Origin: Burkholderia pseudomultivorans
Lineage (GTDB): Bacteria; Pseudomonadota; Gammaproteobacteria; Burkholderiales; Burkholderiaceae
Assembly: GCF_001718415.1 (NCBI RefSeq)
Contig: NZ_CP013378.1
Coordinates: 868,001 to 932,000, forward strand
Direction of reading: 5' to 3'
DNA length: 64,000 nt
Position 1 is the stretch's first letter. Every line of letters begins with the position of its first letter. Under the pieces are notes generated by a model that was not told the origin of the DNA, ran no database searches, and was given only the letters and a program-made list of their open reading frames with translations. Position numbers and translations under genes: made by a program. Below, piece by piece: positions 1 through 64,000 of the stretch.

Positions 1-2
1 AA

Positions 3-1133
3 GTCTCGGACGCGCCGCAACAGCCGTACGTCGATCCGCTCGCGGCTCAGGTGGCCGAGATCACGCCCGGCCTGGCGGCCGGCAATGTGCTTTCCGTCGC
101 CGATACGCCGTCCGGAATGCTTTCGCAGGCCCGCGCCGCCTCGATCGGCCGTGCCGGCATGCTCGTCACGGCAGTCCGCAGCCACGACGACGTTCTGGAT
201 GACGTCAGGATGGCGCCCAGGACATCCACGGCATTTCCCGACGCCGCGCAACTCGCCCACTACGAGGGACGCGGCCTGCATGAAAGCGACGACCGGCTGC
301 ACGCGCGCACGCGAAATCGTATCGAGATCAGGGAATGCGCCGGTCATACGCTCGAGTGCATCGGCGCCGATGGCAACGTGCAGACGTACTACCCGGTGAA
401 GTCGCTGTGGCTCACGCTGCAGGACATCCAGGTCGTCACGCGGCTGGAGCCTGCGGGCGGCGCAGCCTGTTCGACGCTGTCGACTTATGTGCAGGGAACC
501 GCGAGTCTGGACGATTGCCGGCTGTCGATCATTGGCGAGGCGCACAACAGCACGCGCACGGTCCACATCACCTTCGCGGCCCGCGAGATTGGCGCGACTG
601 AACGACGAGGTCTTCGCGCGTTGCAGGACGAACTCGGTATCGCCCTGTCCGACGACCCGCTCGGCACGGCAAGGCTCGGCTACAACGAGTCCGACGATGA
701 GATGCAGGAGCCGGCTCAGTGGTGGGCGTTGTGCGACGTGCCGGCCAGCAGCATGCAGGCGCTTGCCGACGGCGTCGAAGCGGGACGGGTGACCGCTGTC
801 AAGGCCGGGTTGTGCCTGCGGGGCGTCTACACGTCGGCCCCGTCTGGCGCCCCGCAGGCCGGCGGGCTGCGCGTGTTCCTGCGCCCCGGCCAGGACGGCA
901 GTCCGGTGGAAACGCCGCCATCAGCCAGCGGATATGTCGTCTATCTCGCCATCGATCTGCCGAAAGTCAACCTGCCCGGAGACGGCCAGCCCGCGCAGGT
1001 GGCGGTGCGCGCGGGCGACGGGAATGCCATCGGCGCATTGACGGAAAGGCTCGACAAGGTGTTCGCCGGCTTGAAGTGGCTCGCTGCGCTGGTCGCGATC
1101 CTCGTTGTTGTTCTGCTGATCAAGGGGCGGTAA
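3..1133 (+). CDS. Hypothetical protein with C-terminal membrane anchor, 5' end cut by the window
   Basis: The reading frame is open from the first bases of the window, so the start lies upstream. A GTG at 51 is possible, but there is no ribosome binding site before it and the coding pattern continues further 5'. About 376 residues are visible. The body is soluble and of mixed composition with no motif I recognise. The last 20 residues form a hydrophobic helix (WLAALVAILVVVLLI) followed by KGR and the stop, as in tail-anchored inner-membrane proteins. No neighbour explains its role; the xyl operon downstream points towards it and is separated by about 530 bp. Function unknown. Confidence that this is a real gene is good because of codon bias, length and the clean membrane anchor. 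Confidence 0.7.
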   Translation, partial: VSDAPQQPYVDPLAAQVAEITPGLAAGNVLSVADTPSGMLSQARAASIGRAGMLVTAVRSHDDVLDDVRMAPRTSTAFPDAAQLAHYEGRGLHESDDRLHARTRNRIEIRECAGHTLECIGADGNVQTYYPVKSLWLTLQDIQVVTRLEPAGGAACSTLSTYVQGTASLDDCRLSIIGEAHNSTRTVHITFAAREIGATERRGLRALQDELGIALSDDPLGTARLGYNESDDEMQEPAQWWALCDVPASSMQALADGVEAGRVTAVKAGLCLRGVYTSAPSGAPQAGGLRVFLRPGQDGSPVETPPSASGYVVYLAIDLPKVNLPGDGQPAQVAVRAGDGNAIGALTERLDKVFAGLKWLAALVAILVVVLLIKGR

Positions 1134-1667
1134 CAACGCTGACGCCCGGGCATGAGAATCGACGACCTTGCGCGCTTCGTCGCCCGCGCGCCCGGGATGA
1201 ATGATGCCCTTCGAGATTCCCGCCAGCAGACGCTGGTCGGATGCGGCGGGTTGGCGTCACGCGATCACGTTGCGCCACGCGTCGGTAAAGAACTTCTCGA
1301 CCGGGCCGCTTATGTATCAACACTGAAACGTCCTTTCGGCCTCTCGCGCAGCCGTTCGGGCGCGGCACGCTCGGCAGGGACGATCCCCGCATGATCGGTT
1401 CGATGTACCACCGCTGAAACACTTTCACCGTCTCAACGCAGCTTTTCGTGCCGTCTCGGCTCCGAGACCCGATGAGCATGCAAAGCAACTCGATGGGACG
1501 CCCCTTGCACCGGCATCCGTCGGCCGTAGCGCTCGTTCCGCGCGCAAATCACTTCCGCGCGTTCCACTTCGAGGCCGACTTCGACTCGATGCCTCGCCGG
1601 CTTGGCCTGTCCTGAAGGCGTTCGACCGGCCTGTTCCGCGTACGCTCCTCCAGGCCGGCCGCCCCCC
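1134..1667. other. Gene-free interval between the hypothetical gene and xylH
   Basis: About 530 bp in which no open frame has convincing codon bias, a ribosome binding site or a recognisable product. A minus-strand frame near 1255-1310 reads YISGPVEKFFTDAWRNVIA before a stop, preceded by an in-frame stop and no start. This could be a gene relic, but I cannot assign it to a family. The last 70 bases contain the candidate xylH terminator listed separately. Confidence 0.4.
1626..1658 (-). terminator. Candidate terminator hairpin after xylH
   Basis: CCGGCCTG (1626-1633) pairs exactly with CAGGCCGG (1651-1658) across a 17-nt loop, 10 bp beyond the xylH stop. There is no clear T run, so it may only stabilise the transcript end. 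Confidence 0.35.
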
Positions 1668-2879
1668 TCACCGCCGATTCGACCGCGACACCACGTCGAT
1701 CCACACCGCCAGCACCAGCACCGCGCCCTTGACGATCATCTGCCAGTACGCGTCGACGTCCAGCATCGACATGCCGTTGTCGAGACTCGCCATCACGAGT
1801 GCGCCGATCAGCGCGCCATAGACGGTGCCCGAGCCGCCGCGCATCGACGTGCCGCCGATGAAGCACGCGGCGATCGCGTCGAGTTCGCCCATCGTGCCCG
1901 CCGACGGCGAGCCCGCCGCAAGCCGCGCGGTGTTCACGATGCCCGCGAACGCGCACATCAGCCCCATCAGCGCGAAGATCGCGAGCTTCACGCGATCGGT
2001 GTCGACGCCGGACAACCTCGTCGCCTCGAGGTTCGAGCCGACCGCATAGATGCGCCGGCCGAACACGGTCTGCGTCGCGATCCACGAGAACACGCCGAGC
2101 AGCGCGAGCAGCAGCAGCACCGGCACCGGAATGCCGCCGTACCGGTCGAGCGTCGCAACGAACGCGAACAGCACGACGCCCGCGCCCGCGATCTTCACGG
2201 CGTCCTGCCACAGCGGTGCGACCGCGAGCCGGTAGCGGCGCCGCGTGCCGCGCTGGCGCACGACCAGCAACGCGACGAGCGCGAACAGCAGCAGCGCGAG
2301 GCCGTCCCCCGCCACGCGCGGCAGGTAGCCCTGCCCGAGGAACACGAACCCGTCGGACACCGGCGCGATCGTCGAGCCGCCTGTCACGCCGAGCAGGATG
2401 CCGCGAAACGCGAGCATCCCGCCGAGCCCGACGATGAACGACGGCACGCGCCGATAGGTCGACCACCAGCCGTTGAAGAGGCCGGCCAGCACGCCGAGCG
2501 CGAGCACGGCCGGCACCGTCGCCGCGACCGGCCAATGGCGATTCACGTCGAGGATCGCCGCAACGCCGCCGAGCAGCCCGAGCAGCGAGCCGACCGACAG
2601 GTCGATCTCGCCCGCGATGATCACGAACACCATCCCGCACGCGAGCATGCCGGTGATCGACATCTGCCGCAGCAGGTTCGACAGGTTGCGCGGCGTGACG
2701 AACGCGCCGTCGGTCAGCACCGAGAAAAACGCCCAGATCGCGACGACCGCGAACAGCAGCGCGAGGATCTTGTAGCGCACGAAAAGCTGGCGCAGCGGAC
2801 GCCCGTCGAGACGGCCGCCCGGGCGGCGCGCCGCGGCGTCCTGCGCGGCCGGCGTGGAAGAAGACAGTTCGGAATTCAT
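1668..2879 (-). CDS. xylH: Xylose ABC transporter permease XylH
   Basis: Inner-membrane permease of the high-affinity D-xylose importer. The 403-residue protein has a polar N-terminal tail of about 40 residues followed by about ten hydrophobic segments. It carries the [12 protein letters not shown] stretch near residue 95, characteristic of the BPD_transp_2 permeases of ribose/xylose-type systems, and a second conserved block [19 protein letters not shown] near 330. It is the last gene of xylA-xylB-xylF-xylG-xylH. Its ATG overlaps the TGA of xylG by 4 bp (2876-2879), so translation is probably coupled. Length and order match XylH of proteobacterial xylose operons. Confidence 0.93.
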
Positions 2880-4435
2880 ATCACACTCGCTGCGTTAGGT
2901 TCGGTCGGCCGCGCGACCGGCTTCAGTGCGGCGCCGAGTATCTGTTCCTGCGTGAGGCCGTCGTTGACGAAGTCGCCGCGCAGCTCGCCTTCGCCGATCA
3001 CCAGCACGCGGTCGGCCAGCCCCAGCACTTCGGGCAGTTCCGACGACACGACGATCAGCGCGACGCCGCGCCTGGCGAGCGCAAACACGAGACGGTAGAT
3101 CTCGGCCTTCGCGCCCACGTCGACGCCGCGCGTCGGCTCGTCGAGAATCAGCACCTGCGGCTCGGCCAGCAGCATTCTCGCCAGCACCGCCTTCTGCTGG
3201 TTGCCGCCCGACAGGCTCGCGATCGGCAGGAACGGATGCGCGGCGCGCACCGACAGGCGCTGCATCTCGGTGCGGATCGCGTCGAGCTCGGCGGCCGCGT
3301 CGATCCGCCCGCGCGCCGCGAAGCGCCGCAACACCGCCAGCGTGATGTTGTGGCCGACGCCGAGCTGCGGCACGATGCCGTGGCGCTTGCGATCCTCGGG
3401 CACCATCGCGATGCCGGCGCGTATCGCGTCGGACGGCGAGCGGATCGCGAGCGGCTGCCCGTTCATCAGCACGGTCGCCGTGCACGCGCCCGGATACGCG
3501 CCGAAAATCGCCTGCATCAGCTCGGTGCGCCCCGCGCCGACGAGCCCGGCCACGCCGAGGATCTCGCCGCGCCGCACGCTGAACGACACGTCGTCCACCC
3601 GCTTGCGGCGCGGGTTCGTCACGTCGCGGCAGGTCACGTGGCGCGCCTCCAGCACGACCTCGCCGATTTCATGCGGCTCGCGGGGATACAGGTCGCGAAT
3701 CTCGCGGCCGACCATCATCGCGATGATCCGGTCGGTCGTCAGCGTCCGCATCGGCTCGGTCGCGACATGGCGGCCGTCGCGGATCACGGTGACCGTATCG
3801 CACACGGCCTCGACCTCGTCGAGCTTGTGCGAGATGTACACGCATGCGACGCCGCGGCGCTTCAAGTCGCGCACGATGTCGAGCAGGATGCGCGTCTCGG
3901 CGGCGCTCAGCGACGACGAAGGTTCGTCGAGGATCAGCAGCTTCGCACGCTTGTTCAGCGCCTTCGCGATCTCGATCAGCTGCTGGTGGCCGCCGCCGTA
4001 GTTCGTCACCGGCTGCGCGACGTTGATCGCGTCGATCCGCAGTTCGCGCAGCAGTTCCTCGGCTCGCCCGATCATCGCCGCATAGTGCATGCGCCCGCCC
4101 GGCAGCGTGATCTCGTTGCCGAGGAAGATGTTCTCGGCCACCGACAGCTCGGGCACCAGCATCAGCTCCTGGTGGATGATCACGATGCCCGCGCGCTCGG
4201 TGTCGCGCACGCCGGATGCGACGAGCGGCGCGCCTTCCCAGCGGATCTCGCCGTCCCAGGTGCCGTGCGGGTAGACGCCCGACAGCACTTTCATCAGCGT
4301 CGACTTGCCCGCGCCGTTCTCGCCGCACAGCCCGACGCACTCGCCGGGCCGCACGGTCAGGTCGATGCCGTCGAGCGCTTTCACGCCGTCGAATTCCTTG
4401 ACGATGCCGCGCATCGTCAGCAAGGGTTCGGTCAT
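2876..4435 (-). CDS. xylG: Xylose ABC transporter ATP-binding protein XylG
   Basis: Double-domain sugar ATPase (519 residues) that energises xylose import. The first domain has Walker [10 protein letters not shown] near residue 38, a [15 protein letters not shown] signature and Walker [12 protein letters not shown]. The second half has a degenerate P-loop region ([11 protein letters not shown]) and a [15 protein letters not shown] signature followed by [16 protein letters not shown], the usual asymmetry in RbsA/XylG/MglA proteins. It lies between xylF and xylH. The gap after xylF is 60 bp and carries a small hairpin, which may lower expression of the ATPase relative to the binding protein. 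Confidence 0.93.
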
Positions 4436-4454
4436 TCGTTCATGCCTCGCAGTA

Positions 4455-4470
4455 GGCGCGCGGACGCGCC
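4455..4470 (-). promoter_or_regulatory. Intercistronic hairpin between xylF and xylG
   Basis: GGCGCG (4455-4460) and CGCGCC (4465-4470) form a perfect 6-bp stem with a 4-nt loop, 25 bp after the xylF stop. Hairpins at this position in sugar ABC operons commonly protect the binding-protein mRNA or cause partial termination. The second sugar operon has an equivalent one after ytfQ. Confidence 0.35.
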
Positions 4471-4495
4471 GGTTGGCGGCCCGCGCGTCGCGCCG

Positions 4496-5524
4496 TTACT
4501 GGCTCGCCAGCTGCGCCTGGGTGTAGAAGCCGTCCTTCACGACGATGTCGACGTTGCGCTTGGTGAGCAGCGTCGGCTGCAGCAGCACCGTGTCGACCTT
4601 CTTCCTGCCGTTGTCGTATTGCGCGTTGAAGGCGGGTTTGGTGCCCTTCGCGAGATCGACGGCGAGCTTCGCCGCTTCGCTCGCGATCAGCTTGAGCGGC
4701 TTGTAGACGGTCATCGTCTGCGTGCCGGCGATCACGCGCTTGACCGCCGCGAGGTCGGCATCCTGCCCGGACACCGGCACCTTGCCGGCCAGATGCTGCG
4801 CGGCGAGTGCCTGGATCGCACCGCCCGCGGTGCCGTCGTTCGACGCGACGATCGCGTCGATCTTGTTGTTGTTCGCGGTCAGCGCATCCTCGACGATCCG
4901 CAGCGCGGTCGACGCGCTCCACTCGGGCACCCACTGCTGGCCGACGATCTTGATGTCGCCGCGATCGACCGCTGGCTTCAGCACCTTCATCTGCCCTTCG
5001 CGCAGCATCTTCGCGTTGTTGTCGGTCGGCGCGCCGCCGAGCAGGAAGTAATTGCCCTTCGGCTTCGCGTCGTAGACGCCCTGCGCCTGCAGTTCGCCGA
5101 CCTTCTCGTTGTCGAACGAGATGTAGGCATCGACGTCGGCGTCGAGAATCAGCCGGTCGTACGACACCACCTTGATGCCCGCCTTGCGCGCTTCGGCCAC
5201 GACGTTGCCGAGCGTCTTCGAATTGAACGGCACGATGACGATCACGTCCACGCCGCGCGAGATCAGGTTCTCGATCTGCGAGATCTGCCGCTCCTCGCTG
5301 GCATCCGCCGACTGCACGGACACTTTCGCGCCGAGCTTCGTCGCCGCGGCGACGAAATAATCGCGGTCGCGCGACCAGCGCTCGACGCGCAGGTCGTCGA
5401 TGCAGAAGCCGATCTCGGGCTTGTCCTTGCTCGCATGCGCAAGCGGCGCGCAAAGCGCGAGGGCCGCCAGCGCGGCGGTGCCGGCCAGCGCGTTCAGTAC
5501 GGTACGACGCGTCACGGTTTTCAT
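4496..5524 (-). CDS. xylF: D-xylose-binding periplasmic protein XylF
   Basis: Periplasmic substrate-binding protein of the xylose importer (342 residues from the chosen start). The ATG at 5524 is preceded by GAGGAGTGGAGAC and opens a twin-Arg/Sec-like signal peptide (MKTVTRRTVLNALAG, hydrophobic core, LAHAS cleavage site). The frame extends about 67 codons further 5' with non-native composition that runs into xylB, so that extension is rejected. The mature part begins KPEIGFCIDDLRVERWSRDRDYF, typical of XylF in the periplasmic-binding-protein type 1 fold; VSGQDADLAAVKRVIAG near the C-terminal third is also conserved. It follows xylB by 49 bp. Confidence 0.92.
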   Translation of the reverse strand: MKTVTRRTVLNALAGTAALAALALCAPLAHASKDKPEIGFCIDDLRVERWSRDRDYFVAAATKLGAKVSVQSADASEERQISQIENLISRGVDVIVIVPFNSKTLGNVVAEARKAGIKVVSYDRLILDADVDAYISFDNEKVGELQAQGVYDAKPKGNYFLLGGAPTDNNAKMLREGQMKVLKPAVDRGDIKIVGQQWVPEWSASTALRIVEDALTANNNKIDAIVASNDGTAGGAIQALAAQHLAGKVPVSGQDADLAAVKRVIAGTQTMTVYKPLKLIASEAAKLAVDLAKGTKPAFNAQYDNGRKKVDTVLLQPTLLTKRNVDIVVKDGFYTQAQLASQ

Positions 5525-5573
5525 GTCTCCACTCCTCTTTATTGGACTGCTACGAATGCCGGGCAGCCGGCTT

Positions 5574-7052
5574 TCACGCACCGGCCGCAAACACCGGTTC
5601 GAGCGCGCGATACAGCGCGCGAAAGGTCGGCCGCCGCACGTCGCGATACCACGCGTGGCGCGCCATGTCGGGCTCCCGCACCGCCGCCACGGGCGGCTGC
5701 GGGCACACCGCGTCGAGCGATGCATCCGGTTCGAGCGCCAGATGCGCGAGCCGCGCGGCGCCGAGCGCCGGGCCCACCTCGCCGCCGGCGCGCAGCGTCA
5801 GCGCGCGGCCGCTCAGGTCGGCGAGCATCTGCGTCCAGTACGCGCTGCGCGAGCCGCCGCCGATGACCGTGATGCTTTCGGGTGCCAGCCCGGCCGCATG
5901 CAGCGCGTCGATCCCGTCGAGCAGCGCGAAGCCGACGCCTTCGAGCGTCGCGTTCGCGAGATCCGCGCGCTGCGTGTCGGGCGTCAGCCCGTAGAACACG
6001 CCCTTCGCGTTCACGTCGTTGTGCGGCGTGCGTTCGCCGCTCAGGTAAGGCAGGAACCACGGGCGGTCCGCGCGCGCGTTCGTTTCCGCGTCGGCGAGCA
6101 GCGCGGCGACGCCGTCGTAACCGGCCAGCTGCGCGGTGAAATCGACGCAGCCGGCCGCATTCAGCATCACCGACATCAGGTGCCAGGTGTGCGGCAGCGC
6201 GTGACAGAAGCTGTGCACCGCCGAGTCCGGATTCGCGCGAAAGCCGTCCGATACCGCGAAATAAACGCCCGACGTGCCGAGCGACAGCAACGCATCGCCG
6301 GGCCGCACGATGCCGACGCCGACCGCGCCGGCCGCGTTGTCGCCGCCGCCCGCGACCACCGGAATCTCGCGCAGCCCGAGCGTGCGGGCGACGGCCGGCA
6401 GCAGCGTGCCGGTGATGCGGTTGCCCTCGAACACGGCAGGCACCTGCGCGCGCGACAATCCGCACGCAGCGAGCAGCGCGTCGTCGTAGTCGCGCTTCGC
6501 GACGTCGAGCCACAGCGTGCCCGCCGCATCCGACGGATCGGTCGCGAACACGCCGGTCAGCCGGTAGCGCAGATAGTCCTTCGGCAGCAGCACCTGCGCG
6601 ATCCGCGCGAAGACCTCGGGTTCGTGCCTGCGCACCCACAGCAGCTTGGGCGCCGTAAAGCCCGGCATCGCGAGATTGCCGGCGACCGCGTGCAGCGCGG
6701 GCGCCAGTCGCTCGAGTTCCGCGCACTCCGCATCCGCGCGCCCGTCGTTCCAGAGGATCGCCGGGCGCAGCACGTCGCCGTGCGCGTCGAGCAGCGTCGC
6801 GCCATGCATCTGCCCGGTCAGGCCGAGCGCATCGATGTCGCGCGGATCGATGCCGGCCGCACGCGCATCGGCGACGAGCGCGGCGAGCGCGCCGCACGCC
6901 GCATCCCACCAGTCGTGCGGCGCCTGTTCGGACCAGCGCGGCCGCGGCCGGCTCACCGCGAGCGGCCGGCTCGCGCTGGCCCGCACCGCGCCGTCGCGGT
7001 CGAGCAGCACGGCCTTCACGCCCGAGGTGCCGAGATCGAGTCCGATGTACAT
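5574..7052 (-). CDS. xylB: Xylulokinase XylB
   Basis: FGGY-family kinase (492 residues) that phosphorylates D-xylulose to xylulose 5-phosphate. The N-terminal ATPase fold has DLGTSGVKAVLLD near residue 6, followed by GLTGQMHGATLLD, and a C-terminal half with GGGDNAAGAVGVG and GGGSRSAYWTQMLADL. I use the ATG at 7052; a GTG three bases further upstream is in frame. The gene starts only 4 bp after the xylA stop, so the two enzymes are translationally linked. Length matches family members of about 480-500 residues. Confidence 0.92.
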   Translation of the reverse strand: MYIGLDLGTSGVKAVLLDRDGAVRASASRPLAVSRPRPRWSEQAPHDWWDAACGALAALVADARAAGIDPRDIDALGLTGQMHGATLLDAHGDVLRPAILWNDGRADAECAELERLAPALHAVAGNLAMPGFTAPKLLWVRRHEPEVFARIAQVLLPKDYLRYRLTGVFATDPSDAAGTLWLDVAKRDYDDALLAACGLSRAQVPAVFEGNRITGTLLPAVARTLGLREIPVVAGGGDNAAGAVGVGIVRPGDALLSLGTSGVYFAVSDGFRANPDSAVHSFCHALPHTWHLMSVMLNAAGCVDFTAQLAGYDGVAALLADAETNARADRPWFLPYLSGERTPHNDVNAKGVFYGLTPDTQRADLANATLEGVGFALLDGIDALHAAGLAPESITVIGGGSRSAYWTQMLADLSGRALTLRAGGEVGPALGAARLAHLALEPDASLDAVCPQPPVAAVREPDMARHAWYRDVRRPTFRALYRALEPVFAAGA

Positions 7053-7056
7053 CACG

Positions 7057-8379
7057 TCAACGCAGCCCGTAGATCGCCTGGTTCACGATATTCTCGAGCC
7101 GTTCCTGTGCGCCGCTCGCGTGCTGCGGGTTCACGCCCCGTGCGAGCGCATCGGCGGCGAGCGACTCGAGCGTGTAGCCGCCCGACAGGATCTCGCGGCC
7201 GAACGCGCTGTCCCACTGCGCGTAGCGCTGCCGGCGCAGCGCGTCGAGCCGGTCGTTCTCGACCAGCACGGCGGCGCGTTCGAGCGCGAGCGCGAGCACG
7301 TCGATCGCGCCGACATGGCCGTAGAACAGATCCTCCGGATCGACGCTCTGGCGACGCACCTTCGCGTCGAAGTTCATGCCGCCCGTGGTAAAGCCGCCGT
7401 GGCGCAGAATCTCGTAGAACGCGAGCGTCAGCTCCTCGACGCTGTTCGGAAACTGGTCGGTGTCCCAGCCGTTCTGCGGATCGCCGCGATTCGCGTCGAC
7501 GCTGCCGAACACGCCGAGCGCGAACGCGTTCGCGATCTCGTGATGAAACGAGTGGCCGGCGAGCGTCGCGTGATTCGCCTCGATATTCACGCGTATCTCG
7601 TGCTGCAATCCGTATTGCGTGAGGAAGCCGTGCACGGTCGCGACGTCGTAGTCGTACTGGTGCTTGGTCGGCTCCTGCGGCTTGGGTTCGATCAGCAGCG
7701 CGCCGTCGAAGCCGATCCGGTGCTTGTGTTCGACGACCATCGACAGGAAGCGCGCAAGCTGTTCGCGTTCGCGAACGAGATCGGTGTTGAGCAGCGTCTC
7801 GTAGCCTTCGCGGCCGCCCCACAGCACGTAGTTCTCGCCGCCGAGCCGATGCGTCGCGTCGAGCGCGTGACGCACCTGGGTGGCCGCCCATGCGAACACG
7901 TCGGGATTCGGGTTGGTCGCCGCGCCCGCCGCGAAGCGCGGATGCGAGAACAGGTTCGCGGTGCCCCACAACAGCCGGACGCCGGTCGCCTGCTGGCGCT
8001 CGCCGAGGTAGTCGACCATCCGCGCGAAGTTCTCCACGTATTCGCGAAGGTTGTCGCCTTCCGGCGCGACGTCGGTGTCGTGGAAGGTATAGAACGGCGT
8101 GCCGAGCTTCGAGAAGAACTCGAACGCGGCATCGGCCTTCTGCCGCGCGCGTTCGAGCGCGTCGCCCGGCTGCTGCCACGGACGCCTGAACGCGCCCTGG
8201 CCGAAGATGTCGTGACCCGGCCACACGAACGTGTGCCAGTAGCACACCGCGATCCGCAGATGCTCTTCGAGCGTCTTGCCGAGCACCTTCTTCGTGCGGT
8301 CGTAATAGTGGTAAGCCAGCGGGTTGTCCGACTGCGGACCTTCGTAGCGAATCGCGGGAATCTGTTCGAAATACGACAT
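7057..8379 (-). CDS. xylA: Xylose isomerase XylA
   Basis: Interconverts D-xylose and D-xylulose in the cytoplasm with two divalent metal ions. The 440-residue product has the standard proteobacterial length. Family motifs are present: [37 protein letters not shown] (metal-binding Glu and His) and [18 protein letters not shown]. The ATG at 8379 gives [21 protein letters not shown], the usual N-terminus, and GGAGAC lies just upstream; a longer frame into the promoter is rejected. First gene of the xyl operon, divergent from xylR, and therefore probably activated by XylR plus xylose. Confidence 0.95.
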
Positions 8380-8492
8380 GGCGTCTCCATCCGGTTTCTT
8401 GTTGCGGTGCGGCGCGCATCGCGATCGCGCGGCGCCGAATTCGATCTGGCTGGATCGTGCCTCCGCGCCCCGGCGCCCGCAATTGCGAAATT

Positions 8493-8530
8493 GCGCAGCA
8501 CGCTTAACGTTTCTTGCCAGCGTGCTGCGC
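8493..8530. promoter_or_regulatory. Perfect 12-bp inverted repeat in the xylA-xylR divergent promoter
   Basis: GCGCAGCACGCT (8493-8504) and AGCGTGCTGCGC (8519-8530) are exact reverse complements separated by 14 nt (spacer TAACGTTTCTTGCC). The element lies almost exactly midway between the two start codons (about 110 bp from each). Just to its left is a direct repeat of AATTGCG (8481-8495 region). It could be the XylR operator or another regulator's site. With no T run and its position between divergent genes, termination is unlikely. Confidence 0.45.
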
Positions 8531-8548
8531 ACGGCGCGCGTTCCGTCC

Positions 8549-8554
8549 TACAAT
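8549..8554 (+). promoter_or_regulatory. Candidate -10 box for xylR
   Basis: TACAAT at 8549-8554 is 86 bp before the xylR ATG. No good -35 hexamer lies 16-18 bp upstream, which would suit an activator-dependent promoter. Confidence 0.25.
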
Positions 8555-8640
8555 CGGCGAACGCAAGACAAGCGCGCGACACCGCGCGCGCCCGGAGACA
8601 ACCGCGTGACGCCCCGGACGGCGCGCGCTTCGAGACCGAG

Positions 8641-9837
8641 ATGACCCGTCCCCCTTCCGCCCAGACGCCGCACCGCATCGCGCTGCTGTTCAACGCCAAC
8701 AAGGTCTACGACCGCGAGATCATCAGCGGCATCGGCCAGTACCTGCGCTCGACGCGCGTGGTGTGGGACCTGTTCCTCGAAGACGACTTCCGCTGCCGGC
8801 TCGCCGGCATCGAGCATTTCGACGGCAACGGCATCATTGCCGACTTCGACGATCCGGCCGTGGCCGACGCGCTCGCCGGCTCGCCGCTGCCGATCGTCGC
8901 GCTCGGCTCGTCTTACGAGAATCCGGCGCAGTATCCGCCGGGCGTGCCGTATATCGCGACCGACAACGCGAAGCTCGTGTCGCTCGCCTACACGCACCTG
9001 ATCGGCGCCGGCCTCGCGCACTTCGCGATGTACAGCCTGCCCGTCGCGCAGCAGAACCGCTGGGCGCAGCAGCGCGAACTGGCGTTCGACCGGCTCGCGC
9101 GCGCGGACGGGCTCGACGCACCGATCTACCGCGGGCTGTCGACGAGCGCATCGGAGTGGAATCATGCGATCGAGCAGCTGATCGGCTGGCTGCATGCGCT
9201 GCCGAAGCCGGTCGGCGTCATCGCGGTGACCGACGCGCGCGCGCGGCACCTGCTGCAGGCCTGCCTGATCGCCGGCCTCGCGGTGCCGGAACAGGTCGCG
9301 ATCATCGGCATCGACAACGATCCGCTCACGCGCACGCTGACGCGCATTCCGCTGTCGTCCGTCATCCAGGGCACCGAGGAAATGGGCCGGACCGCCGCGC
9401 ACCTGCTGCATCAGATGCTGCGCGGCGCGCGTTTTCCCGACCGGCGGATCCTCGTGCCGCCGGTCGGCATCAACGTGCTCGAATCGACGCGCCACCAGCC
9501 GCTCGCGAGCCCGCACGTGATGCGCGCCCGCCATTTCATCCGCCAGTACGCGTGCCAGGGCATCAAGACCGAACAGGTCGCCGACTACGTGGGCGTGTCG
9601 CGCTCGCTGCTCGAAGAACACTTCCGGCGCGAACTGCAGCGCACCGTGCATCAGGAGATCCTGCGCCACAAGCTCGAAGCGGCGCAGGCGCTGCTCGCCG
9701 GTCGACAGGCATCGAGCGCCGAAGTCGCGATCCGCTGCGGGTTTACGTCGCTCCAGTACATGTACGCAGTGTTCCGGCGCGAGCTGGGATGCACGCCGCG
9801 CGAATACCAGGAACGCGCCGCCGTCGCCGCGCACTGA
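8641..9837 (+). CDS. xylR: Xylose operon regulator XylR
   Basis: AraC-type activator of xylose genes (398 residues). The N-terminal 280 residues are a periplasmic-binding-protein-like sensor (HRIALLFNANKVYDREIISGIGQYLR; later VAIIGIDNDPLTRTLTRIPLSSV), and the C-terminal 100 residues carry two helix-turn-helix motifs (QVADYVGVSRSLLEEHFRREL and AIRCGFTSLQYMYAVFRRELG). This fusion of a LacI-like sensor to an AraC domain is the hallmark of XylR. It is divergent from xylA across 260 bp and is followed 27 bp later by galM. Confidence 0.93.
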   Translation: MTRPPSAQTPHRIALLFNANKVYDREIISGIGQYLRSTRVVWDLFLEDDFRCRLAGIEHFDGNGIIADFDDPAVADALAGSPLPIVALGSSYENPAQYPPGVPYIATDNAKLVSLAYTHLIGAGLAHFAMYSLPVAQQNRWAQQRELAFDRLARADGLDAPIYRGLSTSASEWNHAIEQLIGWLHALPKPVGVIAVTDARARHLLQACLIAGLAVPEQVAIIGIDNDPLTRTLTRIPLSSVIQGTEEMGRTAAHLLHQMLRGARFPDRRILVPPVGINVLESTRHQPLASPHVMRARHFIRQYACQGIKTEQVADYVGVSRSLLEEHFRRELQRTVHQEILRHKLEAAQALLAGRQASSAEVAIRCGFTSLQYMYAVFRRELGCTPREYQERAAVAAH

Positions 9838-9864
9838 AGCCGGCCCTTCACATCGAATCCACCC

Positions 9865-10953
9865 ATGCATATCGATACCGATTCCCCCCGCCCGGCGCCC
9901 GGCGTCGCCCGCCTGCATTCCGAGCCTTGGGGCACGCTGCCCGACGGCGACGCGGTGCGGCGCTACACGCTGCGCAATGCGCACGGGATGCGCGTCGTCG
10001 TCAGCGACCTCGGCGCGACCGTCGTGTCGTGGCTCGCGCCCGACCGCACCGGCCGCTTCGCCGATATCGTGCTCGCGCACGACACGCCCGCGGAATATGT
10101 CGAATCCGGCGTCTACCTCGGCGCGACCATCGGCCGGTGGGCGAACCGAATCGCCGGTGCGCGCTTCACGCTCGACGGCGTCGACTACCGGCTCGACCGC
10201 AACGAGCGCGGCAACCTGCTGCACGGCGGCGCGAACGGCTTTCACCGCCAGCGCTGGGCCGTCGTCGACGACTGCGGCGGGCTCACGCTGCAGCTCGATT
10301 CGCCCGAAGGCGACGCCGGCTTCCCCGGCAACGTGAGCGTGCAGGTCCGCTACACGCTCGACGACGACGGCACGCTGACGATCGACTACACCGGTGTCGC
10401 CGATGCGCCGTCGCCGCTCAACCTGACGAATCACAGCTATTTCAACCTCAACGGCCGCGCCGGCAGCGACGTGCGCGGCCACGTGCTGAGCATCGACGCC
10501 GATGCCTTCCTCGAAGTCGACGACGCGCTGATCCCGACCGGCGCCGCGGACGTGACCGGCACCGCGTTCGATTTCCGTCAGAGCGCGCCGCTCGGCGCGC
10601 GCCTCGACTGGCCGCATGCACAGCTCGCGCGGGCGCGCGGCTTCGACCACTGCTTCGTGCTGCGCAACGGCATCTGCGCGGTCAGGCCGGTCGCACGCAT
10701 CTACGATCCGGAAAGCGGCCGCGAGCTCGTCGTGTCGACCGACCAGCGCGGCCTCCAGCTCTACACCGGCAACCATCTCGACGGCGTGCGCGTGAGCGGC
10801 GGTACGCGCTGCGCGCGGCACGCCGGCCTGTGCGTCGAAGCCGGCGGCTTTCCGGACCAGGTCAACATGCCCGACCTGCGCGACGAGGTCATCGTTCACC
10901 CGGGCGCCGTCTACCGGCAGACGACGCAGTATCGCGTCGCCGTTCGCGCGTGA
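9865..10953 (+). CDS. galM: Aldose 1-epimerase (mutarotase) GalM
   Basis: Interconverts alpha and beta anomers of aldoses, here probably xylose and/or the hexose taken up by the neighbouring importer. The 362-residue product has the galactose mutarotase fold, with the substrate loop IGRWANRIAGARFTLDG, the catalytic-His region LNLTNHSYFNLNG near residue 190, and GLQLYTGNHLDG with the C-terminal Glu region CVEAGGFPDQVN. It follows xylR in the same direction and converges with yjfF, separated by a strong hairpin. Confidence 0.92.
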   Translation: MHIDTDSPRPAPGVARLHSEPWGTLPDGDAVRRYTLRNAHGMRVVVSDLGATVVSWLAPDRTGRFADIVLAHDTPAEYVESGVYLGATIGRWANRIAGARFTLDGVDYRLDRNERGNLLHGGANGFHRQRWAVVDDCGGLTLQLDSPEGDAGFPGNVSVQVRYTLDDDGTLTIDYTGVADAPSPLNLTNHSYFNLNGRAGSDVRGHVLSIDADAFLEVDDALIPTGAADVTGTAFDFRQSAPLGARLDWPHAQLARARGFDHCFVLRNGICAVRPVARIYDPESGRELVVSTDQRGLQLYTGNHLDGVRVSGGTRCARHAGLCVEAGGFPDQVNMPDLRDEVIVHPGAVYRQTTQYRVAVRA

Positions 10954-10955
10954 CG

Positions 10956-11006
10956 CGGCGCCGGCCGCACCCGGGCCCGCGACAGACCCCGGTGCGGCCG
11001 GCGCCG
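10956..11006. terminator. Bidirectional terminator between galM and yjfF
   Basis: CGGCGCCGGCCGCACC (10956-10971) and GGTGCGGCCGGCGCCG (10991-11006) form a perfect 16-bp stem with a 19-nt loop, located exactly between two convergent genes. There is no U tract on either side, as is common in GC-rich genomes. Confidence 0.75.
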
Positions 11007-11020
11007 TGCGAACTGCTGCG

Positions 11021-12109
11021 CTACGCGCGCCGCATCGTCGGGATCGGCGCCGCGTCCTCTTCGGGCGGCGCGTGCCGCGCCGGCGCGGTATCGTCCTTGC
11101 GCCGCTGCGCATCGAGCCCCGTGCCGCCCGTACGGCGCCGCGCGGCATGCCGCTCGATCACCCGCTGCAGCATGCAGAACACGCACAGCAGCGCGCCGAT
11201 CACGATCCGCGTCCACCATGAACTCAGCGTGCCGTCGAACGTGATCAGCACCTGGATCGTGCCGAGGATGCCGACGCCGAATACCGAACCGATCACGTAA
11301 CCCACGCCGCCCGTGAGCAGCGTGCCGCCGATCACGGTCGCGGCGATCGCGTCGAGCTCCATGCCCTGCGCCTGCAGCCCGTAACCCGACAGCACGTACA
11401 ACGTGAACACCACGCCGCCGAGCGCCGAGCACAGCCCGCTCAGCGCGTAGACGCCGATCTTCGTGCGCGCGACCGGCAGCCCCATCAGCAGCGCCGAGCG
11501 CTCGTTACCGCCGATCGCATACACGTTGCGGCCGAAGCGCGTGAAATGCGCGACGTAGATCGCGGCGGCCAGCGTCGCGAGCGCGATCAGCGCGCCCGCG
11601 CTCAGCGTGCCGCCGCCGACCGGCACGCTGATGCCCGCGATCGCATGAAACGTCCGCTCGTTGATCGTGATCGACTGCGTCGTGATCAGGAAGCACGCGC
11701 CGCGCGCGAGAAACATCCCGGCCAGCGTGACGATGAACGGCTGCAGCCTGAAATAGTGGATCAGCGCGCCCATCGCGGCGCCGTACAGCGTGCCCAGCGC
11801 GAGCACCAGCGGCACGATCGCCCACACCGGCCAGTGCAGCCGCTCGGCGCCGACCGCGCACAGGATCGTCGTCAGCGCGACCACCGAGCCGACCGACAGG
11901 TCGATCCCGCCCGACACGATCACGAAGGTCATGCCGATCGCGACGATCAGCAGGAATGCGTTGTCGACGAGCAGCCCGGTGAGCACCTGCATCGAGAAGA
12001 AGCCCGTGTACATCACGGACCCGAAGCCGAACAGCGCGATGAACAGCGCGATCGTCACGACGATCGGCAGCGTGCGCGGGTCGGCGAGCCGGCCAAGGAA
12101 TCGGGTCAT
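11021..12109 (-). CDS. yjfF: Sugar ABC transporter permease, YjfF type
   Basis: Second permease of a sugar importer related to the E. coli galactofuranose system YtfQRT-YjfF. The 362-residue protein has about nine to ten membrane segments, IVSGGIDLSVGSVVALT near residue 65 and GMELDAIAATVIGGTLLTGGVG near 250. It carries a polar C-terminal tail of about 45 residues (RRRTGGTGLDAQRRKDD onward) that is longer than I expect for YjfF. Its ATG overlaps the stop of the upstream permease by 4 bp. A much longer in-frame extension is a shadow of ytfT in another frame. Confidence 0.85.
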   Translation of the reverse strand: MTRFLGRLADPRTLPIVVTIALFIALFGFGSVMYTGFFSMQVLTGLLVDNAFLLIVAIGMTFVIVSGGIDLSVGSVVALTTILCAVGAERLHWPVWAIVPLVLALGTLYGAAMGALIHYFRLQPFIVTLAGMFLARGACFLITTQSITINERTFHAIAGISVPVGGGTLSAGALIALATLAAAIYVAHFTRFGRNVYAIGGNERSALLMGLPVARTKIGVYALSGLCSALGGVVFTLYVLSGYGLQAQGMELDAIAATVIGGTLLTGGVGYVIGSVFGVGILGTIQVLITFDGTLSSWWTRIVIGALLCVFCMLQRVIERHAARRRTGGTGLDAQRRKDDTAPARHAPPEEDAAPIPTMRRA

Positions 12110-13146
12110 CGTTGCATCGCTCCGGGAGTGGCGCGCGAACGCGCGGAAGGCAGCAGCTTCGACGCGAGCCGGACGACGGGCGCACGCGCCGCCTCCGACT
12201 GGATCAGCGTCACGACAATCACGACGATCGCCTTGACGACCAGCGTCGCCTCGGGCGGCACGCCGATCGAATAGGTCGTATAGGTCAGCGTCTGGATGAT
12301 CAATGCGCCGAGCACGGAGCCGGCGAGGCTGAAGCGGCCGCCGAGCAGCGACGTGCCGCCGAGCGTCACCGCGAGGATCGCGTCGAGTTCGAGCAGCAGC
12401 CCCGCGTTGTTGCCGTCGGCGCTGCGCACGTTCGAGCTCGCGAGGATGCCGGCGAGCGCCGCCATCACGCCCGAACACAGATAGACGCCGAACACGACCG
12501 CACCCGAGCGCAGCCCGACGAGCCGCGTCGCGACCGGGTTCACGCCGATCGCGCGGATGAACAGTCCGAGCGCCGTGCGATTCACCAGCAGCGCGGTCGC
12601 GGCGATCGTCGCGAGCGCGATCCACACCGCGCATGGCACGGTCGCGAGATAGCCGCCGCCGAGCGCGAGGTAGGCAGGCGCGCCGATCGGGATGATCTGG
12701 CCGCCCGTCAGCAGCTGCGCGACGCCGCGGCCGGCCACCATCAGGATCAGCGTCGCGATGATCGGCTGCATCCCGACGAAGGCGACGAGCAGGCCGTTCC
12801 ACGCGCCCGCGAGCAGCCCGACGCCGAGCGCGGCGGCAAGCGCCGCGCCGACCCGCGACGGATCCGCGTCGAGCACGATCGCCGCGGCCGCGCCGGCGAT
12901 CGCGACGATCGCGCCAACCGAGATGTCGATCCCGCGCGTGGCGATCACGAGCGTCATCCCGAGCGACACGATCGCGAGCGGCGCCGCGCGGTTCAGGATG
13001 TCGATCGGCGCGCCGAACAGGTGGCCGTCGAGCAGCACGACCGACAGGAACGCGGGACGATGCACGACATCGAGCGCGAGCAGCAGCGCGAGCGTCAGCA
13101 CCGGCCACGCAAGCGGATGACGAAACAGCGTGCGCAAGCGCATCAT
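12106..13146 (-). CDS. ytfT: Sugar ABC transporter permease, YtfT type
   Basis: Permease of 346 residues with the BPD_transp_2 signature ATRGIDISVGAIVAIAG near residue 69 and ELDAILAVTLGGTSLLGG near 260. It pairs with YjfF as the heterodimeric channel. The start is the first of two consecutive ATG codons at 13146 and overlaps the ytfR stop by 4 bp. Its stop overlaps the yjfF start by 4 bp, so the two permeases and the ATPase form a tightly coupled unit. Confidence 0.85.
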   Translation of the reverse strand: MMRLRTLFRHPLAWPVLTLALLLALDVVHRPAFLSVVLLDGHLFGAPIDILNRAAPLAIVSLGMTLVIATRGIDISVGAIVAIAGAAAAIVLDADPSRVGAALAAALGVGLLAGAWNGLLVAFVGMQPIIATLILMVAGRGVAQLLTGGQIIPIGAPAYLALGGGYLATVPCAVWIALATIAATALLVNRTALGLFIRAIGVNPVATRLVGLRSGAVVFGVYLCSGVMAALAGILASSNVRSADGNNAGLLLELDAILAVTLGGTSLLGGRFSLAGSVLGALIIQTLTYTTYSIGVPPEATLVVKAIVVIVVTLIQSEAARAPVVRLASKLLPSARSRATPGAMQR

Positions 13147-14657
13147 GACTGGCCTCCCGCGATCAAGCGGTACACCTGCTCCTCGGACGCATCGGCGCCG
13201 CTCAGTTCGGCGACCTTGCGCCGGTCGCGCAGCACCGCGATGCGGTGGCTCACGCGCACGACCTCGCCGATCTCCGACGAGATGAACAGGATCGCGAGCC
13301 CTTTCGCGCACAGCGCGAGCACGCGCTCCATGATGTCGAATTTCGCGGCGACGTCGATGCCGCGCGTCGGTTCGTCGAGAATCAGCAGCTTCGGGTCCGT
13401 CGCGAGCCAGCGCGCGAGCAGCACCTTCTGCTGGTTGCCGCCCGACAGCAGCCCGATCGGCTGCTCCGCGTCGCGCGCCTTGATGCCGAGCCGCGCGATG
13501 TAGGAATCGGCGATCTCGCGCTGGCGCGCGCGCCCGATCAGCCGCCACCAGCCGCGCCGCGCCTGCAGCGCGAGGACGATGTTCTCGCGGATCGACAGCG
13601 CGGCGACGATGCCCTCCTTCTTGCGATCCTCCGGGCAATACGCGATCCCGTGCCGGACCGCGTCGTGCGGGGATGTCAGCCGCGCGCGCGCGCCGCCGAT
13701 CTCGATCGCACCGGTATCCGGACGCGCCGCGGCGAACGCGAGCTGCGCGGTTTCGGTGCGGCCCGAGCCGAGCAGCCCGGCCAGCCCGACGATTTCGCCG
13801 GGCCGCACGTCGAGATCGAGCGGGCTCATCATCCCGCGCCGGCCGACGCCCTGCATCGACAGGAACGGCGCGGCTGCACCGGTCGTCTGCCCGGCCGCGG
13901 CGGCGCCCGCCTGCAGCGTGTCGGACATCTGCTCGCGGCCCGTCATCTTCGCGACCAGTGCATCGACCGGCAGGTCGCGCGCCAGGTACTCGCCTTCGCG
14001 CTCGCCGTTGCGCATCACGGTGATCCGGTCGGACACCGCATAGGTCTGCTCCAGGAAGTGCGTGACGAACAGGATCGCGATGCCCGATGCCTTGAGCCGG
14101 CGCAGCACGTCGAACAGTCGCGCGACTTCGCCGTCGTCGAGGCTCGAGGTCGGCTCGTCGAGGATCAGCACGCGCGCGTCGACGGACACGGCGCGCGCGA
14201 TCGCGACCATCTGCTGCACGGCGATCGGATACGCGTCGAGCGAGCGCGTGACGTCGAGCGACAGGTCGAGCTCGGCCAGCGCGGCACGCGCCCGCGCATG
14301 GATCGCGTTCCAGTCGATCGCGCCGCGCCGCATCGGCTGCCGTCCCGCAAAGATGTTCTCCGCGACCGACAGGTTCGCGCACAGATTGACTTCCTGGTAG
14401 AGCGTCTGGATCCCGGCCGCCTCGGCTTCGCGCGGCGCCGCGAAGCGCACGGGCGCGCCGCCGACGCGGATCTCGCCCGCGTCGTGCGCATGCACGCCGG
14501 TGAGCACGTTGATCAGCGTCGACTTGCCGGCGCCGTTCTGGCCCATCAGCGCATGGATTTCGCCCGGATACAGCCGGAAGTCGACGCGCCGCAGCGCGCT
14601 GACACCCGGAAATGCCTTGTCGATGCCGATCATCTCGACCACCGGCGGATTCGTCAT
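13143..14657 (-). CDS. ytfR: Sugar ABC transporter ATP-binding protein, YtfR type
   Basis: Tandem-domain ATPase (504 residues). Walker A GQNGAGKST near residue 38, switch region [15 protein letters not shown], second-domain signature [15 protein letters not shown] and [16 protein letters not shown]. It supplies energy for the YtfT/YjfF channel. It lies between ytfQ (57-bp gap with a hairpin) and ytfT (4-bp overlap). Similar to the xylose ATPase XylG in this window but a distinct paralogue. Confidence 0.88.
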   Translation of the reverse strand: MTNPPVVEMIGIDKAFPGVSALRRVDFRLYPGEIHALMGQNGAGKSTLINVLTGVHAHDAGEIRVGGAPVRFAAPREAEAAGIQTLYQEVNLCANLSVAENIFAGRQPMRRGAIDWNAIHARARAALAELDLSLDVTRSLDAYPIAVQQMVAIARAVSVDARVLILDEPTSSLDDGEVARLFDVLRRLKASGIAILFVTHFLEQTYAVSDRITVMRNGEREGEYLARDLPVDALVAKMTGREQMSDTLQAGAAAAGQTTGAAAPFLSMQGVGRRGMMSPLDLDVRPGEIVGLAGLLGSGRTETAQLAFAAARPDTGAIEIGGARARLTSPHDAVRHGIAYCPEDRKKEGIVAALSIRENIVLALQARRGWWRLIGRARQREIADSYIARLGIKARDAEQPIGLLSGGNQQKVLLARWLATDPKLLILDEPTRGIDVAAKFDIMERVLALCAKGLAILFISSEIGEVVRVSHRIAVLRDRRKVAELSGADASEEQVYRLIAGGQS

Positions 14658-14685
14658 GAACGCTCCCTCGAAGCGGTTGCGATCC

Positions 14686-14704
14686 GGGCGGCGCCCTGCC
14701 GCCC
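14686..14704 (-). promoter_or_regulatory. Intercistronic hairpin between ytfQ and ytfR
   Basis: GGGCGGC (14686-14692) and GCCGCCC (14698-14704) form a perfect 7-bp stem with a 5-nt loop, 10 bp after the ytfQ stop. It is placed as expected for an element that keeps binding-protein mRNA more abundant than the rest of the operon. Confidence 0.4.
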
Positions 14705-14714
14705 GTGCGCGATC

Positions 14715-15677
14715 TCAGTATTTGCGGGTCGGCAGCACCTGCGCGGCGACGCTCATCGGGAACACGGTTTCGTTCGTCACGATCCGCTTGGGCAGCGACT
14801 TGCCGGCGACGACGTCCTTCACCGCGCTCATCAGCTGCGGCCCGAGCAGCGGGCTGCATTCGACGTCGACGTTGATCTTGCCGGCGATCATCGCCTGGAA
14901 GCCGCCCTTCGTCGCATCGAACGACACCACGCTCACGTCCTTGCCCGGCTTGATCCCGGCCTCCTCCATCGCCTGGATCGCGCCGAGCGCCATGTCGTCG
15001 TTGTGCGCGTAGACGACGTTGATCTGCTTGCCGTAGGTCTTCGCGAACGCTTCCATCACCTGCTTGCCGCCGGCGAGCGTGAAGTCGCCGCTCTGCGACG
15101 CGATCACCTTGAATTTCGGGTTGTTCCTGATCACTTCGAGCAGGCCCGCGCGACGATCGTTGGCCGGCGCCGAGCCGACCGTGCCCTGCAACTCGACGAT
15201 GTTGATCGGACCCGCGTCGTTCTTGTAGCGCTCTTCGAGCCAGTGGCCGGCGCGGCGTCCTTCCTCGAGGAAGTCGGAACCGATCATCGTCACGTACAGC
15301 GACGGATCCTTCACGTCGACCGCGCGATCGGTCAGGATCACCGGGATGTGCGCGGCCTTCGCCTCGGTCAGCACCGGCTCCCAGCCCGATTCGACGACCG
15401 GCGAAAACGCGATCACGTCGACCTTCTGCGCGATGAACGAGCGGATCGCGCGAATCTGGTTTTCCTGTTTCTGCTGCGCGTCCGAGAACTTCAGGTTGAT
15501 GCCGGCGTCCTTCGCCGCGCTCTTCACCGACACGGTGTTCGCGGTGCGCCATGCGCTCTCCGCGCCGACCTGCGAAAACCCGAGCGTGATCGGCTTTTGC
15601 TGCGCGTACGCGCCCACCGCGTAGGTCGTCGCCGCGGCGACGAGCGCACCGGCCGCCAGCTTCCTGAAAAATGTCAT
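14715..15677 (-). CDS. ytfQ: Sugar-binding periplasmic protein, YtfQ type
   Basis: Periplasmic binding protein (320 residues) of the second sugar importer. Signal peptide MTFFRKLAAGALVAAATTYAVGAYA, then QKPITLGFSQVGAESAWRTANTVSVKSAAKDAG, which closely resembles the YtfQ family (galactofuranose-binding in E. coli). It also has LTDRAVDVKDPSLYVTMIGSDF and NVVYAHNDDMALGAIQAMEEAG. First gene of ytfQRT-yjfF. Its neighbour galM and the homology suggest a hexose or furanose substrate; the exact sugar is inference. Confidence 0.87.
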   Translation of the reverse strand: MTFFRKLAAGALVAAATTYAVGAYAQQKPITLGFSQVGAESAWRTANTVSVKSAAKDAGINLKFSDAQQKQENQIRAIRSFIAQKVDVIAFSPVVESGWEPVLTEAKAAHIPVILTDRAVDVKDPSLYVTMIGSDFLEEGRRAGHWLEERYKNDAGPINIVELQGTVGSAPANDRRAGLLEVIRNNPKFKVIASQSGDFTLAGGKQVMEAFAKTYGKQINVVYAHNDDMALGAIQAMEEAGIKPGKDVSVVSFDATKGGFQAMIAGKINVDVECSPLLGPQLMSAVKDVVAGKSLPKRIVTNETVFPMSVAAQVLPTRKY

Positions 15678-15809
15678 GGTTCGTCTCCGATGATGTCGTT
15701 GTGTGCCGCGGCGCTGTTCTGTTTCTGCGTGGCGCGAACGCGGCGCGGAGCTGCGCCGGTCCGTCCGGTCGATGCGCCCCGGATCAGTCTAGGAACAAGT
15801 CCGATAACC

Positions 15810-15844
15810 TTCCAATGAAATTTTGGATTGAAGCGATATTGGAA
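15810..15844. promoter_or_regulatory. AT-rich inverted repeat upstream of ytfQ
   Basis: TTCCAAT (15810-15816) and ATTGGAA (15838-15844) are exact reverse complements in an unusually AT-rich patch, 130 bp upstream of the ytfQ start. A TTGGATTG block lies inside. Likely a promoter/operator region for the ytf operon; the regulator is not in the window unless it is XylR. Confidence 0.35.
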
Positions 15845-15945
15845 TCGGCATACGTATAAACACCTAAGTGAGGATGGGTGCGGGCGCGGGCGAGCGTAGC
15901 CGCCGGGCGACGCTACAATATCGCCCCTTCTGTCGGGAGACGAAA

Positions 15946-16260
15946 ATGTCCTGGTTCGTATACGAAGTACCCGAATACCACGAAGACGCTCCGCGCATCG
16001 AGCCCTTCAGCGACCTGCGTAGTCGTGTGCTGAAAGTCAGCGGCCAGGCCATGGCCGACGAACTGGAAAGCGTTCGCGAGAACGCCGCGGCGACCGCGGA
16101 CACGCCCGAGCGCCCGCTGCGCACGCCGGAAAATCCGCATGTCTTTCCGATTCCTTACGCCGACTCCATGATCCTGGTCGGCTTCATCTTCGATCTGAAA
16201 CGCGAGTTCCGGCAGCTGGTCGTATCGCCCGTGGAAATGCCCTGGCTCAAAGACGCGTAA
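15946..16260 (+). CDS. Small hypothetical protein (104 aa)
   Basis: The ATG at 15946 is preceded by CGGGAGACGAAA, a clear ribosome binding site, and by a TACAAT box at 15914-15919. A longer in-frame start exists but precedes that box. The product (MSWFVYEVPEYHEDAPRIEPFSDLRSRVLKVSG) is acidic in its first half with no signal peptide. Residues 85-104 (ILVGFIFDLKREFRQLVV) are more hydrophobic but not a clear membrane span. I do not recognise a family. Followed 40 bp later by a DUF3820 gene in the same direction. Confidence 0.7.
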   Translation: MSWFVYEVPEYHEDAPRIEPFSDLRSRVLKVSGQAMADELESVRENAAATADTPERPLRTPENPHVFPIPYADSMILVGFIFDLKREFRQLVVSPVEMPWLKDA

Positions 16261-16299
16261 CGCGCACGCAGGAACGGACATCCGTGCACAATAGTCGCC

Positions 16300-16515
16300 A
16301 TGCAAGCGCCAGACCTTGAACGCCTCGTCAGCATGACCATGCCCTTCGGCAAATACAAGGGGCGGCTCATTGCCGATCTCCCCGGGAATTACCTGAACTG
16401 GATGGCTCGCGAAGGATTTCCGCGCGGCGAAATCGGTCGGTTGCTCGCGTTGATGCACGAGATTGACCATAACGGCCTGAAGGGGCTGCTCGAGCCGCTG
16501 CGCAAACGCGGATAG
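16300..16515 (+). CDS. DUF3820 family protein (71 aa)
   Basis: Short protein carrying the DUF3820 pattern MPFGKYKGRLIADLPGNYLNWMAREGFPRGEIGRLL, the recurrent FGKYKG...DLP..YL.W core found in small proteobacterial proteins and in some exonuclease-associated domains. Cytoplasmic, function not established. The ATG at 16300 is close to CAATAG and lacks a strong Shine-Dalgarno sequence; GTCGCC precedes it. Convergent with lpdV across a strong hairpin. Confidence 0.8.
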   Translation: MQAPDLERLVSMTMPFGKYKGRLIADLPGNYLNWMAREGFPRGEIGRLLALMHEIDHNGLKGLLEPLRKRG

Positions 16516-16523
16516 AAGCGGTC

Positions 16524-16561
16524 GGGCGTGTGTCGCTGATCGCCATCGGCGACACACGCCC
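16524..16561. terminator. Perfect 13-bp hairpin between DUF3820 gene and lpdV
   Basis: GGGCGTGTGTCGC (16524-16536) pairs exactly with GCGACACACGCCC (16549-16561) across a 12-nt loop, 9 bp after the DUF3820 stop and between convergent genes. No U tract. Confidence 0.7.
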
Positions 16562-16632
16562 CACTCGGGTTCGGCGGCGATCACCGCGGCTTCAACGCAG
16601 ACAGCGCGCTCCCGCCGACCGAACCCGCTGCC

Positions 16633-18024
16633 TCAAATATGCAAAGCCGCGCCAAGCGCGCGCAGCGCCGCCTCCTGCATCGCTTCACCGAGCGTCGGAT
16701 GCGCGTGGATCGTGCCGCCGACATCCTCGAGCCGCGCGCCCATCTCGATCGACTGCGAGAACGCCGCAGCCAGCTCCGACACGCCGCGCCCGACCGCCTG
16801 CCAGCCGACGATCAGATGCGTGTCGCGCCGCGCGACGACGCGCACGAAACCGTCGGTCGCCTGCAGCGTCATCGCGCGTCCGTTCGCCGCCAGCGGGAAC
16901 GATGCGCTGAGGCAGTCGACGCCGGCCGCCTTCGCGTCGTCGGGCGACCAGCCCGACGTGACGACCTCCGGATCGGTGAAGCACACGGCCGGGATCGACG
17001 CGGGCGTGAACCTGCGGCGACGTCCGGCGATCAGCTCGGCCACCATCTCGCCCTGCGCCATCGCGCGATGCGCGAGCATCGGCTCGCCGGCGACGTCGCC
17101 GATCGCCCACACGTTGCGCATCGACGTCCTGCACGCGTCGTCGATGCGCAATGCGCGGCCGTTGCGGTCGAGCGGCAGCGACTCGAGCCCGAAGCCGTCG
17201 ACCCGCGGTCGGCGGCCGACCGCGACCAGCACGCGATCGGCCGGCAGCGTCCGTTCCGCGCCGTCGGGCGCCTGCACGCGCACCGCACCGTCGTTCGCGA
17301 GCCCGAGCACCTTGTGGCCGAGCCACATTCCGACGCCGAGCCGCGCGAGCGAATCGGCGACCGGCTTCGCGAGTTCGGCGTCATACGCGGGCAGCACACG
17401 CGGCGCGGCCTCGACGATGCCGACCTCGACGCCGAGCTTGCGATAGGCGGTCCCGAGTTCGAGCCCGATGTAGCCGGCGCCGACGACGAGCAGCCGCTTC
17501 GGCAGCGACGCGGGCGACAGCGCTTCGGTCGACGACACGACATGCCCGCCGAACGGCATCGAGGGCAGCTCGACCGGCTCCGAACCCGTCGCGAGCAGCA
17601 GATGCTCGCAGGCGATCCGCGTGGTGTCGTCGCCCGCCGCGACTTCGATCGTCTTGCCGTCGATCACGCGCGCGTCGCCATGCAGCACGCGCACGCCGTG
17701 CTTCTTCAGCAGCGCGCCGACGCCGCGCGTGAGCCGCTCGACGATGCCGTCCTTCCATGCGACGCTCTTCGCGATGTCGATCTCCGGCGTGCGCACGCGA
17801 ATCCCGAGCAGCCCTTCTCCGGCCTGTCCGCACGCCTGCTCGAACGCGTCGGCGACATGGATCAGCGCCTTCGACGGAATGCAGCCGATGTTCAGGCAGG
17901 TGCCCCCAAGCCGTTCGCGTTCGACGAGCACCGTCGGAATGCCGAGCTGGCCCGCGCGAATCGCGGCGACGTAACCGCCCGGACCGCCGCCGATCACGAG
18001 CAGCGTGGTGTGTTCGTTCTTCAT
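16633..18024 (-). CDS. lpdV: Dihydrolipoyl dehydrogenase, E3 of branched-chain 2-oxoacid dehydrogenase
   Basis: FAD-dependent E3 component (463 residues) that reoxidises the lipoyl groups of E2. FAD-binding [19 protein letters not shown] near residue 10, redox disulfide [15 protein letters not shown] near 42, NAD-binding [19 protein letters not shown] near 180, and the catalytic His-Glu region [16 protein letters not shown] close to the C-terminus. The ATG at 18024 ([14 protein letters not shown]) is used; an upstream extension overlaps bkdB. Last gene of the bkd operon, 5 bp after bkdB. Confidence 0.92.
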
Positions 18025-18029
18025 CGCGC

Positions 18030-19379
18030 TCACTCCACGAACAACAGCGCCGGGCGCTCGAGCAGGCCGCGCACCGCCTGGATGAATTCGGCGGCGTCCG
18101 CGCCGTCGACGACGCGATGATCGAACGACGACGACAGGTTCATCATCTTGCGTGCGACGATCGCGCCATCGCGGATCATCGGCCGCTCGACGATCCGGTT
18201 CACGCCGACGATGCCAACCTCGGGATGGTTGATGACGGGTGTCGACACGATCCCGCCAAGCGCGCCGAGGCTCGAAATCGTGATCGTCGAACCGCTGAGC
18301 TCGTCGCGCTGCGCGCGATTGGCGCGCACCGCGTCGGCCAGCCGCGCGATTTCCGCCGAGATCGACCACACGTCGCGCGCTTCCGCATGACGCAGCACCG
18401 GCACGGTCAGACCGCCATCCGTTTGCGTCGCGACCCCGACGTGCACCGCGCCGTAATGCGTGACGACGCCCGCTTCGTCGTCGTAGCGCGCATTGATCTG
18501 CGGAAAGTCGCGCAGCGCGATCACCATCGCGCGAATCAGCAGCGGCAGCGGCGTCAGCCGGCCGCGCGTGTCGCCATGGCGACGATTCAGCTCGGTGCGC
18601 AGCGCTTCGAGCTCGGTGACGTCGATTTCCTCGACATAGCTGAAGTGCGGAATGCGGCGCTTCGCCTCCTGCATCTTGCGCGCGATCGCACGGCGCAGGC
18701 CGATCACCGGCACTTCCGTTTCGTCGTTGCGTTCGTCGTAGCCGTGCGCCGGCGACGGTCGTGCGGCAGCGCCCGCCGTGCGCGCATACGCGTCGAGATC
18801 GGCATGCAGGATGCGCCCGGCTTCACCGGTGCCGCGCACGTAGCGCAATTCGATGCCCATGTCCCACGCGCGCTGGCGTACCGCCGGCGACGCGAGCGGC
18901 CGTTCGCCGGGCTCGAGCGCCGCGCGCGGCGTCGGCACCGCGTGCTCCGCATGCCGATGCTCGGCCGGCGCGTGCTTCTCGACATGATGGGCGGACTTCG
19001 ACGACCGGGGCGCAGCGGATGCGGCGGATGTCGCGGATGCTTCGGACGATCCGGCATGCGCGTCGTCGCCTTTCGCACGCGGCGACGCAGCCGCATCCTT
19101 GTCGCGCCCTTTCGCGCCCGGCTTCAGATTGCCCTCGCCTTCGACTTCGAGACGGATCAGCTCGCTGCCGACCGCCATCATCTCGCCGATCCGTCCGCCG
19201 AGTTCGAGCACCTTGCCCGCGACCGGGGACGGAATCTCCACCGCCGCCTTGTCGGTCATCACGTCGGCGAGCGGCTGGTCTTCCGTGATCGTCTGTCCGA
19301 CTTCCACATGCCAGGCCACCAGTTCGACCTCGGCGATCCCTTCGCCGATATCCGGCATCTTGATCACATGAATGCCCAT
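18030..19379 (-). CDS. bkdB: Branched-chain 2-oxoacid dehydrogenase E2 (lipoyl transacylase)
   Basis: Core acyltransferase (449 residues). One lipoyl domain at 1-80 with the lipoylated Lys in [14 protein letters not shown], a linker rich in Ala, Ser, His and charged residues (about 85-140), the E3-binding domain ([36 protein letters not shown]), and a C-terminal catalytic domain ending with [17 protein letters not shown], containing the catalytic His and Asp. A single lipoyl domain is normal for BCKDH E2. It starts 1 bp after the E1-beta stop. Confidence 0.93.
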
Positions 19380-19380
19380 C

Positions 19381-20421
19381 TCACGCCTCCATCACGCGTC
19401 GCAGCGCGTCGCCAACCCGGGCCGGCCCCGGAAAATACGCCCATTCCTGCGCGTGCGGATACGGCGTGTCCCACCCCGTGGTGCGCTCTATCGGCGCCTC
19501 CAGGTGGTAGAAGCAGTGCTCCTGGACGAGCGACACCAGTTCCGCGCCGTAGCCGCAGGTACGCGTCGCTTCGTGCACCACCACGCAGCGGCCCGTCTTG
19601 CGCACCGACGCGACGATCGTGTCGAGATCGACCGGCCACAGCGTGCGCAGGTCGATCACCTCCGCGTCGATGCCGGTCTCGTCGGCGGCGGCGAGCGACA
19701 CGTGCACGGTCGTGCCGTAGGTCAGCACCGTCACGTCGTTGCCGGGCCGCACCACGGCGGCCGTATCGAGCGGCACCGTGTAATAGCCTTCCGGCACCGC
19801 GCTGCCCGGATGCTTGAGCCACGACGTCACCGGCCGCTCGTGATGGCCGTCGAACGGCCCGTTGTACAGCCGTTTCGGCTCGAGGAAGATCACCGGATCG
19901 TCGTTCTCGATCGACGCGATCAACAGCCCTTTCGCGTCATACGGATTCGACGGCATCACGGTGCGCAATCCGCAGACCTGCGTGAACATCGCCTCCGGAC
20001 TCTGGCTGTGCGTCTGGCCGCCGTAGATGCCGCCGCCGCACGGCATCCGGATCGTCATCGGCGCGGTGAACTGCCCCGCCGAGCGATAGCGCAGCCGCGC
20101 GCCTTCCGACACGATCTGGTCGGATGCCGGATAGAAGTAGTCCGCGAACTGGATCTCGCAGACCGGACGCAGCCCGTAAGCCCCCATCCCGACCGCCGCG
20201 CCGACGATCCCGCCTTCCGAGATCGGCGCGTCGAATACGCGCGACTTGCCGTACTTGGCCTGCAATCCTTCGGTGCAGCGGAACACGCCGCCGAAGTAGC
20301 CGACGTCCTGCCCGAACACGACCACGTCGCTGTCGCGCCCGAGCATCACGTCCATCGCGGAGCGCAGCGCCTGGATCATCGTCATCGGCTGCGTGGCCGA
20401 CCCTGTCTCGTGTTGCGCCAT
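19381..20421 (-). CDS. bkdA2: Branched-chain 2-oxoacid dehydrogenase E1 beta subunit
   Basis: Beta subunit (346 residues) of the thiamin-diphosphate-dependent decarboxylase that forms isobutyryl-, isovaleryl- and 2-methylbutyryl-CoA together with E2 and E3. Motifs: MTMIQALRSAMDVMLGRDSDVVVFGQDVGYFGGVF, RVFDAPISEGGIVGAAVGMGAYGLRP and the potassium-loop region MPCGGGIYGGQTHSQSPEAMF. I prefer the ATG at 20421, with GGGAG 7 nt upstream inside bkdA1; a GTG at 20427 is in frame. It begins 2 bp after the bkdA1 stop. Confidence 0.93.
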   Translation of the reverse strand: MAQHETGSATQPMTMIQALRSAMDVMLGRDSDVVVFGQDVGYFGGVFRCTEGLQAKYGKSRVFDAPISEGGIVGAAVGMGAYGLRPVCEIQFADYFYPASDQIVSEGARLRYRSAGQFTAPMTIRMPCGGGIYGGQTHSQSPEAMFTQVCGLRTVMPSNPYDAKGLLIASIENDDPVIFLEPKRLYNGPFDGHHERPVTSWLKHPGSAVPEGYYTVPLDTAAVVRPGNDVTVLTYGTTVHVSLAAADETGIDAEVIDLRTLWPVDLDTIVASVRKTGRCVVVHEATRTCGYGAELVSLVQEHCFYHLEAPIERTTGWDTPYPHAQEWAYFPGPARVGDALRRVMEA

Positions 20422-20423
20422 GA

Positions 20424-22147
<1,724 letters not shown>

Positions 22148-22633
22148 ATGAACACACTTCGCCGCTTCCTGCTCGGACAAGGCGTCGCGCGACAGCTTCT
22201 GTGGGGCTTCATCCTCGTGACGCTGCTGTCCCGCGCGCTGATGTCGGGCGCCGTGATGCTCGATCCGGACGGTCAGGATGCGGGCTCGGTGGTGCTGTGT
22301 TCGGGTCGCGGCCCGCTGATCGTCAGCGTGGCCGGGTTGGCGGCCCGCTTCGATACGAGCGCGCCGGTCACGCCGGCCAACGACGCGCTGGCGCTCGTCG
22401 ATGCGCTCAGGCATGACGCGCATGCCGACAAATCCCCGCCGTCCGGAAGCGGCGACAGCCTGTGCGCATTCGGCGCCGCGCTGTTCACGGCGCTGGCGTC
22501 GTTTGTAGCGCTGGTGCTGCTGTTTCCCGCTGCAGTGCGGCAGCAGTTCCGGGCTCGCTTCGACAATCTTCCATTCGTGCGATCGATCTTCGACGATCGC
22601 CCCCCTTCGCGCGCCCCGCCTGCGTTCTGCTGA
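22148..22633 (+). CDS. Small membrane protein, DUF2946-like
   Basis: 161-residue protein with an N-terminal hydrophobic segment (LLWGFILVTLLSRALMSGAVML), then LDPDGQDAGSVVLCSGRGPLIVSVAG, a linker with DALRHDAHADKSPP, a second hydrophobic helix (ALFTALASFVALVLLFPAAV) and a basic tail. The layout (membrane segment, D/G-rich Cys motif, second segment) resembles DUF2946 proteins, such as the one at 24320, but the HxDxCxYC signature is missing, so assignment is tentative. It lies upstream of the PepSY gene in the same direction and may belong to the same metal-related group. Confidence 0.6.
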   Translation: MNTLRRFLLGQGVARQLLWGFILVTLLSRALMSGAVMLDPDGQDAGSVVLCSGRGPLIVSVAGLAARFDTSAPVTPANDALALVDALRHDAHADKSPPSGSGDSLCAFGAALFTALASFVALVLLFPAAVRQQFRARFDNLPFVRSIFDDRPPSRAPPAFC

Positions 22634-22878
22634 ACGTTTCTCCCGATGATTCGTGTACGCGACGTGCACGCGTCGTCGCCACTCCGTTCGTTTCGCACGA
22701 CCTGAATCACGCGTTCCATCCGTAGCCCGCATCGCGCGGGCGACGCAGCGCTGCGCATCGTTTGCGCCTGACGCCGCGCCGTCCGTTGCGCCGATGCGCG
22801 CCGTCCGGGTGTGACGCACGTCGACGGCAGCCGGCTTGCGCCGGTCCTGCCGTTCGACGCGCACCAGGAGCTGACACC

Positions 22879-24342
22879 ATGTCGACTACCGTCGAGCAGG
22901 CAGCCTCGCCTGCCCGTTCCGCGAGCGCCGGTTACCGGACGCTCTGGCGCTGGCATTTCTATGCCGGCCTGTTCGTGATGCCGTTTCTCGTGATCCTCGC
23001 GATCACCGGAACGCTCTACTGCTTTCAACCGCAGATCGAGCCGCTGCTGTATCCGCACCGGCTCGTCGTCGAGCCGCGCGACACGCCGCGGCTCGATGCC
23101 GACACGCTGCTCGCGAAGGCGCGCGCGGCGATGCCGGCCGGCGCGACGCCGGTATCCGTGCAGGTGCCCACGGCGCCGGACCGCAGCGCCGAATACGTGT
23201 TTCGCATGCCCGACGGCAGCCGCGAGAGCGTCTACGTGAACCCGTACGACGGCAGCGTGCTCGGCACGCTGAGCGTCGAGCGCCGCTTCATGCAGGTCGA
23301 CCGGATGCTGCATCGCAAGCTGTTGCTCGGCAAGACGGGCGAACTGCTGATGGAGCTTGCCGCATGCTGGACCCTCGTGATGATCGGCACCGGCATCGCG
23401 CTCTGGTGGCCGCGCGGCAGCGCGCGCATCGGCCGCGCGCTGCGCCCCGACCTGTCGCTGCGCGGCCGGCCGTTATGGAAGAGCGTGCACGCGACGGCCG
23501 GCATCTGGCTCGCCGCCGGCACGGTGGCGTTCATCCTGACGGGGCTGCCGTGGTCGGGCTCGTGGGGCAAGAACTTCAAGGCGCTTGCCGCGACCGTGAA
23601 CCTCGGCGCGCCGGAAGGCGCGTGGGGCGGCGCATCGGTGCGCTCGACGCGTGCGGGCGCACCAGCGCAGCCCGCGGCTGCGCAGCCGCCCGCGCACGGC
23701 GGCCATCATCATGAAGCGGGCGAGTCGATGCCGGGGATGGTGATGGACGACCTGCCGCTGCCGCAAACGCCGTGGGCGGTCGGCAACGTACCCGTCCCGC
23801 ATTCGCCGTCGGCCCCGACGCCGGCGCCGTTATCGGTCGATCGCGCGATCGCGATCGTCGCGGGGCTGGGCGTGACGAACGGCTACACGCTCGCGCTGCC
23901 GTCCGGACCGGACGGCGTGTTCACCGCATCGTATTTCCCCGCCGACCCGAAGGCGGAACGCACGATCTATCTCGACCAGTACAGCGGCGCGGTACTGAAG
24001 GACATCGGCTACGCCGACTACGGCGCCGTCTCGCGCGCCGTGTCGTACGGCACGTCGCTGCATATGGGCCGCTACTTCGGGCTCGCGAACCAGCTCCTCT
24101 GCGCGGTGCTGTCGCTCGGCCTGGCCGCGATGGCGGTAACGGGCACCGTGATGTGGTGGAAGCGCCGCCCGGCCGGCAAGCTGGGCGCGCCGTCGCGCGA
24201 GCGCGGCGCGCCGCCGATGCGCGGCTGGATCGCCGCGCTCGTGCTGCTCGGCATCGTGTTCCCGCTGATGGGGCTCACGATCGTCGCGGTCTGGCTCGTC
24301 GATCGTCTGTTGTTCGGTCGTGCGGCGCGCGCGGCAGCCTGA
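22879..24342 (+). CDS. PepSY-associated transmembrane protein
   Basis: 487-residue inner-membrane protein of the PepSY_TM family, often found next to TonB-dependent siderophore or metal receptors and in some cases linked to reduction of ferric complexes. Four or more membrane segments: WHFYAGLFVMPFLVILAITGTLYCF (24-48), ELAACWTLVMIGTGIALWW near 160, a segment near 210, and two at the C-terminus. Conserved His residues lie in LWRWHFYAG and MLHRKLL. A periplasmic loop has a His-rich stretch GGHHHEAGESMPGMVMDD, suggestive of metal binding. The ATG at 22879 follows AGGAGCTGACACC. Overlaps the next gene by 23 bp. Confidence 0.85.
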   Translation: MSTTVEQAASPARSASAGYRTLWRWHFYAGLFVMPFLVILAITGTLYCFQPQIEPLLYPHRLVVEPRDTPRLDADTLLAKARAAMPAGATPVSVQVPTAPDRSAEYVFRMPDGSRESVYVNPYDGSVLGTLSVERRFMQVDRMLHRKLLLGKTGELLMELAACWTLVMIGTGIALWWPRGSARIGRALRPDLSLRGRPLWKSVHATAGIWLAAGTVAFILTGLPWSGSWGKNFKALAATVNLGAPEGAWGGASVRSTRAGAPAQPAAAQPPAHGGHHHEAGESMPGMVMDDLPLPQTPWAVGNVPVPHSPSAPTPAPLSVDRAIAIVAGLGVTNGYTLALPSGPDGVFTASYFPADPKAERTIYLDQYSGAVLKDIGYADYGAVSRAVSYGTSLHMGRYFGLANQLLCAVLSLGLAAMAVTGTVMWWKRRPAGKLGAPSRERGAPPMRGWIAALVLLGIVFPLMGLTIVAVWLVDRLLFGRAARAAA

Positions 24343-24739
24343 TTCGCTTCGCGCCGGCGCATCGCAAACGCCGACGCGCCGCGCCCGGGCCACCGCGTGG
24401 CTCGGGCTGTTCGCACTCGTGCTGGCGCTCGTCGCGCCGCTGATCTCGCAACTGCGCGCGAGCGCGATCGACCCGCATGCGCCGTTCGCGGCAATCTGCT
24501 CGGCGAGCGGCAACCCGTTTGCCGCGCACCCGGAACCGCATGCGCCGTCCGGCACGCATGTCGACCGCTGCGGCTATTGCGGCCTGCTTGCCGGCCATCC
24601 GCCGCTGCAATATGCGGTGTCCTTCTGCGCGTCGCCGGCCGTGCGGCACGCGCCGCCCGAACTGCCCGTCCCTTCCGCCCATCGCCCGGCGAAGCGCTAT
24701 GCGCTTGCCGCGCGCGGGCCGCCTGCCGCGCGCGCCTGA
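24320..24739 (+). CDS. DUF2946 family protein
   Basis: 139-residue protein with an N-terminal helix (TAWLGLFALVLALVAPLISQL), then DPHAPFAAICSASGNPF and the family signature HVDRCGYCGLLAGHPPL. DUF2946 proteins are found in proteobacterial loci with TonB receptors and copper- or iron-related genes; the Cys/His motif suggests metal handling, but no biochemical role is established. The start is a GTG inside the PepSY gene, so the two are probably translationally coupled. The 3' end is 165 bp before the receptor gene. Confidence 0.7.
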   Translation: MRRARQPDSLRAGASQTPTRRARATAWLGLFALVLALVAPLISQLRASAIDPHAPFAAICSASGNPFAAHPEPHAPSGTHVDRCGYCGLLAGHPPLQYAVSFCASPAVRHAPPELPVPSAHRPAKRYALAARGPPAARA

Positions 24740-24904
24740 CGTATCTCGCGAACGAGCCGACGCGACCGTGCGCGGCCGTCCGCGCCGATTGCCTGCCATG
24801 CCGACGACCGATGCCGGGCCCGCGCGCGACCGCGTGCGGCGCACGGCTGTCGGCCGTGTGCGCATCGCTTGCGTTCCGCATTCACCATAACGACATACAA
24901 CGAC

Positions 24905-27019
24905 ATGTTTCCCTTGACTCGCATTGTCCTCGCGCTGTCCGGCGCGATCTCCGTTCTGTCCGCATCGACCGCGTGCGCGCAGAGCGCCGCCGCGTCCGCC
25001 GATGCGCCGGCCGCATCGACGCTGCCCGCGATCACGGTCAACGCGACCCGCACGGCGGATTCGCTGACGTCGAAATCGACCGGGGACCTGAAGCGCACGC
25101 TCGACCGGACGGTCGGCTCGGTCGGTTTCGTCGACGCCGACAGCTACCGGAACACCTACGCATTCACGTTGCGCGACGTGCTGAAGGACGTGCCGGGCGT
25201 GTTCGTCGAGAACCGCTACGGGCAGGAGCTGCGGCTGTCGATCCGCGGGTCGGGGATTGCGCGCGCCTATCACACGCGCGGCCTCGAGATCCTGCAGGAC
25301 GGCATCCCGACCAACCTCGCGGACGGCAGCGGCGACTACTACCAGATCGACCCGCTCGCGCTGCAGGCGGTCGAGGTCTACAAGGGCGGCAACGGCCTCG
25401 CGTACGGTGCGTCGACGCTCGGCGGCGCGATCGACTTCATCACGCCGACCGCCTATACGGCCGACGCGCCGAACATCGTGCGCGTGGAAGGCGGCAGCTA
25501 CGGCACGCTCCGGACGAGCGCGCAGGTATCGCGCGTGATCGGCCCGCTCGACTTCCTCGCGAACTTCAGCGTCAACCACGCGGACGGCTATCGCGATCAT
25601 TCGAAAGGCCAGTACGAGCAGTTCAATGCAAACGTCGGCTACCGTTTCAGCCCGACGGTCGAGACGCGTTTCTATGTCGGCGTCTACGTGGTCGACCAGT
25701 TGCTGCCCGGCACGCTGTCGCTGTCCGACGCGCTGAACAATCCGACCAAGGCGGCGCCGAACGCGGTGTCGGGCGACCAGGCGCGCAACACGCGCACCGA
25801 GCGGATCGCCAACCGCACGACGATCAGGCTCGATTCGGGCGAGCTGCAGTTCGACACGTGGGCGATACACAAGAGCCTCTATCACCCGATCTTCCAGGCG
25901 CTCGACCAGGACGGCTGGACCTACGGCTTCGCGCCGCGCTATACGGGACGCCTGACCGTCGGCGGGATGCGCGACGACCTGATCGTCGGCGCGCGCTTCT
26001 TCGGCGGGCGCACGCAGGCAAGGCAGTACTACAACGTCAACGGCAACAAGGGCGCGCAAACGCTCGACTCGACGCAGACCGCGTTCAACTACGAGGCCTA
26101 TGTCGAGAACCGGCTGTTCTTCCTGCCGACCGTCGCGCTGATGACGGGCGTCAAGGCGCTGCACTCGGTGCGCGAATACATCGATTACGGCGGGCTGCCG
26201 GGCGACGCGCGCTACAAGTCCACCAACGCGAGCTACAGCGGGGTCAACCCGAAGCTCGGGCTGATGTGGCAGCCGGATGCGAACACGCAGGCGTACGTCG
26301 ACATCACGCGCAGCCAGGACGTGCCCGACTTCACCGACCTGACGCAGACCTTCTCGGGGACGACGCGCTTCACGCCGCTCGCGGCGCAGCACGCGTGGAC
26401 GCTCGAGTTCGGCACGCGCGGCTCGCGCGACCGCGTGAGCTGGGACGTCACCGCGTATCGCTCGCTGGTGCGCGACCAGCTGCTGCAATACACGACGAAT
26501 CCCGATATCCCGGCCTCGACGTTCAACGCGAACAAGACGGTGCTGCAGGGCATCGAGGCCGGCGCGACGGTCGAGCTGCTTCGCAACGTCACGGGCCGCG
26601 GCGTCGGCGACCGGATCACGCTGTCGGGCATCTGGAACCTGAACGACTTCCGCTTCAGGAACGACCCGCAGTACGGCAACAACCGCATCGCAGGCGTGCC
26701 GCTCAACGTGCTGCGCGCGACGCTCGGCTATGTGCGGCCGAGCGGCTTCCATATCGCGGCGACGCTGGACTGGGTGCCGTCGGGTGCGTGGGCCGACGAC
26801 GCGAACACGCTGCGCGTGCCGAGCTACGCGCTGCTCGGCCTGCAGACCGGCTACGACTTCCGCAACGGACTGTCGGTGTTCGTCGACGCGCGCAACCTGA
26901 CCGACAAGCGTTACGTGAGCGACATCAGCACGGTCGCGAACGCGCGCACCGCGAATACCGCGATCTTCTATCCGGGCGAAGGGCGCAGCGTCTTTGCGGG
27001 CATGCGGTACGCGTTCTGA
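24905..27019 (+). CDS. TonB-dependent outer-membrane receptor
   Basis: 704-residue receptor. Signal peptide (MFPLTRIVLALSGAISVLSASTACAQ), a probable TonB box (LPAITVNATRTAD), a plug domain (TLRDVLKDVPGVFVENRYGQ, RLSIRGSGIAR, VEVYKGGNGLAYGASTLGGAIDFITP), then a 22-strand barrel ending in the outer-membrane Phe signature GMRYAF. The plug resembles FecA/siderophore-type receptors rather than vitamin B12 receptors, but the ligand cannot be read from sequence. The adjacent PepSY and DUF2946 genes support uptake of a metal or metal chelate. I see no classical Fur box upstream. Confidence 0.88.
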   Translation: MFPLTRIVLALSGAISVLSASTACAQSAAASADAPAASTLPAITVNATRTADSLTSKSTGDLKRTLDRTVGSVGFVDADSYRNTYAFTLRDVLKDVPGVFVENRYGQELRLSIRGSGIARAYHTRGLEILQDGIPTNLADGSGDYYQIDPLALQAVEVYKGGNGLAYGASTLGGAIDFITPTAYTADAPNIVRVEGGSYGTLRTSAQVSRVIGPLDFLANFSVNHADGYRDHSKGQYEQFNANVGYRFSPTVETRFYVGVYVVDQLLPGTLSLSDALNNPTKAAPNAVSGDQARNTRTERIANRTTIRLDSGELQFDTWAIHKSLYHPIFQALDQDGWTYGFAPRYTGRLTVGGMRDDLIVGARFFGGRTQARQYYNVNGNKGAQTLDSTQTAFNYEAYVENRLFFLPTVALMTGVKALHSVREYIDYGGLPGDARYKSTNASYSGVNPKLGLMWQPDANTQAYVDITRSQDVPDFTDLTQTFSGTTRFTPLAAQHAWTLEFGTRGSRDRVSWDVTAYRSLVRDQLLQYTTNPDIPASTFNANKTVLQGIEAGATVELLRNVTGRGVGDRITLSGIWNLNDFRFRNDPQYGNNRIAGVPLNVLRATLGYVRPSGFHIAATLDWVPSGAWADDANTLRVPSYALLGLQTGYDFRNGLSVFVDARNLTDKRYVSDISTVANARTANTAIFYPGEGRSVFAGMRYAF

Positions 27020-27565
27020 CGGCGCGCGTGCGGCGCTCGTCAGCCGGTGTGACGAGCGGGTGACGAGCGCCGCATTGCCGGTTCGTTCCGACGAACGCGT
27101 CGTCGAATCTGCGGCTGCTCGACCAAGCGTGCGCCACGTATGACGATTCGAACGTGATGAATGGCGTGCGCGCTCTGTTCGAATCCGCGCCGCCATACCC
27201 GTCCCGAGTCAGGCTGGATTCGAGCCGCGCGAATCCCCGCTTCGAAAAATCTCAATTGGTTTGCCCGGGACATGCTCTTACGCTGTTCCTCACGCATTGC
27301 CGACACCCGCCGCAATGCCGGCTCGTTCACCTGTGCTCCACCGGGCAGTGCTTGCCGTTCGGAATCGCCGAACCACAGCCAGGGATCGCACCGATGCAGG
27401 CGCCACCACGCGAGTTCGTCCGAACTCGACGCATTTCCATAAAAGAACCATCCGAGTGTGCTGGCGGCCATCCCGTCGAGCACCCGCTGTTTCGCAGGCA
27501 AGCCGCGCGTGGACGCCATCGTGATGCGCGTGGAAATACATAGACAAAAAAGGTAAGGAGACGAC
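27020..27565. other. Gene-free interval between the receptor and the MFS gene
   Basis: About 545 bp. Frames on both strands stay open, the longest on the minus strand at 27040-27567, but none has a ribosome binding site, typical codon bias or a recognisable product. No insertion sequence ends seen. The right edge carries the MFS ribosome binding site (AAGGTAAGGAGACGAC). It may hold the promoter of the MFS-GMC operon. Confidence 0.35.
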
Positions 27566-28849
27566 ATGAATCACGCAGGACCGCCGGCCAGAAGCCCGCT
27601 TTTCGTAGTCTTTCTCTGTTTTCTGACCATCGTGGCGGACGGCTACGACCTCATCGTGTACGGCGCAACCGTCCCGCGTCTGCTGGACGAGCCCGGCTGG
27701 AACCTGAGCCCCGCCGCTGCCGGCATGATCGGCAGCTGGACCCTCGTCGGCCTGATGGTCGGGCTCGCGGCGGCAGGGCCGCTGACCGACCGCATCGGAC
27801 GCCGCCGCCTGCTGATGACGGGCGTGCTGTGGTTCTCGATCGGCACCGTCCTCTGCGCGGTCGCGACTTCGCCGACATTCCTCGGCGTCGCCCGCTTCAT
27901 CGCCGGCATCGGCATGGGCGGCGTGGTGCCGTCCGCCGTGGCGCTGTCGGTCGAATACGCGCCCAAGCCGCGCCGGCAGCTCTACAACGCGCTTACGCTG
28001 ACCGGCTACTCGGTTGGCGGCATCCTGTGCGCGCTGCTCGCCATCGCGCTGCTTCACGAGCACGGCTGGCGCACGCTGTACGCGCTCGGCGGTTTCTATG
28101 CGTTGATCCTGCCCGTGATGTACTTCCGTCTTCCCGAGTCGGCGGACTTCCTGATCGATCGCGGCCGCGTCGACGAAGCGCGGGCGCTCGCGGCACGCTA
28201 CGCGCTCGATTTCGAGCAGATCCTGCACGACAAGCAGGCGCAGCGCGCCTCGCACGGCGATACGCCGGCAAGCGGCTACCGTCAGGTGCTGTCGCGCGAG
28301 TTCCGCACCACCGCGCTGCTGCTCGCGCTGATGGCGTTTTGCGTGCAGCTGATCATCTACGGGCTCAACGCATGGCTGCCGCAGCTGATGCGAAAGGCCG
28401 GCTATCCGCTCGGCTCGTCGCTGGAGTTTCTGCTGGTGATGCAGTGCGGCGCCGTCGCGGGGATGCTCGGCGGCGCGTGGCTGGCCGATCGTGTCGGAAC
28501 CAAGCGCGTGATGTTTCCGTTTCTCGTCATCGGCGGACTGTCGCTGATCGCGCTGAGCCAGAAGTTCGGCTCCGCCTGGCTGATGCTGGCCGTGTTCGGT
28601 GCCGGGCTCGGCTCGATCGGCACCAGCAGCCTGATCTACGGTTATATCGCCGCGCACTTCCCGGTGTCATGCCGCGGCTCCGCGCTCGGCGGCGCGCAGG
28701 CGGTCGGGCGCTTCGGCTCGGTCCTGGGGCCGATGATCGGCGGCTGGATCGTCGGCGCCGACCTCGCGATGCACTGGAACTTCTATGCCTTCGCGATTCC
28801 GGCCGTCGTCGCGGCGATCTTCGTGCCGTTGATTCCGAAATCCGAATAA
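27566..28849 (+). CDS. MFS transporter, aromatic acid:H+ symporter type
   Basis: 427-residue inner-membrane transporter with 12 predicted helices. The N-terminal domain has VADGYDLIVYGATVPRLL (the charged TM1 motif of the aromatic acid:H+ symporter family, DGxD) and LTDRIGRRRLLM between TM2 and TM3. The central loop separates the halves near residue 215. Family members import benzoate, 4-hydroxybenzoate, phenylpropionates or related acids. The downstream GMC oxidoreductase begins 12 bp after its stop, so the pair probably imports and oxidises one substrate. Confidence 0.88.
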   Translation: MNHAGPPARSPLFVVFLCFLTIVADGYDLIVYGATVPRLLDEPGWNLSPAAAGMIGSWTLVGLMVGLAAAGPLTDRIGRRRLLMTGVLWFSIGTVLCAVATSPTFLGVARFIAGIGMGGVVPSAVALSVEYAPKPRRQLYNALTLTGYSVGGILCALLAIALLHEHGWRTLYALGGFYALILPVMYFRLPESADFLIDRGRVDEARALAARYALDFEQILHDKQAQRASHGDTPASGYRQVLSREFRTTALLLALMAFCVQLIIYGLNAWLPQLMRKAGYPLGSSLEFLLVMQCGAVAGMLGGAWLADRVGTKRVMFPFLVIGGLSLIALSQKFGSAWLMLAVFGAGLGSIGTSSLIYGYIAAHFPVSCRGSALGGAQAVGRFGSVLGPMIGGWIVGADLAMHWNFYAFAIPAVVAAIFVPLIPKSE

Positions 28850-28861
28850 GCGGCCCGCGCG

Positions 28862-30484
28862 ATGGAAATCTACGACTACATCGTGGTGGGGGCAGGCTCG
28901 TCGGGCTGCGTGGTGGCCGGCAGGCTGTCGGAGGATCCGGCCGTGCGCGTGCTGCTCGTCGAGGCGGGACCGAGCATGGACAACTTCTGGGTGCGCATGC
29001 CTGCCGGCGCCGGCAAGCTGTTCATGGACAAGCGCTTCAACTGGGCGTTCGACACCGAGCCCGTGCCGACGCTCGGCGGCCGTACCGTGTACTGGCCGCG
29101 CGGCAAGGGCCTCGGCGGCAGCAGTTCGATCAACGGCATGATCTACATGCGCGGCCAGCCGGGCGATTTCGACCATTGGGCCGCACTCGGCAACGACGGC
29201 TGGGGCTGGGCGGACGTGCTGCCGTATTTCATCCGCTCGGAGACGAACCAGCGCGGCGCGAACGACTATCACGGCGAACACGGTCCGCTGCATGTCAGCG
29301 ACGCCGCGATCGGGCATCCGACCGCCGACGACTTCATCGCGGCCGCCGAGCAGGCCGGCATACCGCGCAGCGCGGACCTGAACGGGCCGCCTCACGAAGG
29401 CGTCGCATATCGGCAATACACGATCCGGAACGGACGCCGGCATACGGCGTACAACGCCTTCGTCGAACCGGTGCGCCATCGCCGCAACCTGACCGTCCGG
29501 ACCGGCGTGCGGGTCACGCGCGTGGTGCTCGAAGAGGGCGAGGCCGTCGGTATCGACGTGCTGGATCGCGGCGAGCAGCGCCGGATCGTCGCCGCACGCG
29601 AAGTGATCCTGTCGGGCGGTGCGCTGGCGTCGCCGCATCTGCTGATGCTGTCGGGCATCGGCGATCCTGCGGCCCTGCACCGGCACGGCATCGTCGCGGC
29701 CGTCGATTCCCCCGAGGTGGGCAGGAACCTGCAGGATCACTGGTTCGGTTCGTTTGCGTGGCGCGTCACGCCGGACAGTTCGTACAACCATCGACTGCGC
29801 GGGCTGCGGAAGTACCTGGAGGGCGCGCGCTATCTGTTGACCGGCGGCGGCTATCTCGCGCTGGGCGCGGCACCCGTGACGGCCTATGCGCGCAGCGAGC
29901 CCGGACGGCCGGAAGCGGACCTGCAGCTGACGGTCAGCCCGATGACGTTCAAGATCGCCGCATCGGGCGAGCCCGTGATCGACGACTTCCCGGCCGTCGG
30001 CGCGTCGGTCGTGCTGCTCACGCCCGATTCGCGCGGTCATATGGAACTGAAGTCATCCGATCCGTTGCAGCCTCCCGCGTTTCACCCGAACTACCTCAGC
30101 GATCCGGGCGACATCCGGCGCTCGATCGCAGGGTTGCGGTTGATGCGGCGCATCGCGGAAACCGCCCCGCTCGCGTCGAGGATCGTCGACGAGTTCGCGC
30201 CCGGCGCATCGGCCACGACCGACGAGCAGTTGCTGGCGCATCTGAAGACTTTCGGCAACAGCGGCTGGCATCAGGTCGGCACGTGCCGGATGGGCAGCGA
30301 TTCGCGGGCCGTCGTCGATCCGTGGCTGCGCGTGCGCGGCGTCGGGCGACTGCGCGTGGTCGATGCGTCGGTCATGCCGCGGATCGTGGCCGGCAATACC
30401 AACCCGGCGTGCATCATGATCGGCGAGAAAGCCGCCGACATGATTCGCGCGGAGGCTGTCGCTTGTCGATCGGTCTCCGCTTGA
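28862..30484 (+). CDS. GMC-family FAD-dependent alcohol dehydrogenase
   Basis: 540-residue glucose-methanol-choline oxidoreductase. ADP-binding YIVVGAGSSGCVVAGRLSED (residues 5-24) with LLVEAGP, GMC signature 1 KGLGGSSSINGMIYMRG near 83, and the C-terminal catalytic block GWHQVGTCRMGS with VVDASVMPRIVAGNTNPA. The active-site pair would be His in GWHQVG and Asn in GNTNPA. It oxidises an alcohol to the aldehyde with FAD; the close relatives include choline and long-chain or terpenoid alcohol dehydrogenases. Co-transcribed with the MFS gene. A fragment of a second copy of such a gene is at 42011. Confidence 0.9.
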   Translation: MEIYDYIVVGAGSSGCVVAGRLSEDPAVRVLLVEAGPSMDNFWVRMPAGAGKLFMDKRFNWAFDTEPVPTLGGRTVYWPRGKGLGGSSSINGMIYMRGQPGDFDHWAALGNDGWGWADVLPYFIRSETNQRGANDYHGEHGPLHVSDAAIGHPTADDFIAAAEQAGIPRSADLNGPPHEGVAYRQYTIRNGRRHTAYNAFVEPVRHRRNLTVRTGVRVTRVVLEEGEAVGIDVLDRGEQRRIVAAREVILSGGALASPHLLMLSGIGDPAALHRHGIVAAVDSPEVGRNLQDHWFGSFAWRVTPDSSYNHRLRGLRKYLEGARYLLTGGGYLALGAAPVTAYARSEPGRPEADLQLTVSPMTFKIAASGEPVIDDFPAVGASVVLLTPDSRGHMELKSSDPLQPPAFHPNYLSDPGDIRRSIAGLRLMRRIAETAPLASRIVDEFAPGASATTDEQLLAHLKTFGNSGWHQVGTCRMGSDSRAVVDPWLRVRGVGRLRVVDASVMPRIVAGNTNPACIMIGEKAADMIRAEAVACRSVSA

Positions 30485-30508
30485 GCGTTCGGGTCGGAGG
30501 GGTTCGGC

Positions 30509-30540
30509 GGGGTGCGGGCGTGATCGCGTCGACGCACCCC
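30509..30540 (+). terminator. Terminator hairpin after the GMC gene
   Basis: GGGGTGCG (30509-30516) and CGCACCCC (30533-30540) form a perfect 8-bp stem with a 16-nt loop, 25 bp past the stop codon. Confidence 0.5.
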
Positions 30541-30699
30541 CTCGCGGTGCTGACGGCGCCAGCTTCGATAGCGCTTTGCTGACAGCACCGCCGTTCGTGT
30601 TGCAGCACACGCATGCCTGCACGATTCCGGCGTCGGCATTTGCCTTCACGTCGCCGTTTGCGTGCCCTTTGCCGGGTGGCTGGCCAGTCGCGTTCCGGC

Positions 30700-31482
30700 T
30701 CACGCCACCGATCGCCGGGATGTGATGCCTCCGTCCACCGTGACTATCGTGCCGCTGGTGTAATTCGAGCGAGGCGACGCCAGAAAGACGAAAAGGTCGG
30801 CGACCTCCGGCACGGTCGCCGCGCGGCCCAGCGGGTAGCCCGCCATCAGTTCATCGGCGCGCGCTTCGTCGCCCAGCAACCGCGACGCGTGGTTCCGGAG
30901 TACCTTGGCAATGCGCTCCGTACCCACCGGCCCGGAATTGACGCCCAACACGCGAATGCCGTCTTCCAGGCTACGTCCGCCCAGCGCGCAGGTGAAAGCC
31001 ATCAGGGCGGCATTGCCCGTCGAACCCGCGATGTAGTTGAAATCGAAGTTTTGCCCGCCGTTGCCGATGTTGTTCAGGATGACGCCGCGCCCGCGCGTCT
31101 TCATCTCCATGTACATCGCGCGCGTCAGGTTGATATAGCCGAACACCTTCAGTTCCCAGCCCTTGCGCCACGCGTCCTCGTCGACATCCCACAACGTGCC
31201 GCCCGGAATCGCGCCCGCGTTGTTCACCAGGATGTCGGCATGGCCCGCAAACGAAACGATGTCGGCGATCGCGCCCGGTCGCGTCATGTCCAGCGCCAGC
31301 ACGCCGACCTTCACGCGGTGTGCGGCCCGCAGTTCGCTTGCCAGCGCGTCAAGCTTCTCGGCCGACCGCGCAACCAGCAATAGATCGCAACCCTCCCGGG
31401 CAAACGATCTCGCCAGTCCCTCGCCGATGCCTTGCGACGCGCCGGTAACCAGGACGCTTTGCCCCGAGATTTCCATATCCAT
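30700..31482 (-). CDS. SDR-family protein with altered catalytic residues
   Basis: 260-residue Rossmann-fold protein, last of four minus-strand genes starting with the Baeyer-Villiger monooxygenase. Cofactor motif TGASQGIG (13-20) and NNAG (87-90) are intact. In the catalytic segment LNNIGNGGQNFDFNYIAGSTGN, Tyr150 is present but the Lys expected four residues later is Ser154, and the usual Ser 13 residues earlier is Asn137. This departs from the Ser-Tyr-Lys triad, so the reaction may differ or the protein may be inactive as a classical dehydrogenase. The ATG at 31482 is preceded by AGGGGAACGCG. Confidence 0.85.
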   Translation of the reverse strand: MDMEISGQSVLVTGASQGIGEGLARSFAREGCDLLLVARSAEKLDALASELRAAHRVKVGVLALDMTRPGAIADIVSFAGHADILVNNAGAIPGGTLWDVDEDAWRKGWELKVFGYINLTRAMYMEMKTRGRGVILNNIGNGGQNFDFNYIAGSTGNAALMAFTCALGGRSLEDGIRVLGVNSGPVGTERIAKVLRNHASRLLGDEARADELMAGYPLGRAATVPEVADLFVFLASPRSNYTSGTIVTVDGGITSRRSVA

Positions 31483-31614
31483 CGCGTTCCCCTGATGACG
31501 GTTTCACGGATTGCAAGCGGGCGGCTCGTCTCGCTTCCGAAGCATTTGAACCGGCCGCGGCATGACGCAGCGACGAACATCGAGCGACGCCGACAAATTA
31601 CTACGCATCGCCGT

Positions 31615-32370
31615 TTAGTCCCACATCAGGCCGTTGTCGACGTTGATCGACTGGCCTGTAATACTGCTCGATAAATCCGAGGCCAGAAACAGCACTGCGT
31701 CGGCGATGTCGCGCGGGCTCGCGAAACGGCCGAGCGCAGTTTCGTCGAGCATCTTCCGGAAACCGACCGGATTGGCCTTTTCCAGCTCGTCCAGCAACGG
31801 GGTACGCGTTGCGCCGGGGCAGACCGCGTTCACTCGTATGCCGCGGGCGCCCAGTTCGTTCGCGGCCACACGCGACATCACGATGGCCGCGGCCTTGGAC
31901 GCGGCATAACAGGCATTCGAGGTGGCCTTCGCCCCCTTGCCTGCAATCGATGCGATGTTGACCACGACGCCACCGCCCGCCTCGGCCATGTGGCGCGCGA
32001 AACCCTGCATGGTAAAGAACAGTCCGCGCGTATTGATGTTCTGGATCCAGTCCCAGTCCTCCGGCGTCAGGTCGAGCAGTCCGATCTTCCGGGTCACGCC
32101 TGCGTTATTCACCAGCACATCGACCCGGCAATGCTGCGCAACGGCCCTGGCCGTCATCGCGGCGATCGATTCGAGGTTGCTGCTGTCGCAGTGGAGATAG
32201 CTCGCCTTCAGGCCGCGGCCGATCAGTCGCGTTGCCAGTTCGTTGCCGCGCAGGTCGTCCACGTCGGTCAGCATCACATGCGCGCCCTCTTCGGCCAGAC
32301 GCTCGGCGATGGCCGCGCCGATTCCGGACGCCGCGCCGGTCACAACGGCCGTCTTGTTGCTGATCAGCAT
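31615..32370 (-). CDS. Short-chain dehydrogenase/reductase (classical)
   Basis: 251 residues with TGAASGIG (11-18), NNAG (88-91), catalytic Ser141, Tyr155 and Lys159 (CYAASKAA), and PGATRTP after the active site. A classical NAD(P)H-dependent SDR, ends SITGQSINVDNGLMWD as in 3-oxoacyl-ACP-reductase-like enzymes. It probably oxidises a secondary alcohol to the ketone used by the monooxygenase encoded upstream. GGAGCAGAAACG precedes the ATG; the gap to the next SDR upstream is 125 bp. Confidence 0.9.
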   Translation of the reverse strand: MLISNKTAVVTGAASGIGAAIAERLAEEGAHVMLTDVDDLRGNELATRLIGRGLKASYLHCDSSNLESIAAMTARAVAQHCRVDVLVNNAGVTRKIGLLDLTPEDWDWIQNINTRGLFFTMQGFARHMAEAGGGVVVNIASIAGKGAKATSNACYAASKAAAIVMSRVAANELGARGIRVNAVCPGATRTPLLDELEKANPVGFRKMLDETALGRFASPRDIADAVLFLASDLSSSITGQSINVDNGLMWD

Positions 32371-32495
32371 CGTTTCTGCTCCATGGTTGAAACCAGACTG
32401 TTTTTACGGGATTGGCGTGCTTGCTCGGGATCGTCCATCGTGATCCGATCGCCCGGGTCGGGTCATTCCACCGTCAAACAGGTGCGGAAATCCAG

Positions 32496-33248
32496 TCAAT
32501 AAATCGTGACCCCGCTGTCCACCGGAATGATCTGCCCCGTCGTATGTCGCGACTCGTCCGAAGCCAGATAGACCGCGACATGCGCCATATCGACGGGTTC
32601 GCAGGGCCCGAGCAGGCACTGGTCCGCCAGCTTGCGAAGCTCCTCCCGCTCATCGACCAGATGACGCACACGCGCCGAAAGCGTCAGTCCCGGGGCGATC
32701 GCGTTCACGCGGATGCGGTCAGGCGCATACTCCGGCGCCATCGAGCGCGTCAGCGCATGAACGCCGCCCTTCGCCGCCGTATAACAGTCGCGGTCGGTCA
32801 GTGCCATCAACGCGACCATCGACGAGAAGTTGATGACCGAACCGCCACCCGCGCGTTGCAGATAAGGAATGCCGTATTTGCATACGAGAAACGTGCCGAA
32901 CAGATCCAGTCTGATCGCTCGCCAGAATTCTTCCTCCGGCGCATCGGTCACGCGAGCGTCGTGCGGCGTGGATCCGCCGGCGGTATTGCACAGGACGTCG
33001 ATCTTTCCGAAGGCTTCCTCGGCCCGTGCCAGACCCGCACGGACGCTTTCCTTGTCGGTTACATCGAGCCTGAGCGCGACGATGCTTTCCCCGCCGCCGC
33101 TGCCGTCGGCAGCCGCCCGCGCGAGATCCAGATGGATATCGCCTGCCAGTACGCGTGCGCCTTCGGCGACGAACTGCCTGCAGATCGCCGTCCCGATGCC
33201 GCCCCCCGCGCCGGTCACGAACGCGACCTTGCCGTCCAACCTGCCCAT
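32496..33248 (-). CDS. Short-chain dehydrogenase/reductase (classical)
   Basis: 250 residues; TGAGGGIG (12-19), CNTAG in place of NNAG (87-91), Ser143, Tyr156 and Lys160 (CYTAAKGG). Starts at the ATG at 33248 (MGRLDGKVAFVTG) with AGGAGACACGAA upstream; a start 21 bp earlier lacks a site. It is the second gene of the monooxygenase operon, 76 bp after it. The Thr in the NAG motif is a common variation. Likely alcohol/ketone oxidoreductase acting on the ring system; cofactor preference not clear. Confidence 0.9.
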   Translation of the reverse strand: MGRLDGKVAFVTGAGGGIGTAICRQFVAEGARVLAGDIHLDLARAAADGSGGGESIVALRLDVTDKESVRAGLARAEEAFGKIDVLCNTAGGSTPHDARVTDAPEEEFWRAIRLDLFGTFLVCKYGIPYLQRAGGGSVINFSSMVALMALTDRDCYTAAKGGVHALTRSMAPEYAPDRIRVNAIAPGLTLSARVRHLVDEREELRKLADQCLLGPCEPVDMAHVAVYLASDESRHTTGQIIPVDSGVTIY

Positions 33249-33324
33249 TTCGTGTCTCCTTGATGCCATGCCGGTGCTTCACGTCGGCTCATCGCCCGTC
33301 GGGAACGCGTCCCCGCCCTTGCGC

Positions 33325-34983
33325 TCATGCTGCGTCTTCCATCGTGGCAGGCCGCGATTCGGTCGTGCGATCGCCGGCGCGCGTCAGCACGAATCCCGTA
33401 TAGCCGGCCGCCGCGATGTCGTCACATTTCTTGCGGTACGTGCCGTGCCCGCCCAGATACGGCAGGAAAACCTGCGGCTTGCCCGGCACGTTCGCGCCGA
33501 CATACCAGGAGTTCGCCTTCAGATAGAGCGTCTTCGACACGACGTCCTGAACGTGCGCCATCCAGTCCTCCTCCGCCTTCGGGTCGGCGTCGATCCGGTC
33601 GACGCCCGCCTCGCGCAGATCCACCATGCAGCGCGCGATCCAGTCGACGTGCTGCTCGATGCTCATCGACATGTTCGCGAGCGGCCCCGGGCTGCCGGGC
33701 CCCGTCACCGTGAACAGGTTCGGGAAGCCGCTCGTCATCAGGCCAATGTAGGTCTTCGCGCCTGCGGCCCATTTGTCGTTCAGCTTGAGGCCGCCCACAC
33801 CGCGCACGTCGATATGCGTGAGTGCGCCCGTCAGCGCGTCGTAGCCGGTCGCATAGATCAGCACGTCGAGTTCGTGCAGGCCCTCGCTTGTCGCGATGCC
33901 CTCCGGCACCACGCGCTCGATCGGCGTCGCCTTCAGGTCGACCAGCGTGACATCGTCGCGGTTGTAGACGCTGTAGTAGGTATCGCCGAGGCACGGGCGT
34001 TTCGTGCCGAACGGAAAGCCGCGCGGCATCAGCTTCTCGGCAACGGCCGGGTCCTTCACCGTCTCGCGGATCTTGCCGCGGATGAACTCGGCCACCGTTT
34101 CGTTGGCTGCCTCGTTCGACAGGATGTCCCCGTAGCACATGCGAAAACCGAGCAACTGGCTGTTCTCCCATGCGTTTTCATACTTCCGGCGGCGCTCGTC
34201 GGGTGTAGCGTCGAGCGCGGATTCGACGGGAAACGGCACCGCGATGCCGAAACGCGTGAGGCGGCTGATCGCGCGACGTTCCGCGTAGGTGGCCCGCACG
34301 CGCGCACGCATTTCCGGGGTCAACGGATGATTCTTCGCCGGCACGACGTAGACCGCCGTGCGCTGAAACACGGTCAGATGCCTGCACTTGCCGGCAAGTG
34401 CCTGGATCACCTGGATGCCCGACGAGCCCGTGCCGATCACGCCGACCCGCTTGTTGCTGAAATCGACCTCGTGATGCGGCCAGCGGCCGGTGTGATGACT
34501 TTCGCCCGCGAACGTGTCGATTCCCGGAATCTCGGGCGGTTTCGGCACCGACAGCACGCCGGTCGCCGGCACGAAGAAGCGGGCGCGTGTGACCTTTCCG
34601 TCCGAGGTCGCCACGTTCCAGAGATTCAGTCTTTCATCGAACACCGCGGATTCGACGCGCGTATTGAAACGTATGTGCCGACGCAGGTCGAAGCGGTCGG
34701 CCACGTGATTCAGGTATCGCATCAGTTCCGCGGAGGTCGGATAGCGCTCGGGCCAGTCCCACTCGTCCTGAAGTTCCGCCGAAAACGAATAGGAGTAGTC
34801 CCAGCATTCGAGATCGACCCGCGCTCCCGGATAGCGATTCCAGTACCACGTTCCGCCGACGCCGTCGCCCGATTCGAATGCCTGGATGCGAAAACCGGCA
34901 TCGGTGAGTCGCTTGATCGCATACAGTCCGCCAAAGCCGGCGCCGACGATGACGGCGTCCAGCACGTCCGAGGCCTGGTTCAT
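33325..34983 (-). CDS. Flavin-containing Baeyer-Villiger-type monooxygenase
   Basis: 552-residue class B flavoprotein monooxygenase. FAD-binding GAGFGG (14-19), GVGGTWYWNRYPGARVD (41-57), the Baeyer-Villiger fingerprint FAGESHHTGRWP (158-169) and NADPH-binding GTGSSG (184-189). The fingerprint FxGxxxHxxxWP is fully matched, which separates these from ordinary flavin monooxygenases. It would insert oxygen next to a ketone, giving a lactone or ester from a cyclic or linear ketone. Cyclohexanone- and cyclopentanone-type enzymes are the nearest group. First gene of a four-gene operon with three SDRs; a TTCCGTAC-type site lies 85 bp upstream. Confidence 0.92.
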   Translation of the reverse strand: MNQASDVLDAVIVGAGFGGLYAIKRLTDAGFRIQAFESGDGVGGTWYWNRYPGARVDLECWDYSYSFSAELQDEWDWPERYPTSAELMRYLNHVADRFDLRRHIRFNTRVESAVFDERLNLWNVATSDGKVTRARFFVPATGVLSVPKPPEIPGIDTFAGESHHTGRWPHHEVDFSNKRVGVIGTGSSGIQVIQALAGKCRHLTVFQRTAVYVVPAKNHPLTPEMRARVRATYAERRAISRLTRFGIAVPFPVESALDATPDERRRKYENAWENSQLLGFRMCYGDILSNEAANETVAEFIRGKIRETVKDPAVAEKLMPRGFPFGTKRPCLGDTYYSVYNRDDVTLVDLKATPIERVVPEGIATSEGLHELDVLIYATGYDALTGALTHIDVRGVGGLKLNDKWAAGAKTYIGLMTSGFPNLFTVTGPGSPGPLANMSMSIEQHVDWIARCMVDLREAGVDRIDADPKAEEDWMAHVQDVVSKTLYLKANSWYVGANVPGKPQVFLPYLGGHGTYRKKCDDIAAAGYTGFVLTRAGDRTTESRPATMEDAA

Positions 34984-35067
34984 TTCTGTGTCTCCTGAAG
35001 ATGGTTGCTTGTCTGGAATCTATTGAATGACCGCATGCCGGTCCGCATCAATTGCGACAGCGACGCC

Positions 35068-35083
35068 TTCCCGTACATTGAAA
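35068..35083 (+). promoter_or_regulatory. TTCCGTAC-family site upstream of the monooxygenase operon
   Basis: TTCCCGTACATTGAAA, 85 bp upstream of the monooxygenase ATG. It matches the recurrent motif TTCCGTACNNNGGAA with mismatches in both arms; its CCCGTAC-TTGAAA form is nearly identical to the site at 45511. Confidence 0.45.
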
Positions 35084-35175
35084 TCGCCCGGACGTTCCGT
35101 TCGTGCCTGCCGGATCGGGAGCGGCGCGCCATCCGGCCGGCCGTATCGGGATATCGCATCGCACGATCGTGCGAA

Positions 35176-35190
35176 ATTCCAAAGTACGGC
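35176..35190 (-). promoter_or_regulatory. TTCCGTAC-family site upstream of the SnoaL-like gene
   Basis: On the minus strand GCCGTACTTTGGAAT, 80 bp before the ATG at 35270. It matches CCGTAC-NNN-GGAA of the recurrent motif. The two sites of this divergent promoter lie at nearly equal distances from their genes. Confidence 0.5.
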
Positions 35191-35269
35191 AGACGCGCGC
35201 CGCGCGAATTGACGCGATACCGGCCGGCTCTTCATCGTGGAGGCAGGAAAATGAAAGGAGTGCCGCGCC

Positions 35270-35842
35270 ATGTCTGCCGCCCTGCAACGCCTGATCGACA
35301 AGGACCTGATCCGCGACGTGATGCTTCGCTACGCTCGCGGCGTCGACCGTCGCGACTGGGAACTCGTCCGTTCCGCGTTCTTCGAGGACTGCCATGACGA
35401 CCACGCGGACTTCAAGGGCACACGCGACGCCTTCATCGCATGGGTCAGGGAGCGGCACGACGCCCCGAGCCTGCTGACCTCCACGCACTTCCTCGGCAAC
35501 TGTCTCGTCGAATTCGCGTCCGATGGCGTCGCCGCCGTCGAAACGTATTTCGTCGCGCGGCTGGAACTCGCGCCGCAGGCCAGCGAACATCGGTCGATGC
35601 TCGACGCGAAACATGCCGACAGCACCCACAACAGCCGCGTCGAAGTATTCGGACGCTATGTCGACCGCTTCGAGAAACGCAACGACGAGTGGCGGGTCGC
35701 GCGTCGCCGAACCGTGTTCGACGCCATACAGTCGCACCTCGTCGACGCAGCCGACAACACGCTCAACCCGGCGTGGACGCTCGGCCGGCGTGACCGGCAC
35801 GACCCGGTGTTCGCGCTGCGGGCGGAAGTCGGCTTGAGCTGA
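35270..35842 (+). CDS. SnoaL-like (NTF2-fold) protein
   Basis: 190-residue cytoplasmic protein of the SnoaL_4/NTF2 fold: LIDKDLIRDVMLRYARGVDRRDWELVRSAFFEDCHDDH near the N-terminus is the typical helix with the D...RRDW motif, followed by a beta-rich body (HFLGNCLVEFASDGVAAVETYFVARLE; VFGRYVDRFEKRNDEWRVARRR). Such proteins act as isomerases, dehydratases or hydrolases in ring degradation. It opens a plus-strand group with an esterase and two IclR regulators, and is divergent from the monooxygenase. GGAGGCAGGAAAATGAAAGGAG precedes the ATG within 20-30 bp. Confidence 0.85.
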   Translation: MSAALQRLIDKDLIRDVMLRYARGVDRRDWELVRSAFFEDCHDDHADFKGTRDAFIAWVRERHDAPSLLTSTHFLGNCLVEFASDGVAAVETYFVARLELAPQASEHRSMLDAKHADSTHNSRVEVFGRYVDRFEKRNDEWRVARRRTVFDAIQSHLVDAADNTLNPAWTLGRRDRHDPVFALRAEVGLS

Positions 35843-36008
35843 CGCACGGCGCTCGCCCTCGGCGACGCGACCAATGCCGACGAAATCGATCCAGTCGGCT
35901 GATGGAACCACGGAGACATCACATGAACCGCTGCTCGACGCCGTCGAACGCGCGCCCGGCTTTTCACGGCTTCGTTGCGCTGCATCGCGCCCCCGAGGAG
36001 TCGATATC

Positions 36009-36947
36009 GTGAGCCTCGACAATGAAACCCGCGCCTTCATCGGCAAGCTCGCCGCGACAGCATCGAAGCCGCGTCACCTGATGACGCCGGACGAGGCGCG
36101 CGCCGCGTTCGCACGAATCGGCACGATCCTGTCGGCGGGAGCCGACGTACGCGCCACCATTTCGCTCGATATCCCGGTGGACGGCGGCTCGCTCCGCGCA
36201 CGCCTGTTCATGCCGGACGAAGGTCCGCAAGCGCTGCTCGTCTATTTTCACGGCGGCGGCTGGGTGGTCGGCGGCATCGACGAATTCACGCCGCTGTGCC
36301 GGGAAATCGCCGCCGGTGCGGGTGTCGCGGTTGCGCTCGTCGAGTACCGGAAGGCGCCGGAACATCCATTTCCGGGCCCGGTATTCGACGCCTGGCAGGC
36401 CGCGCGGTGGCTCGTCGCGCAACAAGCTGCCCTGTTCGGCACGACACTGCCGGTGATCGTCGGCGGGGACAGCGCGGGCGCGAACCTCGCGATCGCGGTC
36501 ACGCTGCTCGCCCGGCAGGAGGAAACGGTATCGTTCGCCGGCCAGTTGCTCGTTTACCCGGTGACCGATTGCCGGTTCGATCGGCCTTCGTACCTCGCCG
36601 CCGACAATCAGCTTCTGACCAGTCGCGACGCGATGATGTGGTACTGGACCCACTATGCGCCAACCGACGCGGACCGGCACTCAAGCCTCGCCTCGCCGCT
36701 GAGGGAGGCCGACCTCTCGCGTCTGCCGGAGGCGATCGTCGTCACCGCCGAGCACGACGTGCTGCGCGACGAAGGCGAAGCCTACGCGCAGCGCCTCGTG
36801 CAAGCCGGCGTGCCGGTTCATCATCTGCGCGCAGCCGGACAGATGCACGGCTTTCTCATGATGATTGGCGTTCTGCCCGGAAGCCGCGCCGGCCTGAGCT
36901 TCATATGCGAGCACCTCCGCATCCTCGCTGCGCGTGCGTCGCACTGA
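36009..36947 (+). CDS. Alpha/beta hydrolase, HSL (bHSL/esterase) family
   Basis: 312-residue esterase. The GTG start at 36009 is preceded by GAGGAGTCGATATC; a frame from 35874 has no site. HGGG oxyanion motif at 81-84, nucleophile GDSAG with Ser155, then Asp in AEHDVLRDEG and His in GQMHGF. This is the hormone-sensitive-lipase family, which includes monoterpene lactone hydrolases. It could open the lactone made by the Baeyer-Villiger enzyme divergently encoded nearby. A second member is at 39816. Confidence 0.88.
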   Translation: MSLDNETRAFIGKLAATASKPRHLMTPDEARAAFARIGTILSAGADVRATISLDIPVDGGSLRARLFMPDEGPQALLVYFHGGGWVVGGIDEFTPLCREIAAGAGVAVALVEYRKAPEHPFPGPVFDAWQAARWLVAQQAALFGTTLPVIVGGDSAGANLAIAVTLLARQEETVSFAGQLLVYPVTDCRFDRPSYLAADNQLLTSRDAMMWYWTHYAPTDADRHSSLASPLREADLSRLPEAIVVTAEHDVLRDEGEAYAQRLVQAGVPVHHLRAAGQMHGFLMMIGVLPGSRAGLSFICEHLRILAARASH

Positions 36948-37091
36948 CCTGCCGACCGCGCTCCGCGCAACCGAATGGCGGGCATGCCGCCGCGCCATGA
37001 CGGGCGCGATGGTAGTACGATTCGACATGATGCGCATAGGCGGGCCGGACAAGCACAGGTTCCGCCATCGAAGAATCAGACGGAGACACGG

Positions 37092-37961
37092 ATGCACCCC
37101 GGTAGATCCTTGCCGACACACGTCGACGCGAGGTCCGGCAATGGCCCGCACGGCGTCGACACCGCGTGGCCCAAACTGCCTCGCGGCGAACGCGCACCGA
37201 GCAGCGCGATGGTGACGCCGCTCGCACGCGGGCTGTCGATCCTGTCGGCGTTCGGCCCGGACAAGGGCTGGCTGAGCAATCTGGAGATCGCACAGGCAAC
37301 CGGCATTCCGCCGCCGACTGCGCTGCGCCTGCTCCGGTCGCTGGTCGCACTCGGCTACCTGCACCACGACAAGGCCAGCCGGAAATATGCGCTCGCGGCC
37401 GCGTCGCTCGCGCTCGGCTACGCGGCCGTCGCCGATCCCGACCTTCAGCGGCTCGCCAGCATCGAAATGCGGAAACTGGCCGAGGCGACCGATAGCTACG
37501 TACTGCTCGGCACGCGCGACCGCCTCGACATCCTGATCCTCGATACCCAGATCGGCAGCCGCACCGTGCTGGATCTGCGGCTGCGGCCCGGCATGCGCAT
37601 GCATATCGCGTATTCGCTGATGGGATGGGCATTGCTGGCCGCCCTGCCCGAAGCGGAATGCCGCTACCTGCAATGCGAGCTCGAGCGGCGTGCCGACGAC
37701 AACTGGCCCACCATCGGGCGCCGCATGTTCGAGAAAGTCGCGCAGGTGCGCGAACTGGGGTTCGGCATGTTGCATGGCGACTGGGAACCGGAGCTGGCGT
37801 GTGTCGCCGCGCCCGTCCCGCTTCCCGACCGGCCGCCACTCGTGCTCGGCTGCGTCGGCCGCACGGCCCGCCTCGCGCAGGCGAGGCTCGAACGGGAACT
37901 CGGCCCGCGCCTCGTCGCGATTGCGCAGACGCTTCGCGAGCGTGTGCCGCCCTGCGTCTGA
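37092..37961 (+). CDS. IclR-family transcriptional regulator
   Basis: 289 residues from the ATG at 37092, preceded by CGGAGACACGG. An N-terminal winged helix-turn-helix (SMVTPLARGLSILSAFGPDKGWLSNLEIAQATGIPPPTALRLLRSLV) is followed by the C-terminal effector-binding domain (IEMRKLAEATDSYVLLGTRDRLDILILD...). The first 45 residues are a polar extension. It is followed 15 bp later by a second IclR gene. Candidate regulator of the TTCCGTAC motif found across the region. Confidence 0.9.
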   Translation: MHPGRSLPTHVDARSGNGPHGVDTAWPKLPRGERAPSSAMVTPLARGLSILSAFGPDKGWLSNLEIAQATGIPPPTALRLLRSLVALGYLHHDKASRKYALAAASLALGYAAVADPDLQRLASIEMRKLAEATDSYVLLGTRDRLDILILDTQIGSRTVLDLRLRPGMRMHIAYSLMGWALLAALPEAECRYLQCELERRADDNWPTIGRRMFEKVAQVRELGFGMLHGDWEPELACVAAPVPLPDRPPLVLGCVGRTARLAQARLERELGPRLVAIAQTLRERVPPCV

Positions 37962-37976
37962 ACACGGAAGAACACC

Positions 37977-38789
37977 ATGACGAGGCAGCTCGATCGTCCG
38001 GGAGTCGCAATGCCCCAGGCACCCCATGTCACACAGACGCTCGATCGCGGCCTGCAGGTTTTGCGCGCATTTCACGCCGAGCGCACGCCGCTGACCAACG
38101 GAGAACTGGCGCAGCGCACGGGCATGTCGCGCTCGGCCGTTTCGCGTTTGACCTCTACCCTGATCCATCTCGGCTACATCCGCCGCGTGGCGGGCGGCAC
38201 GCAGTTCGAACTCGCTACAGGCGTGTTCGGCATCGGGTACGCCTACCTCGAAACCAACCCTGTCACGCGACTCGCCCATTCGCCGATGCAGCAGCTTGCC
38301 GACCGGTTGAACGTGTCCGTCGCGCTTGCCGCGCCCGATGGGCTCGACATGCTGTATATCGCGCATCGGACCAGCGCAGGCATCGCCACGCTGCGCCTCG
38401 GCGTCGGTTCACTGCTGCCGATGGGCTGGACGGCGATCGGGCGCGCGTGGCTCTGGACGCTGCCGGAACCGGAGCGACGCCAATACGTCGCGCGGTTGCT
38501 GGAAGCCGCCGGCCCCCAGCGCGAAGCGATGCGCATCGGCATCGACAACGCGTTCGACGATCTGGGCTCGAACGGCGTATGCATGTCGTTCGGCGAATTC
38601 CAGCGTCATGCATACGGCATCGCGTTACCGATCAGCGTCGGCCGCTCCGCCACACCGATGTCGCTCAGCTGTGGTGCGATCCGGCCCGATCCGGACCTCG
38701 ACGCCATCAGGCAACACATCGTGCCGGCACTCAAACAGGCGGCGCGTGATCTCGAGATGCTGCTTCGCGAGGTTCGCTACGAGCCGTGA
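37977..38789 (+). CDS. IclR-family transcriptional regulator
   Basis: 270 residues; helix-turn-helix HVTQTLDRGLQVLRAFHAERTPLTNGELAQRTGMSRSAVSRLTSTLIHLGYI at the N-terminus and an IclR effector domain with LNVSVALAAPDGLDMLYIAHRTSAG. Clearly a paralogue of the preceding regulator but only moderately similar, so it may sense another compound or form part of a pair. Ends before a strong hairpin. Confidence 0.9.
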   Translation: MTRQLDRPGVAMPQAPHVTQTLDRGLQVLRAFHAERTPLTNGELAQRTGMSRSAVSRLTSTLIHLGYIRRVAGGTQFELATGVFGIGYAYLETNPVTRLAHSPMQQLADRLNVSVALAAPDGLDMLYIAHRTSAGIATLRLGVGSLLPMGWTAIGRAWLWTLPEPERRQYVARLLEAAGPQREAMRIGIDNAFDDLGSNGVCMSFGEFQRHAYGIALPISVGRSATPMSLSCGAIRPDPDLDAIRQHIVPALKQAARDLEMLLREVRYEP

Positions 38790-38838
38790 CCGGCCTGAAC
38801 ATTTCCTGCTCCGGCCGCCCGCACGGTTGGCCTGAACA

Positions 38839-38872
38839 CGACGCCGCGTCGCGCACTCGCCACGCGGCGTCG
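38839..38872. terminator. Bidirectional terminator between IclR and the dehydrogenase gene
   Basis: CGACGCCGCGT (38839-38849) and ACGCGGCGTCG (38862-38872) form a perfect 11-bp stem with a 12-nt loop, between convergent genes, 14 bp from the next stop codon. Confidence 0.65.
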
Positions 38873-38885
38873 ATGACGCGCGAGC

Positions 38886-39791
38886 TCAACGCGCTCGCCC
38901 GCGCACGCAGGTGCCGCCTTGCTCCGCGACAAACGTCAGGATCGAGGTGAAATCGTCGGCACCGCGTCCCGCATCGTATGCCGCATGCCAGACATCGCGC
39001 GCGCGGTCGATCGTCGGCGTCGCGATATGCAGCAGACGCGCTTCGTCGAAGCCGAGCGACATGTCCTTTTCGATGATCGCCAGCGCCGCGCCATAGTCGA
39101 ATCGACCCGACACGGCGCGGCTCAGCATCTTCGAACCTGCAAAACTCTGCGCCGTACCGGCGTCGAGCAGCCGCATCATCATGTCCGGGTCGAGACCGGC
39201 CTTCGCGCCCATTGCCAGCCCTTCCGAGCAGACGACGAGATTGGTCGCCATGATGATGTTGTTCACGATCTTCATGATCTGAGCCATGCCGGCGCGCTCG
39301 CCCATCACGAACACGTCCTTGCCGATCAGCGACAGCAGCGGCATGACCTGCTCGACGAGCGCCGGCGCGCCGGCCGCCAGCATCGCGAGCGTACCCGCCC
39401 GCGCGGCGGGCGCACCGCCCGAGATCGGCGCATCGACGATGCCGATGCCTTTCTCCGCCAGCCCGTCGCCGATACGCACGATCATGTCCTGACCGATCGT
39501 CGACATCTCCGCGTACAGGCGGATCGCCGTCCCGTGCACGACGCCGTCCGGGCCCAGGCCGACGGCCAGCGACACGTCGCGATTCGGCAGACACGCCAAT
39601 ACGATGCCGGCCGCATCGGCGACCGAGCGCGGCGAATCGTGGATGACCGCGCCGCCGTCGACAAAGGGCTTCAGGGCCGCGGGCGACGGGTCGTACACAT
39701 GCAGGCGGAACGATTGCCCCAGCAAGCGCTCGGCCATCGGGCCGCCCATCTGCCCCAGACCGAGAAAGCCGATATGTTTCACTGTATCCAT
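38886..39791 (-). CDS. 3-hydroxyisobutyrate dehydrogenase-like oxidoreductase
   Basis: 301-residue beta-hydroxyacid dehydrogenase. NAD-binding HIGFLGLGQMGGPMAERLL (6-24), substrate motif DAPISGGAPAARAGTL near 120, and the catalytic Lys in GMAQIMKIVNNIIMATN near 175. It would oxidise a 3-hydroxy acid or a related hydroxyacid formed by ring or lactone opening. It follows the HSL-family hydrolase gene by 24 bp in one operon. Confidence 0.9.
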   Translation of the reverse strand: MDTVKHIGFLGLGQMGGPMAERLLGQSFRLHVYDPSPAALKPFVDGGAVIHDSPRSVADAAGIVLACLPNRDVSLAVGLGPDGVVHGTAIRLYAEMSTIGQDMIVRIGDGLAEKGIGIVDAPISGGAPAARAGTLAMLAAGAPALVEQVMPLLSLIGKDVFVMGERAGMAQIMKIVNNIIMATNLVVCSEGLAMGAKAGLDPDMMMRLLDAGTAQSFAGSKMLSRAVSGRFDYGAALAIIEKDMSLGFDEARLLHIATPTIDRARDVWHAAYDAGRGADDFTSILTFVAEQGGTCVRGRAR

Positions 39792-39815
39792 TTGAATCCC
39801 GAATCCGTTTATCGA

Positions 39816-40760
39816 TCAGGCAGTCACGCCGCGACGCGCGATCGCACCGCCGATCCAGGCCGCCGCCTCCGTCAGCGCTTCCTTTGCCGCCGCGCACGCG
39901 AGCCCCATGCGAAAGAAGCCGTGGATCATGCCTTCGTAGTGCCTCAACGTGACGGGCACGCCCGCGTCGAACAGGCGATTCGCATAGGCATCCCCCTCAT
40001 CGCGCAAGGGATCGAAGCCGGCCGTCACGACGAGCGCGCGCGGCAATCCCGCCAGCGACCTTGCGCGAAGCGGGCAGGCATGCGGATGAAACGCATCCCG
40101 CTCGTTCGCGACGTAGTCGTGCCAGAACCGAATCATCGCCGCGCGCGTGAGCGCATAACCGGACTGGTTCTCGATGTACGAGCGGGTCGGCGGCGTGTGG
40201 TAGTCGGTCACCGGGTAGATCAGTACCTGCGCACACAGCAACGGGCCGCCTTCGTCGCGGATCCTCAGCGCGGTCACCGCTGCGAGGTTGCCGCCCGCGC
40301 TGTCGCCCGCCACGACGATGCGCGACGCATCGAGCGACAGTGTTTCCGCCTGTTGCGCGATCCAGCCCACGGCGTCGAAGCAGTCGTCGACCGCGGCAGG
40401 GAAGCGGTGCTCGGGCGCAAGCCGATAGTCGAGCGCAATCACGGCCGCCCCGCTTCCCTCGCATAGATCTCTGCACACGTGATCGTGCGTGTCGAGATTG
40501 CCGATCACGAAGCCGCCGCCGTGAAAGAACACGATCACGCCGTCGCTTTGCCTGGCCTCCGGCCGCGGCCGGTACAAGCGAGCCGGCAACGAGCGCCCTG
40601 CCAGCGGTATTTCGAGGTCGACGACCTCGCCGACCATCGTGCGTCGATCGAGCGGCGGATAGGCCAGGCCTGCGCGCAGCGCGTCGACGGACAGACTCTC
40701 CATCGGCGGCGTCGATTCGAGGCTGCGCAGAATCGCGGCGATTTCAGGGTCGAGCGCCAT
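39816..40760 (-). CDS. Alpha/beta hydrolase, HSL (esterase) family
   Basis: 314 residues from the ATG at 40760 (GGAGTAGCGT before it). HGGG at 80-83, GDSAGG with Ser154, Asp in AGFDPLRDEG, and the His in EGMIHGF. It is a paralogue of the esterase at 36009, with the same family motifs. Gene order suggests it hydrolyses an ester or lactone to the hydroxyacid used by the dehydrogenase encoded downstream. Divergent from the carboxymuconolactone-decarboxylase-like gene across 478 bp. Confidence 0.9.
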   Translation of the reverse strand: MALDPEIAAILRSLESTPPMESLSVDALRAGLAYPPLDRRTMVGEVVDLEIPLAGRSLPARLYRPRPEARQSDGVIVFFHGGGFVIGNLDTHDHVCRDLCEGSGAAVIALDYRLAPEHRFPAAVDDCFDAVGWIAQQAETLSLDASRIVVAGDSAGGNLAAVTALRIRDEGGPLLCAQVLIYPVTDYHTPPTRSYIENQSGYALTRAAMIRFWHDYVANERDAFHPHACPLRARSLAGLPRALVVTAGFDPLRDEGDAYANRLFDAGVPVTLRHYEGMIHGFFRMGLACAAAKEALTEAAAWIGGAIARRGVTA

Positions 40761-41014
40761 ACGCGCTACTCCGTGATGCACTGCGCGGGTTCACGGCCCG
40801 GCGTGGCGGGAGACTCGAGACGTGCGTCGAAAGCGAGTCGTCGATTCGTTGACACGTTATTGAAAAGAGGCATCGTTCATCTCCCTGTTGGCAGTTTTCC
40901 TGCACTGGACTGACGCGGGCAATCCGAACACGCTGGTCGCTGCGAGCGCGGCCGCGCCATTCATGCAAAGCGTGCCGACGTGCCGGGTCGTGGTCAATGT
41001 CGGCACACGGTGCT

Positions 41015-41029
41015 TTCCGTACAACGGAA
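41015..41029 (+). promoter_or_regulatory. Perfect TTCCGT-N3-ACGGAA palindrome
   Basis: TTCCGTACAACGGAA, a perfect 6+3+6 palindrome, 209 bp upstream of the ATG at 41239 and 255 bp from the divergent hydrolase. Confidence 0.6.
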
Positions 41030-41129
41030 CGGGCAATATCTCGCGAGGAGAGCGGCGTCGGCTCGATTCGTCGCGGCGGCGCTCATGCCGGGCGCCGCGT
41101 CATCGCGTTGCGGGCAACTGCGGATTCGA

Positions 41130-41144
41130 TTCCACTGTACGGAA
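41130..41144 (-). promoter_or_regulatory. TTCCGTAC site upstream of the CMD-like gene
   Basis: The minus strand reads TTCCGTACAGTGGAA, 94 bp upstream of the ATG at 41239. It matches TTCCGTACNNNGGAA at every fixed position. Confidence 0.6.
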
Positions 41145-41238
41145 ACGCCGTATGCAACCCGCTTCCGGCACCTTCGACCAGCGTCTATTCTTGGGTAGCC
41201 GCCCGCATTCGGGTTCGTGCGCCACGCAAAGGAAAGGA

Positions 41239-41979
41239 ATGGACGATTCAAACGTTCTGAAGACACGATTCGAACATCTGCACGGCTTCTGGAACAACGG
41301 GCTCGAATCTGCGCTGCAGGAAGACCCTGCCTTCTTCGCCAGCTATCTGTCGATGGCCGAAGTCGCGATGGGCGCGACGCACCTCGAACCGAAGATACGC
41401 GACTTCGTCCTGATCGCCGCCAATGCAAGCGTGACGCACCTGAATTCCGAGGCCGTCAGCCACCACGTCGAAGCCGCCGTGAAACACGGCGCAACCCGCG
41501 GTGAACTGCGCGAGGTGCTTCAGGTCGCCTCCGTTCTCGGCATTCATGCGTATATGGTCGGGGTGCCAATCCTGCTCGAAGCGCTTGCCGCCACCGGCGA
41601 ATCGCTCGATGCGGTGTTCCCGCTCGACGACGCCTTCGAGAAAGTGCGCGCGCAGTTCACCGAGCGCCGCGGTTACTGGAGCGACGAGTTGCAAGGCATG
41701 GTTCGCAGTTCTCCCGCGTTCTTCGACGGGTATACGGCGTTTTCGTCGGCACCGTGGAAGACCGGCGAGCTGGCGCCGGTCGTCAAGGAATTGTTGTACG
41801 TGGCAATCGACGTATCGACGACACACCTCTTCGAGCCGGGCGTCCGCATTCATACGCGCAACGCGCTTCGCTACGGTGCGACACCGGCGCAAGTGCTGCA
41901 GGTCATGCAGATCGTCAGTTGTGTCGGGATGCAGAGCTTTCTGCTCGGCGTACCCCGTTTGAGATCCGCTGGGGCCTGA
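41239..41979 (+). CDS. Carboxymuconolactone decarboxylase-like protein (two domains)
   Basis: 246 residues from the ATG at 41239 (GGAAAGGA upstream). Two tandem AhpD/CMD-like helical domains: PKIRDFVLIAANASVTHLNSEAVSHHVEAAVKHGATRGELREVLQVASVLGIHAYM (about 50-110) and the repeat ELAPVVKELLYVAIDVSTTHLFEPGVRIHTRNALRYGATPAQVLQVMQI (about 175-230). The CxxC of peroxidase-type AhpD proteins is missing, so a decarboxylase or binding role is more likely than peroxidase activity. Two TTCCGTAC sites lie upstream. Confidence 0.85.
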   Translation: MDDSNVLKTRFEHLHGFWNNGLESALQEDPAFFASYLSMAEVAMGATHLEPKIRDFVLIAANASVTHLNSEAVSHHVEAAVKHGATRGELREVLQVASVLGIHAYMVGVPILLEALAATGESLDAVFPLDDAFEKVRAQFTERRGYWSDELQGMVRSSPAFFDGYTAFSSAPWKTGELAPVVKELLYVAIDVSTTHLFEPGVRIHTRNALRYGATPAQVLQVMQIVSCVGMQSFLLGVPRLRSAGA

Positions 41980-42010
41980 CTGCACGCGCCTGAAAACAGG
42001 CTAGTTCCGG

Positions 42011-42093
42011 TTGAGCGATCCGGGCGACATCCGGCACTCGATCGCGGGGTGCGGCTGATGCGGCGCATCGCGCAAACCGCTGCGTTCGCGTCG
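42011..42093 (+). pseudogene. Remnant of a GMC oxidoreductase gene
   Basis: 83 bp that align with codons 412-439 of the GMC gene at 28862-30484 (bases 30095-30178), with about 74 of 84 positions identical. The translation reads LSDPGDIRHSIAG, then after a one-base deletion RLMRRIAQTAAFAS, against LSDPGDIRRSIAG and RLMRRIAETAPLAS in the intact gene. Beyond 42085 the sequence (GTCGGAGGGGCTCGGC) resembles bases 30494-30509 just past the GMC stop, as if about 310 bp had been lost between short similar repeats. This second part is less certain. No intact gene remains here. Confidence 0.7.
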
Positions 42094-42149
42094 GAGGGGC
42101 TCGGCCGGCCGCGTACGCGATCGTACCGACGCCCCGCTCGCGCGCTGGA

Positions 42150-43055
42150 TCAAAGGTGCTTGCCGAAGAACGGCGCCAGCTTCGACACCGCTTCGCGCAT
42201 CTGCTCGGGCGTATCGTAAAGCGACATGTGCGTGGCGCCCGGGATCACGTGCAGGTGCTTGTCGGTGCTGGCCGCCTTGTCGAAGATGTCCCGGCTGAAC
42301 CACAGCGAGCCGGCGTCGCTGCCGGCGATCAGTTGCAGCGGTTGCGTCAGCAGCACGTCGGCCGACGCGAATGCGTCGTAGGTCACCAGTTGCGGCAGGC
42401 TGCTGGTCGTGAACTGGCTCGGCGTGTTGGGATGCTGCGCGCGCGACGTACGGTAGTAGTCGTACGCTTCGCGCATGTCGCGATCCTCGACGCCGTCGAG
42501 GCTCGTCGGCGAGAACGGCAGATACGCGACCGGCTCGCCGTCGGCCTCGCGCGTGCGCTGCGCGGCGCCCAGTTCGAGCAGCCCGATCGCCTTCGCCGCC
42601 GGCTCGTCGCCGCGCCAGCCGACGCGGAACATGCTGCCGATATTGACGGTGCTGATACCGCCAACCGCCTTGATGCGCCGGTCGGTCATCGTCGCGTGGA
42701 TCGCATAGCCGCCGCCTGCGCAGACACCCAGCGCGCCGATCCTGTCGCGATCGACGCAATCGCGCGTCACCAGATAGTCGACCGCACTGCGCACGTCGTT
42801 GACGCGCGCATAAGGATCCTCGAGAAACCGCGGCGTGCCGCCGCTTTCCCCCTGGAACGACGCGTCGAACGCGAGCGTGACGAAGCCTTCGCGCGCCAGC
42901 TGCTCCGCATAGCGACCGGCCGTTTGCTCCTTGACGCCGCCGCCCGGATGCACGCATACGATGGCCGGATACTTGCGGGCCGCGTCGAAGCCTTCGGGAA
43001 AATAGAGGTTCGCGGCCATTTCAAGCGCGCCGTTCGGAAATTTGACTGATTGCAT
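42150..43055 (-). CDS. Dienelactone hydrolase-like alpha/beta hydrolase
   Basis: 301 residues from the ATG at 43055 (CTGGAGAACTC upstream). Alpha/beta hydrolase with YPAIVCVHPGGGVKEQTAG near residue 27, the nucleophile region GALGVCAGGGYAIH (Cys in the nucleophile elbow, as in dienelactone hydrolases) and a C-terminal His in GATHMSLYD. Paralogue of the gene at 46589 (shared TLAFDAS, RYLEDP-like and LLTQPLQ blocks). Substrate unknown; a lactone or ester from the local pathway is likely. Confidence 0.85.
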   Translation of the reverse strand: MQSVKFPNGALEMAANLYFPEGFDAARKYPAIVCVHPGGGVKEQTAGRYAEQLAREGFVTLAFDASFQGESGGTPRFLEDPYARVNDVRSAVDYLVTRDCVDRDRIGALGVCAGGGYAIHATMTDRRIKAVGGISTVNIGSMFRVGWRGDEPAAKAIGLLELGAAQRTREADGEPVAYLPFSPTSLDGVEDRDMREAYDYYRTSRAQHPNTPSQFTTSSLPQLVTYDAFASADVLLTQPLQLIAGSDAGSLWFSRDIFDKAASTDKHLHVIPGATHMSLYDTPEQMREAVSKLAPFFGKHL

Positions 43056-43347
43056 GAGTTCTCCAGTTGATGTTTCACCGGGGCGATTCGACGTTTGCAT
43101 CCCGGACCTGGTCGAATATAGTCGTCGATGTCGCCAGCAACTAGACTGCATGAAGTTCATGCGCCAATAAGCCAGGCTTATCAATCAAGACCTGCGTTTC
43201 CAACCGGAAAGCCTTGCCGGGACGGCAGCCGATGAATGGACCGCGCGGATCGGCGCGCGTTGTCATGGACGATCGCGCCGGTTCCCCGGCGCGACCGACC
43301 GGCAGCGTGACGATGGCCGCCGCAGGCCGCTTCGATGCGGTGATCGG

Positions 43348-43926
43348 TCAGCCTTTGCTCGGCTGATGAAACATCGGCCAGTGCTGCCGGACGAGTTCGC
43401 GCGACGCACCGTATGCGTAGCAGCTGTCGATCTTGAGCGGTTTCCCGCTGGCGTCGGTTGCTTCGAGCAAACCTCGGGCACGCAGCGGATTGACGGCCTG
43501 GATGGCCGCGGTTGCGAGCGGGATCAGGATTTCGCGCAGATGCGCGCAGGTTTCGCCGGGCGGCAGTCGCTTGCGTACCTCGCCGCCCCAGCCCGCCCCG
43601 ATCCGCAACCCCACCAGCGCCTGCAGCGACGCGCCGCCGCCCGGGCATTCGCGGTACGGATAGGCGCGGATGAAGGTGCTGACCGCGTGGATGACCATAT
43701 CGAGATCGAATACCACGCACAGCCCGATGTCGTGAATCGGATCGTTCGCCGGCACCACGCGCACGCCGCTGGGCGGCGCGAAATCGTGCGGTTTGCGGTC
43801 CGTCAGATGACCTTCGATTTCAAAGAGTCCGTCGCTTCGCCTGAATCCCTCGAACGCGATCCGCCTCGTATGCAGCGGCTCGCGCGTCACCGCGTCGGTT
43901 GCCGCGCCGTTGTCGTGAACGCTCAT
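43348..43926 (-). CDS. DUF2889 domain protein
   Basis: 192 residues with the DUF2889 pattern LHTRRIAFEGFRRSDGLFEIEGHLTDRKPHDF at the N-terminus and CPGGGASLQALVGLRIGAGW in the middle. Function is unknown in the literature I recall; it often sits in catabolic loci with CoA-linked or MmgE/PrpD genes. Its ATG overlaps the stop of the MmgE/PrpD gene by 4 bp, so the two are probably functionally linked. Confidence 0.8.
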   Translation of the reverse strand: MSVHDNGAATDAVTREPLHTRRIAFEGFRRSDGLFEIEGHLTDRKPHDFAPPSGVRVVPANDPIHDIGLCVVFDLDMVIHAVSTFIRAYPYRECPGGGASLQALVGLRIGAGWGGEVRKRLPPGETCAHLREILIPLATAAIQAVNPLRARGLLEATDASGKPLKIDSCYAYGASRELVRQHWPMFHQPSKG

Positions 43927-45368
43927 TGCGCCCTCCCGGCAGCCTCGATCTCGCGCGCGACATTCGCCAGTGCATGCGCGAGCGTCCGGCCGTCGCTGCG
44001 AGCGTCCTGAATGAGCGTGGCGAACTGCCTGACCGCCGACGTCCGCACGCCATGCGCCGCGAGACCGTCGCCCTTCGCGATGATCTGCTCGAGCGTCAAC
44101 GGTCTGGCCGGCGTCCCGACGCTGTCGATCACGACGCTGGCACGCGCGGTGCCGTCGTCGCGCACGATCCGCGCGCCGGTCGCGAAGCGGGTCGGGTAAT
44201 ACTGCGTCAGCGCGTCGCTCGGTTCGAAGCGCACGCGCTGCGCGATGCGCCGGATCTGCGGATCGGCGAGAAACGCGTCGTCATACGCGTCATAGCGGTA
44301 CGGCCCGTAGCTCAGCGTCGCGCCGACGATATACGGACAGCTGTATTGCGCGGCCATCGTCGATTCGGGTTGCGCGAGCATATGCTGGTCCGCGATCAGC
44401 GGTGGGCCGCTGATCACGATCTCGCGGATGTCGTTGGTTCGCATCGCAAAGTTGTCGGTCAACTCAGCCAGCGCGTCGATCGTCGAGTGGAACAAGCGAC
44501 AACAGGCGTACGGCTTGAGGCTGATCGCATGGATCTGCAGCGCGTCATGCCGTTCGACTGCGCGCAGCGGACCGCCGAACAGCGCGGCGAGCCCGTAGGC
44601 GCCTTCGACGACGCACCGCGGCGCCGTCACCGCGTCCATCTGCGCAAATTCGGCGGCGATCACGCCGTTGCGTGCCGCGATGCCCGCATGAACGCGCTTG
44701 ACCTCGCCGCCAGCCGCCTCCGCCGAGAACTGCATCGAGCCGCTTGCCTGCGACAGCGCATGGCCCCAGGCGCGAATCAGCGCTTCCGGCGTGACCGGCG
44801 CGTCGTGACGATACGCATGAAGCGCCACGCAGGCGGTGGCCGCGCCGAAGGTGCCGAAAATCGCCGTCGGATGAAACCCGCGATGCACGGTTTCCATCCC
44901 GCCCGCCGCCGCGCCGACCAACGCCATCGCCTCGTAGCCGGCGGCCACCGCGCGAAACAGCGCGGCCTGCGACGCGCCGGTGTCCGCCGCGACGGCCAGC
45001 GCCGCCGGTATCACGGCCGCGCCGGGATGGCTCAGCGTCTCGTTATGCGTGTCGTCGAGCTCGTAGCTGTGCGAGGCCGTGCCGTGCACCAGCGCGGCAA
45101 CGGACGCATCGGCCGTCCAGTCGCCGCCGAGGACCGGGCTCGCGCCCGTGCCGGCAAAACGCCGCGACCAGCCCGCGATCTGGGTCGTCCACGGCCGTGT
45201 CGCGCCCCACAGCGAGACGATGAAGTTGTCGAGGAAAAGCCGGCACAGTGCTGCGGTATCGGCATCGGTCGCGCACCGGTTCGCCACGGACGCGACATGC
45301 GCGACGATGGCCGCGGTGACATCCGTCGGTGCAGACGCCGATTCTCCAGCGCCGTTGGGGGATTGCAT
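43923..45368 (-). CDS. MmgE/PrpD family protein
   Basis: 481 residues from the ATG at 45368 (ACAGGAGACGAAGC upstream). Family motifs: LFLDNFIVSLWGATRPWTTQIAG near 45, HGTASHSYELDDTHNETLSHPGAAVIPAALA near 100, and LKPYACCRLFHSTIDALAELT near 315. Members include 2-methylcitrate dehydratase and cis-aconitate decarboxylase; many others are of unknown reaction. A dehydratase or isomerase of a hydroxy acid is plausible. A TTCCGTAC-type site lies 143 bp upstream. Confidence 0.88.
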   Translation of the reverse strand: MQSPNGAGESASAPTDVTAAIVAHVASVANRCATDADTAALCRLFLDNFIVSLWGATRPWTTQIAGWSRRFAGTGASPVLGGDWTADASVAALVHGTASHSYELDDTHNETLSHPGAAVIPAALAVAADTGASQAALFRAVAAGYEAMALVGAAAGGMETVHRGFHPTAIFGTFGAATACVALHAYRHDAPVTPEALIRAWGHALSQASGSMQFSAEAAGGEVKRVHAGIAARNGVIAAEFAQMDAVTAPRCVVEGAYGLAALFGGPLRAVERHDALQIHAISLKPYACCRLFHSTIDALAELTDNFAMRTNDIREIVISGPPLIADQHMLAQPESTMAAQYSCPYIVGATLSYGPYRYDAYDDAFLADPQIRRIAQRVRFEPSDALTQYYPTRFATGARIVRDDGTARASVVIDSVGTPARPLTLEQIIAKGDGLAAHGVRTSAVRQFATLIQDARSDGRTLAHALANVAREIEAAGRAQ

Positions 45369-45510
45369 GCTTCGTCTCCTGTCGTGACGCGGCCGCCGGG
45401 CGGCGCGCGCTGCCGCATCGCGCGTGCGGCCGCGATACGCGGGCACGCGGTGCACGTACCGTCACGATGCGCGGGCATCGGTGCACCCGTCAATTTGCAC
45501 GGGGCATCCC

Positions 45511-45525
45511 TCCCGTACTTTGAAA
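45511..45525 (+). promoter_or_regulatory. TTCCGTAC-family site upstream of MmgE/PrpD
   Basis: TCCCGTACTTTGAAA, 143 bp before the MmgE/PrpD ATG; nearly identical to the site at 35068 (CCCGTACATTGAAA). Confidence 0.45.
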
Positions 45526-45607
45526 TGCCGGTGGCGGCAATGCGCACGCCCGATCGTGGATCGGGCGCGACACGAATGGTCGGAGCGAACGCGCGGTATC
45601 CACCGCC

Positions 45608-46474
45608 CTACGCGGAAAGGGACTCGATCGACGTCACTTCGACGCCATCGTAGGCCGTCGCTTCGCCTCGATCGCGCCATGCGGCCAGATCGGCCTCACG
45701 CGCGGCGATCGCGGCGTCCCAGGCGCGATACGCGTCCTGGCCCAGCATCAGCCGCAACGGCGGCACGTCGCTATTGACGGCATCGACCATCACGCGCGCG
45801 GCCTTCGCGGGGTCGCCCGCCTGCTTGCCGGCCTCGCGTTCGAAATAGTCGAGCATCGGCGCGACGATCGGGCGATACGCGTCGAGCGACTGCTCCGGCC
45901 GCATGTTCGCGTCGCCGGCGAATTCGGTCCGGAATGCGCCGGGCTCCACGAGCGTGACGCGGATCCCGAGCGGCGCGACTTCGTGATGCAAGGCCTCGCT
46001 CCACGCTTCGAGCGCGAACTTCGCCGCGCAATACGGACCGCATGCGGGGAACGTCACGAGCCCGGCGACGCTGGTGAGGTTCAGCACGTGGCCGCTGCCC
46101 TGCGCGCGCATGTGCGGCAACACCTCGCGCGTCAGCTCGGCCGCAGCGAAGAAGTTGAGCTCCATCTGCTCGCGCAGCTGGGCCGACGAAAATTCCTCGA
46201 CCGCGCCGCACGAACCGCGACCGGCGATGTTCGCCAGCACGTCGATGCGGCCGAACGCCTGCAACGCGGCCTGCAGCGCGGTCGCCCGCGCGGCTGCGTC
46301 GGTCACGTCCATCGGCAGCGCGAGCGCGCGGTCGCCGTAGCGGCCGGCGATGGCTTGCAGCGGCGCCAGGCGTCGCGCGGTCAGGACTGCGCAATCGCCA
46401 CCAGCCAGCACGTGCTCGGCCAATGCCTTGCCGAAACCCGACGAGGCGCCGGTGATGAACCAGATCTTTGCCAT
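45608..46474 (-). CDS. Short-chain dehydrogenase/reductase
   Basis: 288 residues from the ATG at 46474 (MAKIWFITGASSGFG). TGASSGFG (8-15), NIAG in place of NNAG (82-85), Ser135, Tyr148 and Lys152 (YCAAKFALE). The GASSGFG form and VEPGAFRTEFAG are typical of the retinol-dehydrogenase-like SDRs. It lies 114 bp downstream of the DLH-like hydrolase in one probable operon. Only a weak AGAGAAAG site is upstream. Confidence 0.88.
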   Translation of the reverse strand: MAKIWFITGASSGFGKALAEHVLAGGDCAVLTARRLAPLQAIAGRYGDRALALPMDVTDAAARATALQAALQAFGRIDVLANIAGRGSCGAVEEFSSAQLREQMELNFFAAAELTREVLPHMRAQGSGHVLNLTSVAGLVTFPACGPYCAAKFALEAWSEALHHEVAPLGIRVTLVEPGAFRTEFAGDANMRPEQSLDAYRPIVAPMLDYFEREAGKQAGDPAKAARVMVDAVNSDVPPLRLMLGQDAYRAWDAAIAAREADLAAWRDRGEATAYDGVEVTSIESLSA

Positions 46475-46588
46475 GAAAACTTTCTCTTGATAGATCGACG
46501 TCGTCACGCCGCGCCGCAGCGCGCGGCATAGGCGTGATCGCCGGACGATGAAAAACGGAAACGCGTGCGCGGAAATGTCCCGCCAGCG

Positions 46589-47524
46589 TCAACGCGCGGC
46601 CGCGAGGTTTTCCTGAAAGAACGGCCCGAGCTTCGACATGGCCTGCTCGACGTACTGCGGTTTGTCGTACAGGTCGTAGTGGCTCGCGCCGTCGACCACG
46701 AACAGGTTCTTGCGGCTCGAACGCGCGCGCTCGAACAGTTCGTAGCCGTCGCGGTACGACCCGAACGCGCCCGGTTTGTTGCCGATGACGATCTGCAGCG
46801 GCTGGGTCAGCAACTGATCCGCGAGGTGAAACGCATCGAAGCCCACCGCCGCCTGCAGGCCGGAGAAGCGCAGCTTGTTCGGCGAGCCCGGCTGCTGGCC
46901 GCGCGGCGTCGTGTAGTAGTCGACGGCTTCGACGATGTCGATGTCGTTGATGCCGGCCTGCTTGCGCTCGGCTTCCGACGCGGGAATGTAGGTGACGATC
47001 AGCGGGTCGGCGCCGCGCGCCTCCGCGGTACGCTGCTTGCCGATCGCGTCGAGCGTGGCGAGCGCCGCGTCGGCCGACAGGTTGCCTTCGCGCATGATGC
47101 GGCCGTAGTTGGCCGCGACGACGGTGCCCACCGCCTTGATCCGGCGCTCCGTCATCGCGGCGTTGACCGCATAGCCGCCGCCACCGCAGATGCCGAGCAC
47201 GCCGATACGCGCGTCGTCGACGTAATCGAGCGTCACCAGATAATCGACCGCGCAACGGAAGTCCTCGACGCGCGACGCCGGATCTTCGAGGTAGCGCGGC
47301 TCGCCGCCGCTCGCGCCCTGATGGGAGGCGTCGAACGCGAGCGTCACGAAGCCGAGCGCGGCCAGCTTCTGCGCGTAGATCGACGCGGTCTGCTCCTTGC
47401 AGCTGCTGATCGGGTGGCCGCAGATGATGGCCGGATACTTCGTGCCGGCGTCGAAGTTCGGCGGGAAGTACAGATCGGCTGCAACGTCCACCGATCGATT
47501 GCGGAATGTGACGGATTGCGACAT
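46589..47524 (-). CDS. Alpha/beta hydrolase (DLH-like, paralogue of the 42150 gene)
   Basis: 311 residues. Blocks shared with the paralogue: YPAIICGHPISSCKEQTASIYAQKLAALGFVTLAFDASHQG, RYLEDPASRVEDFRCAVDYLV, nucleophile region GVLGICGGGGYAVNAAMTERR, LADQLLTQPLQIVIGNKPG and a C-terminal His in GASHYDLYD. The nucleophile is again Cys. Divergent from the LysR gene at 47630, which probably controls it. GAGGACAAGGCC lies before the ATG. Confidence 0.85.
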   Translation of the reverse strand: MSQSVTFRNRSVDVAADLYFPPNFDAGTKYPAIICGHPISSCKEQTASIYAQKLAALGFVTLAFDASHQGASGGEPRYLEDPASRVEDFRCAVDYLVTLDYVDDARIGVLGICGGGGYAVNAAMTERRIKAVGTVVAANYGRIMREGNLSADAALATLDAIGKQRTAEARGADPLIVTYIPASEAERKQAGINDIDIVEAVDYYTTPRGQQPGSPNKLRFSGLQAAVGFDAFHLADQLLTQPLQIVIGNKPGAFGSYRDGYELFERARSSRKNLFVVDGASHYDLYDKPQYVEQAMSKLGPFFQENLAAAR

Positions 47525-47561
47525 GGCCTTGTCCTCGATTGCGAAGTCGAAACAGCGACCA

Positions 47562-47590
47562 TGTTAAAGACTGGCTCGCCGAGTGATAAT
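47562..47590 (+). promoter_or_regulatory. Candidate LysR-gene promoter in the divergent region
   Basis: TGTTAA (47562-47567) and GATAAT (47585-47590) with a 17-bp spacer, 40 bp before the LysR ATG. The 105-bp divergent region would also hold the LysR operator. Confidence 0.25.
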
Positions 47591-47629
47591 CCTGCAAAAT
47601 CTTCTTGAAGTCATAAGCAGAGGTTCTCA

Positions 47630-48526
47630 ATGGCCGGCAACAATCTGAAGGATCTGTCCGCGTTCGTGATGGTGGCGGAAGAGCGCAGCTTTACGCGTGC
47701 GGCCGCGCGGCTCGGCGTGTCGCAGTCGGCGCTGAGCCAGACCATTCGCGGCCTCGAGGCGCGGCTCGACTTGCGGCTGTTCGCGCGCACGACGCGCAGC
47801 GTGTCGCTGACCGAGGCCGGCGAACGGCTGTTGAACCGCGTCGGCCCCGCGATGAGCGAAATCGATGCAGGACTGGAGGAAATCGGCGAACTGGTCGGCA
47901 AGCCGACCGGCGTGGTCCGGCTGACGGCCGACGAATTCGCGGTACAGAGCGTGCTGCAGCCGGCCATCGCGCGCTTCCTGCCCGATCATCCGGGCATCCG
48001 GATCGAGATCACGACGGACTACGGGCTCGCCGACATCGTCGACGGCCGTTTCGACGCCGGCGTGCGGCGCGGCCGCCTCGTCGCGAAGGACATGATCGCG
48101 GTGCGCATCGGCCCCGACATTCCGATGACCGTCGTCTGCGCGCCCGCGTATCTCGACCGCCATCCTGCGCCGAAGCGCCCGGCCGATCTCGTCTCGCATG
48201 CATGCATCAACCTGCGCCTGCCGACGCACGGCGAATTTCTCCCGTGGATTTTCACGAGGGCCGGCAACGAGCAACGCATCAAGGTGGACGGCCCGCTCGT
48301 GTACACGAGCATCGCACCGGTGCGCGACGCGGCGCTTGCCGGCCTCGGGCTTGCCTACCTGCCCGTCGAATACGTGCGCACGGCGCTGGCGTCCGGGCAG
48401 CTGGTCGAGGTGCTGGGCGCCTGGCGCAAGACCTTCGAGGGCTACCACCTCTATTACGCGAACCGGCGAAACGCGACCTCCGCGTTCTCGCTGCTGGTCG
48501 ACGCGCTGAAATACCGCAAGCCCTGA
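47630..48526 (+). CDS. LysR-family transcriptional regulator
   Basis: 298 residues; N-terminal helix-turn-helix (LSAFVMVAEERSFTRAAARLGVSQSALSQTIRGLEARLDLRLFARTTRSVSLTEAGERLL) and a C-terminal periplasmic-binding-like effector domain. Divergent from the hydrolase/SDR pair at 46589 and 45608, the arrangement usual for LysR regulators and their targets. Convergent, with only 15 bp between stops, with the second LysR gene. Confidence 0.9.
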   Translation: MAGNNLKDLSAFVMVAEERSFTRAAARLGVSQSALSQTIRGLEARLDLRLFARTTRSVSLTEAGERLLNRVGPAMSEIDAGLEEIGELVGKPTGVVRLTADEFAVQSVLQPAIARFLPDHPGIRIEITTDYGLADIVDGRFDAGVRRGRLVAKDMIAVRIGPDIPMTVVCAPAYLDRHPAPKRPADLVSHACINLRLPTHGEFLPWIFTRAGNEQRIKVDGPLVYTSIAPVRDAALAGLGLAYLPVEYVRTALASGQLVEVLGAWRKTFEGYHLYYANRRNATSAFSLLVDALKYRKP

Positions 48527-48541
48527 GGGCCGCGCATTTCA

Positions 48542-49474
48542 TCACGCCGCCGGCGCGTCGCCGGCCGGGCGGTCCAGCAGTTGCCGGATCAGCGCGCGCG
48601 CGATGGGGCCTTGCTCGCGGCCGCGCGCGGTCGCGATATGGATGCGGCGCACGGCCCACGGCTCGGCCAGCTCCATCACGGCGACGCGGCTGAACAGTTC
48701 ATGACTGACGAGGCACTCGGGCTGCACCGTCACGCCGAGGCCGGCCTGTACGAGGCTGACGGCGACGCCCGCACTCCTGACACCGTAGCGCGGCTCGAAA
48801 TCGACACCGATACGTCGCGCGGCCGCGCGGATCGCGCCGAGCATCGCGCCGACCACGATCAGGTTTTCCGACAGCAGATCCTCGGTCGTCAGGCTGGCGC
48901 GCGCCGTGAGCGGATGACCCAGCGGGACGACCGCGATGAGGCGGTCCTCGCGGTAAGGCGTCACGTCGACGCCGCCGAGATCGAGCTCGTGCGCGGCCGC
49001 GAACACGCCGACGTCCGCATCGCCGCGCGCGACGGCCTGCACGATCTCGGCGTTCTCGAGTTCGTTCACGACCAGATCGACGAGCGGATACTCGCGCTGG
49101 AACTCGCCGATCTCGCGCGCGAGAAACGGCACGATGATCGAGCGCGCCGACGCGACGGAAAGTTCGCCGCGCATGCCGTCGGTAAACGACGAGATCTCGG
49201 AACGCATGTCGTCGAGGTCGTCGAAGATGCGGCGAATGTAGCGGACCAGCACCTCGCCGGCCGGGCTCGGCGCGACGCCTTTCGGGCTGCGTTCGAGCAG
49301 CTTGATGCCGGCGATGTCCTCGAGGTCCTGGATGCGCTTGGTCGCGGTCGACGCGGCGACGTTCTCGCGGATCGCCGCGAGCCCGATCTGCTGCTCCTCG
49401 ACCGCCGACAGGAACAGCTTCAGCGTAAACAGATCGACCTGCCGGATCAGGTGCAGGCGATTGAATGTACTCAT
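48542..49474 (-). CDS. LysR-family transcriptional regulator
   Basis: 310 residues from the ATG at 49474, with GGGGAGAC just upstream. N-terminal helix-turn-helix (QVDLFTLKLFLSAVEEQQIGLAAIRENVAASTATKRIQDLEDIAGIKLLERSPKGVAPSPAGEVLVRYI) is more divergent than in the neighbouring LysR, but the effector domain is typical. It is placed downstream of the CoA-thioester gene group on the same strand and may regulate it. An apparent longer frame fuses it to the CoA-transferase shadow and is rejected. Confidence 0.85.
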   Translation of the reverse strand: MSTFNRLHLIRQVDLFTLKLFLSAVEEQQIGLAAIRENVAASTATKRIQDLEDIAGIKLLERSPKGVAPSPAGEVLVRYIRRIFDDLDDMRSEISSFTDGMRGELSVASARSIIVPFLAREIGEFQREYPLVDLVVNELENAEIVQAVARGDADVGVFAAAHELDLGGVDVTPYREDRLIAVVPLGHPLTARASLTTEDLLSENLIVVGAMLGAIRAAARRIGVDFEPRYGVRSAGVAVSLVQAGLGVTVQPECLVSHELFSRVAVMELAEPWAVRRIHIATARGREQGPIARALIRQLLDRPAGDAPAA

Positions 49475-49758
49475 GTCTCCCCTCATGCACGTCTCGATGA
49501 CGTTGTCGGCGCCGCGGCCGGTTGCGCGCCGTCGTCGTGCCGGGCGCGTCGTGCGGGAAACGAGACGTGGCGGCGCGCGCGCGGCGCGTGAAGGATCGCG
49601 GCGTTCGACGCCGATCGTACACCGGATCGACGCGAACGGCGCGGCGGGACGCGGCCGTGCGATCGCGCACGGCCGCGCGCGGTGCGCCGATCTCCGTGGC
49701 GCAGCTGCGACGGTCGCCCCGCCGCGCCGCCAATCATCAGACCGTTGCCGCGACGCGC

Positions 49759-50907
49759 CTAGCGGCCGGTGCGCAGCAGCGCATCGAGCGACGCGTTGTC
49801 GGCGCCGATGTCGTGCGCCGCGTGCAGCGGCGGCGGGCGCTTGCCGTCGAACGACAGCGGCAGCCCGACCAGGCCGATCTCGTCGTCGGACGGTTTCTCG
49901 ATGATGCCGAGCGCGTGCGTCTGCGCATGCGCGACCACCTCGGCGGTAGTCTGGATCGGCGCGACCGGAATGCCCGCCGCCTGCAAGCGCGCCTGCCACG
50001 TCGCGCGACTCTCCGTCGCGAGCTGCTCGCCGATCAGGCGGTCGATCTCCGCGCGATTGCGCAGGCGCGCCGCATTGGTCGCGAAGCGCTCGTCGCGCGC
50101 CCATTCGGGGCGCTCGAGTGCCGCGCACAGCTTGGCGAACAGCGCATCGTTCGCGGCGCTGACGATCAGATAGCCGTCGGCCGTCGCATACGCGCGATGC
50201 GGGACGATGAACGCGACGCCCGATCCGTGCCGGCCGCCGGTATCGCCGTCCGCGCTGTAGTTCGCGATCGCCACGGTCATCCAGCCGATCGCCGTTTCGA
50301 GCAGCGAGCCGTTGACGGTCGCACCGCAGTGCTTGATCTGGCGGCGATACAGCGCCGCGAGGATGCCGACCACGGCCCACAGCCCCGAGCCGAAATCGAC
50401 GATCGACACGCCGGCGCGAACCGGCGCCTGCCCTTCCTCGCCGGTGATGCTCATGATCCCCGAGAACGCCTGCATCAGCGGATCGTAGCCGGGCAGCGTG
50501 TTCAACGGTCCGAGATGGCCGAACGCGCCGATCTCGCAGTAGACCAGTTCCGGCTTCGTCACGCGCAGGCTGTCGGCATCGAGGCCGTATTGCGCGCTGG
50601 AGCCCGGCCGCAGGTTATGGATGAACACGTCCGCATGCTCGGCGATCAGCCGGTGCAGCGTCGCCAGTTGCTCGCGGTCCTTGATGTCGATGCAGACGGA
50701 ACGCTTGCCGCGATTCAGCGCGTGATACGCCGCACCGCTGCCCTTCCATTCGCTCGGCCCCCAGCCGCGCGCCGAGTCGCCGGTCGGGCGCTCGATCTTC
50801 CAGACTTCGGCGCCCAGCGACGCCAGGATTTTTCCGGCGAACGGCGCCGATGCGCTATCGCTCAGTTCGACCACCACAACGCCCGACAGCGGCAGGTCAC
50901 GCAACAT
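49759..50907 (-). CDS. CaiB/BaiF (class III) CoA-transferase
   Basis: 382 residues. N-terminal LPLSGVVVVELSDSASAPFAGKILASLGAEVWKIERP, the catalytic Asp171 in AGVSIVDFGSG (aligned with Asp169 of formyl-CoA transferase) and the C-terminal loop VARQ-type RHGSGVAFIVPHRAYATADGYL. It transfers CoA between carboxylic acids without free intermediates. Last gene of a six-gene CoA operon (acyl-CoA dehydrogenase to here); 21 bp after the next transferase. Confidence 0.9.
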   Translation of the reverse strand: MLRDLPLSGVVVVELSDSASAPFAGKILASLGAEVWKIERPTGDSARGWGPSEWKGSGAAYHALNRGKRSVCIDIKDREQLATLHRLIAEHADVFIHNLRPGSSAQYGLDADSLRVTKPELVYCEIGAFGHLGPLNTLPGYDPLMQAFSGIMSITGEEGQAPVRAGVSIVDFGSGLWAVVGILAALYRRQIKHCGATVNGSLLETAIGWMTVAIANYSADGDTGGRHGSGVAFIVPHRAYATADGYLIVSAANDALFAKLCAALERPEWARDERFATNAARLRNRAEIDRLIGEQLATESRATWQARLQAAGIPVAPIQTTAEVVAHAQTHALGIIEKPSDDEIGLVGLPLSFDGKRPPPLHAAHDIGADNASLDALLRTGR

Positions 50908-50928
50908 GTCGCTTCTCCTGTTTTCGTT

Positions 50929-52149
50929 TTACTGCGATTGCGGCGAGCCGCTCGCGTCCGGCGCGTACGCGCCGCCCGACCCCAGCATCCGGTCGATTTC
51001 CTCGGCGCCGAAGCCGTACTCGGCCAGCAGCGCGGCGGAATGCTCGCCGAGGCGCGGCGCCGGATAGCGCAATTCCGGCGCGCTTTCGCTCCATTGCTGC
51101 GGGATGCCGAGCGTCCGGATCCGGCCTTCGGATGGATGCTCCTGCTCGGCGAAGAAGCCGACCGCCTGCATGTGCGGATCGTCGATCAGCGTTTCGGGCG
51201 TATTCATCTCGATCACCGGAATGTCGGCTTCGGTCAGCGCGTTCACCCATTCGGCCGTGGTGCGCGTCTCGAACACGCTCGCGAGGAACGCATACAGCTG
51301 CGCGATATGCTCGGTGCGGCCGCCGATGTTGTTGAAGCGCGGATCGTCGGCCATCTCCGGATGCCCGGACAGCACGAAGAAACGCTGCCAGTGATGGTCG
51401 GCATAGACGTTCACGCCGATATAGCCGTCGCGCGTGCGATACGGGCGGCGGTCGGGATTCATCATCCGCGCATAGCCCCAGTCGCCGAGCGGCGGCACGA
51501 ACGTGTGCCCGTACAGATGATCGCCGAGCACGAAATGCGCGAAGGTCTCGAGCATCGGCACGAACACCTGCTGTCCGACGCCGGTCTTCTCGCGCCGGTA
51601 CAGCGCCATCGCGACCGCATTGCTGGTCGCCATGCCGACCACGCGATCGGCGACCGCCGTCGCGACATAGGTCGGCGGCCCCGCCTTGCGGCTTTGCAGC
51701 ACCGGCATTCCGACCGCGGCCTGGATCAGGTCGTCGTACGCCGGGCGCGACGCATAGGGACCGTTCTGCCCGAAGCCGAATGCGCCGCAGTAGATGATGC
51801 GCGGATTGAGCTTGCGCACGTCCTCGTACGCGATGCCGAGCTTCGCCATCGTGTGCGGCCGCATGCTGTAGAGCAGCACGTCGGCCGCTTCGGCCATGCG
51901 TTTCACCGCACCGATGCCGTCCGGATGCTTGAGGTCGAGCACAAGGCTGCGCTTGTTGCGATTCAGGTGCAGGAAGATCGGGCCCATGCCCGGATGGCGG
52001 CTCGGGCCGATATGGCGCGTCGTGTCGCCGTCGCGCGATTCGATCTTGCAGACGTCGGCGCCCATGTCGGCGAGCAGCAGCGACGCGTAGGGGCCCATGA
52101 AGTTCGACGTCAGGTCGAGGATGCGTACTCCGTCGAGCGGTCCGGCCAT
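50929..52149 (-). CDS. CaiB/BaiF (class III) CoA-transferase
   Basis: 406 residues from the ATG at 52149 (CGGAGGCTGAG upstream). MAGPLDGVRILDLTSNFMGPYASLLLADMGADVCKIESRDGD and the catalytic Asp168 in ATAVADRVVG. It is a second, distinct class III CoA-transferase adjacent to the previous one, which suggests either two substrates or a heteromeric enzyme; they are similar in layout but not close copies. Confidence 0.9.
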   Translation of the reverse strand: MAGPLDGVRILDLTSNFMGPYASLLLADMGADVCKIESRDGDTTRHIGPSRHPGMGPIFLHLNRNKRSLVLDLKHPDGIGAVKRMAEAADVLLYSMRPHTMAKLGIAYEDVRKLNPRIIYCGAFGFGQNGPYASRPAYDDLIQAAVGMPVLQSRKAGPPTYVATAVADRVVGMATSNAVAMALYRREKTGVGQQVFVPMLETFAHFVLGDHLYGHTFVPPLGDWGYARMMNPDRRPYRTRDGYIGVNVYADHHWQRFFVLSGHPEMADDPRFNNIGGRTEHIAQLYAFLASVFETRTTAEWVNALTEADIPVIEMNTPETLIDDPHMQAVGFFAEQEHPSEGRIRTLGIPQQWSESAPELRYPAPRLGEHSAALLAEYGFGAEEIDRMLGSGGAYAPDASGSPQSQ

Positions 52150-52255
52150 CTCAGCCTCCGTCGACGCGATGAAAATCAAAGGGCTTCACGATGTCTCCTC
52201 CGTGAGCGGGGCACGCCGCGCGGGCGCCGGTGGGCCGGCGCGCCGCGCGCGGCCC

Positions 52256-52675
52256 TCAGTTTGTCGACGGCACGAATACCGGCAACTTTTGTGCGCCGCG
52301 CTGTACGAAGCGGACCTCGACGCGCTGGCCGATCGCGATCGTCTCCGCCGGCGCATCGATCTGCGCGAACAGGTAGTAGCCTTCGTCCATGCGGATGAAG
52401 CCGACCGTGTACGGCACGATGCCGGCCCACACCGGCGTCGGCCCGCGCATGATCGTGCTGTGCGAATAGATTTCGCCACGGCCCGAGGATTCGGTCCAGT
52501 CGAGCGATTTCGCGCCGCAGTGCGTGCAGAACGAGTGAGCGGGCCACACGGCTTCGTGGCAGGACGTGCAGCGCTGGTACGTCAGCTTGTCTTCGGCCAG
52601 CGCGTCCCAGTACGGTTGCGCGTCGAGCAGCCGGTAGGGCTGCGGCCAGGCATTCGGGGAATGCGTTTCGGTCAT
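52256..52675 (-). CDS. DUF35/OB-fold Zn-ribbon protein (acyl-CoA-binding partner)
   Basis: 139 residues. Rubredoxin-like zinc ribbon with Cys36, Cys39, Cys50 and Cys53 (RCTSCHEAVWPAHSFCTHCG), then the OB-fold (YSHSTIMRGPTPVWAGIVPYTVGFIRMDEG; FAQIDAPAETIAIGQRVEVRF). Such proteins form complexes with thiolase-like partners, for example with Ltp2 in actinobacterial steroid side-chain degradation, where the complex acts as a retro-aldolase, or with thiolases. Its partner here is the gene at 52695, encoded upstream in the same operon. Confidence 0.9.
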   Translation of the reverse strand: MTETHSPNAWPQPYRLLDAQPYWDALAEDKLTYQRCTSCHEAVWPAHSFCTHCGAKSLDWTESSGRGEIYSHSTIMRGPTPVWAGIVPYTVGFIRMDEGYYLFAQIDAPAETIAIGQRVEVRFVQRGAQKLPVFVPSTN

Positions 52676-52694
52676 GGAATGCTCCGGTCGGATA

Positions 52695-53906
52695 TCACGT
52701 TGCGGACGACAGCAGCAGCACGGCGCCGGCAGCCAGCATCCCGCCCGCGCCCTGCACCAGCACGGTTTGCGGCCGGCGCGACGGCGCAAGCCCGAGCGCC
52801 GTCCCGCGCAACTGCCGGACGGCCTCGATCATGCTGTCCATGTTGCACGAGATGCCGGGCTGCCCGAACGACAGCCAGCCGCCGTTGGTGTCGGTCGGCA
52901 GGTCGCCGTCGACGCCGGTGCGACCTTCGCGATAGAGATCGATGCCGCGCCCCTTCTTCGCGAAGCCGAGATCCTCCATCACGATCGGCCCCATATGCGC
53001 GAAGTTCACCGAGATCTGTGCCATGTCGATGTCGGCGGGCGTCAGGCCCGACATCGCATAGGCCTGCCGCGCCGCTTCGGCAGTGGCAGTGGTCGTCAGG
53101 TTCGGCAATGCGCCGAGACTGTCGAACCGGCAGCGACGCAGGTTCATGCGATCGGTCAGGTACTCGTGCGTGGTCGCCGATCCGTAGCCGAGCAGGTAGA
53201 CCGGATCGCGCGCGTGACGCGCGTTCTCCGGCGACGTGACGATCAACGCGCCGCCCGTGCCGCCGCCCCAGGTCGAGCACATCCAGCGGCGCAGCGGCGT
53301 CGCGACGTACGGCGACGACAGCACCGCCGCGCGATCGATCTCGCCGAACTTCGCCTTCGCCGCATGCGGATGATGACGTCCCCAGCGCTGGTTCGCGATC
53401 GCGACATCGGCGAGATCGTCCTCGGTGATGCCGAACTCGTGAAAATAGCGCTGCGCGGCCTGCGCATAGAGCGCCGGAATCGTCGGGCCGTAAGGAATCT
53501 CGAACTGCGGATCCGCATCGGCTTCCGCGCCCATCGCGACCGCGTCGACGAACAGCTCGGTCGCGTCGCTCTGCAGGCACAGCACATACTCGGCGCGGCC
53601 GGCCGCGATCATCTGCGACGCGATCGCGAGCGTCGACGTCAGGCCCGCGCCGTGCATCGTCAGCTCGCTCGTGATCGTCACCGGCATCTGCATGTGCGAG
53701 ATGAAGATGTTGCTCCACTGCGAACGCTTGTCGGCCCAGGGCGAGCGCCCCGTGAACACGGCGTCGACCCGGTCCTTGCCGATGCCCGCGTCGGCGAGCG
53801 CGTTGAGCGTCGCCTCGGCGGCCAACTGCAGCGGGTCCTTGCGATTCGCGCGCGACGCGTAGGCGTCGCCCATGCCGACGATCGCCGCAACCGGACGAGG
53901 AGTCAT
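52695..53906 (-). CDS. Thiolase-like (lipid-transfer/Ltp2-type) protein without the catalytic Cys
   Basis: 403 residues from the ATG at 53906 (CTGAGGAGCGCAGCC upstream). Thiolase fold: ...LTMHGAGLTSTLAIASQMIAAG around residue 85 occupies the position of the catalytic Cys motif ACASG but has His85 in place of Cys. In the C-terminal GHP block, NTNGGWLSFGQPGIS has Gln in place of His. So both thiolytic residues are missing. This resembles the Ltp2-type proteins that, with a DUF35 partner, catalyse retro-aldol release of ketone from tertiary 3-hydroxyacyl-CoA. The DUF35 gene is directly downstream (gap 19 bp). Confidence 0.85.
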   Translation of the reverse strand: MTPRPVAAIVGMGDAYASRANRKDPLQLAAEATLNALADAGIGKDRVDAVFTGRSPWADKRSQWSNIFISHMQMPVTITSELTMHGAGLTSTLAIASQMIAAGRAEYVLCLQSDATELFVDAVAMGAEADADPQFEIPYGPTIPALYAQAAQRYFHEFGITEDDLADVAIANQRWGRHHPHAAKAKFGEIDRAAVLSSPYVATPLRRWMCSTWGGGTGGALIVTSPENARHARDPVYLLGYGSATTHEYLTDRMNLRRCRFDSLGALPNLTTTATAEAARQAYAMSGLTPADIDMAQISVNFAHMGPIVMEDLGFAKKGRGIDLYREGRTGVDGDLPTDTNGGWLSFGQPGISCNMDSMIEAVRQLRGTALGLAPSRRPQTVLVQGAGGMLAAGAVLLLSSAT

Positions 53907-53917
53907 GGCTGCGCTCC

Positions 53918-54415
53918 TCAGACCTTGAAATCGGGCTGCGCTTCGGCGATCAGCGCGTCGAGGTCGGCGCGCTTGCGCAGCATCAGCAGGCTCCATTCGC
54001 TGCGCTGCACGACTTCGCCGCGCTGGTTGTACGCCTGGATCAGCATCGTGCCGACGCCGAACTTGTCGTCCTTGTCCTTCTTCGCGATCACTTCGGCGGT
54101 CGCGTAGACCGTGTCGCCGATCTTCACCGGGTTCAGGAAGCGCATCTTGTCGACGCCGTAGTTGGCCTGGATCGCCGGACCGAACTGCAACAGGCCCGAG
54201 ATCAGCGAGAACGTCAGCATGCCCTGCACGATGCGCTCGCCCCAGCGCGTCTTCTCCGCATATTGCTTGTTCGAGTGGATCTCGATCCAGTTGCCGGTGA
54301 ACATGCAGAACATCACGACGTCGCTCTCGGTCACGGTGCGGCCCGGCGAACGGAATTTCTGGCCGACTTCGAGCTCGTCGAGCGGAATGTTGATGCTGTT
54401 GTTGATGCCGCTCAT
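53918..54415 (-). CDS. MaoC-like (hotdog) dehydratase
   Basis: 165 residues with the hotdog fold. The motif TGNWIEIHSNKQYAEKTRWGERIVQGMLT (40-68) has the hydratase His47, but the catalytic Asp of the D-x4-H pattern is Asn42. The rest (VKIGDTVYATAEVIAKKDKDDK) is typical. It would hydrate an enoyl-CoA ahead of the thiolase-like step, or may bind a CoA thioester in complex with the DUF35 protein. 11 bp after... the thiolase-like gene follows 11 bp downstream. Confidence 0.87.
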   Translation of the reverse strand: MSGINNSINIPLDELEVGQKFRSPGRTVTESDVVMFCMFTGNWIEIHSNKQYAEKTRWGERIVQGMLTFSLISGLLQFGPAIQANYGVDKMRFLNPVKIGDTVYATAEVIAKKDKDDKFGVGTMLIQAYNQRGEVVQRSEWSLLMLRKRADLDALIAEAQPDFKV

Positions 54416-54494
54416 GGCGGTGTCTCCTGATGATGGAATGGCGGGGTGCGGCGCGGCCGCATGCGTGCCGCGCCCGTAAAAGTCGCGGTTGCCG

Positions 54495-55637
54495 TTACTG
54501 GCGCATCGACTTCGCGATGATCGTGCGCTGGATCTGCGACGTGCCGCCGCCGATCGTCGACTGGATACTCTCGCGCAGGTAGCGCTCCATGTCGGCTTCG
54601 GGCAGGTTCGCGTAGCCGCCGAGAATCTGCATGCCGGCCAGCGCGCATTCCTTCAGCGTCTCCGAGCCGTACAGCTTCGCCATCGACACTTCGCGGCTGC
54701 ACGGCACGTGATCGGCGGCCATGCGTGCGGCGCGGTAGCAGAGCAGGCGCGCGGCGTCGACCTTGGTCTGGCAGTCGGCGAGCATGTGGCGAATCACCTG
54801 GAAGTCGTATAGCTGGTGATCGAACTGGATGCGGTCGTGCGCATAGCGCGTCGCCGTATTGACGGCCTGCTGCGCATTGCCCGTATAGGCGGCCGCGACC
54901 GCGCAGCGCTCGAGCTCGAGGTGCTCGGTGATGATGCGCCAGCCCTGCCCCTCTTCGCCGAGCAGCGCGTCGGCCGGCACGCGCACCTCGTCGAGGAAGA
55001 TCTCGGTCGTGCCGGTCGCGTGGCGCGACAGCGTCGGCAGCTTGTTGATGACCATGCCCGGCGTGTCGTTCGGGATCAGCAGCACCGACAGGCCCTTGTG
55101 CTTGTCGTCCGTGCTGGTGCGCACGAGCATCGCGATCACGGTGTCCTTCGCGGCCGCGCCGCTGCACCACAGTTTCTGGCCGCTGACGATCCAGTCGCCG
55201 TTGGTGTCGCGGCGCGCACGCGTCTTCGTGTTCGCGGCGTCGGAGCCCGCGTCGGGTTCGGAGATCGACACCGAGAAACGGATCTTGCCGTCGATGAACG
55301 GCTGCACGTATTTTTTCTTCTGCTCGGGCGTGCCGAATTTGATGATGTTCATCGCGGTAAAGGTCGGCACCAGCACCGAGCACGCGAAGTCGAAGCCGAA
55401 CTTGCCGAGGCCTTCAGCCATCAGCGAATAGTCGAAGATGTCGCCGCCCGAGCCGCCCTCTTCCTCGGGAATCAGGATCCCGAGCCAGCCTTGCTTCGCG
55501 ATCTTTTCGTAGGCCTCGTACGGGTAATCGCGATTCATGTCGCATTTGCGCACGTATTCGACCGTGATCTCGTTGTCCATGAACTTGTTCACGGTGTCGA
55601 GCCACATGCTTTGCGATTCGTCGAGAAAGTTAGCCAT
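54495..55637 (-). CDS. Acyl-CoA dehydrogenase
   Basis: 380 residues, FAD-dependent. Substrate and FAD-binding blocks are seen: FSVSISEPDAGSDAANTKTRARR near 130 and WIVSGQKLWCSGAA. In the C-terminal IQSTIGGGTSQIQRTIIAKSM the Glu that acts as base in medium-chain-type enzymes (YEGTSQIQ) is Gly. The alternative helix-G position (near RCAVAAAYTGNAQQAVN) is also not clearly Glu. First gene of the CoA operon. A 10-bp imperfect dyad lies about 100 bp upstream. Confidence 0.87.
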   Translation of the reverse strand: MANFLDESQSMWLDTVNKFMDNEITVEYVRKCDMNRDYPYEAYEKIAKQGWLGILIPEEEGGSGGDIFDYSLMAEGLGKFGFDFACSVLVPTFTAMNIIKFGTPEQKKKYVQPFIDGKIRFSVSISEPDAGSDAANTKTRARRDTNGDWIVSGQKLWCSGAAAKDTVIAMLVRTSTDDKHKGLSVLLIPNDTPGMVINKLPTLSRHATGTTEIFLDEVRVPADALLGEEGQGWRIITEHLELERCAVAAAYTGNAQQAVNTATRYAHDRIQFDHQLYDFQVIRHMLADCQTKVDAARLLCYRAARMAADHVPCSREVSMAKLYGSETLKECALAGMQILGGYANLPEADMERYLRESIQSTIGGGTSQIQRTIIAKSMRQ

Positions 55638-55941
55638 TTGTCTTCGCTCCAGTTATCGGCGTCTGCTCGGGCAGCCGCGCTGTTCATCGTGGAATCGAGC
55701 TTAGGGCCTGCAGCGTCGCGAACCAACTGGCCATTTTTGAAGCGGCGATTCGAAAATGTCGAAGCGCTTGGGTGCAGTGCACAAGCGGTGTCGGCGCGTG
55801 GCGAAGACAGGGAGGCGACAGGTGTGCCGCCGCGCCGCGTGACGTTTGCGCGATGCGCGGGGAAGGAGGAACGTGCAGGTCGAAGAACGGCAGCGACGCG
55901 CCCGCGTGCGGTGCGGGCGCGTCATGCATGCAGCGTTCGCG
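55638..55941. other. Interval between the racemase gene and the acyl-CoA dehydrogenase
   Basis: 304 bp. The right half of the operon promoter holds the dyad listed below. The remaining sequence includes frames without ribosome binding sites; I see no other element. Confidence 0.4.
55732..55758. promoter_or_regulatory. Dyad CATTTTTGAA-N7-TTCGAAAATG upstream of the acyl-CoA dehydrogenase
   Basis: CATTTTTGAA (55732-55741) and TTCGAAAATG (55749-55758) pair at 9 of 10 positions. The start codon lies about 95 bp downstream. The same half-site, CCATTTTCGAA-like, is seen upstream of the racemase gene at 57118-57130 and 57157-57166. Confidence 0.5.
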
Positions 55942-57096
55942 TCACGCGATCGCGCCGGCCTCGCGCAGCGTCGCGAGTTCCGCGGCGGTGAATCCCCAGT
56001 CGCCGAGCACGGCGTCGGTATGTTCGCCGGGACGCGCCGGCGACGACTGGATCGCGCCGGGCGTCCGGCTGAAGCGCGGTGCCGGTGCGGGCTGCACGAC
56101 GCCGTCGCGTTCGACGAAGGTCTGCCGCGCGCGCAGGTGCGGATGGGTGGGCGCTTCGGTCAGCGACATCACGGGCGCGATGCAGACCTCGCGGCCTTCG
56201 GCGAGCGCGCACCATTCGTCGCGCGTGCGCGTGCGGAACAGCTCGGTGAACTTCGCATGCACTTCCGGCCACCGCGATCGGTCGTGCTGATCCGGCATGT
56301 CTTCCTCGCGCAAGCCGAGCAGCGCCAGCGTATTGCGCCAGAAGCGTGTTTCATTCGAGCCGACGCTGACCCACCGGCCGTCCTTCGTCTCGTAGACGTT
56401 GTACCAGGGCGCGCCGGAGTCGAGACGATTGCTGCCGCGTTCGTCCTTCCAGTAGCCGCTCGCGAACATGCCGTAGAACAGCGTCATCAGCGACGCCGAG
56501 CCGTCGACCATCGCGGCGTCGACGACCTGCCCCTGCCCCGATCGCCGGCTTTCGAGCAGCGCCGACACCACGCCCAGCGCGAGATAGAGCGAGCCGCCGC
56601 CGAAATCGCCGGCCAGGTTCAGCGGAATCACGGGCGGCCCGCCGGCTGCGCCGACCGCATGCAGCACGCCGGTCAGCGAGATGTAGTTGACGTCATGGCC
56701 CGGCGCCTGCGCGAGCGGTCCGCCCTGCCCCCAGCCCGTCATGCGGCCGTAGACGAGCGCGGGATTGACCGCGAGGCACGCGTCGGGCCCGAGGCCGAGC
56801 TTTTCCGCGACGCCGGGACGGAATCCTTCGACGAGCGCATCGGCTTGCGCGACGAGCTTGAGCACCGCGTCGGTCGCTTGCGGCTTCTTCAGGTCGAACG
56901 CGGCGCTGCGCCGGCCGCGATTCAGCAGATTGAAGCGCGGATCGCCCGGCTGGCCGCCGTCGTAGCCGGGCGGGCGGTCGATGCGGATGATGTCCGCGCC
57001 CAGATCCGACAACAGCATGCAGCAGAACGGCACCGGCCCGACGCCGCCCAGTTCCACGATCCTGACGCCGGCCAGCGGCCCCTTTGCATTGCCCAT
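55942..57096 (-). CDS. Alpha-methylacyl-CoA racemase
   Basis: 384 residues from the ATG at 57096, which has GGAGACAATCGG upstream; an ATG five codons earlier has no site. The catalytic residues of the AMACR/MCR family are in place: His134 in APGHDVNY, Asp164 in LAGDFGGG and Glu249 in VGSNETRF, matching His126, Asp156 and Glu241 of the mycobacterial enzyme. It interconverts (R)- and (S)-2-methylacyl-CoA, which is needed when a methyl-branched chain goes through beta-oxidation. This strongly suggests a branched, isoprenoid-like substrate. A fusion with the upstream gene seen in another frame is rejected. Confidence 0.92.
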   Translation of the reverse strand: MGNAKGPLAGVRIVELGGVGPVPFCCMLLSDLGADIIRIDRPPGYDGGQPGDPRFNLLNRGRRSAAFDLKKPQATDAVLKLVAQADALVEGFRPGVAEKLGLGPDACLAVNPALVYGRMTGWGQGGPLAQAPGHDVNYISLTGVLHAVGAAGGPPVIPLNLAGDFGGGSLYLALGVVSALLESRRSGQGQVVDAAMVDGSASLMTLFYGMFASGYWKDERGSNRLDSGAPWYNVYETKDGRWVSVGSNETRFWRNTLALLGLREEDMPDQHDRSRWPEVHAKFTELFRTRTRDEWCALAEGREVCIAPVMSLTEAPTHPHLRARQTFVERDGVVQPAPAPRFSRTPGAIQSSPARPGEHTDAVLGDWGFTAAELATLREAGAIA

Positions 57097-57117
57097 TCCG
57101 ATTGTCTCCATGTGATG

Positions 57118-57166
57118 GCCATTTTCGATCCAGCTTACGCGGGTCGGGCCAACAGGCCAATTTCGA
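57118..57166. promoter_or_regulatory. Two CCATTTTCGA-type half-sites upstream of the racemase gene
   Basis: CCATTTTCGATCC at 57119-57131 and CCAATTTCGAATAA at 57157-57170, 20-75 bp upstream of the racemase start. They match the dyad upstream of the acyl-CoA dehydrogenase. Confidence 0.45.
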
Positions 57167-57236
57167 ATAATTGAAACCCCGCTTCGGCGGGATCGAACCG
57201 GCCGGATGCACGCGCCGATCGACTTACGTGGCTGCG

Positions 57237-58529
57237 TCAGGCGGACAGGCCGGCCTCGCGCGCGAGCCGTTCGCGATGATCGGGATGCGCGATCGCAATC
57301 ATCTTCGGCACGCGCTGCGCGAGCGACAGGCCGCGCAGATCGGCGATCCCGTATTCGGTGACGATCACGCACGCGTCGCTGCGCGGCACCGTCACCGGGC
57401 CCGACAGTGTCGTCACGATGCGACTGTGCGCGCCTGCGGTAGACGGCAGCGCCACGATCGGCACGCCGCCGCGGCTGGCTTGCGCGGCCCGCAGAAAATC
57501 GCCGACGCCGCCGACCGCGCCGACATACGTGCCGCCGACGACTTCCGCGTTGACCTGCCCCGTCAGATCGACCTCCACCGCGGAATTGATCGCGGTGAAG
57601 CGTTCGATCCGGCGCAGCACGTGCGGGTTGTGCGTGTATTCGGTGCCGCGCAGTTCGAGCGCCGGATTGCGATGGGCGAAGCGGCGCACGCGCGCGGAGC
57701 CGATGATGACGCCGCCGACGGTGATGCCCGCGTCGATCGTCTTGCGCGCATTCGTCACGACGCCGGCTTCGCAGAGCGCCGCGATGCCGTCGCCGACGCT
57801 GCCGGTGTGCACGCCGAGGTCGCGCCTGTCGTGTAGCGCGGCCATCACAGCGTCCGGGATCGCGCCGATGCCCGTCTGCAGCGTCGCGCCGTCTTCGACC
57901 AGCGACGCGACGTGCTGCCCGATCGCCTGCTCCACGGGCCCGGGCTCGGTTGCGACCGCGTCCGGAAACGGCGTGTCCGACGTCACGAGCAAATCGATGT
58001 CGGCAGCGCGCAGGAACGGGCCGCCGTAGGTCCACGGCACATCGGGATGCACTTCGGCGACGATCGCCCGCGCATGCTTGAGCGCTTCCACCAGATATTC
58101 GCGCGCAAGCCCGAGGCTGTACCGGCCGTGCTCGTCCGGCGGCGAGACCTGCAGCATCACGACGTCGATCCGCAACGCGCCGCTGCGGACCAGTTCAGGC
58201 AGTTGCGAATAGTGCGCGGGCAGGATGTCGAGCACGTTCGCGCGCGCCAGCTTGCGGTTGGCGCCGCTGCCGCAGTAGGCGAGGAAATCGATGGCGTCGG
58301 CATGCTCGGGCGTCAGGACATCGGCGAGGCCGATGCCGAGAAAGACGCGAATGCGCTTGAAGCTGTGGCGCTGCGCGACCAGCGCGCGCATCAGCGTCAC
58401 GGGCTCGGCGTGCGACTGGCCCCACATCACGGTGTCGCCGGGACGAATCAGCGAGGAAAGCGCATCGCAGTCGCCGGCCTGACGGGCATCGGCCGATGCG
58501 TGCGCGGGCGCGCATGCGGGATGGTTCAT
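57237..58529 (-). CDS. Acetyl-CoA hydrolase/transferase-family CoA-transferase (4-hydroxybutyrate CoA-transferase-like)
   Basis: 430 residues from the ATG at 58529 (MNHPACAPAHASADARQAGDCDALSSLIRPGDTVMWGQSHAEP). The catalytic Glu lies in the block ELRGTEYTHNPHVLRRI near 300, and the CoA-binding GGVGDFLRAAQASRGGVPIVALPSTAG near 350 is present. Class I CoA-transferases of this type act on short- and medium-chain acids, such as 4-hydroxybutyrate. No strong Shine-Dalgarno sequence precedes the start, and upstream starts in this frame are possible. It is followed 140 bp later by the racemase gene, with its own probable promoter. Confidence 0.88.
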   Translation of the reverse strand: MNHPACAPAHASADARQAGDCDALSSLIRPGDTVMWGQSHAEPVTLMRALVAQRHSFKRIRVFLGIGLADVLTPEHADAIDFLAYCGSGANRKLARANVLDILPAHYSQLPELVRSGALRIDVVMLQVSPPDEHGRYSLGLAREYLVEALKHARAIVAEVHPDVPWTYGGPFLRAADIDLLVTSDTPFPDAVATEPGPVEQAIGQHVASLVEDGATLQTGIGAIPDAVMAALHDRRDLGVHTGSVGDGIAALCEAGVVTNARKTIDAGITVGGVIIGSARVRRFAHRNPALELRGTEYTHNPHVLRRIERFTAINSAVEVDLTGQVNAEVVGGTYVGAVGGVGDFLRAAQASRGGVPIVALPSTAGAHSRIVTTLSGPVTVPRSDACVIVTEYGIADLRGLSLAQRVPKMIAIAHPDHRERLAREAGLSA

Positions 58530-58739
58530 GGATGGGCGAGATCGAAGATCAGGTCGAGCGCTCCGGCGTCGTATGCGCCATCCGGAATCGTCAACATGAC
58601 GGGTTGAAGTTCGCGCGCGTCGCGATCGCGTCCCGAAGGGCGCCTGTCCGAAGCGACGAAGCTCGACGGACGATGCGACAGGCATCGCCGCCCATCGTGA
58701 TTCGCTCAACGGGGAGCGTCAATGTGCACGCGCGGCGTG

Positions 58740-58754
58740 TTCCGTACGTCGGAA
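58740..58754 (+). promoter_or_regulatory. TTCCGTAC-N3-GGAA site
   Basis: TTCCGTACGTCGGAA, 211 bp upstream of the CoA-transferase ATG. All fixed positions of the motif match. Confidence 0.6.
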
Positions 58755-58827
58755 CGCGCGCATCGCGCGTTTTGGTCCGGTACGCGGTGCACGTCATGCG
58801 CGGTGCGCTCGGCGTGGCGCATCCGGC

Positions 58828-58842
58828 TTCCGAAGTACGGAA
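58828..58842 (-). promoter_or_regulatory. TTCCGTAC-N3-GGAA site
   Basis: The minus strand reads TTCCGTACTTCGGAA; 299 bp upstream of the CoA-transferase and 155 bp upstream of the gene at 58997. Second perfect match in this region, 74 bp from the first. Confidence 0.6.
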
Positions 58843-58996
58843 TCGTCGCCTGCACGCTATTGACGCTGCGCCCGTCGAACCGACACTGTTGACGCTACCG
58901 CGTGGCGTGTCGCCGTCGAGGGCGCTGCCCTGTTCGACCGAGACGGCGCGGTGCCGGAACACACGGGCCGACCTGGCTCATTGCAGGACTCAGACC

Positions 58997-59311
58997 ATGC
59001 AGAAGCAACGAATCGAGGATCACGGATCGAGCATGACGGTCGCGCGTGCGCGCGCGAGAGAAAACGCCAACGCGGAAGATGCCGCGCTGTGGCGATGGTT
59101 CGCCGCCTTGCTCGACGAGCGGCGGATCCGCTGGTGTCACAGCGGCCGCGGATGGCTCGTGAGCGTCGACCATCGTCACGTCGCCACCGGCACGCAGTTC
59201 GATCAGGCGATGCGCATCGCCAAGGAAAACGTCGAGAGCAGCGGCACCCGCCGCCTCGATGCGACGTCGAAGTCCGACCGATCGCGAAGAAAGATTCATC
59301 TCGTGAAGTAA
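58997..59311 (+). CDS. Small hypothetical protein (104 aa)
   Basis: MQKQRIEDHGSSMTVARARARENANAEDAALWRWF at the N-terminus, then LLDERRIRWCHSGRGWLVSVDHRHVATGTQFDQAMRIAKENVES and a basic tail (KSDRSRRKIHLVK). Typical codon bias and a complete small domain with an RGWLVSVDHRHVATG strand pattern suggest a real cytoplasmic protein. Family unknown. CAGGACTCAGACC before the ATG is a weak site. Lies between the TTCCGTAC sites and the porin. Confidence 0.6.
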   Translation: MQKQRIEDHGSSMTVARARARENANAEDAALWRWFAALLDERRIRWCHSGRGWLVSVDHRHVATGTQFDQAMRIAKENVESSGTRRLDATSKSDRSRRKIHLVK

Positions 59312-59471
59312 TGACGCTTCGATCCTGCCGGCGCATCGTCGCGCCATGAATCGGCACGCCCTCCCACACCTGTACGCGATCGATCGCGACCGTCATCGCG
59401 ATCGAACCCTCGCCCTGCGGCTTTACCCTTAAGGGTCTCCACGCTGTTCGCGACGCATCGCGCAGCACCTC

Positions 59472-59486
59472 TTTCACTGCACGGAA
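59472..59486 (-). promoter_or_regulatory. Degenerate TTCCGTAC site upstream of the porin
   Basis: The minus strand reads TTCCGTGCAGTGAAA, which differs from the site at 41130 (TTCCGTACAGTGGAA) at two of 15 positions. It lies 171 bp before the porin ATG. Confidence 0.4.
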
Positions 59487-59585
59487 TCGGATTGCCCGAT
59501 CGATTGACGGTGATATCGGCCACGCATCTAATCGACCGAACGTTGCGGCAAGCGGGTGTTCGTTGTTCAGTCAATTAGTTTTCCG

Positions 59586-59601
59586 GATCAATTGATTGAT
59601 C
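59586..59601. promoter_or_regulatory. Inverted repeat GATCAAT-TG-ATTGATC upstream of the porin
   Basis: Perfect 7-bp arms with a 2-nt centre, about 55 bp upstream of the porin start, near where an operator or -10 region would be. Confidence 0.35.
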
Positions 59602-59656
59602 GCACCGGCCGCGACGTCACGATACGACCATTCAGAAGAAACTTTGGAGACAGTCA

Positions 59657-60838
59657 ATGAAAAGGACGATTGCGCTTTGCGCAGCGGTGGGTTGCGTCGG
59701 CGGTACGGCACATGCGCAGAGCAGCGTACAGTTGTACGGGATTATCGACGAAGGGGTCAACTACGTGAGCAACGCGTCCGGCCATCATCTGTACAGCCTC
59801 GCGAGCGGCGTGCTCAACGGCAGCCGCTGGGGGCTGCGCGTGAAGGAGGACCTCGGCGGCGGCTACGGCGCGCTCGCGGTGCTGGAGAACGGCTTCGATC
59901 TCAATACCGGCAAGCTCGGCCAGGGCGGTCTCGAATTCGGGCGGCAAGCGTATGTCGGCCTGTCCGGCCCGTACGGCACCGTCACGCTCGGCCGTCAGTA
60001 CGATTCCGTCGTCGATTCGGTCGGCCTGCTCGAAGCGGGCGATCAGTGGGGCGGTTATCTCGCCGCCCACCCGTCCGACAACGATAACTTCAACAACACC
60101 AATCGCGTCAACAACGCGATCAAGTACACCAGCCCGGTTTTCCATGGCCTGACGGCGACCGCACTGTACTCGCTGGGCGGCGTGTCGGGGCATACGGGCC
60201 GCAACCAGATCTGGTCGGCCGGCGCCAGCTACACGAACGGCCCGCTGTCGATGGGCGCGGGCTACCTCAACGTGCGCAACCCGAACACGTCGTTCTATGG
60301 CGCGGGCGGCACCGTCGCCGCAACCGTGAACGGCGTGCCCGGCTCGAACTTCGGCGCGTCGCCGGTGATTTCCGGTTACGCGTCTGCGCACACGCTGCAG
60401 GTGATCGGCACGGGCGCGGCCTACACGATCGGCTCACTGACGCTCGGCGCGACCTATTCGAACACGCAGTTCCGCCATCTCGGCGATACCACGTCGGGCC
60501 CCGTGCCCGCCGGCGGCATCAGCGGCACCGCAAAGTTCAACAATGCCGAGCTGAACGTGAAATACCAGATCACGCCGGCCCTCGTGGTTGGCGCGAACTA
60601 TGTGTATACGAAGAACAGCGGCGCCGATGCGACCGGCGGCGCACACTACAACCAGGCGTCGTTCGGCGCCGACTACTTCCTGTCGAAACGCACCGACGTG
60701 TACCTCGTCGGCACCTATCAGCGCGCGAGCGGAACCGATTCGACCGGTCACAGCGCGGTCGCGTCCATCAACCAGCTGACGCCGTCGACGTCGAACCATC
60801 AGGTCGCGCTGCGCGTCGCGATGCGGCACAAGTTCTGA
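59657..60838 (+). CDS. Gram-negative porin
   Basis: 393 residues; signal peptide MKRTIALCAAVGCVGGTAHAQ, then SSVQLYGIIDEGVNYVSN, the start of most Burkholderia general porins, and GSRWGLRVKEDLGGGYGALAVLENGFDLNTGKLGQGG. It ends ...QVALRVAMRHKF, with the C-terminal Phe required for outer-membrane assembly. A trimeric 16-stranded porin. Placed among catabolic genes and with a specialised promoter, it may admit the substrate of the pathway. Confidence 0.95.
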   Translation: MKRTIALCAAVGCVGGTAHAQSSVQLYGIIDEGVNYVSNASGHHLYSLASGVLNGSRWGLRVKEDLGGGYGALAVLENGFDLNTGKLGQGGLEFGRQAYVGLSGPYGTVTLGRQYDSVVDSVGLLEAGDQWGGYLAAHPSDNDNFNNTNRVNNAIKYTSPVFHGLTATALYSLGGVSGHTGRNQIWSAGASYTNGPLSMGAGYLNVRNPNTSFYGAGGTVAATVNGVPGSNFGASPVISGYASAHTLQVIGTGAAYTIGSLTLGATYSNTQFRHLGDTTSGPVPAGGISGTAKFNNAELNVKYQITPALVVGANYVYTKNSGADATGGAHYNQASFGADYFLSKRTDVYLVGTYQRASGTDSTGHSAVASINQLTPSTSNHQVALRVAMRHKF

Positions 60839-60874
60839 TGCGCCGCGACGACTTCGGTCGTCGTATCGAAGCGG

Positions 60875-60932
60875 CGCGCCGCCCGCATCCGCCGGAAACC
60901 TCGCGGTGGATGCGGGCGGCGCGTCTTTTTTT
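60875..60932 (+). terminator. Strong Rho-independent terminator after the porin
   Basis: CGCGCCGCCCGCATCC (60875-60890) pairs with GGATGCGGGCGGCGCG (60908-60923), a perfect 16-bp stem, followed by TCTTTTTTT (60924-60932). Confidence 0.92.
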
Positions 60933-60981
60933 CGTTTACCGCAACGACGCGCGCGACCGGTCGTCGCAGCCGGCCCGCCCG

Positions 60982-61944
60982 CTACAGATCCAGCACCAGC
61001 CGCGCCGATTTCGAGCGCGAGCAGCACGGCATGAACTGGTCGTTCGCCACGCGCTCCTCGGCTGTGAGGCAATGGTCGAAATGCTCGGGCTCGCCCGCGA
61101 GCACGCGCGTCGCGCAGGTTCCGCACAGGCCCTGCTCGCACGAGGTCTCGATCTCGATGCCGGCTTTCGCGAGCGCCCGCACGACCGATTCGTGCTTCTC
61201 GACGACGATCACGCGGCCCGAACTCGCGATCTGCACTTCGAACCGGCCGTCCTGTTCCGTCTGCCGCGCCTCGGCCGCAAAAAACTCGTAATGCAGTTGC
61301 GCTTCCGGCCATCCGTTCGCACGCGCGGTTGTCAGCACGGCGTCCATGAAGCCCTTCGGTCCGCAAACGTACAGATGCGTGCCGGGTTCGGGAACGGCGA
61401 GTCGCGCCGCGATATCGAAGCGCTGCTCGGCGGCTTCGTCGTCGAAATGAAACTGCACGCGGCCCGCATAGGGCGCGCGCGCGATGTGATCGAGAAACGC
61501 CGTGCGCGTGCGCGATCGCGTGCAGTAATGCATGTCGAACGACGCGTCGATGCGCGCGAGCCGTTCCGCCATGCAGAGGATCGGCGTCACGCCGATGCCG
61601 CCTGCGAGCAGCAGGCTGTGCTTCGCGTCATGCGCGAGCGGGAAATGGTTCTTCGGCGCGCTGATCGTCAGCGTGTCGCCGATATTCACGCGATCGTGCA
61701 TGCCGGCCGACCCGCCGCGCGAGTTCGGATCGCGCAGCACGGCAATCCGGTATCGGTGGTTTTCGTCGGGTGCATTGCACAGCGAGTACTGGCGCGTCGG
61801 GCCGCCCGGCACGGCCACGTCGATATGCGCGCCGGCCGAGAACGGCGGCAGCGGCCGGCCGTCCGCGCGAACGAGCTCGAAACTGCAGATGTCGGCGGCT
61901 TCGTCGTGCCTCGCCGCGACGCGGACCGTCAGTCCGTCGATCAT
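60982..61944 (-). CDS. PDR/VanB-family oxidoreductase (ferredoxin reductase)
   Basis: 320 residues. Flavin-binding RQYSLCNAP (51-59), NAD-binding GGIGVTP (115-121) and CGPKGFM (194-200), and a C-terminal plant-type [2Fe-2S] domain with Cys269, Cys274, Cys277 and Cys307 (CEQGLCGTC). This is the reductase of class IA Rieske oxygenases or VanB-type demethylases. No oxygenase gene is seen next to it in the window; it may lie beyond the right end, or the enzyme may serve a partner elsewhere. A TTCCGTAC-like site lies 77 bp upstream. Confidence 0.93.
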   Translation of the reverse strand: MIDGLTVRVAARHDEAADICSFELVRADGRPLPPFSAGAHIDVAVPGGPTRQYSLCNAPDENHRYRIAVLRDPNSRGGSAGMHDRVNIGDTLTISAPKNHFPLAHDAKHSLLLAGGIGVTPILCMAERLARIDASFDMHYCTRSRTRTAFLDHIARAPYAGRVQFHFDDEAAEQRFDIAARLAVPEPGTHLYVCGPKGFMDAVLTTARANGWPEAQLHYEFFAAEARQTEQDGRFEVQIASSGRVIVVEKHESVVRALAKAGIEIETSCEQGLCGTCATRVLAGEPEHFDHCLTAEERVANDQFMPCCSRSKSARLVLDL

Positions 61945-62318
61945 GTTCGTCCCCTCCTCCCTTCGATGGGGGCGATTACAGGGGCGAGGCGGACGTGTGT
62001 CAATTCGGCGCGTTTCGACGTTCCGTACTTCGGGGAATCGAACGGCTCGCGACCAGCGACGCGTCCGGGGTCATACGCACTCACGCGTGTGCCGGTTCGA
62101 GCGCCCGCGGTTACGTCTCGCGCAGACAACGCGATTCCGTACGATCGCGCAAGAAATGCGAACGCTGCAGCATGGTCCGTGCGACGGCGGCTGCTTAAGA
62201 TCGGCACGCGACGCCTTCCGCCGGCGCTGCGCTGGCCGCTTGCCGTTTGCGGCTCGCTGCACGGAACGAACGATCGCGACGCGCCGACAGAATCGACCCA
62301 ACAAGGCAAGGAGACATC
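61945..62318. other. Divergent region between the reductase and the SDR gene
   Basis: 374 bp containing the site at 62021 and a partial copy TTCCGTACGATCGCG at 62135-62149. Other frames here are not supported. Confidence 0.4.
62021..62035 (+). promoter_or_regulatory. TTCCGTAC-type site upstream of the reductase gene
   Basis: TTCCGTACTTCGGGG, 77 bp upstream of the reductase ATG. It matches the motif except for the last two positions; GGGGAA follows, so the right arm is shifted by two bases. Confidence 0.5.
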
Positions 62319-63113
62319 ATGCAGATCACGCTGGACGGCAAGCTTGCCGTCGTAACGGGCGCCGCGCAGGGCATCGGCCATGCGATCGCGAAGCGGCTCG
62401 CGCAGTGCGGCGCCGAGGTTGTCGTCAACGATCTCGACGAGCGGCGGATCGCAACCGCCGTCGACGCGATCCGGGCCGCGATTCCCGGTGCAACGGTGCG
62501 CGGCGCGGCCGCCGACCTGTCGTCCGCCGCCGGCTGCAACCGCCTCGTCGAACAGGTGCCCGACTGCGACATTCTCGTGAACAACGCGGCGATCTACGAG
62601 ACCGCCGATTTCTTCGAAATCCCGGACGCGACCTGGCAGAAGTACCTCGATCTCAACATCATGTCCGGCGTCCGGCTGGCGCGGGCGTACCTGCCTAACA
62701 TGGGCGCGCGCGACTGGGGACGCGTCGTGTTCATCAGTTCCGAGTGCGGGATCAGCACGCCGCCCGACATGCTGCATTACGCGGTGACCAAGACGGCGCT
62801 GCTCGGCCTGTCGCGCGGCCTCGCGAAACGCATGTCTGGAACGGGCGTCACGGTCAACGCGGTCCTTCCGGGGCCGACGCTCAGCGAAGGGGTCGTGGAC
62901 TTCCTCGAAGCGGAAATCCGCCGTACCGGCAAGACGATCGAAGAACAAGGCGCGGAACTCGTCAAGGCGCTGCGTCCGTCGTCGATCACGCGACGCTTCG
63001 CGTCGGTCGACGAAGTGGCCAATCTCGTGCTCTACACGTGCTCGCCGCTCGCGTCGGCGACGACGGGCGCCGCGCTGCGGGCGGACGGCGGCGTCGCCGA
63101 CACACCGATCTGA
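62319..63113 (+). CDS. Short-chain dehydrogenase/reductase
   Basis: 264 residues from the ATG at 62319 (AAGGAGACATC upstream). TGAAQGIG (13-20), NNAA in place of NNAG (88-91), Ser140/141, Tyr154 and Lys158 (HYAVTKTA), and a C-terminal PGPTLSEGVVDFLE. Classical SDR. Followed 106 bp later by an aldehyde dehydrogenase gene in the same direction, so an alcohol-to-acid sequence is likely. Confidence 0.9.
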   Translation: MQITLDGKLAVVTGAAQGIGHAIAKRLAQCGAEVVVNDLDERRIATAVDAIRAAIPGATVRGAAADLSSAAGCNRLVEQVPDCDILVNNAAIYETADFFEIPDATWQKYLDLNIMSGVRLARAYLPNMGARDWGRVVFISSECGISTPPDMLHYAVTKTALLGLSRGLAKRMSGTGVTVNAVLPGPTLSEGVVDFLEAEIRRTGKTIEEQGAELVKALRPSSITRRFASVDEVANLVLYTCSPLASATTGAALRADGGVADTPI

Positions 63114-63219
63114 GCGGCGATGTTCGCGGACCGGCGCGATGCGCGCGCGACCGCGACGCCATCGCGCCGCACGCCCGGCGCGCTTTCACGAAACACGCAT
63201 CACCTGACCGGAGTACCGA

Positions 63220-64000
63220 ATGTCGAATGCCTCACAACACGCGGTGACGGATGACACATCATTGCGCCGCTTCGAGCACCTCTATATCGACGGCGCATGG
63301 GTGAAGCCAATCGACGGCGAGCTGGTCGAAAGCATCGATCCGGCCACCGGCCGCCCCTGGGCGATCGCTCCGATGGGCGGCCCGCAGGACATCGATCGTG
63401 CGGTCGCCGCGGCGCGCGCCGCGTTCGGCCCGTGGCGCCGCACGCCGGGACACGAGCGCGCGGCGCTGCTGCGCCGCCTCGCGGAGCGCTTCAGCGCGGC
63501 GGTTCCCGAACTGGCGATCATCGAGTCGCGCGACAACGGCAATCTCGTGCGCGAGCATCGCGCGAGCCTGACTGCGCAGGTGCAGTGGTATCAGTGGTTC
63601 GCGTCGCTGGCGGACAAGGCGCAAGGCACCACCATCCCGATCGACGACAGCGTGCACGCGTTCACGACGCGCGTGCCGATCGGCGTGGTAGGCGCGATCA
63701 TCCCGTGGAATGCGCCGCTGCTCGCCACCTGCCTGAAGATCGGCGCCGCACTCGCGGCCGGCTGCACGGTCGTCGTCAAGCCGGCCGAGCAAACGCCCGT
63801 ATCGGCGCTCGAGCTTGCGCGCCTCGTCCACGAAGCGGGCTTTCCGCCCGGCGTGTTCAACGTCGTGCCCGGTTACGGGCGTACGGCCGGCGCGCATCTC
63901 GTCAAGCATCCGGACGTCGACAAGATCTCGTTTACGGGCGCGAGCCAGACCGCCAAACAGATGGTGCGCGATGGCGCCGACAACCTGAAGCGCTTCACGT
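63220..64000 (+). CDS. Aldehyde dehydrogenase, 3' end cut by the window
   Basis: The ATG at 63220 (CGGAGTACCGA upstream) begins MSNASQHAVTDDTSLRRFEHLYIDGAWV. The first 260 residues of an ALDH-family enzyme are seen, with VGAIIPWNAPLL near 150 and VVVKPAEQTPVSALELARLVHEAGFPPGVFNVVPGYG (NAD-binding). FTGASQTAK is the start of the cofactor-loop motif. The catalytic Glu and Cys lie beyond the window. Oxidises an aldehyde to the acid, with the upstream SDR probably making that aldehyde. Confidence 0.93.
   Translation, partial: MSNASQHAVTDDTSLRRFEHLYIDGAWVKPIDGELVESIDPATGRPWAIAPMGGPQDIDRAVAAARAAFGPWRRTPGHERAALLRRLAERFSAAVPELAIIESRDNGNLVREHRASLTAQVQWYQWFASLADKAQGTTIPIDDSVHAFTTRVPIGVVGAIIPWNAPLLATCLKIGAALAAGCTVVVKPAEQTPVSALELARLVHEAGFPPGVFNVVPGYGRTAGAHLVKHPDVDKISFTGASQTAKQMVRDGADNLKRFT

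Follow-up and report, generated by a model that had tools for sequence, protein, structure and literature searches.

The catabolic genes of the window (the whole 64-kb stretch of DNA that was analysed) lie in scattered operons, which raises the question of whether they form one regulon and which protein controls it. An earlier note had connected these operons by nine copies of a 15-bp motif and had tied the motif to two tandem IclR genes, here IclR-A (36975..37961, plus strand) and, directly after it, IclR-B (37977..38789, plus strand). All nine copies were recovered on rescanning. The perfect ones lie where they had been placed, at 41015, 41130 (minus strand), 58740 and 58828 (minus strand), and the good or partial copies at 45511, 59472 (minus strand) and 62021 are present with two mismatches each; the two remaining sites are real, but each had been placed one base off, 35068 being 35069 (plus strand, two mismatches) and 35176 being 35177 (minus strand, one mismatch). 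The best explanation, to which we give a probability of roughly 0.7, is that the 15-mer serves as operator for a dual IclR regulator, by which A and B jointly switch on a single catabolic regulon, probably in heterodimeric form.

The operator motif is the asymmetric 15-mer TTCCGTACTTYGRAA. The "N3-GGAA" part of the former description is better given as TTY-GRAA, and the idea of a plain TTCC..GGAA-type palindrome has to be given up, the motif being asymmetric and oriented. Judged by its letters, the 15-mer derives from the IclR group-1 operator published as GKTYCRYW3-4RYGRAMC (Suvorova and Gelfand 2021, PMC8222616), with which it shares the spacing, the core, the left half GTTCCGT and the setting, IclR regulators of a catabolic region. 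In contrast to the group-1 palindromes of that survey, one half departs here (inner T for R, central C) and the site is directional. Among 111 non-redundant sites, a set that would drop sites with incomplete 39-base context, C occupies the centre in 108 and T the inner position of the right half in 90. The halves differ strongly at positions 3/13, 5/11 and 6/10 in these sites, which were picked by an asymmetric matrix; the same right half turns up in an 8-mer count made without motif selection. The palindromic symmetry of the group-1 operator is thus absent, the halves being unlike and 5 of 111 operators near-symmetric.

Counting with up to three mismatches was dropped as a test, the window showing no excess (32 matches versus 27.35 +/- 5.15 in shuffles), and the excess of the motif is confined to strong sites. 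The whole-genome scan proposed earlier found 28 matches with at most one mismatch in the 7.96-Mb home genome, versus 8 for a reversed control. All six perfect matches fall into three clusters (C2 903-1013 kb, C2 1362-1381 kb and contig C3 46-55 kb), together with 7 of the 22 one-mismatch matches, the other 15 being scattered. The suggested comparison of orthologous regions was made with the home-genome matrix on 40 loci with an IclR-A relative and yielded 142 sites scoring 16 bits or more, versus 2 for the reversed matrix. As for placement, sites scoring 17 bits or more fall between genes in 130 of 131 cases in the relatives alone, where 26.8% of positions are intergenic; with the home regions, which include 19 sites that built the matrix, the count is 152 of 153. 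Because the simple codon-usage gene calls miss some genes, the figure of about 26% overstates the intergenic share. Two home regions with one match of at least 17 bits each (C2 1472-1524 kb, with 1507759 inside a gene, and C2 2925-2945 kb, with 2935501 intergenic) were left out of the later counts; their addition gives 153 of 155. In the unselected count, TTCCGTAC heads the over-represented intergenic 8-mers (158 copies versus 4.0 expected, with 11 copies in genes), and its intergenic copies are followed by the right half, though this was not part of the query.

In the window, eight of the nine sites have ATTGAY at a common offset on the TTCCGTAC side. Operator TCCCGTACATTGAAA (35069..35083, plus), with a -35-like TTGATG at 17 bp (35046..35051, minus), faces the leftward promoter of a Baeyer-Villiger-type monooxygenase; the likely target is a flavin monooxygenase gene (33325..34983, minus) with phenylacetone and steroid monooxygenase as nearest solved relatives. 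Operator TGCCGTACTTTGGAA (35177..35191, minus), 17 bp from TTGACG (35209..35214, plus), faces the rightward group whose first gene encodes a SnoaL_4 protein (35270..35842, plus), followed by an Abhydrolase_3 esterase (35874..36947, plus), IclR-A and IclR-B. The near-palindromic TTCCGTACAACGGAA (41015..41029, plus), one of the five mentioned above, stands 17 bp from TTGACC (40992..40997, minus) and faces likely targets at 38886..40760 (minus), a LipP1-type esterase (39816-40760) and a 3-hydroxyisobutyrate-dehydrogenase-like gene (38886-39782). The exception is TTCCGTACAGTGGAA (41130..41144, minus), which faces a CMD-domain gene (41239..41979, plus) and has no -35 at the usual offset. Operator TCCCGTACTTTGAAA (45511..45525, plus), 17 bp from TTGACG (45488..45493, minus), faces the leftward MmgE/PrpD, DUF2889 and alpha/beta hydrolase genes (42150..45287, minus). 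Further on, TTCCGTACGTCGGAA (58740..58754, plus; TTGACG at 17 bp, 58717..58722, minus) faces leftward CoA-transferase genes, the likely target being of acetyl-CoA hydrolase/transferase type (57237..58529, minus; start picked by eye from the translation). Its neighbour TTCCGTACTTCGGAA (58828..58842, minus; TTGACG at 17 bp, 58860..58865, plus) faces a 104-aa reading frame to the right (58997..59311, plus) for which no Pfam match was found up to E 0.1. Finally, TTCCGTGCAGTGAAA (59472..59486, minus; TTGACG at 17 bp, 59504..59509, plus) faces a porin gene (Porin_4, 59657..60838, plus), and TTCCGTACTTCGGGG (62021..62035, plus; TTGACA at 17 bp, 61998..62003, minus) faces a leftward ferredoxin-type reductase, a likely 2Fe-2S/NAD reductase target (60982..61944, minus). 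The SnoaL_4, Abhydrolase_3 esterase, CMD-domain, MmgE/PrpD, DUF2889, alpha/beta hydrolase and porin genes and the 104-aa reading frame likewise rank as likely targets.

The same arrangement recurs well outside the window. TTGAC starts 16 or 17 bp past the TTCCGTAC half in 59 of the 111 non-redundant sites (offset 17 in 50, offset 16 in 9) and at these offsets on the opposite side in none; in the relatives alone the figures are 48 of 92 and 0. With a looser -35 at offsets 16-18, the count rises to 74 of 111, versus 2 on the opposite side, so that 37 sites have no -35-like element there, which counts against a dual IclR activator. T is enriched at the expected end of the -10, and the -10 elements are weak. 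In the home genome, the search for GTACGGNA-N16/17-TTGNC gave 14 TTGAC matches, none of them outside the three clusters (C2 903-996 kb with 11, C2 1381 kb with 1 and C3 with 2), and 10 TTGCC or TTGTC versions, all outside them; the reversed control gave 10. Because the -35 begins 16-17 bp beyond the promoter-facing half, the operator centre lies near -60/-61, and the predicted promoters have the class I sigma-70 arrangement, an activator site at a fixed distance centred near -61. This geometry points to activation. MhpR of E. coli, an IclR activator, likewise has its operator upstream of the -35, centred at about -58; it is a single regulator with a local target. The IclR family is known to include activators as well as repressors (PMC8222616), and the operators might instead be repressor sites, which we regard as quite improbable: they are clear of the core promoter, mostly 16-17 bp from the -35 and in one orientation, which suits contact with the polymerase and not its blocking, and the weak -10 elements also speak against repression.

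Many of the operators come in pairs, 40 of the 42 non-redundant pairs within 300 bp being convergent, and a DNA loop between the two, in place of each promoter's own operator, might be the working unit. Such a loop would be in line with the non-divergent flanking genes of 14 of the 40 convergent pairs (by our own gene calls; one more pair was not assignable). It would also fit a homologous promoter region at which the operators stand 88 bp apart in 11 of 11 aligned genomes while the spacer diverges, these genomes coming from a pair search that allowed a spacing of 81-95 bp. However, many convergent pairs need no loop, because a -35 is present at both sites (14 of 40) or the flanking genes are divergent (25 of 40), and some operators have no partner. 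Helical phasing of the pairs, apparent by eye near 57, 67, 79, 89 and 100 bp, failed as a test: at 10.5 bp it is weak (Rayleigh p about 0.05), and the best period, near 11.5 bp, was picked from a scan of 26. A loop is therefore considered improbable; under joint activation by A and B, many of the convergent pairs would arise because each back-to-back promoter has its own operator. The 88-bp pair was also considered as a single CoA-transferase promoter in the 11 genomes, an assignment that was dropped when the flanking genes, compared by eye, proved to differ in some of them.

Which protein reads the operator was approached by a survey of 299 genomes. The operator with TTGAC occurs in 18 of the 28 genomes of the family that contain a close IclR-A and in none of the 271 others (hypergeometric 4e-22), and CCGTACTTYGRAA in 24 of 28 versus 54 of 271. 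A close IclR-A was defined by E below 1e-45, a cut chosen by the analyst, with the list of 28 genomes fixed; in 42 of the 271 others there is an IclR match of lower similarity (1e-35 to 1e-42). The 40 loci were selected for holding A, which makes its prevalence there circular, and the genome survey is free of such circularity. Ten of the 28 genomes lack the operator with TTGAC and four lack CCGTACTTYGRAA, and both figures count against control by A and B. Nevertheless, intergenic placement, clustering in the home genome and this association across genomes uphold the proposal of one regulon across the scattered operons, and the proposed link to the tandem IclR genes is supported for close relatives of IclR-A.

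The survey does not separate members of one co-inherited gene cluster, and another regulator of the cluster might bind the motif with A and B as mere passengers. LysR genes occur in the window, AraC and LuxR genes nearby, and LysR-like genes (assigned by eye) near the pair at C2 1381 kb. In 50 kb of sequence surrounding the sites at C2 1362-1381 kb no IclR gene was found, which counts against A and B. A regulator of another family is nevertheless very improbable: the most recurrent regulators among the gene clusters of 43 sources, which were chosen for A, are A (32) and B (28), followed by TetR-like (10) and LysR-like ones (8, both assigned by eye); the left half of the operator matches the published IclR group-1 consensus; and A and B genes are present in two of the three clusters of the home genome, including the one on C3.

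An N-terminal HTH_IclR and a C-terminal IclR_C domain were found above the gathering cut-off in A, B, A' and B' (Pfam and HMM). The best NCBIfam match of both A and B is TIGR02431 (PcaR/PcaU/PobR-type), at 96.7 and 129.3 bits versus a curated cut-off of 284.75, so that neither reaches that subfamily. A and B are 26% identical in alignment. B adjoins 38 of 44 distinct A genes; the remaining six, five with no B beside them and one with just an interrupted remnant of B, count against a joint regulator (one lone A gene, in the overlapping loci L049 and L065, was counted once). Three Cupriavidus loci, with A and B convergent and few copies of the motif or none (0, 1 and 2 sites), also count against it. 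The new features of this system are an operator oriented and phased to its promoter, and regulators encoded in most cases by two unlike IclR genes that lie next to each other.

The earlier note had linked the motif to the two IclR genes by inference; the best candidate for the binder is both proteins together. A homodimer of A or B could tolerate a weak half-site, the second IclR serving another signal or other sites. In published descriptions, IclR proteins occupy palindromes as dimers or tetramers (PMC8222616); the five near-palindromic operators, which count against the dual regulator, could be bound by a homodimer, and five of the 44 A genes have no B next to them. Against a homodimer stand the strict orientation to the promoter, for which a symmetric dimer has no need, the unlike halves, of which the right one recurs in the unselected count, and the frequent adjacency of B. 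A homodimer is accordingly rated unlikely.

As to how A and B would act together, we lean slightly towards an obligate heterodimer of tandem-encoded paralogues on unlike half-sites, with one particular subunit, predicted to be B, towards RNA polymerase. Such a complex would sit on the DNA in a single direction, an arrangement that would be new to the IclR family. The recognition position, HTH position 28 (TtgV Arg47, in the numbering of PMC8222616), is Ala or Pro in 30 of 32 A proteins and Lys or Arg in 24 of 24 B proteins; this difference, the asymmetry of the operator and the adjacency of the genes, all read from sequence, are consistent with it. The large IclR motif survey treats sites as palindromes, and the word "heterodimer" is absent from its main text (PMC8222616). 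Heterodimerisation of transcription factors has been called rare in bacteria (PMC4125116). One example is BldM-WhiI of Streptomyces, whose non-palindromic operator has one half equal to the homodimer half and is footprinted by both proteins together and by neither alone (PMC4125116). As here, that system has symmetric and asymmetric classes of sites; its members, however, are response regulators with a heterodimer shown (PMC4125116), whereas in the IclR case it is only predicted. If the prediction is true, the few symmetric operators may be read by a homodimer of one subunit, much as BldM has a site class of its own. PDB 5W1E, a match to A (E 1e-13) and B (2e-27), is a 526-aa fused chain with two IclR stretches, whereas A and B are separate chains. 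A search of open-licence papers found none naming 5W1E and, by title among the matches listed, no system of paired, double or heterodimeric IclR regulators and nothing on the present system for the TTCCGTAC 8-mer.

We infer the following mechanism. The unlike proteins A and B would bind TTCCGTACTTYGRAA jointly, an A-B heterodimer or heterotetramer being the most likely form. The promoter-facing half TTCCGTA typically ends 16-17 bp before the TTGAC -35 of a promoter of sigma-70 type whose -10 is weak, and the operator centre would thus lie where activators contact RNA polymerase in class I geometry. In the presence of a pathway inducer, the complex might turn on transcription of the monooxygenase, esterase, CoA-transferase, dehydratase, porin and reductase genes as well as its own, with targets on the chromosome and the small contig C3. 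The oriented operator and its near-fixed promoter distance would allow a direct test of how a heterodimer is oriented on RNA polymerase, and the operator followed by 16-17 bp and TTGAC may serve as a specific signature for finding the catabolic regulon in Burkholderiaceae. A plasmid search returned 105 records, the best 10 of which cover 11% of the query, the matching part being annotated as a transposase in nine and carrying no annotation in one. Three copies of the IclR pair are present in the home genome, and the regulon extends to the second, located at C2 988.8-990.5 kb, and to the third, a decayed pair on contig C3 in which the B gene is interrupted; if the heterodimer is real, this C3 copy of the regulon would depend on the chromosomal pairs.

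The nine copies of the 15-bp operator motif that the earlier note had placed in the window are present in its sequence (starting at 35069, 35177, 41015, 41130, 45511, 58740, 58828, 59472 and 62021), two of the reported coordinates being off by one. The loose form of the motif is no more frequent in the window than in shuffled DNA (32 against 27.35), and the claim therefore rests on the strong sites. A scan of the whole home genome (7,956,789 bases in three contigs), allowing up to one mismatch, gave 28 matches as compared with 8 for the reversed control. All six perfect matches fell within three clusters, located at 903-1013 kb and 1362-1381 kb of contig C2, which includes the window at 868001-932000, and at 46-55 kb of contig C3; the same clusters contained 7 of the 22 matches with one mismatch.

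A weight matrix built from 19 home-genome sites was applied to 40 loci, each carrying a relative of the first of the two tandem IclR genes of the window (IclR-A, 36975..37961, plus strand; IclR-B, 37977..38789, plus strand), from Burkholderia, Paraburkholderia, Caballeronia, Cupriavidus, Variovorax, Achromobacter, Bordetella and other genera. At a threshold of 16 bits it detected 142 sites, as opposed to 2 with the reversed matrix; at least one such site was found in 35 loci, and none in the other 5. Sites of at least 17 bits were intergenic in 152 of 153 cases over the 40 loci and three home regions, and in 130 of 131 in the relatives alone, where 26.8% of positions are intergenic. Judged by sequence, the regulon proposed earlier is real.

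Taken together, 111 non-redundant sites give the consensus (T/C)G-TTCCGTACTTYGRAA, with unlike halves: position 3 (C in 111/111 sites) is mirrored by position 13 (C/T), position 5 (G) by position 11 (A/G) and position 6 (T) by position 10 (A). Since the matrix is itself asymmetric, a matrix-free check of 8-mers was made. The most over-represented intergenic 8-mer in these sources was TTCCGTAC (158 copies against 4.0 expected, with 11 copies within genes), and the same right half was found behind its intergenic copies.

The operators are also oriented relative to a promoter element. Beyond the TTCCGTAC end, TTGAC starts at 17 bp in 50 sites and at 16 bp in 9 (59/111 in total), versus 0/111 at these distances on the other side; the relatives alone gave 48/92 versus 0. 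With a looser definition of the -35 element, which required TTG and a minimum of four matching bases out of six at an offset of 16-18, it was found at 74/111 sites on the TTCCGTAC side versus 2/111 on the other, leaving 37 sites without one. An excess of T is seen 22-23 bases beyond the -35 element, where a -10 element would end given a spacer of 17-18 bp. In the window, ATTGAY occupies the standard -35 place at eight of the nine sites, the exception being 41130. The operator centre, as computed from the hexamers and these spacers, would lie near -60/-61. Such a distance and direction would favour contact with the polymerase and hence speak for activation. When GTACGGNA-N16/17-TTGNC was searched in the home genome, all 14 TTGAC matches lay inside the three clusters and the ten TTGCC/TTGTC matches lay outside them, the reversed control giving 10.

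The earlier note had proposed a link between the motif and the IclR proteins, and it is favoured by co-occurrence. IclR-A relatives (E <1e-45, the list being fixed before the search for operator plus TTGAC) were found in 28 of 299 family genomes; 42 further genomes with more distant matches (1e-35 to 1e-42) were counted as without. CCGTACTTYGRAA occurred in 24/28 genomes with IclR-A (93 matches, reversed control 16) and in 54/271 counted without it (61 matches); the operator with TTGAC was found in 18/28 versus 0/271 (34 matches in total, one control match), a co-occurrence that does not separate members of one inherited gene cluster. The left half of the operator fits the group-1 consensus as given in an IclR operator survey (PMC8222616), which counts for IclR. 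Also in favour of IclR, A and B are the most widespread of the regulator clusters, in 32/43 and 28/43 sources, respectively, followed by regulators in 10 and 8, although the sources were chosen for A.

An open B frame adjoins 38 of the 44 distinct A genes (at least 300 bits, counted over the 40 loci plus the home regions; 45 entries, one in two overlapping loci), 35 in tandem and 3, all in Cupriavidus, tail to tail. Of the remainder, one lies beside an interrupted B remnant and five are without adjacent B (L049/L065, which overlap, L051, L067, L078 and L080); L049/L065, L051 and L078 contain a complete pair elsewhere in the locus. Operators are scarce or absent in the Cupriavidus loci with tail-to-tail genes (L071, L072 and L075, with 2, 0 and 1 sites), which may have changed operator specificity.

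At position 28 of the HTH domain (PMC8222616 numbering), A has Ala/Pro in 30/32 and B has Lys/Arg in 24/24. According to the survey, Lys28 and Arg28 go with G/C in the outer positions of the operator, and as only the promoter-facing half prefers bases there, we infer that B reads this half-site. Control of the regulon most likely lies with IclR-A and IclR-B, which together would act as an activator. Because the operators are oriented and asymmetric and the unlike IclR genes stand side by side, an A-B heterodimer is the best mechanism, though not yet a fact.

The home genome has IclR pairs at window 36975-38789, at C2 988815-990480 and, decayed, on C3. The second has two operators immediately upstream, and the gene group that includes the first is preceded by operator 35177, so these two pairs likely control their own genes. 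Upstream of the second pair (C2 990650/990750) there is an additional operator at a distance of about 100 bp, which is weaker, lacks a -35-like element and recurs in several species (e.g. L056, L057, L060, L068 and L069).

Among non-redundant operator pairs within 300 bp, 40/42 are convergent. A -35-like element is present at both sites in 14 of these 40 and at one in 26, and by our own gene calls the flanking genes are divergent in 25, not divergent in 14 and ambiguous in one; many pairs, but not all, are therefore back-to-back promoters. Helical phasing of pairs within 300 bp was sought and not established. At one homologous promoter region, the operators stay 88 bp apart in 11 genomes, the home genome being one of them.

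The likely targets in the window are a flavin monooxygenase closely related to phenylacetone and steroid monooxygenases, a SnoaL protein, two Abhydrolase_3 esterases, a CMD protein, MmgE/PrpD, a CoA-transferase, a porin and a ferredoxin-type reductase. A further likely target is a 104-aa reading frame (58997-59311) with no Pfam match, which follows a well-conserved unit of operator and promoter and, by eye, is kept in several of the aligned relatives. Outside the window, operators with TTGAC stand before an AraC gene, with SnoaL and Rieske oxygenase genes after it; before two alpha/beta hydrolases; before the second IclR pair; and before a MaoC gene, after which come SDR and thiolase genes identified by eye. 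On C3, they precede an SDR/FMN oxidoreductase pair as well as a GMC oxidoreductase. These genes would fit a ketone-oxidising, ester-cleaving, CoA-dependent route.

Locus L038 (C3 43001-63000, on a 111-kb contig) contains the third IclR-A (one stop in the match) and an IclR-B that is interrupted. It also has operators with -35 elements, transposase-like frames and genes for GMC and FMN oxidoreductases, and has the appearance of a regulon copy in decay. At L035:15818-16399 (C2 1380818-1381399), a convergent operator pair precedes a reading frame of 76 aa (16169-16399) recognised by eye. One of the two operators has TTGAC at the usual distance, and the closest IclR A/B pair is about 390 kb away. 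The catabolic region to which the window's operators belong also contains, at C2 948090-953111 (L029/L030), a LuxR-type regulator gene as well as a hydantoinase/oxoprolinase-like gene pair recognised by eye.
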